A stretch of 51,751 bases of DNA from Armatimonadota bacterium (lineage in GTDB: Bacteria > Armatimonadota > Fimbriimonadia > Fimbriimonadales > Fimbriimonadaceae): NCBI GenBank assembly GCA_029781035.1, contig JAKOXK010000050.1, positions 1 to 51,751 on the forward strand. Direction: 5' to 3'. The position numbers were made by a program, and so were the translations under genes. Shown one piece after another: positions 1 through 51,751 of this stretch. The notes below the pieces were generated by a model. It searched no databases and had not been told where the DNA came from. It worked only from the letters and a program-made list of their open reading frames with translations. Position 1 is the first letter of the stretch; each line of letters begins with the position of its first letter.

Positions 1-226
1 GCATCTGACTGACCATCTCATCGAACGACTCTTCCTTTCCGCCTTCGCTGTACTTGAAATCCGACGTGGTGCTGCCCTTGACTGTCTTGGAGAAGGCGTC
101 GGCGTCCTTGGCCATCATTGTCTTGTGGATCTTGGCGTTCATGGCCGTGATCTCCGACCGAAGTGTGCCGGCCATGGCTCCGGTCGCCAGGCACGCGCTA
201 ACGAGAACGACTGTGATTGTCCGCAT
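1..226 (-). CDS. Exported protein, N-terminal part (cut by window edge)
   Basis: Read on the minus strand from ATG at 226 to the window edge, the frame is open for 75 codons. It starts with a short signal peptide (MRTITVVLVSACLATGAMAG) followed by a charged helical segment rich in Lys, Asp and Ser. The end of the gene is outside the window. The start is supported by a CATAAT box six bases upstream. The small mature N-terminus resembles exported NTF2/DUF4440-like proteins, but too little is present to assign a family. Confidence 0.7.
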   Translation of the reverse strand, partial: MRTITVVLVSACLATGAMAGTLRSEITAMNAKIHKTMMAKDADAFSKTVKGSTTSDFKYSEGGKEESFDEMVSQM

Positions 227-232
227 CGTGCG

Positions 233-238
233 ATTATG
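233..238 (-). promoter_or_regulatory. -10 box, leaderless start of the gene at 226
   Basis: CATAAT on the minus strand, six bases before ATG 226. This places the expected transcription start on the start codon itself. Confidence 0.55.
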
Positions 239-482
239 CCCGTCATGCGTAGATAAGAGTCAACATTCGCTGCACCCCAGTCAAAGGTCAAGGGCCAAAT
301 GCGGTAATCGGTGCCTCCCGGACTGATCTTCCCTCGGTTGGGGTCCAGTACTTTCGCCGGAATTGAACCTCTTGCACTGATTGATTCAGACGTGACGGTA
401 TTCTCGGCCCATCTTTCGACGACTCGACTTCCAGCCTCGTGGGCCCATGGGCCACGTTTGGCTCGAAGAGGATGACACTCCG

Positions 483-980
483 ATGATTCCCGTCCAGAAA
501 CGTTCCACTCTTTTGTCCCCAGGCGGTCTGGCCCAACGGACTGCGCTCTGCTTTCTCTTTCTCGTAGCTCTTGCTGCATCGGCGTTGGCTGGCGATTCGA
601 CCTACGGGACGATCGTGCAAGTCAAGAGCACTGACATCGTCGTGATCGACTGCGGCAAAGACCGCTATACGGTCCGTTTGATCGGCATTGAGGCTCCGAG
701 CGACGCCACTTTGGCCAAGAAAGGCGTTCAATTGCTGACGAAGCTGATCCTGAACAAAAAGGTTCAAATGCGGTTCGAGTACCGCAACGACCAGAACGAG
801 ATGGTCTCCAGGATTCTCACGTTGCAGTCGGCCAAGGCCGACGTGATGGACGCAGGCGTCCAGCTCGTCAAAGCCGGACTGGCCCAACGCGAAGCCGACT
901 TTGACTACAAATGCGGCTGCCTCGGAAAGGCTGAACTCGAGGCCAAGAACGCCAAACGGGGGATCTGGTCCTCGAAGTGA
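483..980 (+). CDS. Exported SNase-like (thermonuclease fold) protein
   Basis: 165 residues. An N-terminal signal peptide (hydrophobic stretch LCFLFLVALAASALA) is followed by a staphylococcal-nuclease-like OB-fold: YGTIVQVKSTDIVVIDCG, then VRLIGIEAPS, the typical first half of the SNase domain, and a C-terminal CGCLG...AKRGIW segment like the end of that family. The catalytic Arg/Glu set of true thermonucleases is not clearly complete, so nuclease activity is uncertain. I chose ATG 483 over an upstream ATG at 447 because it places the signal peptide correctly; AGAGGA lies 11 bases before it. It sits 14 bases before the sialidase-like gene and is probably cotranscribed with it. Confidence 0.8.
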   Translation: MIPVQKRSTLLSPGGLAQRTALCFLFLVALAASALAGDSTYGTIVQVKSTDIVVIDCGKDRYTVRLIGIEAPSDATLAKKGVQLLTKLILNKKVQMRFEYRNDQNEMVSRILTLQSAKADVMDAGVQLVKAGLAQREADFDYKCGCLGKAELEAKNAKRGIWSSK

Positions 981-994
981 GGCAGGAGAAGGAA

Positions 995-2854
995 ATGAAC
1001 AAGACTCGATTCTCGAACGACTTTTCCAAGTTCGTCGTCTTGTGCGGCCTCAGCGCTGGTGTCCTGTTCGCCGGCCCCCCATCGGCCAGAGCCCAAGTGC
1101 AGGGGCTCGCCGAGCGCAACACGTCAAAGAAGTCTGGAGACGACAACGAGTGCGCAATCGCGGCTAATCCGAGGAACAAGGACGAGTTGTTCCTGCTCAG
1201 CAATACGAGTACGAGCGGGCTTTTCGCTGCCCGGAGCACCGATGGTGGCTTGACTTGGACTTATCCAGATCCCTCGGACAAGACGATTGCAGACGGCGAC
1301 GCCAACCAAGGCGCAGCGGCATGCTGCGACCCGACTCTGAGCTGGGACTCGTTCGGCAACCTCTACATCACGTACATCAACAGCGCGGTCAACCAGATCG
1401 TGACGCTGTTGAGCACAGACTCGGGCCAGACGTTCACAACCCTGGCCACATTTGGCCCCGCCAGTGTGGATCAACCCACCGTGGTCTGTGCCGACACCTC
1501 AGCTCCGGGCGCACCCGTCGCCGTCTGGGTCGTATGGAACCAGGGCGGCAGCATGGTGGCACGCGGCGCGGCTGTCACGGGCCTCGGCGTCATCGGCGCT
1601 TTCGGCAACCTCCAGACGATCCCAGGGACTTCAGGATCGAGCTTTGGCGACATCGCGATCGCGCCTGATGGGACGGTCGTCCAAGTCAGCCAGAAGCCGA
1701 CTTCGGGTCAAGGTCCGGGCGTTCTCCTCGTCAACGCGGACGCTGACGGCCTCGGTGCGGGCAACTTCGGTAACCCGGTGACAGCAACATCGACGAACGT
1801 GGGCGGCTTTGACTTCATCCCCGCCCAGAACAGCCGTTCGATCGACGCTGAGGCGGGTCTCGCTTTCGATTGCTGTCCACTGAGCCCCCACTATGGGCGC
1901 CTGTACCTTGTCTACACCGACGAGGTCATCGACGAGAGCAACGATACCGACATTGAGCTGCGTTACTCGGACGACAAGGGCACGACGTGGAGCGCTCCGA
2001 TCCGCGTCAACGACGACTCGACCAACAAGAGCCAGTTCCTGCCCAAGATCGCCGTGAACCCCGCCTCAGGAAACGTCGCCATCTGCTGGCACGACTGCCG
2101 AAATTCAGCAACGAACACCGCGGCCGAGATGTACTCCACCTTTGCCACGCCTGAGGGAGCCGTTCCTGTGCTCCAGCCCAACGTCAAGGTGTCGGGGGGC
2201 GCGTCGATCAGCAACCGGTCCGGCGTCGAGTTCGGTGACTACATGGGCTTGACCTACGTGGGTGGCTATTGGCATCCCGCTTGGGCCGACACATCGAACA
2301 GCACGGGCGACAACCCGAACGGAACGTCCAAGTTCGAGGCCCAGTCGAACAAAGTCACGGGCGGTGCCAACGCCCATGAAGGGACGGAGACGCTGGCTCC
2401 GACTGCAGAGCAGTTCCTGTTGGGAACGTCGAACAGTGGAGGCGACTTGGCCAGTTGGGCAGCGGACGACGGTAATGCGCGCAACAGCTGTAAGTTCATC
2501 CTTCCGAACTCCAGCTCACCGTTCATTCAGGTCCGGCTGACGTTCACGACGTCCAAGACTCACCCCACTGCAGTCTCGTTCAACGTGAAAGTGGCTGTCC
2601 ACAGCACGGGTCCGGAAGCGATCACTTTGCTCGTAGAAGACCGGACGACCAGCACGTTCGTACCAACAAGCGTTAGCCTGGCCGTGAGCAACAACGGTCA
2701 GACCTACCAAGGAACGGCCACGGGCCCGTTTGACCGGTACGTCGACGCCAATGGAGTGATGCGCGGCGAGATCCAAATCAAACAGACGGGCCCTTCGACG
2801 GTCGCACTGCCTTGCTCGAGTTTCGAGTTCGGGCAGATGTCGGTTACGGGTTGA
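995..2854 (+). CDS. Secreted sialidase-like (BNR repeat) protein with C-terminal CKFIVP-type domain
   Basis: 619 residues with a signal peptide ending near PPSARA. The middle is a sialidase-like beta-propeller: Asp-box motifs STDGGLTW, STDSGQTF and SDDKGTTW are visible, plus paired Cys (ACCDP, DCCPLS). No catalytic sialidase Arg triad could be confirmed, so it may only be a glycan-binding or structural propeller. The last 155 residues (about 2390-2851) form the shared domain found in five other proteins here (motif CKFILPNSSSPF, then QTGPS and PCSSF). ATG 995 is preceded by GGAGAAGG; an in-frame GTG at 977 lies upstream. It probably forms an operon with the SNase-like gene. Confidence 0.85.
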   Translation: MNKTRFSNDFSKFVVLCGLSAGVLFAGPPSARAQVQGLAERNTSKKSGDDNECAIAANPRNKDELFLLSNTSTSGLFAARSTDGGLTWTYPDPSDKTIADGDANQGAAACCDPTLSWDSFGNLYITYINSAVNQIVTLLSTDSGQTFTTLATFGPASVDQPTVVCADTSAPGAPVAVWVVWNQGGSMVARGAAVTGLGVIGAFGNLQTIPGTSGSSFGDIAIAPDGTVVQVSQKPTSGQGPGVLLVNADADGLGAGNFGNPVTATSTNVGGFDFIPAQNSRSIDAEAGLAFDCCPLSPHYGRLYLVYTDEVIDESNDTDIELRYSDDKGTTWSAPIRVNDDSTNKSQFLPKIAVNPASGNVAICWHDCRNSATNTAAEMYSTFATPEGAVPVLQPNVKVSGGASISNRSGVEFGDYMGLTYVGGYWHPAWADTSNSTGDNPNGTSKFEAQSNKVTGGANAHEGTETLAPTAEQFLLGTSNSGGDLASWAADDGNARNSCKFILPNSSSPFIQVRLTFTTSKTHPTAVSFNVKVAVHSTGPEAITLLVEDRTTSTFVPTSVSLAVSNNGQTYQGTATGPFDRYVDANGVMRGEIQIKQTGPSTVALPCSSFEFGQMSVTG

Positions 2855-2921
2855 CTTCAATGAGACTTGCGGGCTGTCCATCTGGCAGCCCGCAAGCGTC
2901 TCCGAGCAACGACGACTTTGG

Positions 2922-3911
2922 CTATGAACGCGGCTTTGTGAGGTGGATTCGGAAGGGCTTGTCGCGATCGCAGACCAGTCGGCCCCCCTTCACCTCGAGT
3001 TCGGCGGCTTGGATCGCCGAGTGCCGTGCCGCAAGGGGCATGACGCCATCCTTTTCCGGAAAATCCTGGCCGTAAGGGTGGGTGAAGTAGATGATGGTAG
3101 CCCTTCCGTCACAAACCACAACGTCAGCGTGCTTGCCGATCGTCTGGTCACTGTTGCGCTTTCCCGGCTTGTCAAGGATCTTGCCCTGGTAGGTCCAGTG
3201 CTCCCAATCGGTCGAGACGTAAACATCGAGGCCACTGTTCGGATCCTTGATCAACCATTTCTTGCCCTTAAACTCGAACGCCTTGGGGCCTTCACCGTAC
3301 AGCTTGCTGACTCCTGGGTCTTCCACAGGCTTCCACGTGCGGAGATCGCGGCTGTCCACCGCCTGAGTCTTCGACCCGTGTCCTTCGTCCTTGAACCACA
3401 TCCTCCAGCTTCCATCGGGCCGACGCGCCAACGAGGGGTCGATGCAGTAATCGGACGTCAGAGGTACACGCTGGACAAACCGCCACGTCTTAAGGTCGCT
3501 TGACCGATAGTGGAAGATGAACCGGAAACCGCCCCAGTCGCGATGTTCGGACGCCGGTCCCGGCACATAACTCACGAACATGTGGAACATACCGCCCCGA
3601 TCGCGAATGACGTCTGGTGCCCAGAAAGAGTGGCCGACGTCCGGCGAGGACAAGGGCACGGTCCCCACGTAGCGCCATTCCATGCCTCCGTCCTTGCTTT
3701 CGGCGATGCCGATCTCGGTGCCGTGGCACCAGGACACTCCTGGCTCGTCGGCTTTTGCCCGTCGCTGGGTGTAGAGCATCCACCAGGCACTCCTTTTGGG
3801 GTTCCAGACCAACATGGGATCTGCCGCTCCATCCCAGACTGGATCGCGGAAGAGCGGCGCGGGGGTCAAGGCTTGCGCGGCCAGGAGAACCGTCGCGGAA
3901 AGGAACATCAT
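2922..3911 (-). CDS. Exported GH43-like five-bladed propeller glycosidase
   Basis: 329 residues. A short signal peptide (MMFLSATVLLAAQA) leads into a glycoside-hydrolase-43/32-type propeller. Typical blade motifs are visible: LFRDPVWDGAADPMLVW (Asp-Pro of blade 1), SFWAPDVIRDRGGMFHMFVS (WAPDV), YCIDPSLARRPDGSWRMWF and YGEGPKAFEFKGKKWLIKD (EGP). The product likely acts on plant- or microbe-derived pentose/hexose polymers outside the cytoplasm; substrate cannot be read. The frame is open upstream to 4052, but ATG 3911 gives the signal peptide and lies six bases after a CAGAAT box. Convergent with the sialidase-like gene. Confidence 0.85.
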   Translation of the reverse strand: MMFLSATVLLAAQALTPAPLFRDPVWDGAADPMLVWNPKRSAWWMLYTQRRAKADEPGVSWCHGTEIGIAESKDGGMEWRYVGTVPLSSPDVGHSFWAPDVIRDRGGMFHMFVSYVPGPASEHRDWGGFRFIFHYRSSDLKTWRFVQRVPLTSDYCIDPSLARRPDGSWRMWFKDEGHGSKTQAVDSRDLRTWKPVEDPGVSKLYGEGPKAFEFKGKKWLIKDPNSGLDVYVSTDWEHWTYQGKILDKPGKRNSDQTIGKHADVVVCDGRATIIYFTHPYGQDFPEKDGVMPLAARHSAIQAAELEVKGGRLVCDRDKPFRIHLTKPRS

Positions 3912-3917
3912 GCCTCG

Positions 3918-3923
3918 ATTCTG
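3918..3923 (-). promoter_or_regulatory. -10 box, probable leaderless start at 3911
   Basis: CAGAAT six bases before ATG 3911. It is one of the weaker members of the series because the first base is C rather than T. Confidence 0.35.
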
Positions 3924-4186
3924 CCATGCAAGACCACGCCGTGAGCCCAGGGCCGACCCCAAGTGACGCGACAATTCGCCCCCTTTTCTATGCCAAACAC
4001 CATCGGGCCGCCGGATTCGAATTGGGCCGTTTAGGAGTTTGGAGAGGGACAAGTCGTGTACAGTTTCGTCCGTTACGATTCACAGCGACGGTTTTTGTTA
4101 TCTGAGTTTTGCCATTCCGGCGGTTCACTGACACTTCCCCTCCCTTCCTGAACCGCAACCCACTCCTTGAGGAGAATCCAAAACTT

Positions 4187-4495
4187 ATGGCAAAGAAAAC
4201 ACTCTATGTCGGCAATCTGCCGTACTCAGCCAACGAATCCTCGTTGATGACCTACTTTTCCAACTACGGCGCCTCGAACGCCCGTGTCGTCGAAGGACGC
4301 GGCTTCGGTTTCGTTGACGTCGAAGACGACCAGTTCGATGCGGCTGTCGCCGACAAGCACAACTCGGTCATGGACGGTCGGACGCTGACTGTCAACGAAG
4401 CCCGCCCGCGCGAAGACCGCGGCGGCGGCGGCGGCGGACGGAGCGGTGGCTACGGCGGCGGTCGTTCGTCTGGCGGTCGCGGCGGCCGCTGGTAA
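4187..4495 (+). CDS. RRM-type RNA-binding protein with glycine-rich tail
   Basis: 102 residues. An RNA-recognition motif with RNP2 (LYVGNLPYS, residues about 5-13) and RNP1 (RGFGFVDV) is followed by an Arg/Gly-rich tail (GGGGGGRSGGYGGG...). This is the layout of cyanobacterial Rbp and other bacterial single-RRM proteins, often cold-induced and binding RNA in the cytoplasm. ATG 4187 follows a TTGAGGAGA ribosome-binding site; an upstream in-frame ATG at 4109 was rejected because it lies in the leader and adds no conserved sequence. A strong hairpin follows the stop codon, so the gene is probably transcribed alone. Confidence 0.93.
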   Translation: MAKKTLYVGNLPYSANESSLMTYFSNYGASNARVVEGRGFGFVDVEDDQFDAAVADKHNSVMDGRTLTVNEARPREDRGGGGGGRSGGYGGGRSSGGRGGRW

Positions 4496-4504
4496 GGACT
4501 CTGC

Positions 4505-4540
4505 GCGGTGGCGTGCTCGTCAGAGCACGCCACCGCTTTC
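4505..4540 (+). terminator. Hairpin terminator of the RRM gene
   Basis: A perfect 14-bp stem (4505-4518 with 4523-4536) and a GTCA loop, followed by TTTC, ten bases after the stop codon. The stem is strong but the T tract is short. Confidence 0.75.
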
Positions 4541-4593
4541 ATAGGTGCTCCTCCACAAGGGGATCACCTTCAGTAGGGGACTATCAAGAGCTT

Positions 4594-5169
4594 TTACAGG
4601 TTCTCTCGTTCCGAGTGCGGCTGCCCGTCTCCCATGCGGGATGATGGCCATGGCGGCGAATCCGTGAAGCCGTACATTTCGTTAGGATAGGGTGCTCGGT
4701 ACGTCTGCTCACCGTCGATTCCAAGTTCGAAGTTCAGCACCCAGATTTGGCCGGCTTTGTAGACCGTGTTCTGCCCCATGTGGAAGAGGAACGACCGTAA
4801 GTTCCGCGTTTCGCCATCCCATATCTCTCGCTCCTCAAACAACACCTCGGGAGTAAGACTCTGGATGAGTTGGCGCCATTCCTCCGCCTCCTCTTTGAGC
4901 ATGCGGAGCATCACGCTTCGGTCCGTAGGAAGGTCGGGTGTGGGGCGGTGCAAGTTGCGGTCCAACACGGTCATCTGTTGACGGTCGCACCAAAGCCAGA
5001 CAAAGGTGTGCTCGCAGATTTCGCGCGGTGTGGGTGCGCGCTCAGAAGTGCTCCAGTTCCACTTGTCTTCGGGGATCTGTTCGGCGGCGCGGAGGATGCT
5101 CCCCACAAAGCCGGGAATCATGATCTCGAAGACTTCCAGTTCACTTTGCAGATGTTCCAAATCCGGCAT
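4594..5169 (-). CDS. DinB-like four-helix protein with altered metal ligands
   Basis: 191 residues with the DinB/YfiT fold pattern: helix 1 ending at WNWS, CEHTFVWLW in helix 2 and a final helix with FHMGQNTVYKAGQIWVL. DinB proteins usually bind a metal through one His in helix 2 and two in the last helix (H-x3-H-x-GQ). Here the last-helix positions are H-x3-N-x3-K, so two ligands appear replaced and the protein may not bind metal. GAGGA stands eight bases before ATG 5169. It is one of seven DinB-like genes in the window. Confidence 0.85.
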   Translation of the reverse strand: MPDLEHLQSELEVFEIMIPGFVGSILRAAEQIPEDKWNWSTSERAPTPREICEHTFVWLWCDRQQMTVLDRNLHRPTPDLPTDRSVMLRMLKEEAEEWRQLIQSLTPEVLFEEREIWDGETRNLRSFLFHMGQNTVYKAGQIWVLNFELGIDGEQTYRAPYPNEMYGFTDSPPWPSSRMGDGQPHSERENL

Positions 5170-5288
5170 GGGGTGATTCCTCGATCGCGTCGCGTGCCAG
5201 AACCTTTAGCCCGGTTGAGTTGGCCTTTGGGCGCCGGGCCACTGCCCGGAAGAGCTGTGCAAATGAGACAGTTGCTTGGCCTCAATGC

Positions 5289-5798
5289 TCACTCGATCAG
5301 GCCCCAACTGGAGTTCCTCGGCAGAGCCCAGTCGATATAGTCGGTGTCCACGGTTTCGCCTCCCAGTTCGTCCACCAACATCGCGATCTGTCCACGGTGA
5401 TAGAACGCGTGACCCAACAGCTGAATGATCTGGGCCTCCACTCCTACTCGGAACCTCCCCCACTCGCCCTCATCGATGACAAAGTCGCTCTCCAAGCGAA
5501 GCTGATCGATTGAGGCCAGAAACGCCGACCACTTCTTCTCCATGGCAGCAAAGCGGCCACTGAGAGATTCGAATGCTGCGGACTCCTCCCACCAATCGAC
5601 CCGGTTGTGTCCCTCTGCCGCGATCATGTCGTAGAAGTTCTCCCGGCAAGCACAGAGGTGCGCAGCCAGGTTGACGGCTCGCTGAAACCGAGGGTCGCTC
5701 CTCCGGTCTGCAGGAACCGAGGCGATCATCGCCAACATCTTCGAGTTGCTGTCAACTTCGTGTTCGAAGCTTTCGCGATAGAGGTCGCTGGTCGTCAC
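5289..5798 (-). CDS. DinB-family protein
   Basis: 169 residues. DinB signature: NLAAHLCACRENF in helix 2 and LLGHAFYHRGQIAML in the last helix, giving a complete His triad for a divalent metal. DinB-superfamily enzymes include thiol-dependent S-transferases (bacillithiol/mycothiol type) and many of unknown function; no substrate can be read here. Translation starts with GTG at 5798, immediately downstream of a TAGGGT box with a six-base spacer, so the mRNA is probably leaderless. Confidence 0.88.
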   Translation of the reverse strand: MTTSDLYRESFEHEVDSNSKMLAMIASVPADRRSDPRFQRAVNLAAHLCACRENFYDMIAAEGHNRVDWWEESAAFESLSGRFAAMEKKWSAFLASIDQLRLESDFVIDEGEWGRFRVGVEAQIIQLLGHAFYHRGQIAMLVDELGGETVDTDYIDWALPRNSSWGLIE

Positions 5799-5804
5799 CC
5801 ACCA

Positions 5805-5810
5805 ACCCTA
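5805..5810 (-). promoter_or_regulatory. -10 box, leaderless GTG start at 5798
   Basis: TAGGGT six bases before the GTG start codon, with no ribosome-binding site between them. Confidence 0.55.
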
Positions 5811-5873
5811 CCCAAAACGTGTCCCTTCTTGAACGGGGTTCCGCTGGCCGTTGCGTGGCCAGAGGCCGACGAG

Positions 5874-6548
5874 TCACAGGATTCTTCCTCGCCTGGCTCT
5901 CCTGGCGTACCGGACCAGTTCGGGCCGCGCCACCAAGCCGGAGCTCAAGAAATCGCCGATGGCCTTCGCGACGCGGCCCCTCGCTTCACGATAAATGTGC
6001 ACATGACCTAGCCTGTGCAGTGCCGACTCCTGCACCGTCGCGTTGCGTGACTTGAGGCACAGCCCAATGACTTCGAAGAACAAGTCGTCCTCATGATGAT
6101 CATCGGTCGTCCCTGCTTGGAATCGGTCCACATCCCAACACATGTAACAAGCGGCGTCGAGGCAGGCTGTCTCTGAGCTGTGTTCGCTCTTGTGTCCGAG
6201 GCACCCCGAACAGAGTTTGGCGAACAGGTCCAAGTACAGGGCTTGGAGTGCGCGCCAGGCCCGTATGCGGAGACCGATCGGAAGTCGAGGATCCGCATTG
6301 ACATGGTGCTCCCCCAAGAGAGCGGTGCCGATCTGAGCGACAGAAAAGCGGTCTGCGAGGGGGCCGATCGGGTCTTCCCATGTCCAGACGACATATTCAG
6401 CATAGGTGGCTCGGGTCTCAAAGTGGTCGGCGGGACGGTACCAGGTGTGTGGCCAGTGCTGGTCCGAGGGAGGCTGACCGAACTTGCGGTCGAGCCAATC
6501 CTCAAAAGGCATCACCTCCCGAGGTGCTGGGTACTCCTGGATCCTCAC
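5874..6548 (-). CDS. Hypothetical protein, Cys/His-rich centre, coupled to DinB gene
   Basis: 224 residues, family not recognised. The N-terminal half is rich in aromatic residues (FEDWLDRKFG, YAEYVVWTWEDP). The middle carries CSGC, a Cys and CYMC within about 30 residues plus nearby His, which could bind a metal. The C-terminal part has a HEAT-like helical pattern (ATVQESALHRLGHVHIY) and a basic end. A TTG start at 6566 is possible, but GTG 6548 overlaps the upstream DinB stop by four bases (GTGA), the usual sign of translational coupling, so I chose it. It is probably made from the same mRNA as the DinB gene ending at 6545. Confidence 0.75.
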   Translation of the reverse strand: MRIQEYPAPREVMPFEDWLDRKFGQPPSDQHWPHTWYRPADHFETRATYAEYVVWTWEDPIGPLADRFSVAQIGTALLGEHHVNADPRLPIGLRIRAWRALQALYLDLFAKLCSGCLGHKSEHSSETACLDAACYMCWDVDRFQAGTTDDHHEDDLFFEVIGLCLKSRNATVQESALHRLGHVHIYREARGRVAKAIGDFLSSGLVARPELVRYARRARRGRIL

Positions 6549-7066
6549 ACGTTGCGGTTCGCCCAAAGGTCGTAGAGCATCACCACTTGGCCCCCATGGT
6601 AGGCCTCATGTTGGATGACATGCCCCAACACCCACCGCGGGGTGCGCGACATACCGTTTCGTTCAACCAAGGTCGCGGGTGGGGGCCACTGTCGGATCCT
6701 CTCCAAAGACCTTGAGCGCACACGGTCAAAGAGGTCGAAGTACCACTGAATCGGTTGTGCAGGAGGATCGGGCCAACGCCCTTCGTCCACGTCGATCTCG
6801 TCCCAAAGAAGTGTCCTCTTGTCCTCGTCGCTCGGGCGTTGGCCGAGGACAAAGCACTCGAACCAGAAGATCTCCACGATGACCATGTGGAGGAGAATCG
6901 CTCCGATCGACTGGCCGCCGGGCCGAGGTCGCCACGCGGTGACGTCTGGACCGATCTCGGCTCCCCAGAGTTCGCCTCGCCAGTCGCTCGTTCCGTCTTG
7001 AAGGACTGCGCAGAGGAGGCCGTAGGGTTCGGGGTACCCGGGCAACGGTTCGACGTCGTTTGCCAT
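6545..7066 (-). CDS. DinB-family protein
   Basis: 173 residues. Helix 2 has ILLHMVIVEIFWFE and the final helix VLGHVIQHEAYHGGQVVML, containing the complete DinB metal triad. The frame stays open upstream to 7141, but ATG 7066 is favoured by a TATCCT box seven bases upstream and because the family N-terminus starts here. The stop codon overlaps the GTG of the next gene. Confidence 0.9.
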   Translation of the reverse strand: MANDVEPLPGYPEPYGLLCAVLQDGTSDWRGELWGAEIGPDVTAWRPRPGGQSIGAILLHMVIVEIFWFECFVLGQRPSDEDKRTLLWDEIDVDEGRWPDPPAQPIQWYFDLFDRVRSRSLERIRQWPPPATLVERNGMSRTPRWVLGHVIQHEAYHGGQVVMLYDLWANRNV

Positions 7067-7073
7067 GAACGAC

Positions 7074-7079
7074 AGGATA
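7074..7079 (-). promoter_or_regulatory. -10 box, leaderless start at 7066
   Basis: TATCCT seven bases before ATG 7066. It decides between this ATG and the upstream in-frame start at 7141. Confidence 0.55.
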
Positions 7080-7209
7080 GCAGTTGCTTGCCTGCAGTCA
7101 CACACCTGCCGCACAGGGTCTGACGACGAGTGGAATCGCATGGGTCGTAGACCTTTCGGCTCCGATTGACGTAGACTCGTTCGAGATTCCTCGCGGAACG
7201 AAAACGCCC

Positions 7210-7713
7210 ATGAAGTCCTCCCTCGTACTCACCCTCTTGTTCGGCGTCGGTGTTGGCGCGGGAACCGCGCTCCAGCCGCTGGCACGAGAGCTCCCCGCGT
7301 TGCTCCAGGCACAGACTCAGTTGGACAACGACGGACTCAAGCAGATGCTCGACGGCCTCGGCTATGAGACGAAACCGCTCAGCAAGGGATTCCTGATCGC
7401 GGAGCAACTTGACGACTGGACAATCAACACACAGGTCGTGTTGAGCGGTGATGGAAACAAGGTCGGGCTCAACGCCAACCTGGGCGAAGTGACCGACCCT
7501 GACGCAGTCTCCGCGCTCCAATGGCGCAGTCTGCTCGTAGCCAACGGCAATATCGATCCGTCTGCTTTCTACTTCGACACCGATCGTAAGAAGCTGTACC
7601 TTCACCGGTCATTCGACAACCGAGGGTTGACGGCGTCCATCCTCAAGAAGGAGATTCAGAACTTCACGAAGAACGTGAAGGACACCGGTGACCTGTGGAA
7701 GTTCACGAAGTGA
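7210..7713 (+). CDS. Exported YbjN-like protein
   Basis: 167 residues: a signal peptide (SLVLTLLFGVGVGAGTA) then a small alpha/beta domain starting LKQMLDGLGYETKPL, with strands FLIAEQLDDWTINTQVVLSGDGNKVGLNANL and a helical end LKKEIQNFTKNV. The pattern of a 'difficult-to-measure' helix then four strands resembles YbjN / type-III-chaperone-like domains; that is a fold-level guess. ATG 7210 was chosen for the signal peptide; the frame extends upstream to 7084 without coding character. It appears monocistronic. Confidence 0.75.
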   Translation: MKSSLVLTLLFGVGVGAGTALQPLARELPALLQAQTQLDNDGLKQMLDGLGYETKPLSKGFLIAEQLDDWTINTQVVLSGDGNKVGLNANLGEVTDPDAVSALQWRSLLVANGNIDPSAFYFDTDRKKLYLHRSFDNRGLTASILKKEIQNFTKNVKDTGDLWKFTK

Positions 7714-7792
7714 ACGGACGGGTTCCGAGAGTCTGACGGTTCCGTGTCTTGGCTGGATGACGGTCTGCCACACTTGGTGCAGTTGGTGAATT

Positions 7793-8656
7793 ATGGGGCT
7801 CGTACTTCCCTTGCTTGTAGCATTTGTTGTCTCGCCCGCGCGAGCGCAGGCCGACCCCTACGCTGCCGACATCGCGGCCTTCAAGAAGCAAGACGCTGAA
7901 CATCCACCCGCCAAAGGGCAGATCGTCTTCATCGGCAGCTCCTCGTTCACACGGTGGACCAAAGTTAGAGAGGCCTTTCCAAGCCACACGATCCTCAACC
8001 GGGCCTTTGGCGGATCCGCACTGCCGGACCTCACCAAGCACCTCGACGATGTCGTCTTCCCGTATGCACCTCGGCAGGTGGTCGTCTACTGCGGTGAGAA
8101 CGACTTCGCATACGACGCCATGTTGACAGCGCCCGATGTTGTGGCCCGATTCAACGACCTCTACCGACGTGTCCGCGCCCGGCTGCCAGACGCTCAGTTC
8201 ACGTACGTGTCGATGAAACCGAGCCCGAGCCGGTGGAGCCTGGCCCCGAAATTCCGCGCCGCTAACGCAGCCATTGAGAAGTTCCTGTCCCACGAGAGCC
8301 GCGCGTCGTTCGTCGACGTCTGGCCCGTCATGCTCGGTGCCGACGGACAGCCTATACCGGATATCTTCGTCAGCGACAAGCTACACATGAACGACAAGGG
8401 ATACGAACTCTGGATCCCGTTGATCGAAAAAGTGCTTGTCAAAGAGAGATCTCTGAAGCACTTGGAGGACGTGACGGTGGATCGTTCGCCACTTGGAACG
8501 ACTACGCCGTCAGCTCAGGCGCTTGAAGGTTTTGGCTGGTGGATCCGAGCTTCGCGCCAGAGACGCTGGACGAGTTCGCCCGCGCTGGGAACATCGTGGA
8601 TGTCTGTGCAACCCGTGCCACAGTACATGGGCAATTCTTCGACCCGTCCCTCGTAA
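7793..8656 (+). CDS. Exported SGNH/GDSL hydrolase with run-on C-terminus
   Basis: 287 residues. Signal peptide, then SGNH blocks: FIGSSSFTRW (nucleophile Ser), FGGSALPDL, GENDFAYD (block III Asn/Asp) and DKLHMNDKGYELW (catalytic Asp and His). Such enzymes cleave acyl or acetyl esters, often on sugars. Homologues normally end soon after the D-x-x-H helix (here near IPLIEKVLV, about 8440). The remaining 65-70 residues are unlike the family and run 142 bases antisense into the nitronate monooxygenase gene, which suggests loss of the original stop codon. Confidence 0.85.
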   Translation: MGLVLPLLVAFVVSPARAQADPYAADIAAFKKQDAEHPPAKGQIVFIGSSSFTRWTKVREAFPSHTILNRAFGGSALPDLTKHLDDVVFPYAPRQVVVYCGENDFAYDAMLTAPDVVARFNDLYRRVRARLPDAQFTYVSMKPSPSRWSLAPKFRAANAAIEKFLSHESRASFVDVWPVMLGADGQPIPDIFVSDKLHMNDKGYELWIPLIEKVLVKERSLKHLEDVTVDRSPLGTTTPSAQALEGFGWWIRASRQRRWTSSPALGTSWMSVQPVPQYMGNSSTRPS

Positions 8657-9480
8657 CCCGCCAACGGCTGAAACATGTGGTATCTGGCGACGGGCTCGCC
8701 GTCATCCATTTTGACCAACACATCACCCTCGCCTGGCCGCGATCCCGGTGGCGGACACCCCGCCGCCTCCCAATCCTCAAGCGTCTGGTTCCGGAGGACG
8801 CGGTGGGTGCTGTTGAGCCAGCCATCCATGAAGCACAACGTCATGGCCGTGTCAGCGGCGCTTGAGCGGACGATCCGGTCCTTGTACAGTTCGTGGGCCC
8901 GACTCTCCTTCGTCGCAAGGAACCGAGTTCCCATCATCACCCCACTTGCTCCCATCGCCATTGCATCACGAATAGCGGCACCCGAAGCAATGCCTCCTGT
9001 GGCCACAACAGGCACTCCGAGATCCTCGTTGACTACCGATTTGAGGAGTGACTCGAGCGGTTGTGTCGACTGCACGCGTCCTCCTGCTTCGATTCCCTGG
9101 CAAATGAGGAAGTCAGCGCCCTGTAGGGCCGCGCGGCGAGCCCCGAGTAGGTTGCCCACCTGCACTCCGCACACCTTGCCAGCAGCTTTGATCACAGGTA
9201 TCAGTTGGCCGGCGTCACCAAATGAAAAGGTGACAATCGGTACGTCAGAATCGAGCACAGAGCCCAAACACTGGGGTTCGAAGGCAAGCAGGAAGTTCAC
9301 GAAGAACAGGCCGCTCGTGAGGGCACGAGTCTTGGCGATCACTGCTGACGCGTCGGACTCAGACCAACCTGTGAGGGCCAGGCCGCCGATGGCTCCCGCG
9401 TTCGCGACAGACGCCACCAGCTCGGGGACAGCCGATCCTCCAATCGGTGCCTGCAAGACAGGGATCTGGGATCCGAACAT
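8515..9480 (-). CDS. Nitronate monooxygenase (2-nitropropane dioxygenase family)
   Basis: 321 residues forming a FMN-binding TIM barrel. It starts MFGSQIPVLQAPIGG, the family opening, followed by ANAGAIGGLAL, FFVNFLLAFEPQ, GADFLICQGIEAGGR and PVVATGGIASGAAI / GASGVMMGTRFL, the phosphate-binding GG and GTRF motifs. Such enzymes oxidise alkyl nitronates (for example propionate-3-nitronate) with FMN and O2. A GTG nine bases upstream (9489) is also in frame, but ATG 9480 matches the family start and stands seven bases after a TACAGT box that would overlap the GTG. Confidence 0.92.
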   Translation of the reverse strand: MFGSQIPVLQAPIGGSAVPELVASVANAGAIGGLALTGWSESDASAVIAKTRALTSGLFFVNFLLAFEPQCLGSVLDSDVPIVTFSFGDAGQLIPVIKAAGKVCGVQVGNLLGARRAALQGADFLICQGIEAGGRVQSTQPLESLLKSVVNEDLGVPVVATGGIASGAAIRDAMAMGASGVMMGTRFLATKESRAHELYKDRIVRSSAADTAMTLCFMDGWLNSTHRVLRNQTLEDWEAAGCPPPGSRPGEGDVLVKMDDGEPVARYHMFQPLAGYEGRVEELPMYCGTGCTDIHDVPSAGELVQRLWREARIHQPKPSSA

Positions 9481-9487
9481 GACGGCC

Positions 9488-9493
9488 ACTGTA
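9488..9493 (-). promoter_or_regulatory. -10 box, leaderless start at 9480
   Basis: TACAGT seven bases before ATG 9480. It overlaps the alternative GTG 9489 and so argues against that start. Confidence 0.5.
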
Positions 9494-9546
9494 CCTGGGG
9501 CTCTCTTGATGAAGGCCCCAATCTGCGCCGTGCCGACTCGCTACGG

Positions 9547-9552
9547 TAGGAT
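9547..9552 (+). promoter_or_regulatory. -10 box, leaderless GTG start at 9559
   Basis: TAGGAT followed by six bases and GTG 9559. It diverges from the monooxygenase promoter about 55 bases away. Confidence 0.55.
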
Positions 9553-9558
9553 GGCCGG

Positions 9559-10059
9559 GTGGACGTCCGCTCGGCCCTGAAGGAGCAGCACCACTCGAGT
9601 CTGGCCATGCTTCGCCAGTGCGTCGTGTTGTGCCCGGAAGACCTGTGGACCGCGGGAAGACACCCCCGCACCTACTGGCGGATCGCGTTCCACGCCACCT
9701 TTTTCACTCAGCTTTACCTGGGTCAAGACCAAGCCTCGTTTCAGACCTGGCCTGGGCGGCGGCCGGATTTGCAGCGGCTCTGGGAAGCCCCTGATGAGAT
9801 CGAACCCTATGAGATGCCCGAAGGCGTCCCGCCGTGCACACGGGGAGAGATCATCAATTACATCGATTTCGTGGACGGTCTCGTGGACTCCTGCTTGGAC
9901 TCGCTCGACCTCGACACTGACAAGAGTGGCTTCGCTTGGTATCCAAGGACACCAAAGCTCGCCCATCTGATACTGAATATCCGACACGTACAAGGACACG
10001 TCGGACAGCTCTCCGAACTCCTGATGGCGCGAGACATCGATATCGACTGGGTGAGCTGA
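9559..10059 (+). CDS. DinB-family protein
   Basis: 166 residues. Helix 2 carries RIAFHATFFTQLYLG and the last helix LILNIRHVQGHVGQLSELL, a full DinB His triad. The middle loop holds RRPDLQRLWEAPDEIEPYE, typical of the subgroup in which a long linker joins the helix pairs. The start is GTG; no in-frame ATG precedes it. Function is unknown beyond the metal-binding four-helix fold. Divergent from the nitronate monooxygenase gene. Confidence 0.88.
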   Translation: MDVRSALKEQHHSSLAMLRQCVVLCPEDLWTAGRHPRTYWRIAFHATFFTQLYLGQDQASFQTWPGRRPDLQRLWEAPDEIEPYEMPEGVPPCTRGEIINYIDFVDGLVDSCLDSLDLDTDKSGFAWYPRTPKLAHLILNIRHVQGHVGQLSELLMARDIDIDWVS

Positions 10060-10118
10060 GACCGAATCAATACTCACCGCAATCCGTGTTTCGGCCAGCC
10101 GTCAGCCGGCCGGTCACC

Positions 10119-10145
10119 GGTCCGCACGGTCCACACGGTCCACAC
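10119..10145. repeat. 9-bp tandem repeat, three units
   Basis: GGTCCGCAC, GGTCCACAC, GGTCCACAC in direct succession, flanked on both sides by GGTCAC. It lies in the 298-base gap between two convergent genes, which contains no other recognisable feature. Confidence 0.85.
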
Positions 10146-10357
10146 GGCATTGGTCACCGTCTGCATCGTCTTGGCAGCACCACTCAGCAAGGGTCGATCG
10201 TTGCCCCATGGAGAGATTCGGCGGCCCTGTTGCCCGCCACCGCCCCGCTCACAGCCGTAGGCTTCGACCCTCCGGCCCGGGGCAAAATCCTGATTGAACG
10301 CGCCTGAGTCAAACTCGAAACGGGCGACGGCTGAACGATGTGGCCCGCCTCCACCTG

Positions 10358-10639
10358 TCAGATTTCAAGTCGGATCGATACCCGATCACCTTCTTCCAGG
10401 CTCAGGACTTTGCGAATCTTCAGCTTGATCGGAACAATGTACTCCTCATTCTTCGGCCACAAGGAGGTCTCCCACTCGGTTTCGCCGATCCGAACGACCG
10501 CAGGGATCATCCCCCAACCATAGGTCACCGCCCTCTCGACCGCCTTGATCTCAGCCGACTCCTCAGGCGGGACGGTCACGAAGTGGTGCGGCGCCGGGCC
10601 CCTCCAGTACCAGATTTCGCCGGTGAACTTGATCGTCAT
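10358..10639 (-). CDS. DUF1905 protein
   Basis: 93 residues matching the DUF1905 beta-barrel: FTGEIWYWRGPAPHHFVTVP, then GWGMIPAVVRIGETEW, LWPKNEEYIVPIKLKIRK and the ending GDRVSIRLEI. The family is widespread and its molecular role is not established; members sometimes stand beside or fused to YdeI/OmpD-associated domains, not seen here. ATG 10639 has neither a clear ribosome-binding site nor the close -10 box used by its neighbours. Confidence 0.9.
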   Translation of the reverse strand: MTIKFTGEIWYWRGPAPHHFVTVPPEESAEIKAVERAVTYGWGMIPAVVRIGETEWETSLWPKNEEYIVPIKLKIRKVLSLEEGDRVSIRLEI

Positions 10640-10733
10640 GAGTCTTGTGTTGCCCGCCCGTTACGCCGCTGAGAATGCGGGACGCCCCCAGATCCAGATT
10701 CCCAGACACGCCGTGGCTGGGTTCCGATTATGA

Positions 10734-11759
10734 TCAAGTTCCCTTCAATGCGTCTCGAATGAGTGGGGAATCCATGAACTCTAGCGCTTCGTCTCGGATC
10801 CTCACGGCTGTGTCCCAGTCATGAGTCATCGCAACAGCTCTCAGAAACTCGGCAATGCGGCTCGCGTTGCTCTCCGTAATGACGCTCTGCATCTCATCCC
10901 CGAGGTCACTCAGCATGTTCATGAGTTCGTGCTCGCTCTTGATCCTAGCGAGCTTCTGGGAAGGGTCTCCCATGGCGTCTCGGGCCCATGACAAGTCGCC
11001 ACTTGCCAACACTCGCTTGAGATCGATATGCGGTTCCTTGACTCCGTGTTCCAATCCCTCGTAGAACAGTTTTTTCGCCGACGCGAGGTCATCGAGGGCA
11101 AAGCTGATGGACAGGGCCTCGGCCAACTGCAAGGCGCTCTGGGGATCCTTCCGATAAGCGTCGATTGCCTCGTCCCGGGTGGCAACAAGCTCGGCCCGAG
11201 CCGGCGGGTAGACCCGCGAGAGACTGATCCAGTCAGCCAGCGCAAACGAGAGCCTCACCCCATACTGCCCGACGCCAAACTCAAGAGCGTTCCGGTGATA
11301 CCAAAGGTGTCGCTCAAGCGCCTCTGCGTACCTGCCTTCAGCAGCGAACACTTTTGCGTCTGTCAGTGCCCTGTCGACATCTTCCGCCGTGTATTCCTCT
11401 CCAAAGAACAAGGTGTGACCGTCCGGCGTGCGGACTGCAAACTCTCGCATGCCCCACGCACACTCGGCGGGAGTCGAAAGCGGCCGAGCTCCCGATGCGA
11501 CCACCTCTGCATAAAGTCGCTCAATGTCTTTGACGAAGATGTAAGCAAAGAACGCTTGGTCGCCCAGCTGATCAGCCGATAGAGCTTCACTACATTCCCG
11601 AAGAATCAGCTTGACTCCGTCCCGATACAGGAAGCTCCATCCCTCCGCTTGAAAGTCGCGGGCCTCAGAAAACCCGAGACACCTCACGTAGAACTCTCGG
11701 GACGCCCGCACGTCCTGGACGGCGAGCAGGTGTCTGGATGTATGCAGTTCGGCTCGCAC
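10734..11759 (-). CDS. VOC-family domain fused to a helical repeat domain
   Basis: 341 residues. Residues 1-125 are a vicinal-oxygen-chelate (glyoxalase/bleomycin-resistance) domain: HLLAVQDVRASREFYVRCLGF, AYIFVKDIERLY and FAVRTPDGHTLFFGEEY, with His and Glu in the usual metal-ligand places. Residues about 130-341 are all-helical with TPR-like periodicity (KVFAAEGRYAEALERHLWYH, ALSISFALDDLASAKKLFYEGLEHG). The fusion is unusual; the helical half may bind a partner. Translation starts at GTG 11759, six bases after a TAGGCT box, divergent from the DinB gene at 11916. Confidence 0.85.
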   Translation of the reverse strand: MRAELHTSRHLLAVQDVRASREFYVRCLGFSEARDFQAEGWSFLYRDGVKLILRECSEALSADQLGDQAFFAYIFVKDIERLYAEVVASGARPLSTPAECAWGMREFAVRTPDGHTLFFGEEYTAEDVDRALTDAKVFAAEGRYAEALERHLWYHRNALEFGVGQYGVRLSFALADWISLSRVYPPARAELVATRDEAIDAYRKDPQSALQLAEALSISFALDDLASAKKLFYEGLEHGVKEPHIDLKRVLASGDLSWARDAMGDPSQKLARIKSEHELMNMLSDLGDEMQSVITESNASRIAEFLRAVAMTHDWDTAVRIRDEALEFMDSPLIRDALKGT

Positions 11760-11765
11760 GGTTCA

Positions 11766-11771
11766 AGCCTA
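11766..11771 (-). promoter_or_regulatory. -10 box, leaderless GTG start at 11759
   Basis: TAGGCT, six-base spacer, then GTG 11759 on the minus strand. Confidence 0.55.
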
Positions 11772-11902
11772 GCACAGCCCCTGTTGTGGGCTCTGACATC
11801 CAAGGGCTCGTCCGTGCGACCACTGACCTCAGTCCGGATCCGAGAGAACGTCGCCCCTCGTTGAGACACGACAACCGCTTGCCTGTTCTCTGGTAAATAG
11901 TG

Positions 11903-11908
11903 TAATCT
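11903..11908 (+). promoter_or_regulatory. -10 box, leaderless start at 11916
   Basis: TAATCT, seven-base spacer, then ATG 11916. Confidence 0.5.
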
Positions 11909-11915
11909 TGTCTAC

Positions 11916-12416
11916 ATGACACCGATAGACGCCCTGCTTGAGTCCTGGACCCGCCAGTGCAAGATTCTCGACAACCTGACACTGATCCTGACGCCGGAAC
12001 TCCTCAACGCCAAACCCTCCGAAGACGGATGGACGGTCGCCTTCCACTTGGCCCACGTCCATGGGACGCGCCGCTATTGGCACATGAACGCCAATGGGCT
12101 CGATCAGCCCGTCGGACCCAGTCTCTACACGTTCAAGGAAGGCGAAGACCCAATTCCATCTCACGACCTTGCTGAGATACGTGCCCGATTGGCCGAAAGC
12201 GAAGCGCTGGTGCGCCAATGGGTGTCCGAGCGGATCGAGGCAGGCGCCCAGCAAGTCGGCAACTACGACCACCCGGTGCTGTACCTTCAGCACATGGTAT
12301 GGCACGAGGGCTGGCACTTCGCTCTGCTCATGCTGGCGCTGCGTCTGGCCGGAAATGAGCCGACCGAGGAGTGGGAATGCGCCCATGTTTGGGATCTCTG
12401 GCGGCGACCTGACTAG
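11916..12416 (+). CDS. DinB-family protein
   Basis: 166 residues. Helix 2 has VAFHLAHVHGTRRYW and the last helix YLQHMVWHEGWHFALLMLAL, so the metal triad is intact although GQ is replaced by HF. The opening ALLESWTRQCKILDNL and the wide spacing between ligands are typical of the superfamily. Function unknown. It probably has its own leaderless mRNA and is followed by a candidate hairpin before the alpha-galactosidase gene. Confidence 0.88.
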   Translation: MTPIDALLESWTRQCKILDNLTLILTPELLNAKPSEDGWTVAFHLAHVHGTRRYWHMNANGLDQPVGPSLYTFKEGEDPIPSHDLAEIRARLAESEALVRQWVSERIEAGAQQVGNYDHPVLYLQHMVWHEGWHFALLMLALRLAGNEPTEEWECAHVWDLWRRPD

Positions 12417-12418
12417 CG

Positions 12419-12453
12419 AGGGGCCCATTCTGGGAGGTGGGCAGCGGGCCCCT
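12419..12453 (+). terminator. Candidate hairpin after the DinB gene
   Basis: AGGGGCCC (12419-12426) pairs with GGGCCCCT (12446-12453) across a 19-base loop. There is no T tract, so termination is uncertain; the right arm ends just before the -10 box of the next gene. Confidence 0.4.
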
Positions 12454-12455
12454 TG

Positions 12456-12461
12456 TATGAT
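12456..12461 (+). promoter_or_regulatory. -10 box, leaderless start at 12468
   Basis: TATGAT, six-base spacer, ATG 12468. An in-frame TTG at 12453 lies upstream of the box and so cannot be the start of this transcript. Confidence 0.55.
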
Positions 12462-12467
12462 CAGCCT

Positions 12468-14468
12468 ATGGGTCAGACCCGGATGATCAAGGCGATCTGG
12501 AGTTGCGGTGTCCTCTTCGTGGCGATCGCCGCGCATGGGGCCGGTTCAGGTGATCTCGAGCGTCAGGCCCTAACTCGGTGGGTCGCGACACACTTGCATG
12601 GCGCCCATCTCGTCCCACCCTTTTCATTTAAGCTGGGCGGGAGGCCTTCTTCAGCCGTCTTGCAGGCCTCACGCATCAAGCAGACATGGCAGAAACTCGA
12701 CCGTAACCGAACCCAAATCAACACGATCTGGACGGCTGACAAGGCGGGACTGGAAATCCGGGTGGAAGCCACGGAATACCGCGACGTCCCATCGGTGGAC
12801 TGGACGGTCCATCTCAAGAACACGAGCGCCACGGACTCTCCCATCCTCGAGGATGTTCAAGCGCTCGATGCCGTCTTTGAAGAGAGGTCGGCAGCACCGT
12901 TCGTCCTTCACCACTCTCTGGGTGACAGCAACAGCGGCGACAGTTTCCGTCCGCTCAGCGAGACTCTGGAGCCAGACCGCAAGTTCGTCTTGGCGCCCGT
13001 TGGCGGACGCTCCTCGGACGGAAACTTGCCTTTCTTCAACCTTCAAGGCGTAGACGGTGGAACTGCCATTGCCGTTGAGTGGAGCGGCCAGTGGTCGACA
13101 GGTTTCAATCAAACGAGTCCAACGAAAGCGCACGTGACGGCAGGGATGGAGCTGACGCATTTGACCCTGCATCCCGGCGAGGAGATTCGGACGCCAAAGA
13201 TCCTGATCGTTTTTTGGCACGGCCAAGACCCCCAGCGAGGCAATCAGTTCCTCCGGAAAACGCTCCTGGCGCATTACAGTCCACGACGCAACGGCCAGAT
13301 CGTCTTCGCGCCACTCTGCGGAACGGTCCTTGAAGCTGATCCGGACGGCACCTACGAACGGGCCCATGTCCGCGTGATGAAGCCCCATGCTGAACGAGGC
13401 CTCGAAGTCTTTTGGTCTGACATGGACCCACAACAGTGGTACCCCGGTGGCTTTCCGAGTGGAACCGGGAATTGGCAAGTGGACACTGCCAAGTATCCAC
13501 GCGGACTGAAGCCAGTCGGCGACGCAGCCAGGTCGGCAGGCTTAGGGTATTTGCTTTGGTTTGAGCCCGAGCGTGTCGCGCCCGGAACGGAGATTGCCCG
13601 CGATCACCCGGAGTGGGTCTTGGGCGGATCCAACGGTGGCTTGTTCTGGCTCGGGAATCCCAAAGCGCGGCAATGGATCACGCAACGTGTCGAGGAACAG
13701 ATCAAGTCGGCCGGACTGTCTTGGGTGCGTTGGGACTTCAACATCCAACCTTTGGGCTATTGGCGTGGTGCGGACGCTCCCGACCGCCAGGGCATTTCCG
13801 AGATCCGCCACATTGAGGGGCTCTATGCCTTCTGGGATGAGTTGGAGCGAAAGTATCCCGGACTCCTCATCGACGTTTGCGCAAGCGGCGGGCGACGCCT
13901 TGATATCGAGACGCTTTCGCGAGGACTCCCACTCTGGCACAGCGACCTTCAGTGCGACGGGCCGCACTTCGAGGCCGACCAACTTCAGAATGCCGGGCTC
14001 TACCAGTGGCTGCCGCTGCACGCGTGCGGGCTCTTTGCATTGGAGCCTTCGTACGCCTTCCGCAGCGCCTTTACGACGGGTAACGTCTTTGCCTTGGCCG
14101 CCGACTCGCCCGCTAATGAGCAAGGTGTCAGGAAGAGCGTTGAGCTACAGAAGCGGCTGAGGCCCTTTGTCTTGGGAGACTTCTACGAGACTCTTCCTCA
14201 CAGCGCGGATATTGGTGCCTGGTTCGCCTATCAGTTTCACCGCACTGACCTTGATTCCGGATACCTGATCGCGTTTCGTCGCGCGAAGTGCGAGGAGACG
14301 ACGAAGGTGGTATCGATCCACTGGATCGTACCCAGCCACCGATATGATGTCGAGTTCGTCGACACGGGCATCCACAAGAAGTTGACCGGGAAGGAACTGG
14401 CTCACATCGCCGTTTCGGTCACAACGGCTCCCGGTTCCGAGATTGTCATTTACCGTCGTGCACCATAA
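12468..14468 (+). CDS. Secreted alpha-galactosidase-like enzyme (GH36)
   Basis: 666 residues. Signal peptide (IKAIWSCGVLFVAIAAHG), an N-terminal beta-sandwich, a (beta/alpha)8 barrel from about residue 270 and a C-terminal beta domain. GH36 signatures: EVFWSDMDPQQWYP, YLLWFEPERV, WVRWDFN (nucleophile Asp) and LPLWHSDLQCD (acid/base Asp). The family retains configuration and removes alpha-galactose from oligosaccharides such as raffinose or from glycans. ATG 12468 is set by the promoter; ATG 12483 (MIKAIW) would also give a good signal peptide. No sugar transporter or regulator lies beside it. Confidence 0.92.
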   Translation: MGQTRMIKAIWSCGVLFVAIAAHGAGSGDLERQALTRWVATHLHGAHLVPPFSFKLGGRPSSAVLQASRIKQTWQKLDRNRTQINTIWTADKAGLEIRVEATEYRDVPSVDWTVHLKNTSATDSPILEDVQALDAVFEERSAAPFVLHHSLGDSNSGDSFRPLSETLEPDRKFVLAPVGGRSSDGNLPFFNLQGVDGGTAIAVEWSGQWSTGFNQTSPTKAHVTAGMELTHLTLHPGEEIRTPKILIVFWHGQDPQRGNQFLRKTLLAHYSPRRNGQIVFAPLCGTVLEADPDGTYERAHVRVMKPHAERGLEVFWSDMDPQQWYPGGFPSGTGNWQVDTAKYPRGLKPVGDAARSAGLGYLLWFEPERVAPGTEIARDHPEWVLGGSNGGLFWLGNPKARQWITQRVEEQIKSAGLSWVRWDFNIQPLGYWRGADAPDRQGISEIRHIEGLYAFWDELERKYPGLLIDVCASGGRRLDIETLSRGLPLWHSDLQCDGPHFEADQLQNAGLYQWLPLHACGLFALEPSYAFRSAFTTGNVFALAADSPANEQGVRKSVELQKRLRPFVLGDFYETLPHSADIGAWFAYQFHRTDLDSGYLIAFRRAKCEETTKVVSIHWIVPSHRYDVEFVDTGIHKKLTGKELAHIAVSVTTAPGSEIVIYRRAP

Positions 14469-14574
14469 GACGGCACTTGCGTTCCAAGATGCCGACCCTC
14501 CCGTCTCCAGACTGTGTGGGTCGCAAAACAGTCTCCCGACACAGCTTCCCTGCCTTCTCGCTCGAACAGGCAAC

Positions 14575-14580
14575 CACGAT
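14575..14580 (+). promoter_or_regulatory. -10 box, probable leaderless start at 14587
   Basis: CACGAT, six-base spacer, then ATG 14587. It is a weaker box because of the initial C. Confidence 0.4.
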
Positions 14581-14586
14581 TGAGCC

Positions 14587-15111
14587 ATGATGGATGGATC
14601 TATGTTCGAAGCCCAACTCAAGATGCTCGATCTCTGCTACTTCGAAGTGACAGAAGCCTTCAAAGGTCTGTCAGACGAGAACGTTTGGAGGCGTCCGGCA
14701 CCGAGGCTCCTGTCTGTGGGTGAACTGGCCGGACACGTCGCGTATTGGGAAGCGGTCCGGTTCTGCGGCGAGTCACCCGACGGCGGCTCGTCACGCGACC
14801 TTTCCGACTGCAAACTGAAGAGCCCGCTCCTTGCGGACGGGTTCGGCTATTACACGGAGACCCTCGGGACGCTGCCCTCAGGAGAGCACCTCAAGATGAA
14901 GGCCCAAGAGGTCCTCGAAGAGCTCCAGCGAATCCACAGTGAGGCGATGGCTTGTCTCAAGGCTTTCGACCCTGGTGAGGAAAACAAACCCCCACACTGG
15001 CACTCAGACTACGGCGATCTGCTGAACTACGTTGCCTTCCACATCGCCTACCATACGGGACAGATGTACTCCGTCCGCCACTTGCTCGGCGAATCGACAC
15101 CAGACAATTGA
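14587..15111 (+). CDS. DinB-family protein
   Basis: 174 residues with SVGELAGHVAYWEAVRF in helix 2 and LNYVAFHIAYHTGQMYSVRHLLG in the last helix, the canonical H-x3-H-x-GQ ending of DinB proteins with all three ligands. The family position is secure, the substrate unknown. Start ATG 14587 (MMDGSMFEAQ); later in-frame ATGs at 14590 and 14602 cannot be excluded. The gene runs towards a decayed trmO fragment. Confidence 0.9.
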   Translation: MMDGSMFEAQLKMLDLCYFEVTEAFKGLSDENVWRRPAPRLLSVGELAGHVAYWEAVRFCGESPDGGSSRDLSDCKLKSPLLADGFGYYTETLGTLPSGEHLKMKAQEVLEELQRIHSEAMACLKAFDPGEENKPPHWHSDYGDLLNYVAFHIAYHTGQMYSVRHLLGESTPDN

Positions 15112-15139
15112 GCCGCTTCTCTCCATGATGCCCTCATAG

Positions 15140-15346
15140 ACGCCATGTCGCCGACCTCAATGGATCGACCGAGTCGGGTTGACAAAGGTGGCGCTGCTCG
15201 GAATCGTTGGAACTCCGATTCGAGTGAAGGGCCTCGACAAGATCGGTGGTTCGCCGGTCGTCGACATCTTTCCCTGGACGCCGCCGATGACGGAGCCCCG
15301 TGGCGAAGTCGTCGTCCAAGAACAGGTCTACAAGCTCGTCTACTGA
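15140..15346 (+). pseudogene. Remnant of a TrmO/TsaA-family tRNA methyltransferase gene
   Basis: The frame between an upstream TAG (15137-15139) and TGA (15344-15346) encodes VGLTKVALLGIVG, IRVKGLDKIGGSPVVDIFPW and a short tail ending QVYKLVY. This matches the C-terminal half of TsaA/TrmO domains (pattern 'IGLT-V-LL----LRVRGLD--DGTPVLDIKPY'), which methylate t6A37 of tRNA with SAM. The N-terminal half with the SAM-binding barrel is missing and no start codon with a ribosome-binding site is present, so I read it as a degraded gene. It occupies the gap between a DinB gene and the arsR operon. Confidence 0.65.
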
Positions 15347-15507
15347 CCTTGGTCTCTTTCGAGTCCACGTAAGGTTGTGCGGGCAAGCGGAGCGGGCAGC
15401 CGCTGTCTCTTGGCGTTCACAACCGTGATGTTCCCGTCCCGCCACGGACTTTCTTCCTGCCGCTCCTCGAATCGCTAGTCATGAACCAGACCCAGGGCCT
15501 TAATTGG

Positions 15508-15523
15508 CTATTTGGCAAAATAG
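15508..15523. promoter_or_regulatory. Palindromic operator for the ArsR-type regulator
   Basis: CTATTT-GGCA-AAATAG, a perfect 6-bp dyad eight bases before ATG 15531, in an AT-rich patch that contrasts with its GC-rich surroundings. Its place fits autorepression by the ArsR-family protein encoded next. Confidence 0.6.
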
Positions 15524-15530
15524 AAGAACA

Positions 15531-15854
15531 ATGGTAAGGCGAGACGATATGCGGTACAGGCTGAGAGCTAGCGTGATCAAAGCGATGGCCCATCCTAGCC
15601 GCCTCCAGATGCTCGAAGCCCTCGAAGCTGGCGAACTCTGCGTCTGTGAATTGCAGCGTATCGTTGGTTCGGACATCTCGACTGTCTCCAAACACCTTTC
15701 CGTCATGAAGGCGGCGGGGCTCGTCGAAGACGAAAAGCGCGGGCTTCAAGTTTTCTACAGACTGCGAGTTCCTTGTGTCCTGGGCTTTCTCGAGTGCGTG
15801 GAGGCAGTCCTTGAGAGCCGGACAGCGTCAGGGGAAGTGGCATGCTTGGTTTGA
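15531..15854 (+). CDS. ArsR/SmtB-family metalloid-responsive repressor
   Basis: 107 residues, winged helix. VIKAMAHPSRLQMLEAL is the family opening; GELCVCELQ carries the Cys-Val-Cys pair that in ArsR proteins binds As(III)/Sb(III) in the helix before the recognition helix; IVGSDISTVSKHLSVMKAAGLV is the helix-turn-helix and VFYRLRV the wing. Such repressors leave DNA on metalloid binding. ATG 15531 lies close to the palindrome; ATG 15549, preceded by AAGGCGAG, is an equally possible start. It is the first gene of a five-gene operon with a permease and redox proteins. Confidence 0.92.
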   Translation: MVRRDDMRYRLRASVIKAMAHPSRLQMLEALEAGELCVCELQRIVGSDISTVSKHLSVMKAAGLVEDEKRGLQVFYRLRVPCVLGFLECVEAVLESRTASGEVACLV

Positions 15855-15873
15855 GCGCGCTTGACTGGAGTCA

Positions 15874-16941
15874 ATGATGTCGGCGACCGGTGCCCGGCAC
15901 ATCAGTCGGTGGACAGGTGCTTGGACGTGGGCTCTGGGTCTTCTCGGGCTCGTCGCTTGGCAGCAAGCGTACGCACAACTCCTCGCAATTGCCCACTGGT
16001 TGACCACTTCTGCCTTAAGGCTTAAGGCAGGAACACGCTTGGCCTCAGCGGTCGAGTTCTTCCTCTACGAGGCTCCCAAGGTGCTGATGCTCCTGGTGCT
16101 GGTGGTCTTCGGTGTTGGTGTGCTCCGCACCTTTTTCACGCCGGAACGCACGCGCCAGATCCTCGCAGGCAAGAGGGAGTCGACCGGGAACGTCCTGGCC
16201 GCCGCCCTCGGAATCGTAACGCCGTTCTGTTCCTGTTCCGCGGTGCCGCTCTTCATTGGCTTTCTCAAGAGCGGAGTTCCACTCGGCGTCACGTTCTCCT
16301 TCCTGATCGCAGCACCTATGGTGAACGAGGTGGCGCTCGTCCTTCTTTACGGTCTTTTTGGCGTTCAAGTCGCGATGATCTATGTGAGTTCGGGGCTCAC
16401 TGTCGCAGTCTGCGCCGGCTGGGTGATCGGTCGCCTCAAGATGGAACGCCACGTCGAGTCTTGGGTCTACGAAGTCGAGGTTGGTGACGCGCCAGAAGAA
16501 CACCCGTCATGGGCGGACCGGCTCACGGCCGGACGCAGGGCCGTCCCCGAGATCGTCGGCAAAGTTTGGATGTACGTGATCGCCGGTATCGCGGTCGGGG
16601 CCGGTATTCACGGCTACGTGCCGACCGGCCTCATGGCGCGGTACCTGGGAGCGCACGAGTGGTGGTCAGTTCCCGTGGCTGTCTTGATAGGAGTACCGAT
16701 GTACTCGAACGCGGCCGGGATCGTGCCGATCGTGCAAGCCCTGCTCGGCAAGGGTGCGGCACTGGGGTCTGCGCTTGCCTTCATGATGTCGGTGATCGCC
16801 CTCTCGCTGCCGGAGATCGTGATCCTGCGCAGAGTACTGCGGCCTCGCCTCATTGGAGTTTTCGTCGGTGTCGTGGCTGTCGGCGTTACCGCCGTCGGTT
16901 ACTTATTCAACGCGATCCTGCCCGCTACAGGAGGAAGATAG
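15874..16941 (+). CDS. UPF0718/ArsP-type permease
   Basis: 355 residues, about 8-10 membrane helices. The signature TPFCSCSAVPLFIGF followed by GVPLGVTFSFLIAAPMVNEVAL belongs to the YraQ/UPF0718 permeases, which include ArsP (efflux of trivalent organoarsenicals) and related metal exporters. A second half-repeat has PMYSNAAGIVPIVQAL and MMSVIALSLPEIVILRRVL. GGAG lies a few bases before ATG 15874 (ATG 15877 also possible). The substrate is inferred as a metalloid from the adjacent CVC-type regulator. The small thioredoxin gene follows five bases after the stop codon. Confidence 0.9.
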   Translation: MMSATGARHISRWTGAWTWALGLLGLVAWQQAYAQLLAIAHWLTTSALRLKAGTRLASAVEFFLYEAPKVLMLLVLVVFGVGVLRTFFTPERTRQILAGKRESTGNVLAAALGIVTPFCSCSAVPLFIGFLKSGVPLGVTFSFLIAAPMVNEVALVLLYGLFGVQVAMIYVSSGLTVAVCAGWVIGRLKMERHVESWVYEVEVGDAPEEHPSWADRLTAGRRAVPEIVGKVWMYVIAGIAVGAGIHGYVPTGLMARYLGAHEWWSVPVAVLIGVPMYSNAAGIVPIVQALLGKGAALGSALAFMMSVIALSLPEIVILRRVLRPRLIGVFVGVVAVGVTAVGYLFNAILPATGGR

Positions 16942-16946
16942 GAATC

Positions 16947-17186
16947 ATGAGACTACAAGTGTTAGGAACTGGTTGCGCCAAATGCAAGGCCCTGACGGCC
17001 AACGTGCAAGCGGCAGTGACAACCCTCGGCTTGGCGGCCGAGGTCGAGAAGGTCGAAGACATCCCGTCGATCATGAAGTTCGGTGTGATCAACACGCCAG
17101 CCTTTGTTATTGACGGCAAAGTCGCGTTTGCTGGTCGGGTCGCGAACTCGACTGAGATCGAGCATTTGCTGCGTGAGGCCACATGA
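16947..17186 (+). CDS. Small thioredoxin-like redox-active disulfide protein
   Basis: 79 residues: LQVLGTGCAKCKALTANVQ contains the C-A-K-C active site near the N-terminus and NTPAFVIDGKVAFAG the cis-Pro motif. It belongs to the minimal glutaredoxin-like 'redox-active disulfide protein 2' group, often found beside UPF0718 permeases and thought to serve their metalloid or thiol chemistry in the cytoplasm. Start ATG 16947 follows a strong GGAGGAAG. The upstream in-frame extension in this frame is a shadow of the permease gene. Confidence 0.92.
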   Translation: MRLQVLGTGCAKCKALTANVQAAVTTLGLAAEVEKVEDIPSIMKFGVINTPAFVIDGKVAFAGRVANSTEIEHLLREAT

Positions 17187-17273
17187 TGGCCCCGTTCGGA
17201 GTCAAGAAGAGGGGGCGCATCCTGAAGAGCCCGCTCCTCGGCGGAGACCGATTGTCGCCAATGGTGGCTTGAA

Positions 17274-17672
17274 ATGACCCTGCTGATCAAATCCGTGTTC
17301 GTTGGCGCGCTTGCCCTGTGCGTCTCAGGGATCGTGGCGACAAAGAGCCTGCACCCAAGGACCGGACCCGAAACGAGCCCTGTCGGCGGCCCGCCACTTC
17401 CCCGACTGCTCGACCTCGGGTCTGACAAGTGCATTCCCTGTAAGCGGATGCAGCCCGTCCTGGCCGAACTCCGCGAGAAGTACAAGGGTCGCTTGAAGGT
17501 CGAGTTCATCGACGTCTGGAAGAACCAGGACTTGGCCAAGAAGTACAAGATCAAAGCGATACCAACCCAGATCTTCTTCTATCCGGATAACAACGAGTTG
17601 TATCGACACGAGGGCTTCTCGAGCGCCAACGAGATCGTCGCGAAGTGGAAGGAACTCGGCTTTAAGTTCTGA
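17274..17672 (+). CDS. Membrane-anchored or exported thioredoxin
   Basis: 132 residues. A hydrophobic N-terminus (VFVGALALCVSGIVA) is followed by a thioredoxin domain with DKCIPCKRMQPVLAELREKY (C-I-P-C) and KAIPTQIFF (cis-Pro). It probably works on the outer face of the membrane and receives electrons from the CcdA-like protein encoded two bases downstream. Its place in the ars-type operon suggests it reduces a metalloid-binding thiol or maintains the permease's conserved cysteines; this role is inferred. Confidence 0.9.
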   Translation: MTLLIKSVFVGALALCVSGIVATKSLHPRTGPETSPVGGPPLPRLLDLGSDKCIPCKRMQPVLAELREKYKGRLKVEFIDVWKNQDLAKKYKIKAIPTQIFFYPDNNELYRHEGFSSANEIVAKWKELGFKF

Positions 17673-17674
17673 CC

Positions 17675-18370
17675 ATGCAGGGCGCTTTGGAGTCGCTTTC
17701 GAAATCGATGAGCGGCGCTCCCGCCTTGGCTTTGGTCGCGGCTCTCGTATGGGGCGTGCTGAGCGTGGCGCTGAGTCCCTGCCACTTGGCAGGCATTCCT
17801 CTGATCGTTGGGTTCGTGGCAGGCCAGCCCGATCAGAGCCCACGAAAGGCGTTCCTGACTTCGGGAACCTTTGCTGTCGGAATCCTCGTGACGATCGGTG
17901 CGATCGGCGTCGCGACTTCTGCCGCTGGCAGAATGCTGGGCGACCTGGGCCCGTGGGCCACCTACGGTGTCGCCGTCGTCCTCGTCGTTGTCGGTCTCAG
18001 TCTTGCAGGCGTCTTCGATCTGCCGATCCCCGGTCTCGGGTCGGTGCCCGTGAGAGGCAAGGGACTGGTATTCGCCTTTGTATTGGGCTCAGTGTTCGGG
18101 CTGGCATTGGGGCCGTGCACCTTTGCCTTCATGGTGCCCGTCCTCGGGCTGGCGCTTCGGGTGTCGCATCAAGCCCCCATCTATGCCGCTCTCCTGATCC
18201 TGGCGTACGGGCTCGGGCACTGCACTGTGATCGCAGGGGTTGGCGGCTCCATTGGAAGTGCACAGAGGCTGCTCGACTGGCACCGAAACTCGAACACGGG
18301 GCTGAACCTCAGGCGAGTGTGTGGTGCCGTTGCCGTGTGTGGTGGGCTCTACCTGGTGTGGATGGCGTGA
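17675..18370 (+). CDS. ccdA: CcdA/DsbD-like thiol-electron transporter
   Basis: 231 residues with six predicted membrane helices in two half-repeats. Each repeat has the conserved Cys-bearing motif: LSPCHLAGIPLIVGF and LGPCTFAFMVPVLGL, the two cysteines that move reducing power from cytoplasmic thioredoxin across the membrane. A His in the first motif (SPCH) replaces the usual Thr/Val. It is the last gene of the arsR - permease - thioredoxin - thioredoxin - ccdA operon and is the likely electron donor for the CIPC thioredoxin. Confidence 0.9.
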   Translation: MQGALESLSKSMSGAPALALVAALVWGVLSVALSPCHLAGIPLIVGFVAGQPDQSPRKAFLTSGTFAVGILVTIGAIGVATSAAGRMLGDLGPWATYGVAVVLVVVGLSLAGVFDLPIPGLGSVPVRGKGLVFAFVLGSVFGLALGPCTFAFMVPVLGLALRVSHQAPIYAALLILAYGLGHCTVIAGVGGSIGSAQRLLDWHRNSNTGLNLRRVCGAVAVCGGLYLVWMA

Positions 18371-18410
18371 CGGCGCATTGTTTGTCGTGAGCCACCGAGA
18401 CCGAGAACGG

Positions 18411-18416
18411 TACGAT
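18411..18416 (+). promoter_or_regulatory. -10 box, probable leaderless GTG start at 18425
   Basis: TACGAT with an eight-base spacer to GTG 18425, the longest spacer in the series. Confidence 0.4.
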
Positions 18417-18424
18417 CCGGCGCA

Positions 18425-18898
18425 GTGAGGGTCAGACCTTTGACACCCGATGAAGACGGACTCATTGAGGTCGTCGCTTCACGCATGCGCGGCACACTCA
18501 TCGAGGTTCTTGGAGCCGAGCGCGGTTCGTCGCTGTACACCTTTGAGTGGTTGAACAACCGGGTTCGATTCCACCTGGATCCCAAACAGTGTGAGGGTGG
18601 CGTGTTCCTCGCCCTTGACGAAAACGGCGAGTGCATCGGGCACACCATCGTCCGGATGGAAGGATCCGGCCAAGGGCTCTTCGCGACCCTTTACGTCGTG
18701 CCCGGTGCACGAAGGACAGGCGTGGGAGAATCTCTGGTCGTCGTTGGCGAAGCTTGGTTTCGTGACCATGGAGCGACCTCGGTCACCACCCACACCCACC
18801 CTGACAATGCGCCCCTGATCCGATTGTTCGCTCGCCGGGGTTACCGATTGTCGCCCGTGAACGAAGACTTCGTGAGCCTGCGCAAGGAAGCAGGCTAA
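18425..18898 (+). CDS. GNAT-family N-acetyltransferase
   Basis: 157 residues. The opening VRPLTPDEDGLIEVVASRM and the core LFATLYVVPGARRTGVGESLVVVGEAWFRDHGATSVTTHTHPDNAPLIRLFARRGY contain GNAT motifs A (R-x-x-G-V-G, acetyl-CoA pyrophosphate binding) and B (N-x-x-x-x-L-F-x-x-x-G-Y). It transfers an acetyl group from acetyl-CoA to an unknown amine. GTG start; the gene stands alone between the ccdA operon and the octaheme cytochrome. Confidence 0.88.
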   Translation: MRVRPLTPDEDGLIEVVASRMRGTLIEVLGAERGSSLYTFEWLNNRVRFHLDPKQCEGGVFLALDENGECIGHTIVRMEGSGQGLFATLYVVPGARRTGVGESLVVVGEAWFRDHGATSVTTHTHPDNAPLIRLFARRGYRLSPVNEDFVSLRKEAG

Positions 18899-18981
18899 TG
18901 AGTCCCTGAGATGGCCGGCCCAAAGCGAGCCGTCTGGCGGCTGAACTCCGCTCACGTCTCAATCGGTTGGTGTGGCAGAAC

Positions 18982-19033
18982 CCAAGAGAGCCTGTCAGAC
19001 CAAGCTGGAATGTTCAACCCGTGACTCTCTTGG
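18982..19033. repeat. Inverted repeat upstream of the cytochrome gene
   Basis: CCAAGAGAG (18982-18990) and CTCTCTTGG (19025-19033) are perfect inverted 9-mers separated by 34 bases in the 287-base gap before the octaheme cytochrome gene. It could be a terminator of the GNAT gene or a regulator site; nothing decides between them. Confidence 0.4.
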
Positions 19034-19185
19034 TCTTACGAGCCCGGGAAAGCTGAGACCGAGAGTCCCCGATTGGAGGCTTGTAACCAGATGTCTACGT
19101 GATCACCTGACCGTCATCATGCCCAGTCAATGTCGCCCCCAGTAGCCTCCATTCGATGAGCCTCCGGTTCATCAGGAGGTAAGAG

Positions 19186-20487
19186 ATGAAGAGAACAGTT
19201 TCTTGGTTCGCTTTGATCGCCTTCGCGACCGTCCCTTGGGTCTTCGGTGGATGGAAACAAGCCTCAGCCCAAACCAAGTCGCAACCAAAGGTGAGCTCGT
19301 GCGTCAGTTGCCACACAAAGGTGACTCCAGGCGCCGTCTCCGACTGGAAGCTCAGCAAGCACAGTCAGAACGACGTCGATTGTTCCAGCTGTCATGGGAG
19401 CGACCACAACTCGGCAACGAACGTCAAGTTAGCCAAAATCCCAACGCCCGAGACGTGTGGCAACTGCCACGACACCCAAGTGACGCAGTTCATGTCTGGC
19501 AAACACTCCAAGGCGTGGATGGTCATGAAGGCCATGCCCACAATTCACTACCAGCCAATGATGCTGATCCAGGGCATGAAAGGCTGCGGCGGCTGTCACA
19601 AGATCGGTACCAAAACCGCCGAAGACATCAAGGAGTTGGAAAAGGACGGTGGCACGGCCTTTGGCACGGCCTCCTGCGACTCCTGCCACACCCGCCACAC
19701 GTTCTCGGTCAAGGAAGCGAGGCAACCTCAGGCGTGCCAGACGTGCCACATGGGATTTGACCATCCTCACTACGAGATGTACTCGGGATCCAAACACGGA
19801 GTCCGTGCGTTGCTCAAGCAGAGCGGCACCCTCCCTGAGACGACCTCGGCCCCGACTTGCCAGACATGCCATATGCCCGAAGGCAGTCATGCCGTGCGGA
19901 CGGCTTGGGGCTTCCTCGCCTTGCGGCTGCCCTTCCCCGAAGACAAACAGTGGGCGGCGGACAGGGTGTCGATCCTGCAGGGCCTCGGTGTACTCGACCC
20001 TGAAGGCAAGCCGACAGCACGGCTCGATGCTGTGAAGGCGGCTGACTTGGCCCGCCTGACACAAGAAGACTGGCAACAGGAGCGCGATAAGATGCTCAAG
20101 GTCTGCACGAAGTGCCATTCCGAAACGTTTGCCAAGGGCGAACTGAAGAAAGGCGACGACATGATCCGCGAAGCGGACAAGATCATGGGCGAAGCGATCC
20201 GCATTGTCGCCGACCTCTACAAAGACGGTCTGCTCAAGAAGCCTGAGCAGCAAGACTACTCGTTCCCCGATATGCTAGCGTTCCACGACGCGCCCTCAAA
20301 GATCGAGACCGAGCTGTTCAGGATGTTTCTCGAGCACAGAATGAGGACCTTCCAAGGCACGTTCCACGCAAATCCGGACTACGCCCTGTGGTACGGCTGG
20401 AGCGCCATGAAGCAGAGTCTTACTGAGATCAAAGCCACGGCGCAAGAGATGAGAAGGGCGAAAGGAGAACCGGCAATAGCGCACTGA
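19186..20487 (+). CDS. Octaheme cytochrome c, hydroxylamine-oxidoreductase-like
   Basis: 433 residues with a signal peptide and eight CXXCH haem sites: CVSCH, CSSCH, CGNCH, CGGCH, CDSCH, CQTCH, CQTCH and CTKCH, with distal His pairs (KHSQND, GFDHPHYEMY, MPEGSH). The spacing and the helical C-terminal third (HRMRTFQGTFHANPDYALWYGW) fit the HAO/octaheme family, which includes hydroxylamine oxidation and nitrite reduction to ammonium. Whether the cross-linking Tyr of oxidising HAO is present cannot be settled by eye. A perfect AGGAGGT lies five bases before ATG 19186. No quinol oxidase or haem-maturation gene is adjacent, though ccdA is nearby. Confidence 0.9.
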   Translation: MKRTVSWFALIAFATVPWVFGGWKQASAQTKSQPKVSSCVSCHTKVTPGAVSDWKLSKHSQNDVDCSSCHGSDHNSATNVKLAKIPTPETCGNCHDTQVTQFMSGKHSKAWMVMKAMPTIHYQPMMLIQGMKGCGGCHKIGTKTAEDIKELEKDGGTAFGTASCDSCHTRHTFSVKEARQPQACQTCHMGFDHPHYEMYSGSKHGVRALLKQSGTLPETTSAPTCQTCHMPEGSHAVRTAWGFLALRLPFPEDKQWAADRVSILQGLGVLDPEGKPTARLDAVKAADLARLTQEDWQQERDKMLKVCTKCHSETFAKGELKKGDDMIREADKIMGEAIRIVADLYKDGLLKKPEQQDYSFPDMLAFHDAPSKIETELFRMFLEHRMRTFQGTFHANPDYALWYGWSAMKQSLTEIKATAQEMRRAKGEPAIAH

Positions 20488-20511
20488 CCGCTAGCCGTCG
20501 GCGCACTTGCA

Positions 20512-20544
20512 GGGTGGAGGAGGATAATCCGTCCTCCTCCACCC
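20512..20544 (+). terminator. Hairpin after the octaheme cytochrome gene
   Basis: A perfect 13-bp stem (20512-20524 with 20532-20544) and a seven-base loop, 25 bases after the stop. No T tract follows, so it may act as an mRNA-stabilising hairpin or a factor-assisted terminator. Confidence 0.65.
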
Positions 20545-20736
20545 AGACAGCCTGGCTCCACGGCACTCCGTCCGCTTGTCATTGACTCGCCTTCAAGTGC
20601 GCTCTTAGTCGTTGCCTAAGTTCGTCTGCGCCGAGCCAGTAGTGTGGACAACCCGCCGAGAAGCACCAAGAGGAATGTCGGCCCTGGCACCAGCCCGTAC
20701 TCCAGGCTGTCGAGGCCGCACCGTCCGTGTCCGCGC

Positions 20737-21249
20737 TTACGACTTCACGCGGTGGAAGTCGAACGTTCCTTTGTCGACCGACTTGCCACCTTTGTAGCTG
20801 TCCCAGACACTCACGAGGTGGTCGGCACCGTCCAACGTGTGCGTCACGCTGTGCATGTGCATGTCGCCTGGCTTCATGTTGGAGCCGCGGACAAAATCGA
20901 AGAACAGGACGTTGGCGTCCTTGCCCGGTTTGAGCTTCATGCTGGGTTGGTTACCGGCACCACAGTAGTGCGTCATGACGAGGCTGTCTCCATCCATGTG
21001 GTAGACAGTGATCATCTCGTAGGGCGATCCGGGCCCCAGAGTCTCGACGAGCGCGCTTCCGCTTCCCGTAAGCTTGTACTCCACGGTGGCCGGCATCGTC
21101 TGGCCCTCGTCGATCATCTTCCCTTCCCACTTGCCCACGAGCGTCTTCATCTTCTCGAACGCCTGCTTCGGGGGATCGTCGGGGCCGGTTACGGGCGTCG
21201 GGGCGCCAGCCTGGCACAACCAGAGCACAGGGAGCACAAGAATCGTCAT
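20737..21249 (-). CDS. Exported DUF1579-like protein
   Basis: 170 residues with a short signal peptide (TILVLPVLWLCQAGA). The mature part starts AFEKMKTLVGKWEGKM and continues GSGSALVETLGPGSPYEMITVYHMDGDSLVMTHYCGAGNQP, a lipocalin-like beta-barrel pattern common in planctomycete and armatimonad proteins annotated DUF1579. Function is not established. ATG 21249 follows GAAGAGG; an upstream in-frame ATG at 21291 lacks a signal peptide and was rejected. Confidence 0.8.
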   Translation of the reverse strand: MTILVLPVLWLCQAGAPTPVTGPDDPPKQAFEKMKTLVGKWEGKMIDEGQTMPATVEYKLTGSGSALVETLGPGSPYEMITVYHMDGDSLVMTHYCGAGNQPSMKLKPGKDANVLFFDFVRGSNMKPGDMHMHSVTHTLDGADHLVSVWDSYKGGKSVDKGTFDFHRVKS

Positions 21250-21362
21250 AAGAACCTCTTCGGGGCCACAGTCTAGCCCAAAACACTCCATTCCGCACGC
21301 TTGTGTGCAGAAGGCGAAGTTCGACCGCTAAGGAAAAAACCATCGGGCGGACGACACTCCGC

Positions 21363-21875
21363 CTAAAGATCCAAACGCCGGTAGGCGATGAGCCTGGACA
21401 GGCTCCGCGCGCCCCAGTGGAGCAGAGCGTAGGCGCCGATCGCCACCAAGATCGGGAGCGCGATCGTGAAGCCGCCCGGAACGTGCGGGCTGCGCAGGAT
21501 TCCCTGGAACATCGCGAAGACCGGATCCGTGACAGTCGCGACGAGCTTGACGAACCCAGAGGCCGGGTTGGCACCAATTATATCCAGCACCAACCGCACG
21601 GCAAGCAGGACGTAAACGATGCCGAACAGATAGTCCATGACCTGGACGAGCCGAGCGAGCCCGCGTCGACGTTCTGCCCGCCGAGCCGCCCCAGCCACCT
21701 CGGCGACGGCCCTTTCTTTCGCCGTCTGGGCCATCCGGTCAAGGTCGGGGGAGTCCTTGTGAGCCTCCCGCTCGGCTCTCAGAGACACTTCCGACGTCAA
21801 GTCTTGCTCGACCGCCGACTGAGCCGCTTCGTGCTGGTCGGCCAATCGGTCTTCGTCCGAAATAGGCTTGTGCAT
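21363..21875 (-). CDS. YggT-family membrane protein with long hydrophilic N-terminus
   Basis: 170 residues. The C-terminal 95 residues form a YggT domain: VMDYLFGIVYVLLAVRLVLDIIGANP, FVKLVATVTDPVFAMFQGIL and ILVAIGAYALLHWGARSL. The first 70 residues are charged and helical (RLADQHEAAQSAVEQDL) and not part of the family, possibly a cytoplasmic coiled segment. YggT proteins are linked to cell shape and osmotic behaviour. AAGGAGAA precedes ATG 21875. Confidence 0.88.
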   Translation of the reverse strand: MHKPISDEDRLADQHEAAQSAVEQDLTSEVSLRAEREAHKDSPDLDRMAQTAKERAVAEVAGAARRAERRRGLARLVQVMDYLFGIVYVLLAVRLVLDIIGANPASGFVKLVATVTDPVFAMFQGILRSPHVPGGFTIALPILVAIGAYALLHWGARSLSRLIAYRRLDL

Positions 21876-22114
21876 CCACGTTCTCCTTCTCCCTTAGCCT
21901 TTAGACGACGTAACTGTACATTTATTTCCCTTTTCGGGCCATTGGTCGGACCCAAGGGTCTTCGACACAGTGGCGGAAAGACCCGCCCCCTCCGAGTCAG
22001 CAAGTTCCAGCCGAACGTATGGCGGGGGCGAGTCCCAGCAAGGGCCAGTGAGCCGCACGACGAGAGTCGGACCGCAGTCGTCGCCTCACTTCCGCGTGCT
22101 GTCGCAGACAGCCG

Positions 22115-23137
22115 ATGCACGGGTATTGTGAGCTCAAAGCGATGTGCGTTTGCGCCCTGACACTCACTCTCGCCATCCGGACCGGGACCGTCAGGCTTCA
22201 CCTCACCGACGCCCATAACCGACCCATTCCCAACCACGAAGTCTGGCTCGACACAACCAGTTCGACCAAGCCCGTTCGACCCTTCGGCGTCCAGTGGTTC
22301 ATTCCCAGCGGGCCCTACCATGGCAGCACCGACAAGAACGGCGACGCTGCTATCCCTGGAGTTCCCCTTCGGAAACCAATGATGGTCGTCACCCGGTTTG
22401 GCCCGCGGTTCGACTCTTACGTCACAAAGAACGGCAACGCGAGCGGCGCCTCGCTCGACGTCATCAAGTTTGAGGGCGCCGTGTACGCTGGCCAGAAGGC
22501 GCGTGTGGTCCTCGCCGACGACTATGAGGTTTCAGGCACGGTGACAGACGCGGCGGGGAAACCGCTTCCTGGCATCGCGGTCTATCTCGGCGACACCGGA
22601 TTCGGTCATATGGGCGGGTATCCAGGGACCACACTGGACGGTCAAGTCACCGACACGCACGGCGCCTATCGCTTCACGAAGCTTCCGAACTGTGCCTTCC
22701 TTGTCGTCGTCGACGCCGCGCCACACATGGGAGTCGAATCGCGGGTCGGCAACGGTCCGTGGCGGTTCCTCGCGATCATCGGACAACTGGAAACGAGCGA
22801 ATCAGTCCTCACCGACAAGCCCAAGACGACTTGCGACTTTCGGGTTTCACGGACCGCCCATCTGACCGTCTCGTTCAAGGGCACGCCTTCCGAGCTCAAA
22901 GGGTGGACAGCATGGGCCTATCGGGGTAAGGACAGCACGACGGGTCAGGATTTGGGCTACGACTCCTCGTCCTCCAAAGTCGATTGGGACGTGCTACCCG
23001 GGAACATAACGATCTGGGTGTCCATCGAGCGAGGCGAGCGATGGTATGTGGCCAACAAACTCACCGTCCAACCTGGAGACGTGCGGACGGTCGAGATCTC
23101 CATGAGTGAGGTCCTGAAACGGAAAGCCCGCAAGTGA
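22115..23137 (+). CDS. Carboxypeptidase-regulatory-like domain protein
   Basis: 340 residues. Two or three beta-sandwich modules are visible: VRLHLTDAHNRPIPNHEVWLDT, YEVSGTVTDAAGKPLPGIAVYLGDTG with TDTHGAYRFTKLP (classic carboxypeptidase-regulatory-like repeat) and a last strand-rich part ending TVQPGDVRTVEISM. It is probably extracytoplasmic, but the signal peptide is weak (MCVCALTLTLAI if translation starts at ATG 22142). No ribosome-binding site or close -10 box decides between ATG 22115 and 22142. Role unknown. Confidence 0.75.
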   Translation: MHGYCELKAMCVCALTLTLAIRTGTVRLHLTDAHNRPIPNHEVWLDTTSSTKPVRPFGVQWFIPSGPYHGSTDKNGDAAIPGVPLRKPMMVVTRFGPRFDSYVTKNGNASGASLDVIKFEGAVYAGQKARVVLADDYEVSGTVTDAAGKPLPGIAVYLGDTGFGHMGGYPGTTLDGQVTDTHGAYRFTKLPNCAFLVVVDAAPHMGVESRVGNGPWRFLAIIGQLETSESVLTDKPKTTCDFRVSRTAHLTVSFKGTPSELKGWTAWAYRGKDSTTGQDLGYDSSSSKVDWDVLPGNITIWVSIERGERWYVANKLTVQPGDVRTVEISMSEVLKRKARK

Positions 23138-23188
23138 GGCTTCTGATTGTTTCGATGCACACCAGCTTGCTCAAGCGAGCCACTCATC

Positions 23189-23194
23189 TATAAT
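23189..23194 (+). promoter_or_regulatory. -10 box of the DinB gene at 23207
   Basis: A perfect TATAAT, 12 bases before ATG 23207, giving an expected leader of only about six bases. Confidence 0.5.
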
Positions 23195-23206
23195 CGAACA
23201 CCCCTG

Positions 23207-23680
23207 ATGGAAGACGTCGTCGCCAGATGTCAGGAACGGGCGCAATGGGCCATGGAGCACTTCCTGCTCGTGCTCAGCTTCGTTCCGGCCGACAAGCTGA
23301 CTTGGAGCCCTGCTCCAACAGCGAAAAGCGCCCTGCAGATTGCGGCGCATTGCGCAGGCTATAGTGGCGGCTTTGCTTCGATCATCAAGGCTGGCGTGTT
23401 TCCGGCAGACGCCCAAGACTTCTTGGGCCCGATTGATGCCCGTATCAAGAGCATCACGTCCGTGTCAGAAGCGGAAGCAATGTTGCGCCAAGGCATCGCG
23501 GACACGCTGGCCGCGCTCGACACGGTCAGTCTCGAACAAATCGGCGCCAAGGTCATGACTCCGCAGGGCCAGACTCCGTTCCTCTTCTTCATGACCATCC
23601 CCGCGACCCACCTCGTGCTTCACACGGGACAGCTCGACTATCTCCAAACCTGCTGGGGCGATCAAGAGGTTCATTTCTGA
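23207..23680 (+). CDS. DinB-family protein
   Basis: 157 residues: FVPADKLTWSPAPTAKSALQIAAHCAGYSGG is the DinB helix 1-2 region, and IPATHLVLHTGQLDYLQTCWGD the last helix with H-x3-H-x-GQ; the triad is complete. Closest in style to the DUF1569/DinB_2 group of damage- or stress-associated proteins; function unknown. The frame is open upstream to 23147, but the promoter position makes ATG 23207 the first usable start. Confidence 0.88.
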   Translation: MEDVVARCQERAQWAMEHFLLVLSFVPADKLTWSPAPTAKSALQIAAHCAGYSGGFASIIKAGVFPADAQDFLGPIDARIKSITSVSEAEAMLRQGIADTLAALDTVSLEQIGAKVMTPQGQTPFLFFMTIPATHLVLHTGQLDYLQTCWGDQEVHF

Positions 23681-23714
23681 GTCAACATCGAAAAACCGGC
23701 TGTTCACTGCAGCG

Positions 23715-24021
23715 ATGAAGCGATGGGGTTGGGTTTTTGCTTTCGGTTTGTTCTCGGTGGCTTCCGCACAGTCGCTACGTGGCGGAGGAAGAACATCTTC
23801 GGCTTCACCCCGTTGATGCTCACCCGGCGCGACGAAGAGCCTGCCGGTGACGACGGCCCCGTCATCGAACGCATCCTGCTCCACTGAATCCTCACCCACC
23901 GAAAGCCGGTCTCCAAGCACGAGACCACGGGGCCGCTGCTCCGCACACGAGCTTGGGGCACGGCGGGCCGTGCCAGCAACGAGACGGTGCATGTGGCGGG
24001 CCCGCTTTGGTCCCTGTGGTA
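23715..24021 (+). pseudogene. Possible decayed exported-protein gene
   Basis: ATG 23715 encodes a good signal peptide (MKRWGWVFAFGLFSVASAQS) that ends at TGA 23816. In another frame, coding-like sequence (NIFGFTPLMLTRRDEEP, GPVIERILLH) runs to TGA 23885-23887 and continues in frame as LTHRKPVSKHETTGPLL towards 24020, where the oppositely oriented cupin gene ends. One frameshift and one in-frame stop would explain the pattern. I do not recognise the family; this reading is tentative. Confidence 0.35.
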
Positions 24022-24396
24022 CTACGCTTTGGCGAAGGCGTCAGCGCTGATCACCTCGAGCGCCACAAACGGTACGTCGCCCTCGACCCAAGCATCATGG
24101 CCAGGCGGAATCGTGTACGATTCGCCGGCAGTGATCGTCTTCTGAAGGCCGTCCTGCATCTGAACCGTGATGCGTCCCGAAAGGGCATAGCCCACATGCG
24201 AGAGTTGGCAGTGATCGGTGTTGACCACGGGCTGGATGCAGTCCGACCATCTCCAACCGGGCTCAAAAGTGAACCGGCCTATCGTAAAGCCCTCGAGCTG
24301 GACGATTTCAACGCGGGTCTTGCTGGGAGTCCTGACCTCATCGGGTGTATCGTGTGACCTCGATTGAAGCCGGACGACGCTGACTGGCATGGGCAT
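24022..24396 (-). CDS. Cupin-domain protein
   Basis: 124 residues, a single cupin barrel: IGRFTFEPGWRWSDCIQPV, CQLSHVGYALSGRITVQMQDG (motif 1 with metal-ligand-like His) and ITAGESYTIPPGHDAWVEGDVPFVALEV (motif 2, GHDAW). Similar small cupins bind a metal and act as sugar- or acid-modifying enzymes or as sensors; no specific role can be read. AGGAAAC precedes ATG 24396; ATG 24390 is an alternative. Confidence 0.88.
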   Translation of the reverse strand: MPMPVSVVRLQSRSHDTPDEVRTPSKTRVEIVQLEGFTIGRFTFEPGWRWSDCIQPVVNTDHCQLSHVGYALSGRITVQMQDGLQKTITAGESYTIPPGHDAWVEGDVPFVALEVISADAFAKA

Positions 24397-24591
24397 GGTT
24401 GTTTCCTGCGCTCAGCCGAAAACCGCGAGATTCGGCGGCTTGGCAAAGCTGCCTATAAAAGTCTCCATTGGCGCCACGAGTTCCAAGCATCCGTGAAAGG
24501 GGCGATCTCCTTCAGCCGACGCTGCACGACGCTGAGCGGTGTTGGCCATCCTCAGCACACTCTTAATGCCGTCTTCCTTCCATTTAGTTGT

Positions 24592-24597
24592 TATAAT
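24592..24597 (+). promoter_or_regulatory. -10 box, leaderless start at 24604
   Basis: A perfect TATAAT, six-base spacer (GCTGGG), ATG 24604. It excludes the much longer upstream frame that opens at 24364. Confidence 0.65.
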
Positions 24598-24603
24598 GCT
24601 GGG

Positions 24604-34880: not shown

Positions 34881-36455
34881 TCACTGAATCGCGTACACGT
34901 AGTGGTCGTTCGACCCTATGTATACCGTCCCATCCGCGCCGATGGCGGGAGAGGCGTTCACGATGAATCCGGTCTGGAACTTCCACTTCATGGCCCCGGT
35001 CGCGCCATCCAGAGCGTAGACGTAATCGTCCCACGACCCCATGTAGACGGTCCCGTCCGCCCCGACGGCGGGTGAATCACCCCTATAGGAGCCGGTATAG
35101 AACTTCCACTTCATTGCCCCGGTCGCGCCGTCCAGCGCGTAGAGGTATTGGTCGTTCGACCCTACGTAGACCGTCCCGTCCACGCCGATGGCGGGCGAGG
35201 ACACTACCCACTGGCTCGTCTGGAACTTCCACTTCATTGCCCCGGTCGCGCCGTCCAGCGCGTAGACGTTGCCGTCGTACGACCCGACGTAGACGGTCCC
35301 GTCGGCGCCGACAGCAGGCGAGGAGATCACGTACCAGCCGGTCAGGAACGACCACTTCTCCGACCCAGTCGCGCCGTCCAGCGCGTATACGCAGTAGTCC
35401 GTGGATCCAATGTAGACGGTCCCGTCCGTGCCGATGGCGGGCGAGGAGTCTATGTAGAAGCCGGTATGGAACTCCCACTTCATGGCCCCAGTCGCGCCGT
35501 CCAGTGCGTAGACATAGCCGTTTGTCGAGCCGACGTAGACCGTCCCGTCTGCGGCGACGGCGGGCGAGGAGCGGACACCATCACCAATCCTGAACTTCCA
35601 CTTCACGTCCCCGGTCGCGCCATTCAGAGCGTAGACGTAATAGTCTTCCGATCCTATATAGACGGTGCCGTCCGCGCCGATGGCTGGCGAGGATTCCACA
35701 AGATAGCCGGTCTTGAACGCCCACTTCTCACCCCCAGTCGCGCCGTCCAGCGCGTAGACGTAGTCGTCGTCGGACCCTACATAGACGGTGCCGTCCGCGC
35801 CGATGGCTGGCGAGGAATCCGCTACGTCGCCGGTCTTGAACTTCCACTTCAGTGCCCCAGTCGCCCCCTGCCCGACGCCGAGGCCGGTGTTCCGACTGTC
35901 GTGGTGAAACTTCGGCCATGCTGAGTCTGCGAGCCCGCCAACGGTCAAGCCGAGCTCGACGACCTCGAACTTCGTGCACGGGGCGGCGCTAGAGGAAGGG
36001 CCCGTTTGCCGAACCTCGAGCTCGCACTGCATCACGCCGCCTGGCCCGACGTATTCGGCCGGCGTGCCGGGCGCCTGGCCGGCGAAGGTCTGCCACGCGG
36101 TGCCAATGCCCGTGTCACGGATTACGAGGACGTCCGAGGCCGTCGCGTAGTCATGGACGAAACCGCGCGCCTTGAACGAGCCTGACGTCGCCATCTCGGC
36201 TTTGAAGACCAGCTCGACCGAGGCAGGATTCACAGTTGTCGCTACGAAGCCCAGAGTCAGGCGCACAAACGGGCTGCTTTGGTTCGGGACTATGAATTTA
36301 CAGACGGTCTCGGCGTCGTTGTCGTCGGATCCTAGGCTGTGCAGATTTCCGCTTACCACCTTGCCCAAGTTGACCGACTGTGAGACAGGTACGACGATTT
36401 CGGCACAAGCGGACAAGCCCGCCGACACCAGGATCAAGACTGCGAGGGCCCTCAT
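34881..36455 (-). CDS. CKFIVP-type domain followed by eight-bladed PQQ-like propeller (probable lipoprotein)
   Basis: 524 residues. Signal sequence VLILVSAGLSAC fits a lipobox (L-S-A-C). The shared domain comes first here (about 35938-36401): VNLGKVVSGNLHSLGSDDND, CKFIVPNQSSPFVRL, YVGPGGVMQCELEVRQTGPS and PCTKFEVVELGL. Eight nearly identical repeats of 41 residues follow (WKFKTG...SSPAIGADGTVYVGS...YVYALDGATG), a PQQ/BamB-like propeller; their 123-bp DNA repeats point to recent amplification. AAGGTGAGG precedes ATG 36455. It is the only copy with the shared domain at the N-terminus. Confidence 0.9.
   Translation of the reverse strand: MRALAVLILVSAGLSACAEIVVPVSQSVNLGKVVSGNLHSLGSDDNDAETVCKFIVPNQSSPFVRLTLGFVATTVNPASVELVFKAEMATSGSFKARGFVHDYATASDVLVIRDTGIGTAWQTFAGQAPGTPAEYVGPGGVMQCELEVRQTGPSSSAAPCTKFEVVELGLTVGGLADSAWPKFHHDSRNTGLGVGQGATGALKWKFKTGDVADSSPAIGADGTVYVGSDDDYVYALDGATGGEKWAFKTGYLVESSPAIGADGTVYIGSEDYYVYALNGATGDVKWKFRIGDGVRSSPAVAADGTVYVGSTNGYVYALDGATGAMKWEFHTGFYIDSSPAIGTDGTVYIGSTDYCVYALDGATGSEKWSFLTGWYVISSPAVGADGTVYVGSYDGNVYALDGATGAMKWKFQTSQWVVSSPAIGVDGTVYVGSNDQYLYALDGATGAMKWKFYTGSYRGDSPAVGADGTVYMGSWDDYVYALDGATGAMKWKFQTGFIVNASPAIGADGTVYIGSNDHYVYAIQ
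34884..35867 (-). repeat. Eight tandem 123-bp repeats coding propeller blades
   Basis: The period is 123 bases (41 codons); for example TTCCACTTCA recurs at 34981 and 35104. Blades differ mainly in the six residues after WKFxTG and around YVGS, which suggests selection on loop positions. Confidence 0.85.
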
Positions 36456-36527
36456 AGTTGCCTCACCTTAAGTAGATGGCGCATTCAATATATCACAAGG
36501 AGTTCGTCACCTGGCATAGCCGGGTGC

Positions 36528-36604
36528 CCCGCCGGGTGCCCCGGTCTGGCCACGGGCGAATCCCGCCCTTTTCCGCCCAGGCAGGCCAGTGGCAGACCGG
36601 GAAC
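36528..36604. repeat. Left REP pair of the RAYT locus
   Basis: CCGGTCTGGCCAC (36541-36553) and the inverted GTGGCAGACCGG (36590-36601) form a REP pair. The outer 27 bases 36528-36554 are the exact reverse complement of 37177-37203, and 36588-36604 match 37127-37143 inverted at 16 of 17 positions. Confidence 0.85.
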
Positions 36605-36607
36605 GGA

Positions 36608-37108
36608 CTACCACCTGTCACGCCCGAGGAAAGGGCACCCCGCCGACGACCACAGGTATTCCTCGGGGCGGGCCACCAAGCCTCTCCTGACCGGGTTCTC
36701 CTCGATGTAGTCGAGCTTTTCGTGGAACTCCCTGTCCGAGTGGATGTTCCGGTCGTAGCCCTTCCCCGGCTGCCAGAAGTGGGCCGGTGCCCGGCCCTCG
36801 GTCTGCCTGATCCGCTCCAAGGCCTTTGTCGAAGCGCGGCCCTTCAAGGCCGAGAGGATCCGCGGGACTTTGGCGACCGCGAGGTCGGGATCGAGCAGGA
36901 GGTGGACGTGTTCCGGCATCGCGACCCAGGCATAGAGACGAAAGCCAAGCCGGTCCCTTGTGAGCGCCAGGTGTTCGGCGAAGAGGTCCCTTGCCCACTC
37001 CGGATCTAGGAGCGGCTTACGCTGGAAGCACGAAAACGTGAGGAAGCGCGCCTCACCAGGCGTTTCGAACCGCCTCGGTCTGGACCTCTCGCTCTCCCTT
37101 TGCACAGT
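36608..37108 (-). CDS. REP-associated tyrosine transposase (RAYT, Y1_Tnp family)
   Basis: 166 residues, usual RAYT length. ARFLTFSCFQRKPLL is the first strand, MPEHVHLLL holds the HUH metal-binding pair (here His-Val-His), and EKLDYIEENPVRRGLV the catalytic Tyr with the family's ENPVRRGLV motif, ending WSSA. These single-stranded-DNA nucleases bind REP hairpins and are thought to spread them. The start is taken as GTG 37108, since the open frame upstream overlaps the inner REP sequence. The gene is bracketed by two REP pairs. Confidence 0.9.
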   Translation of the reverse strand, partial: TVQRESERSRPRRFETPGEARFLTFSCFQRKPLLDPEWARDLFAEHLALTRDRLGFRLYAWVAMPEHVHLLLDPDLAVAKVPRILSALKGRASTKALERIRQTEGRAPAHFWQPGKGYDRNIHSDREFHEKLDYIEENPVRRGLVARPEEYLWSSAGCPFLGRDRW

Positions 37109-37126
37109 GGGATTCTGGCACGGGCG

Positions 37127-37203
37127 GTTTCCGGTCTGCCACTCTGCGTGGACGGCCAACGTCTGTCGCGGTCTCTCGTGGCCAGACCGGGGCACCCGGC
37201 GGG
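37127..37203. repeat. Right REP pair of the RAYT locus
   Basis: CCGGTCTGCCAC (37131-37142) and GTGGCCAGACCGG (37178-37190) in inverted orientation, mirror image of the left pair. Confidence 0.85.
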
Positions 37204-37354
37204 CTCAGTTCTGAGTCCTGCAGGATTCGGCGCGTCTTCGTCGGGTGCGCGAACAATCTCATTCATTTGGCGAGAGTCCTGCGGACCCCGGCTAACCCGA
37301 GCCACCCAATGGGACGTGATCCTTAGTCCTTCCACCCGCCGGGACGCCCGGCGC

Positions 37355-37936
37355 TTAGCTGAATGTCTCGAGAACTTCGCTGGCTAGGGTTCGCATCGCC
37401 GCGAAGACACGCGTTTCGGAGTTCGGCGGGGGCGGGTCATCACGAGTGTACGTGACTGAATGCACAACGGAGTTGGTGCTCACATATTGGGGGCTGGACT
37501 GTGGATCAACGTGCGCCCCGCCCTCCTGGTCGGCCACTGTTCGCGTCAATTCCTGACGAGTCCAGGTGTCGAAGTGGCCGCCTGGCAACATGACGCCAAG
37601 AGAAAACTGCTCGCACTGCCACCAGTCTCTTCGATCAACAAGGGCTCGATCTGTCGATCTAAGGGGTAAGCCACCTACATCAATGACTCTAAGTTTGCCT
37701 TCATGACGAGTCGAGCAAATCCTCTCGTACTTGACGCCATCTGCGGGGTATGCCAACGTGAGTTGGCCCAGAAGTGAACAACTGTTGCCCCCAGAGTCAT
37801 GAAACAAGATCCGCAAGTGCGTAGCCATGCTCTTGGCCGTGAAGAACTGGCCTCGATCATAGTTTTCGCAGTCGAGTAGAAGGGATGTCAGTTGCTCACC
37901 TAACTCCCTCTTCAACTGATCGGGACTCTTAATCAT
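37355..37936 (-). CDS. Hypothetical protein
   Basis: 193 residues, family not recognised. The N-terminal 50 residues are helical (DQLKRELGEQLTSLLLDCENYDRGQFFTAKSMATHLRILFHD), followed by a beta-rich middle (RVIDVGGLPLRST, FSLGVMLPGGHFDTWTRQEL) and a short helical end. Its base composition is lower in GC than its neighbours, and it sits between the RAYT element and groEL, so it may be an acquired gene. The start is ATG 37936; no ribosome-binding site is clear. Confidence 0.6.
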   Translation of the reverse strand: MIKSPDQLKRELGEQLTSLLLDCENYDRGQFFTAKSMATHLRILFHDSGGNSCSLLGQLTLAYPADGVKYERICSTRHEGKLRVIDVGGLPLRSTDRALVDRRDWWQCEQFSLGVMLPGGHFDTWTRQELTRTVADQEGGAHVDPQSSPQYVSTNSVVHSVTYTRDDPPPPNSETRVFAAMRTLASEVLETFS

Positions 37937-37952
37937 ATCAGTGGATCAGGGT

Positions 37953-38000
37953 CACCCCTTCTCCTTGGGCGATGGTTCATGCGCCGAGGGAGAAGGGGTG
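37953..38000. repeat. Inverted repeat between groEL and the hypothetical gene
   Basis: CACCCCTTCTCC (37953-37964) pairs perfectly with GGAGAAGGGGTG (37989-38000), with partial pairing continuing into the loop. It probably marks the end of the groEL transcription unit together with the hairpin at 38034. Confidence 0.65.
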
Positions 38001-38033
38001 AGGGGATGAGGGTTTCGGATCTCCACCCCCAAA

Positions 38034-38072
38034 CCCCCTCCTCATCAGCACGGACATCTGACGAGGAGGGGG
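38034..38072 (-). terminator. Hairpin after groEL
   Basis: CCCCCTCCTC (38034-38043) pairs with GAGGAGGGGG (38063-38072), with TCAG/CTGA pairing further inside. It lies ten bases downstream of the groEL stop codon. Confidence 0.6.
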
Positions 38073-38081
38073 GATCGGACT

Positions 38082-40503
<2,422 letters not shown>

Positions 40504-40535
40504 CCTTACCTCTTCACAACCATCACAATCCTCAC

Positions 40536-40826
40536 TTACTTCAGGATCGCGTAGATCTGGTCTTCGTCGAGGATCGTGAAGTCTTTGCCGTCGAGGGTGA
40601 CCTCGTTGCCGCCGTACTTGCTGAAGAGCACGCGGTCGCCGGCTTTGACGCTGAGTTTGTTGCGTTTGCCGTCGTCGAGGACGCGGCCGTCGCCGACGGC
40701 GACGACTTTGCCTTCGGTCGGCTTCTTCTTAGCGCTGTCGGGGAGGATGATGCCGCCAGCGGTCTTCTCTTCCGCTTCGAGCACTTCCACCACGACCTTG
40801 TCTCCGAGTGGTTTGATGTTCGCCAT
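40536..40826 (-). CDS. groES: 10-kDa co-chaperonin GroES
   Basis: 96 residues: [44 protein letters not shown], then [36 protein letters not shown], the complete GroES barrel with its mobile loop ([11 protein letters not shown]). It caps GroEL. AGGAAGGAAA precedes ATG 40826. First gene of the groES - insert - groEL unit, behind two CIRCE-like sites. Confidence 0.97.
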
Positions 40827-40889
40827 AGTTTCCTTCCTGTGGACGGCGGACCCTGCACGCCGGGCTGCTGGCGAAGCCGTGACCCCCGG

Positions 40890-40916
40890 TTAGCAGTCCC
40901 CGCCTGACAGTGCCAA
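40890..40916. promoter_or_regulatory. CIRCE-like HrcA operator, proximal copy
   Basis: TTAGCAGTC-N9-CAGTGCCAA. Against the CIRCE consensus TTAGCACTC-N9-GAGTGCTAA it matches 8 of 9 and 7 of 9. It lies directly downstream of the -10 box, over the probable transcription start. Confidence 0.7.
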
Positions 40917-40921
40917 TTATG
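40916..40921 (-). promoter_or_regulatory. -10 box of the groES operon
   Basis: CATAAT on the minus strand between the two CIRCE-like sites, giving a leader of about 80 bases. Confidence 0.5.
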
Positions 40922-40941
40922 CCCCGTTCCCTTGCGAGTGG

Positions 40942-40968
40942 TTAGCAGAGATGGGACCAGAGTGCTAA
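40942..40968. promoter_or_regulatory. CIRCE-like HrcA operator, distal copy
   Basis: TTAGCAGAG-N9-GAGTGCTAA; the right arm is a perfect CIRCE half-site and the left matches 6 of 9. Its centre is 52 bases from that of the proximal copy. Confidence 0.75.
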
Positions 40969-41026
40969 TTCTGCACGAGCCGTGGACTTGCAGACACGCC
41001 TCTGGCCCTGACCGGTTCCGGGGCAC

Positions 41027-42490
41027 TCAGGGCCGAGTGACGAACTGCGCGCAGTCGAGGACGGCGCACCACAGCGAGCTTCCCACGGGTCCGGTGGCCT
41101 TAACCCGGAAGCGGGCGCGCAGGGCGCGTTCAGGGCCGACGTAGCGCGACAGATCTCCCGTAGCCTGGAGTTCGACTGTCTTGAACGAGGTGTTGAGCGT
41201 GTCCGTCCGCGTGTCTGCGTAAGACGATGACGACCAGTCGTACAGGTCGACGGTCTGGGACAAGACGCCCGACGTGTTGACTTTGCTGACCAACCGGATG
41301 AAGTAGTTGGACGGAGTCTGGACGGGGGACAGTGCGTCGAGCTCGACGGTGACCGGGGCCGCCTGTTGGTTGGGAACCAGGAACTTGCAGACGGTGAGGC
41401 CGTTGCCATCGGCCGCTTCGAGGCTCTGCAACCCGCCTTCGGTCGCCTTACCGAGCAACACATTGACCTTGGTCGGTGTGACAACCGGAGTCGCGATGAA
41501 GCCATGGGTCTTGCCGTCAATAAGTCCCGAGCCTACGATCTGTCCGAAACGGTTGGAGGACGTTGCGAGTTGCAGGGTCCAACCTGGGGTGGACGGATCG
41601 ACGAGGGCGTTGAGGTCGACAACGCCGTCGAGCGCGTTGAAGAGCGTGGCCCGTTCGTAGTCGCTGTCATAGGCCGCGCCGACGAGGGTGCTGCCGTCGT
41701 GGGTCGCCCAGACACAGTCCATCGACGGGTACCCGGAGAGTTGGTCTTCCTGGGTGAAGCGACCCGTCGTGGTCCAGGATCCCGCAATGTAGGTTCCGTC
41801 TGACAGCCCGACGTATCCGCAGATCCGGTCCTCGTCAGTGATCAGGTTTGGGAACGAAAGGACTCCACCCTGTGGCTTGGCCAGATAGCCGCCGGTGCCG
41901 TTCTTCCAGAATGCGGCGAAGTCACCGCTCCAGCCGCAGACAATCCCGCTGTTGCTGATGTCGCAAAACCCGCACTCGCTGTCTCCAGCGAGCGGTTGGT
42001 ACACCGTGAACCCCGCGGTCGCCGACCACGTGAAGCCGCGGCGTCCGTTGGCCGTTTGACCCCAGCCCGCGATCACGCCGTGGTCATTACCTGCGTCGGC
42101 GATGGCCCAGGTCATCCCTGCGGGCACGCCAACATCGGTCAACTGATTCTGGGACGACCAACGCACGGGGTGACCGTCGGTCAGTGGATCGATGGTGTAG
42201 GCGACCCCGGTGATGTTCCCCAGGCTGTCGATCGTGCCGCTGTTCGCTTGAGTGAAGCCGGCCAGCAGGGGCAAGGGCGTCAGCCCTTGTGAAGAGGTCC
42301 AGCGAAACGGGACCGAGCCGTTCGCCCCGGTACCGACGCCAGAAACCACGCCGTTGTCGTTGATGTCTTGGGCAAAGCTGAAATCGGCGCCGCCGGGAAG
42401 GTCGCCAACGTCCGTGATCGAATAGGTGTGGAACGCGATCGCCGAGGGGCAAGCCCAGGCCATGGCAACGAGCATTGCTAGACGATTCAT
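41027..42490 (-). CDS. Secreted HAF-repeat protein with CKFIVP-type domain
   Basis: 487 residues. Signal peptide (LAMLVAMAWACPSAIA), then repeats of the extracellular HAF type: YSITDVGDLPGG, FAQDINDNGVVSGVG, DAGNDHGVIAGWGQTANG and SNRFGQIVGSGLIDGKTHGFIATP. From about 41480 the shared domain follows: VNVLLGKATEGGLQSLEAAD, CKFLVPNQQAAPVTVEL, RYVGPERALRARFRVKATGP and WCAVLDCAQF; it has an extra Cys and lacks the S-P pair. GAGAGGA precedes ATG 42490. Divergent from another protein with the shared domain. Confidence 0.88.
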   Translation of the reverse strand: MNRLAMLVAMAWACPSAIAFHTYSITDVGDLPGGADFSFAQDINDNGVVSGVGTGANGSVPFRWTSSQGLTPLPLLAGFTQANSGTIDSLGNITGVAYTIDPLTDGHPVRWSSQNQLTDVGVPAGMTWAIADAGNDHGVIAGWGQTANGRRGFTWSATAGFTVYQPLAGDSECGFCDISNSGIVCGWSGDFAAFWKNGTGGYLAKPQGGVLSFPNLITDEDRICGYVGLSDGTYIAGSWTTTGRFTQEDQLSGYPSMDCVWATHDGSTLVGAAYDSDYERATLFNALDGVVDLNALVDPSTPGWTLQLATSSNRFGQIVGSGLIDGKTHGFIATPVVTPTKVNVLLGKATEGGLQSLEAADGNGLTVCKFLVPNQQAAPVTVELDALSPVQTPSNYFIRLVSKVNTSGVLSQTVDLYDWSSSSYADTRTDTLNTSFKTVELQATGDLSRYVGPERALRARFRVKATGPVGSSLWCAVLDCAQFVTRP

Positions 42491-42689
42491 AGATTGTCCT
42501 CTCTGGGATGAGTGCCCCCTAATGGTGGGCGCACCCGCAAATCTACCGCATCAAGTACACGTTGACGCAAACGGGCATCTCTTGAGCGATTGACTGGATT
42601 TTTGCTCCTCCTGCGTGCACACAGGCTCGTGACGGCTCCGGGTGGCGTACGAAGAGAGTAGAGCGCAGTGGCACATTGCGCAGGGTGAC

Positions 42690-43823
42690 ATGATGTTTGA
42701 GAGGACATGGGCAGCAACAACCTGCTTGGCTCTGAGCGCGGCTACCTTTGGCGCTATCGACAACTTGGGTGCGGACTTCAGCGACGTCAACAACCCGAAC
42801 GGCGTGTGGCGCCTTGAGAAGAACACCGACCAACAGCTGTTTTCGATCGTTCAGCCGGACTACTATTCGAACCAGACGTACCAAGTAGCGTGGGCGGACG
42901 AGCCTTATCCCGCTCAAATGCACGTTCCCTTTTGGTGCCGGGTGACAACTCTGGACATGCCCTTTGGGCCATACGACGTGGCCCTTGGCGACATCTTGAT
43001 GCACGGGTCGGTCTTTTCACGTACTGGAGCGACGACCACGTCTGCGGTATGGGTCAGTCCCGTCAATGGCACGGCGGACATTGCCGGTTCGACTTGGATG
43101 ATCGCTCGGCGCGGCCGGGTCATGGACTGGGAGATATGGAGGAACAACGTCAAGCAGACCAGTGGACGCCTGTACGAGGACGGGACGAACTCTCGGGTCA
43201 ACCCGTTCCTCTTCCAAAACGGCTCGGGGGGCTTGTTCGCGCTGACACAGCCTGTTGCTGTGGGCGATCGCCTGGAACTCCGGTTTCAGTCTTTGGACGA
43301 ACTGCCGGACATGGCCGGTGTCAACTTCGAAGTCGCGTCGATGGCCGGAGTCTCGACCGACGTCCTCGCGCCGGTCTCAGAGCAGGTGATGTTGGGCACG
43401 TCGTCCGGAGGTGGCAATCTGGCGAGTTGGGCGAACGATGATGAGGACGTCCGTCGAGTCTGCAAGTTCATCGTCCCGTCCGCCACGTCGCCCTATCTGC
43501 GGGTCAACCTGAACTTTGCGTCCACGAAGCTCTCGCCGTCCAGGGTCATCCTCGGGGTTCAAGCGCGATCGACAGTTGTTGGCGCCTTTAAGCTACGGCT
43601 CAGCCTTCAGAGGAAGACCGACAGCGCCTACATCCAGGTGTTGGAAGAAGCTCTTGGCGCCACTTGGCGGACGTACACGTCCATCCCGGAAGGTGTTTTG
43701 TCAGATTTTGTCGCCCCCTCGGGAACGATGACTGAGCGCCTTGAAGTGTTCCAGACAGGGCCAAGCGCTGCGAGCATTCCTTGTAGCGAATTCGACTTTG
43801 CGGACATCAAGGTGTCGCAATGA
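42690..43823 (+). CDS. Secreted protein: unknown N-domain plus CKFIVP-type domain
   Basis: 377 residues. Signal peptide (FERTWAATTCLALSAATFGA). The N-terminal 220 residues are beta-rich, unrecognised (VWRLEKNTDQQLFSIVQ, GSTWMIARRGRVMDWEIWRN, VAVGDRLELRFQSLDELPD). The shared domain starts near 43360: VMLGTSSGGGNLASWANDDED, CKFIVPSATSPYLRV, EGVLSDFVAPSGTMTERLEV, QTGPS and PCSEFDFADIKV. AGGGTG precedes ATG 42690. It is most like the domain of the sialidase-like protein at 995. Confidence 0.85.
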   Translation: MMFERTWAATTCLALSAATFGAIDNLGADFSDVNNPNGVWRLEKNTDQQLFSIVQPDYYSNQTYQVAWADEPYPAQMHVPFWCRVTTLDMPFGPYDVALGDILMHGSVFSRTGATTTSAVWVSPVNGTADIAGSTWMIARRGRVMDWEIWRNNVKQTSGRLYEDGTNSRVNPFLFQNGSGGLFALTQPVAVGDRLELRFQSLDELPDMAGVNFEVASMAGVSTDVLAPVSEQVMLGTSSGGGNLASWANDDEDVRRVCKFIVPSATSPYLRVNLNFASTKLSPSRVILGVQARSTVVGAFKLRLSLQRKTDSAYIQVLEEALGATWRTYTSIPEGVLSDFVAPSGTMTERLEVFQTGPSAASIPCSEFDFADIKVSQ

Positions 43824-43845
43824 TAAGGGCAGCGCTTCGCAGCGG

Positions 43846-44154
43846 CTACCGGACGTAGTGGATCTTGGGTTGCCGCAAGTCGTCGAGCAACATGAGGGAG
43901 ACGATCGGCATAGGGCGTGCCTTGGCGATTTCACGAGCCTCGTCGAAACTGACCTCGAGGCAGGCCATACCGGAGAGGTCGATCCACTCGGCGAACCGGA
44001 AGGCAGACATCTCAGAACTGAAGCAGGCGAGTCCGTGGACACCTTCGTGACAGTAGCAGCCGAACTTCCCTGACGGCGGGTGTTTGAGGACGAACAGGGT
44101 CTCGGGAATGCTGTCCTCGATTTCAAGAAACGGGCAGGTCAGCGTCTGGGACAT
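43846..44154 (-). CDS. Small cytoplasmic hypothetical protein
   Basis: 102 residues, family not recognised: LEIEDSIPETLFVLKHPPSGKFGCYCHEGVHGLACFSSEMSAFRFAEWIDL and VSFDEAREIAKARPMPIVSLMLLDD, an alternating alpha/beta pattern reminiscent of small SseB/DUF3110-like domains. C-Y-C and other cysteines are present. ATG 44154 is preferred; ATG 44172 (MLLVATMSQ) is also possible. Confidence 0.65.
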   Translation of the reverse strand: MSQTLTCPFLEIEDSIPETLFVLKHPPSGKFGCYCHEGVHGLACFSSEMSAFRFAEWIDLSGMACLEVSFDEAREIAKARPMPIVSLMLLDDLRQPKIHYVR

Positions 44155-44177
44155 GGTTGCTACAAGCAACATATCGG

Positions 44178-44211
44178 CGCGGGGCTGGCCTCTTTTGAGG
44201 CTAGCCCCGCG
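44178..44211 (-). terminator. Hairpin between the VOC gene and the small hypothetical gene
   Basis: A 15-bp stem (44178-44192 with 44197-44211, one G-T pair) and a TTTT loop, about 50 bases after the VOC stop. No T tract follows on either strand. Confidence 0.65.
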
Positions 44212-44261
44212 GGAATTTGCCGCCTTTTTTGCCTGGGGCGACCGCCAGGGCGCCTTTGAGC

Positions 44262-44663
44262 CTACGACGCGCCTTTGAACAGCCAGAAGACGGCGCCCTG
44301 AGGATCCTCGATGAGCACCATGCGTCCGACGTTGGGAATGTCCATTGGGCCGTGCAGCACCTTCGCGCCGAGTTCCACACACTTGGCCATCCTGGCGTCC
44401 ACGTCGTCGACTCCCACGTACGTCGACCAATGGGGCGGCACGTTTTCGAGTTCGGGAACTCCCGCTGTGGCCATGATTCCGGCCACCGCTTGTCCGTTCG
44501 CGACGAGCGTGTGGTAAGCCCCCATCGGCCCCATGTCATAGGCTTGTGTGCCCCAGCCGAGGGCATTTGTATAGAAGTCGACCGCCTTCTGGCTGTCAGC
44601 GACGTAGACCTCGTGCCAGACGAACGTCTTTCCAACGGCAATGGCCATTTCGTTTGGATCCAT
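44262..44663 (-). CDS. VOC-family protein (glyoxalase/dioxygenase fold)
   Basis: 133 residues: two beta-alpha-beta-beta-beta modules. FVWHEVYVADSQKAVDFYTNALGWGTQAYDMG opens the first, WSTYVGVDDVDARMAKCVELGAKVLHGPMDIPNVGRMVLIEDPQGAVFWLFK the second, like the PhnB/CFP32-type VOC proteins. The substrate is unknown. GAGGAG precedes ATG 44663; the frame is open to 44792 without coding signs. Confidence 0.9.
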   Translation of the reverse strand: MDPNEMAIAVGKTFVWHEVYVADSQKAVDFYTNALGWGTQAYDMGPMGAYHTLVANGQAVAGIMATAGVPELENVPPHWSTYVGVDDVDARMAKCVELGAKVLHGPMDIPNVGRMVLIEDPQGAVFWLFKGAS

Positions 44664-44736
44664 GAGTAACTCCTCAATAATCTCCCAGAGAGAATTACCT
44701 TGATGGGAGCCCTGTGGTTCCAACGAGAAGAGAGGT

Positions 44737-45834
44737 TCAACCTCGCTTAAAGAACCGTTTGTTGACCACCTGGCCGGGAACCATGGTTCCACGCACGTCC
44801 ACGGCGCACGGTGTCTCTAGCTTGATGGAGGCGTCCAAGAAAGCAAACGCGATGCCGCATTCGAGCAGTGGCGAGAATACGCCCGACGACACGACGCCGA
44901 TCTCTCGGGATCCGTCGCTGGCGTAGACCTTCATGCCCGGCATGGGCAGTCTCTTGCCTTCAAGTCTCACTCCATGAAGTTTTGTCGGGGTTCCGTTCGC
45001 CCTGGCTTCGTTGATGAAGCGGCTTCCGTTGAACTCTTTGGTCTTTGAAACCACCCATCCCAGTCCAGCCGCGATCGGGGACATGTCGTCGCCCAGTTCG
45101 TGGCCATAGAGTGGCAAACCAGCCTCAACCCGAAGGGTGTCGCGTGATCCGAGTCCGCACGGCTCGACGCCGGCAGCGACGAGGCCGTCCCACAGCTTGA
45201 CAGCGTCGGCATTGGCGCACTGAAGTTCATAGCCGTCCTCGCCTGTGTATCCAGAGCGTGCAGCAAAGCAATCGACCCCGCAGACATCCACATCGAGAAC
45301 GCCGAAGAAAGGCGTGGACAGGACGACGTTCGGCTTCGACGAGGTTGAAGCCACGATTTTGGCGGCATCGGGACCCTGGACCGCGATCATCGATGTCTCG
45401 GCCGAGTAGTCCTCCATCGACACGTCTGAGGTGTCGAGGCTCCGCAGGTGTGCCACATCCTTGTCGTGGTTGGCTGCATTGACGACCATCTTGAACTCGG
45501 TCTCGCCGAGCCGGTAAACAATAATGTCGTCCACGAGACCGCCTCGGTCGTTTGGCAAGAGGGAGTAGTGCCCATTGCCGTAGGTCAGCGATGCGACGTC
45601 GTTGGTCGTGGCCCATTCGAGATAGTCGAGTGCGCGCGGGCCGTTGAACCGTAGCCGCGCCATATGGCTGACGTCGAACATCCCGGCCCGTTCTCGGACA
45701 GCTTTGGATTCAGCGATCACACCCTTGTATTGGACTGGAAGCATGTATCCCGCGAATTCGACCATCCGCCCGCCCAGTGCCACGTGGGCGTCGTACAGAG
45801 CGGTGACTTGGGGAGAGGTTGCGGTAGTGCTCAT
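44737..45834 (-). CDS. gcvT: Aminomethyltransferase (glycine cleavage T protein)
   Basis: 365 residues. TALYDAHVALGGRMVEFAGYMLPVQY is the family start; RAGMFDVSHMARLRFNG, NDRGGLVDDIIVYRL, FAARSGYTGEDGYELQ and the terminal OB-fold part (IGVVSSGVFSPLLECGIAFAFLD) match GcvT. It transfers the aminomethyl carbon from H protein to tetrahydrofolate. gcvH and gcvP are not beside it. An in-frame ATG at 45873 lies upstream of the TATACT box and was rejected. Confidence 0.96.
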   Translation of the reverse strand: MSTTATSPQVTALYDAHVALGGRMVEFAGYMLPVQYKGVIAESKAVRERAGMFDVSHMARLRFNGPRALDYLEWATTNDVASLTYGNGHYSLLPNDRGGLVDDIIVYRLGETEFKMVVNAANHDKDVAHLRSLDTSDVSMEDYSAETSMIAVQGPDAAKIVASTSSKPNVVLSTPFFGVLDVDVCGVDCFAARSGYTGEDGYELQCANADAVKLWDGLVAAGVEPCGLGSRDTLRVEAGLPLYGHELGDDMSPIAAGLGWVVSKTKEFNGSRFINEARANGTPTKLHGVRLEGKRLPMPGMKVYASDGSREIGVVSSGVFSPLLECGIAFAFLDASIKLETPCAVDVRGTMVPGQVVNKRFFKRG

Positions 45835-45840
45835 GAACTG

Positions 45841-45846
45841 AGTATA
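45841..45846 (-). promoter_or_regulatory. -10 box, leaderless start of gcvT at 45834
   Basis: TATACT, six-base spacer, ATG 45834, one of the clearest examples in the window. Confidence 0.65.
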
Positions 45847-46118
45847 GCCAAACCCACCTGCCTCCCCTACCATGCCGGGCCCTTCCTCTGCCTTGTTTTT
45901 TATCCATTATCTTCACAGATTTAGTTCATCTTTTATAAAGACTACAAAGGCATGCACCGACTATGTTGACAGGAGTTTCCGGTAAGGCCGTTAGGGGAGG
46001 AAGCAAGGTCGCGAACTCCCGAGTGCGGATAGTCTGGCCAAGGGCCAGGAGCCCAGAGGGCACTTCCCTCTTTCCAGACAGCGTACCGGGACTGACCAAG
46101 GGGACAGATAGACATGTG

Positions 46119-46124
46119 TATACT
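46119..46124 (+). promoter_or_regulatory. -10 box of the gene at 46141
   Basis: TATACT, 16 bases before ATG 46141, in an otherwise gene-free, partly AT-rich gap (45835-46140). The expected leader is about ten bases. An in-frame ATG at 46114 lies upstream of the box. Confidence 0.5.
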
Positions 46125-46140
46125 CTTTTCACAGACACCC

Positions 46141-46566
46141 ATGCGACGGAACGCCTTGAGCCTGGCCGCAGACGAACTCCTGTCTCGCATCGAGCGCGAC
46201 CCCCGGGCGCCTCACTACTCCGAAGACTCGTTCCGTCGGAAAGTCGACGCTTCAAACCGGCGGGCTTCGACGATTCCCCTTCCCATGGGCGGGAAGGAGG
46301 CCCAGTACTTGCTCCAACAGGAGTGGGCAGAGGTCGTCGAAGCGGCGGACCTGACCCAGCGGCAGTTAGACGTCCTCGCGATGCGTTTTGCCGGGTACAC
46401 GTTCGAAGCGATCGGTGCCAAGGGCGGGCACACCAAGCAAGGCGCACAGAACATCTTCTTTCAGGCCGCCAAGAAGCTCGCAAGAGCTTGGATGAACTAC
46501 CCTTACAGAGGACTGAGTCAAGTGTTCCGGGAAGAGGTGCGCCGTGGGAGCCGCAGACACCGGTGA
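46141..46566 (+). CDS. Sigma-70 region-4-like HTH protein
   Basis: 141 residues. The N-terminal half is charged and helical (LAADELLSRIERDPRAPHYS), the C-terminal half is a sigma-region-4-type helix-turn-helix: LTQRQLDVLAMRFAGYTFEAIGAKGGHTKQGAQNIFFQAAKKLARAW. No region 2 is present, so it is not a complete sigma factor; it may be a DNA-binding regulator or anti-sigma-like adaptor. It stands alone upstream of the zinc-ribbon/TPR operon. Confidence 0.75.
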   Translation: MRRNALSLAADELLSRIERDPRAPHYSEDSFRRKVDASNRRASTIPLPMGGKEAQYLLQQEWAEVVEAADLTQRQLDVLAMRFAGYTFEAIGAKGGHTKQGAQNIFFQAAKKLARAWMNYPYRGLSQVFREEVRRGSRRHR

Positions 46567-46636
46567 GGCCCAGGCAAGACGACCAGTACGAACCAAGCAG
46601 GTGCCTTCACACGTCTAGAAGCCGATACCCCTGCGG

Positions 46637-46642
46637 TACAAT
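46637..46642 (+). promoter_or_regulatory. -10 box of the zinc-ribbon/TPR operon
   Basis: TACAAT 30 bases before ATG 46673, giving a leader of about 24 bases. Confidence 0.4.
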
Positions 46643-46672
46643 AGGCTGTCTTCTGGGGGCCACGTAAGACCC

Positions 46673-47914
46673 ATGGTTTCTTGCAAGCATTGTGGAGCAC
46701 AAAACAACCTGAGCGGAAAGTTCTGCGCTCAGTGTGGTTGGTCGTTGGATCCGGCCGATGCGGCCGCCATGCAGAACGATGTGGCCAAGGATGTCGCGGA
46801 GGGACAGCGCCTTTTTGGGGAAAACCACCTGCCGGAGTCACTGGCTCTGGCGGACTCGGTCCTTCAGCGCGACCCGGACAATATCGCGGCTTATGCCCTT
46901 CGGGGCGACTGCTTAGAGCGATTGGGCGACATTGAGGGTGCCCTGGCGAGCTACGAGCACGTCGTCACGCTCAAACCGGATTCGCCCCTTGACCGGATCC
47001 GCGTAGCCCAGTTGCGCAGGATGGCCGCCTCGCAACCGATGTTGATCGAATCCAAACCCGACCGAAGGTATTCGATCCTCGCCGCGTGCGCCGCCTTCGT
47101 GCTGCTCGTCTCGTCGGGATCCGCAGTCGTCCTCGCCAACCACAAGGACCGCCCGAACACGGAGACCGTCGCCGCTTCCGACGAGACGACCAGTCGGCCG
47201 TTCTTGACTCCGGCTCCGGTGCCCACTCAGGGGGCCAGGACGAACTCGACGACCCCGGGCGAACAGCCTGTTGACGGCAACAAGGACGAAAACCCTGGCA
47301 AAGCGGGGACAGACGACTCCAACCCAGCCCAAGCTCACAGGCCCGATATGCGCGCCAGCAACCGGGAGAGTGGCGATCGGGTACCAGGGACCCTGCCCCC
47401 CATCGTGTCCAACGCGAACGACAACGTTCCGCTCACTCCGCCTCAGATCTATATCTCTCCTGACAACGAAAAGACGGGAGAAACGGGGACCAAGGATCCG
47501 GATCCGCAGCCGGTCGAATCTGACACCAAGAAGCCAGATACTCCGACGCACCCAGCCGTCATTGATATCAAGCCGAGTGTCGGCGACCCCACTGCCGCCG
47601 TCAACAAAGCCAAGGAAGACGCCAATGAGGGCAACAACCTCATCCGAGTGGCCCGGCAGTATTTCCTGGCAGGCGACTATTCAAAGGCGGCAAAAGCGTA
47701 CGAACAAGCGATTCGATTGGGAGTGAGCCCAGCCAGCGCCAACCATCGTCTGGCGCAATGCTACGTGAACATGAACCGCCGCGCAGACGCCTTGGCCGCC
47801 TACAAGCGCGCTCTGGCATCGTATCAGAACATGGTTCTCGCCGGCGTCGGAGACAAACGGCTGATCGAAAGCTACATGGATGAGTGTCGTCAGGCGATCA
47901 AGCTGCTGCAATGA
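46673..47914 (+). CDS. Zinc-ribbon, TPR and membrane-anchored protein
   Basis: 413 residues. VSCKHCGAQNNLSGKFCAQCGWSL is a double-CXXC zinc ribbon; residues 40-110 carry TPR-like helices (GQRLFGENHLPESLALADSVLQRDPDN, ALASYEHVVTLKPDSPL). One membrane segment (YSILAACAAFVLLVSSGSAVVLA) follows, then a long Pro/Asp/Thr-rich linker and another TPR pair (LAGDYSKAAKAYEQAIRLGVSP). It probably links a cytoplasmic zinc ribbon to an external TPR. The next gene overlaps its stop (ATGA), which shows an operon. Confidence 0.85.
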   Translation: MVSCKHCGAQNNLSGKFCAQCGWSLDPADAAAMQNDVAKDVAEGQRLFGENHLPESLALADSVLQRDPDNIAAYALRGDCLERLGDIEGALASYEHVVTLKPDSPLDRIRVAQLRRMAASQPMLIESKPDRRYSILAACAAFVLLVSSGSAVVLANHKDRPNTETVAASDETTSRPFLTPAPVPTQGARTNSTTPGEQPVDGNKDENPGKAGTDDSNPAQAHRPDMRASNRESGDRVPGTLPPIVSNANDNVPLTPPQIYISPDNEKTGETGTKDPDPQPVESDTKKPDTPTHPAVIDIKPSVGDPTAAVNKAKEDANEGNNLIRVARQYFLAGDYSKAAKAYEQAIRLGVSPASANHRLAQCYVNMNRRADALAAYKRALASYQNMVLAGVGDKRLIESYMDECRQAIKLLQ

Positions 47915-49479
47915 GGCTCCGATCTTGGGTTGCTATCCTGGCCCTCATGCCGGGAATCTGCCATGCCGCACCTGACCTGCTGATCGTGCAGACCAAGGTA
48001 CCGGTCGAAGCCGACCGCGATCCGAACTTGATGCTTGCGCCCTATGTCGCCGACGAGTTGGACAAAGAGGGCAGAGTCCGTCCCGTCGTCTGGTCGATGA
48101 CGGATCCGGTTTTTCGAGAGTGGACTTCACGAGACGTTTTTGGCCCCTTTGAGCCCAACCCTTCGCCAAGAGTGGCCCTCGATACGGCGCGTAAGCTCGG
48201 AATCGACTATGTGCTGATCGTGCAGGCCGTCTCGACCAAGCAGCAGTTCGTCCCGTCCGCCGAGCTCTTTGTCGACGGCCGAAGTAAGTGGAAGTTCGGC
48301 CCTCGGGATCCGAAAAGGAGCGACGATCTGGTCGTGGCGACCGACGGCAAGTACGACGAAAAGGCGACCAGAGCCCTTCAGGCAAAACTGCCCGACATGA
48401 TCCGTGCCGGCGGGACGTTTACGGTCTACGTCGGGAGCCTGCCGGACTGGGATGCGACCGCACGGTCCGTGTCGAGCACTTGGAGGGCGCTTCTCGGAGA
48501 GGGACCTCTCGCGTCGCTACCGGCCAGGCCCCGAGTGTCGCAGGAACCCGACCCAACTGGAGCCGAGGTCAACACGACAGTCGAGATCAGTGGAGCAGCG
48601 GATCCCGACTTGCCGAGAAAAGCGCTCGACATGGCGCAGCAGGGAAAGGCTGACCAGGCCGTGATACTGGTGCGCGAAGCTTGTGATCTCAAACCGTTCG
48701 ACACGGAACTTCGGAAGACTCTGGTGGCGGTCGAAAAGGCTGCTGGGCTTCTTCGCGAAGCTGCAGACGCTTCGCAGCTCGCCGCCAAGCTGGATCCTGG
48801 AGACAGCTCACTCTGGCTGTTGGCTGCCAGTTCCTGGATTGATGTCTGTGACGCGGAAAGAGCCCGCGACTCCCTGAAGGAAGCTCAAGCGAGAGGAGCC
48901 TCAGGCCCGGAGGTCAACCGCATTGAAGCAGACATAGCCCTCTTAGGGGGCGAAGCCAAGAAGGCGGAGGGTCTCTATGTGTCGCTCAAGGATCCGTCAG
49001 TCGTCTGGCGTCTGGCTCTGGCGGCGGCGCTTGCCGGTGATCTTCCGACTTGCGAAAAGGCCCTCGAGTCTCTCCAGAGCGGCCCCCTGGAGCAACGCGA
49101 CTACCAGACCCTGGTGCTGCTGCTCGACCGGTCGCTAGAGCCCTGGGTAACCAGTGTCCGTGATCTGGTACCAATGGTTCGGATGCACCCCGGTGACCCT
49201 CAAGCGCTCCAGAAAGCAGAGACCGTCAACAAGGTCGCGACTGGTCTGGCAGATATCGTTTCGAAGGTCGTGGCGCCTGAACGGCACAAGGAGTCTCACG
49301 AGGCAAGACGGCTGGCACACATTTTGCTGGCTCAGTCGACATTAGAAGCACTCCATTTTGCAAAGTCGAACGATCCGGACACTGGAGAAGAAGCGGTCGC
49401 GAGTCTAGGACAAGCGCTCCGACTGTTCCCCGGGGTGAAAGAGAAGTTCAACTTGGAACTCAAGTATGGAGGCTCCTGA
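47911..49479 (+). CDS. Exported TPR protein
   Basis: 522 residues. Signal peptide (MRLRSWVAILALMPGICHA). The first 200 residues form an alpha/beta domain (DLLIVQTKVPVEADRDPN, LDTARKLGIDYVLIVQAV) like a CsgG/TolB-type N-module, followed by TPR helices (KALDMAQQGKADQAVILVREACDLKPF, LWLLAASSWIDVCDAERARDSLKEAQARG). ATG 47911 overlaps the preceding stop by four bases; a frame open from 47884 has no signal peptide. Followed 15 bases later by the PilZ gene. Confidence 0.85.
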   Translation: MRLRSWVAILALMPGICHAAPDLLIVQTKVPVEADRDPNLMLAPYVADELDKEGRVRPVVWSMTDPVFREWTSRDVFGPFEPNPSPRVALDTARKLGIDYVLIVQAVSTKQQFVPSAELFVDGRSKWKFGPRDPKRSDDLVVATDGKYDEKATRALQAKLPDMIRAGGTFTVYVGSLPDWDATARSVSSTWRALLGEGPLASLPARPRVSQEPDPTGAEVNTTVEISGAADPDLPRKALDMAQQGKADQAVILVREACDLKPFDTELRKTLVAVEKAAGLLREAADASQLAAKLDPGDSSLWLLAASSWIDVCDAERARDSLKEAQARGASGPEVNRIEADIALLGGEAKKAEGLYVSLKDPSVVWRLALAAALAGDLPTCEKALESLQSGPLEQRDYQTLVLLLDRSLEPWVTSVRDLVPMVRMHPGDPQALQKAETVNKVATGLADIVSKVVAPERHKESHEARRLAHILLAQSTLEALHFAKSNDPDTGEEAVASLGQALRLFPGVKEKFNLELKYGGS

Positions 49480-49494
49480 GTTGAGATTGAAGCG

Positions 49495-50148
49495 ATGGAA
49501 GGACTTGGCGAACTGCTCTTACTCATGGGCGGCGTTTTCGCTGTCTCCTATGTGATTTCGAGGGCACTTGTCGAGCGTCATCCCCGCAGATCGTTACCTG
49601 ACCTTCCGCCTCACGCCAAGTTGAGGCTTCTGGCACCTTCCGGCACATACCGGTGCCACCTCCTTGCGGTCCGCGGCGACGGACTGACAATAACAGCCCC
49701 TCTTCACCGGGACAGCCACGTGCCCCTGCGGGTCGGAGAGGTCGTCGTTGCCCAGACCTGCGTTTCAGACGGGATTGTCACGTTCCGTTCGACCGTGTTG
49801 GGCCGGGACAAGACTCACCACCAGTTCACGCTGTCGCTGCCAGAGTTCGTCCGAACTTCAGACCGAAGGAGCGAGCCGAGACTGACGACAGTCAGCGGCC
49901 AGCAAGGGTTCGTCAATGGAGTGCCCGTCAGGTTGGTAGACCTGTCCGCAGGCGGAGCCAAGATAGAGTTGTCGACGCCCTCAGTATGCGCCGGCGATTG
50001 GTGTGTCCTCGAACTTCCCGACCGGCTTGGGGTTGCCGAGGGACATGCCCTGGAGCTGAGTGACGGAACGGACAGCGCCGGTGCGAGTGTAATTCACGTC
50101 AGGATGTGCTTCGACTCGCCTCTTTCTCTCCTCCGGGCTGCGGAGTGA
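49495..50148 (+). CDS. Membrane-anchored PilZ-domain protein
   Basis: 217 residues. One N-terminal membrane helix (LGELLLLMGGVFAVSYVISRAL), a YcgR-N-like barrel (HAKLRLLAPSGTYRCHLLAVRGDGLTITAP) and a C-terminal PilZ domain with RRSEPR (RxxxR) and VDLSAGGAKIEL (D-x-S-x-x-G), the c-di-GMP-binding motifs. It likely senses c-di-GMP at the membrane and may control the envelope proteins encoded with it. Its 3' end overlaps the convergent amidohydrolase gene by 50 bases. Confidence 0.88.
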   Translation: MEGLGELLLLMGGVFAVSYVISRALVERHPRRSLPDLPPHAKLRLLAPSGTYRCHLLAVRGDGLTITAPLHRDSHVPLRVGEVVVAQTCVSDGIVTFRSTVLGRDKTHHQFTLSLPEFVRTSDRRSEPRLTTVSGQQGFVNGVPVRLVDLSAGGAKIELSTPSVCAGDWCVLELPDRLGVAEGHALELSDGTDSAGASVIHVRMCFDSPLSLLRAAE

Positions 50149-51658
50149 AAACGGCAACGCCACTACAGTGAACCGACCTCAGGCTCTCTTTGGACGGAAT
50201 GCCGTCAAAGACTTGAAAATCCGCGAGTCGGCCTGGTTCGATTGCGCCCATGGATCCGGCGTCTCCATTGGCTTCCGCCGCATCTCGGGTCGTCAATCTA
50301 AGGGCCTCGAGCATCGTCACGTTCTCGGCGGCATCAAAGCCGCTCGGCCGATCGACAGCCGCATTGATTCCATCCCAAGGATCCCCTGGAACGATCGGTC
50401 GGTCGCTGCTAAAGCTGAGGGGTGCCCCCGCATCGAGTAACGATCGACAGCGTTTGAGAGATGCTGCACGCTCCGGGCCGAGTTGCTTCATATACGAGTG
50501 CCCAAACCGGAGAAGGAACTCAGGCTGCATCGTAACGCGGCAGCGAAGGGCGGCCAGGCGAGCCACTTGAGGGTCGCTCAGCATCATCGCGTGTTCGATC
50601 CGGTGCCTCTTCGGATCTTGGGTTCGACTGAACGCATCCATGACGAGGTCAGTCGACCGGTCACCAATGCTGTGGACAGCCACTGACCACCCCTCCTTGT
50701 CGGCACGATCGACCATCTCGTGAAAGCGCTCTGGGGTGTAGATCAGTTGACCGTTGCCGCCCGTCGTTAGAAACGCGCCCGAGATGGCGGCCGTCGCCGA
50801 TCCGATCGCGCCATCGGCAAAGATCTTTGTCCCGGCGAGCCGGCAACGGTCGGAGTCCATCGCTTGGACTATTTCGGCAAGCCGGGATCTCGGTATAGCT
50901 CGTGGCCCGAACACTGTGCCCCACTGGGCGTACAGTCGGAGGCGGATGGGGCAACCGCCTTGTGACGCTTCATGGTAGGCCAGCAGTTCGCGCTCAAGGT
51001 TCCAACGGCCCGTCATCATGTCGCTTGCGCATGTGATGCCCAGTTCGCTCATGCGCGATCCGGCTCTCACGACTGCGTCCGTCATCTCCTGCAACGTCGG
51101 CTCGGGGGCGGCCGAACTCACCCGCTCGTGGGCCCGCTCGAGGAGCACACCAGTCAGGACGCCAGTATCGTCTCGGACGAATGTGCCGCCGATGGGGTCG
51201 ACCGTGCCTGGCTCGATACCAGCCAGTTCGAGGGCCTTTGTGTTGGCAATGCTGGCATGCCCGTTAGAGTGCCTGAGCAGGACCGGACGGTCAGGTGCCA
51301 CAGCGTCCAACTCGAAGCGCGTCAGGTGCCGTGCGTCATCGAACTTCGTCTGGTCGTAGTGGACGGCAAGCAACCAGCCGTCCGGATGATCCTTTGCCCA
51401 CCCCCGCACGGCTTCGACAACTTGCTCTCGATTTATGCATGTTCCAAGGTGAAGTTTCTGCATATCGAGACCCATCGGTATAATGTGACAGTGGGCATCG
51501 ACGAAGCCTGGCAGGATTGTCGCCCCTGTCAAGTCCTCGATCGTTCCCGAAGGATCCGGACGTTCAAACTTCCCGTTCACAACAGAGAATTCGAGGGCCC
51601 GGCCCTCAGCATCCCGACCGCCGATGTAGGTTCTCGTTTGGCTAGCGGTGTGTTGCAT
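50099..51658 (-). CDS. Amidohydrolase (YtcJ-like, amidohydrolase_3 family)
   Basis: 519 residues. Composite fold: N-terminal strands, LTGATILPGFVDAHCHIIPMG (metal-binding H-x-H), SDMMTG, KIFADGAIGSATAAISGAF, AVHSIGDRSTDLVMDAF, HRIEHAMML and FSSDRPIVPGDPWDGI (last-barrel Asp), ending RLADFQVFD. Related enzymes hydrolyse N-acyl or formamide bonds; the substrate is unknown. No ribosome-binding site is clear; it may be coupled to the partial membrane-protein gene 17 bases upstream. Confidence 0.92.
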   Translation of the reverse strand: MQHTASQTRTYIGGRDAEGRALEFSVVNGKFERPDPSGTIEDLTGATILPGFVDAHCHIIPMGLDMQKLHLGTCINREQVVEAVRGWAKDHPDGWLLAVHYDQTKFDDARHLTRFELDAVAPDRPVLLRHSNGHASIANTKALELAGIEPGTVDPIGGTFVRDDTGVLTGVLLERAHERVSSAAPEPTLQEMTDAVVRAGSRMSELGITCASDMMTGRWNLERELLAYHEASQGGCPIRLRLYAQWGTVFGPRAIPRSRLAEIVQAMDSDRCRLAGTKIFADGAIGSATAAISGAFLTTGGNGQLIYTPERFHEMVDRADKEGWSVAVHSIGDRSTDLVMDAFSRTQDPKRHRIEHAMMLSDPQVARLAALRCRVTMQPEFLLRFGHSYMKQLGPERAASLKRCRSLLDAGAPLSFSSDRPIVPGDPWDGINAAVDRPSGFDAAENVTMLEALRLTTRDAAEANGDAGSMGAIEPGRLADFQVFDGIPSKESLRSVHCSGVAVFTPQPGGEKEASRSTS

Positions 51659-51675
51659 GGTTTGGATGGGAGGTC

Positions 51676-51751
51676 TCAGTGTCGGAGGAACTGGTCGGCG
51701 AGAACAAACGCGAAGAGTCCGATGGATACAAAACCATTGAGGGTGAAGAAC
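51676..51751 (-). CDS. C-terminal end of a membrane protein (cut by window edge)
   Basis: Minus-strand frame reaching from the window edge to TGA at 51676-51678. The last 24 residues form a hydrophobic helix (TLNGFVSIGLFAFVLADQF) and a short basic end. The rest is outside the window. Its stop lies 17 bases before the amidohydrolase start, so the two are probably in one operon. Confidence 0.55.
   Translation of the reverse strand, partial: FFTLNGFVSIGLFAFVLADQFLRH

Follow-up and report, generated by a model that had tools for sequence, protein, structure and literature searches.

A C-terminal beta-sandwich domain expanded among exported proteins of Armatimonadota, with a possible role in surface attachment

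We describe a domain of about 150 residues carried by exported proteins of an Armatimonadota bacterium of the Fimbriimonadaceae. The domain is strongly expanded, with tens of genes per genome in this bacterium and its congeners. Its copies form one common domain with a predicted beta-sandwich fold and two co-occurring cysteines, they fill the C-terminal slot of a choice-of-anchor family, and near-identical copies on different genes share DNA similarity that is limited to the domain. From these observations we infer a disulfide, a binding function, a ligand, a location at the cell surface and a spread by recombination. We consider it somewhat probable that the domain is a non-covalent surface-attachment module, whose single common target would most probably be a polysaccharide belonging to the organism's own surface or matrix.

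Results

The window, by which we mean the whole stretch of 51,751 nucleotides analysed here, contains six copies of the domain, all in open frames and far beyond chance (Table 1). An earlier note on this DNA had placed six copies of one domain here, and its positions proved right within a few bases and in frame, except for the start of the last copy, where 43360 is out of frame and 43362 is correct. The alignment of the copies spans 156 columns, of which 13 are invariant (among them C34, K35, F36, P39, G134, P135 and C142), and the other five copies are 27-36% identical to copy 1. A profile built from the six finds these same copies at E 4.8e-63 to 5.6e-67. With a single window copy as query against six frames of the genome that contains the window (hereafter the source genome), all five others are recovered, at E 2.9e-13 to 1.7e-30. 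The six are alignable and can be reached from a single copy, in agreement with the claim of one common domain. The note had also described diverse partners, which holds in part: the BNR_2, HpiC1-like and PQQ propeller passengers score above the Pfam cut-off, the HAF assignment is weak, and for the two modules described as unknown (25978 and 42642) Pfam gives nothing at E up to 1. The HAF-like passenger matches two other passengers of the source genome by blastp (1e-11 and 6e-11). The HpiC1-like protein probably begins at a Met at ~24604, downstream of the frame start.

Table 1. Domain copies and their passengers in the window.
Feature	Position	Strand	Evidence or remark
Signal peptide and sialidase-like (BNR_2) beta-propeller passenger	977..2389	+	ORF 977-2854; PF13088 8.9e-8
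Domain copy 1, C-terminal	2390..2851	+	Cys codons 2489-2491 and 2813-2815
HpiC1-like module passenger	24364..25194	+	PF22825 1e-15, ORF residues 109-271
Domain copy 2, C-terminal	25195..25653	+	First row of structure prediction
Signal peptide and passenger without Pfam match	25978..26571	+	Pfam scan
Domain copy 3, C-terminal	26572..27024	+	Alignment
PQQ-type propeller with near-repeat blades, C-terminal of copy 4	34884..35939	-	PF13570 1.1e-71; blade repeats
Domain copy 4, right after signal peptide (N-terminal exception)	35940..36398	-	Alignment
Domain copy 5, C-terminal	41030..41485	-	Alignment
Signal peptide and HAF-repeat-like passenger	41486..42490	-	TIGR02913 E 0.71 (weak)
Signal peptide and passenger without Pfam match	42642..43361	+	Pfam scan
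Domain copy 6, C-terminal	43362..43820	+	Alignment

In the source genome as a whole, the single-copy query has 36 matches at E up to 1, and the number rises to 47 with the six-copy profile (E up to 0.1). Contig ends account for four of the 47, which are 3' pieces (C90, C89, C68 and C29), and four other genes (C18b, C92, C36 and C9) leave their contig within or just after the domain. We count the 47 matches as 43 genes, the contig-end pieces presumably belonging to the four cut genes. With the same profile, three congeners have 60, 49 and 51 matches, G010 and G013 have 37 each, and G027 has 34. At E up to 0.01 the profile matches 36 of 61 genomes, the source genome included, while 12 of the 14 genomes of family code f2 have no match at this threshold. 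A 51-row alignment of diverse members matches 71 of 251 genomes across the phylum at E up to 0.001, with about 15 candidates scored per genome. In the genome_contigs collection, described as covering 84,980 species, the CKF pattern has 12 listed matches, near relatives of the source genome perhaps being absent from the list; the five matches that were confirmed lie in records named Chthonomonadaceae, Armatimonadetes or Fimbriimonadaceae bacterium.

The domain nearly always ends the protein. Of the 40 source-genome genes with their 3' end present, 37 have 0-3 residues between the domain and the stop codon. Two further genes, both diverged, continue for 19 and 22 residues past the matched part, where by eye the domain reaches the end, and the remaining one is the PQQ protein of the window, with its N-terminal copy. 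Four relatives show a distance of 0-4 residues in 79 of 79 proteins, these being the best-scoring listed matches and not a random sample, and the end lies within 6 residues of the stop in 46 of 48 further loci, at least five of which are the same gene twice. Such an extreme C-terminal position is stricter than usual for carbohydrate-binding modules (CBMs). Two loci of family code f2, L138 and L139, have 58 more residues after the domain with a duplicated GDxNGDG...DDADLL-type motif, a tail that we read as dockerin-like. Another locus, L107, encodes a signal peptide and the domain alone in a 192-residue frame. By a crude test (ATG start plus hydrophobic stretch), 37 of the 43 proteins of the source genome carry a signal peptide, and one of the six that fail lacks its 5' end.

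This position raises the main rival explanation, which we judge unlikely: the domain could be a C-terminal sorting domain, read by an outer-membrane export or attachment machine as the type IX secretion system (T9SS) reads its C-terminal domain (CTD), and perhaps cut off. Sorting explains the C-terminal rule better than binding does, and the dozens of cargo families and the filling of the C-terminal slot in choice-of-anchor B proteins (see below) fit it as well. Three observations speak against this reading: the window contains an N-terminal copy, two copies are followed by a dockerin-like tail, and L107 consists of the domain alone after its signal peptide. A free C-terminus is evidently not required, since the domain is found N-terminal once and followed by such a tail twice. 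The fold weakens the sorting reading too: the domain has about 150 residues and ten predicted strands, whereas the T9SS CTDs of P. intermedia have 40-82 residues and no more than 4+3 strands (PMC11969387). Models of two T9SS components, SprA_N and PorV, have no match in the source genome; the control genomes gave no match either.

The earlier note had placed five copies C-terminally and one after a signal sequence, as we find, and took the latter as the sign of a movable module. Movability itself stands, but the argument from the N-terminal copy is thin: a stop-free match from the domain into a PQQ propeller was absent from the 10 relatives searched, and the case looks like a local fusion, an apparent singleton against a near-universal C-terminal rule. 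Movability is better demonstrated by the DNA copies on unrelated genes described below.

The passengers have no function in common. Among the 43 proteins of the source genome, Pfam at E up to 1e-4 identifies Peptidase_S8 in five and Pro-kumamolisin, Sortilin-Vps10, BNR_2 and BNR in two each, besides single cases of PQQ, FG-GAP, HpiC1-like, Laminin_G_3, Kelch and others; many have no match at this threshold, and few are evident carbohydrate-active enzymes. One passenger belongs to the NCBIfam family TIGR04312, 'choice-of-anchor B' (3.8e-93). Choice-of-anchor families, as the name also implies, vary in their C-terminal anchor. TIGR04312 has 32 matches above cut-off in 23 of 61 genomes. The C-terminal module is the domain at 27 of 30 such loci (two of the 27 cut by a contig end and one found at E 7.7e-4 only) and a dockerin-like tail at two, the remaining one being ambiguous. 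The two tails match Dockerin_1 below its cut-off (E 0.0072 and 0.0019); one of their genomes, G026, has no domain match at all, and the other, G017, has some.

We also considered a relation to PEP-CTERM, defined here by a short PEP motif, a hydrophobic helix and a basic end. It occurs at 29 places in the source genome, on proteins other than the domain proteins. The domain proteins with their 3' end present, the PQQ protein of the window excepted, have their stop within or just after the domain and do not show the PEP-CTERM layout. A swap of the two modules on homologous passengers within the genome found no support: comparing 42 passengers with the 29 PEP-CTERM proteins gave four matches at E up to 0.01, the best 0.004 and none over 64 residues. 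A complementary distribution was rejected, since PEP-CTERM is found in 60 of 61 genomes whether the domain is present or not.

The fold was predicted with AlphaFold2 from the copy at 25195 and 12 relatives (pLDDT 94.4, pTM 0.89). The model has ten strands and agrees with the beta-sandwich that the earlier note had suggested; its likeness to CBMs, a comparison which the note had proposed, reaches Z 11.9. The best single match by VIA-align, also in the Foldseek list, is a baseplate protein of phage phi812 (Z 13.6, 141 residues aligned, 2.9 A), followed by the CBM part of a Bacillus mannanase (Z 11.9, 131 residues, 2.9 A). CBM4, alginate-binding, CBM61 and CBM16 modules follow at Z 9.8-10.9 over 121-139 residues. 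Many CBMs lie at Z 9.4-10.9, and the majority of the listed fold neighbours are CBMs or enzymes bearing them. The relative L071, which lacks the cysteines, gives a model (pLDDT 87.9) with identical strand order and leading matches, although both models were built from the same 13 places and so are not independent of each other. With confidence at the level of predicted models, the domain appears to be a beta-sandwich like those of CBMs, and it is this fold that suggests a glycan as the putative target. The fold does not prove function, since HpiC1 cyclases, meprin and an intraflagellar transport subunit match too, at Z 9.4-10.3 in the first prediction, as do reelin and Cry toxins at Z 9-10.

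The baseplate match, together with the dockerin-like tail that takes the domain's place in the choice-of-anchor B family, would fit a decidedly improbable alternative in which the copies dock with one another or with a scaffold and assemble a multi-enzyme sheet or fibre. The listed fold neighbours, mostly CBMs or enzymes with them, speak against such protein-protein docking.

Cysteines 34 and 142 occur together. Both are present in 27 of the 51 members, neither in 24 and a single one in none, although these counts are of sequences, many of them related, and not of independent events. The co-occurrence makes a Cys34-Cys142 disulfide likely; of the disulfide claimed earlier, the pairing is observed and the bond itself follows by inference. 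In the Cys-type members K35 is kept in 26 of 27 and F36, P39, G134 and P135 in 27 of 27. Two glycines, G12 and G18, are conserved in every one of the 51 members, and position 146 has D or E throughout. A passive cap that folds or stabilizes exported proteins, has no ligand and spreads by neutral recombination seems very unlikely to us. A likely disulfide and passengers without a common function would suit a cap, but the CKFIVP loop (K35, F36 and P39 as above) is near-invariant beyond the apparent need of one, and a cap would not account for the domain-only exported protein L107.

The earlier note had called the domain unnamed. This is true of the window copies: neither the six full proteins nor the six isolated domains have a Pfam or NCBIfam model above cut-off inside the domain, and none of the copies matches PF14741 (GH114_assoc) at E up to 10. 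It is not true of some relatives, which this described family matches at the same place. PF14741 matches 11 of the 51 diverse members at E up to 1, the best at 21.6 bits against a gathering cut-off of 22. A search of 41 genomes gives 28 matches in 15 of them; seven matches, spread over 6 genomes, exceed the cut-off and fall inside the domain. The domain model built from 51 rows recognises the same protein at 20 of 20 fetched PF14741 loci (E 7e-55 to 4e-7). Scores over the cut-off include a full Cys-type sequence, L076, at 23.3 bits, as well as L073 (28.4) and L072 (33.4). The register is constant, with the domain numbering 11-15 residues ahead in six printed alignments of relatives; these span about 55-77 of 126 positions, and L073 spans 10-121 of 126. 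From these scores the domain appears to be a distant arm of the PF14741 superfamily, the window copies themselves lying below the membership score. In the 43 proteins of the source genome Pfam finds 18 families at E up to 1e-4, and GH114 is not one of them.

Other relationships were not credible. The best CBM sequence family in the Pfam scan is CBM_35, with one of 51 members at E 0.14. LecB/PA-IIL (PF07472) reaches 13.8 bits against a cut-off of 21 in one of 51 members and E 0.25 in a PDB profile search; it is missing among the 50 best structural matches listed for either prediction, and we treat it as chance. The best PDB sequence match of the 51-member profile, an SRPBCC protein (E 0.0042 over 55 residues), was likewise set aside. 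Among open-licence PMC papers we found none on GH114_assoc or PF14741 and none on carbohydrate binding in Fimbriimonas. The one paper that links Armatimonadetes with PEP-CTERM concerns LuxI/LuxR, and among the papers listed for secreted C-terminal domains of Armatimonadota and for Fimbriimonadaceae or exosortase the domain is not evident in any title.

Five genes of the source genome (C18a, C18b, C9, C36 and C92) carry domain DNA that is 93.7-98.8% identical over 247-456 aligned bases, gaps excluded, while their passengers give no mutual blastp match at E up to 1e-4. The whole domain is present in C18a and C9, the other three leaving their contigs. The similarity begins about 9-15 bases ahead of the domain, at the (S)TTE codons of the linker, and on the 3' side (C18a and the four contig-end pieces) its end coincides with the stop codon or lies at most a few bases from it. 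As an exception, C18a and C68 also share a terminator-like stretch beyond the stop. In the near-identical pairs third codon positions are 88-99% identical, so that purifying selection on the protein alone is no explanation. Contigs end in or at the end of a domain in 8 of 196 observed cases against 1.2 expected (binomial P 4e-5), an excess that identical repeats would cause. The assembly is fragmented, and of the five genes C18a alone has both flanks within its contig. In better assembled relatives (G003, G001, G013 and G010), the maximum is 78-83% for pairs whose passengers are dissimilar. Two pairs exceed this, one in G003 (85%) and one in G001 (94%), and in both the passengers are related.

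In a FastTree tree of 114 domains, with rows picked by score, the genome label changes 43 times against 64.4 in shuffles, and 0 of 200 shuffles is as low; for G001 and for G010, each considered by itself, clustering is not clear, with 94 and 51 of 500 shuffles reaching values as low. The copies cluster by genome above chance, yet far from one clade per genome. A diversity-generating retroelement was rejected, because the near-identical copies differ at all base types and not at adenines alone. The domain-limited near-identity across unrelated genes, which bears out the claim of a movable module, suggests that the domain has been copied as a module between genes with unrelated passengers, probably by recombination.

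Discussion

In the mechanism that we propose, a CBM-shaped beta-sandwich of about 150 residues, locked by a disulfide, would be added to the C-terminus of many exported proteins. The conserved site may be formed by two loops, CKFIVPxQ and QTGPS...PC, which the disulfide would connect. The cargo, made up of proteases and propellers as well as lectin-like and unknown modules, would be tethered non-covalently to one shared target. The gene segment would be pasted by recombination onto the 3' ends of new genes, and such copying could allow the organism to place whatever protein it exports on this one surface.

Several known systems share features with this domain. T9SS CTDs, PEP-CTERM and dockerin are C-terminal modules common to many unrelated exported proteins, and the domain described here resembles them in this respect. 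It differs from PEP-CTERM, which is a short tail and sits elsewhere in the source genome, and from dockerin-like tails, which are short calcium-loop repeats. The difference from T9SS CTDs lies in length and strand number: in the described P. intermedia examples these have 40-82 residues and up to 4+3 strands (PMC11969387), as compared above.

Beta-sandwich CBMs (CBM4, 16, 22, 61 and others) resemble the domain in predicted fold over its whole length (Z about 9.4-11.9) and in being appended to other modules. Identity to them is 4-13%, the passengers with a Pfam match are here mainly proteases and propellers, and the copy number of the armatimonad domain also sets it apart. PF14741 is alike in matching relatives with a constant register within the domain. 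Its name implies an N-terminal, GH114-associated module, whereas the domain here is C-terminal with passengers other than GH114 and has the Cys pair and the CKFIVP loop.

The copying recalls the adhesin modules of P. gingivalis HagA, RgpA and Kgp, where identical module DNA is common to different surface-protein genes and breaks assemblies (PMC5266723). Near-identical module DNA in different genes and contig breaks at the module are seen here too. The P. gingivalis case concerns few genes and repeated internal modules in a pathogen, whereas ours involves dozens of genes and a terminal module.

A wider reading, possible though on balance doubtful, is that the domain is a lineage-specific display code: a general non-covalent anchor of the armatimonad group that recognises one dedicated surface glycan and is still being copied and pasted onto 3' ends. 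Armatimonadota are poorly studied experimentally. If the domain does serve surface attachment, the phylum would have a defined system for it, an annotation would be gained for dozens of exported proteins per genome that now lack an explanation, and the obscure Pfam family PF14741 would grow into a major module. With its near-identical DNA on genes that are otherwise unrelated, the domain appears to be a case of shuffling caught in progress.

Domain copies and their passengers

Eight contig ends of the genome that carries the window, those of C9, C18, C29, C36, C68, C89, C90 and C92, fall within the domain or just where it ends, a pattern that near-identical domain copies on different genes would be expected to produce. 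Dockerin-like tails also occur in armatimonads. In two fetched loci, L138 and L139, the final 58 residues form a dockerin-like tail that follows the domain, and in two others with choice-of-anchor B passengers, L236 and L245, such a tail stands in its place.

Two domain-bearing proteins of the window are listed below. In the first, two modules of similar predicted fold stand in tandem. In the second, the similarity among the blade repeats suggests, at the sequence level, that the blades were amplified recently.

Modules of two window proteins
Position	Strand	Feature	Observation
24364-25653	+	HpiC1-like module and domain	joined in one protein
34884-35939	-	PQQ-type propeller	blade repeat every 123 bases, ~75-78% DNA identity

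In G031, a relative with a small genome (1.5 Mb, 97% complete), the profile search did not find the domain and the genome search likewise did not find PEP-CTERM, which may mean that this organism has a smaller set of exported proteins.

In the genome that carries the window, the passengers of L093 (C18) and L120 (C43), probably the two that match Pro-kumamolisin, are 45% identical; one bears a typical domain and the other a strongly diverged version. This suggests domain replacement.
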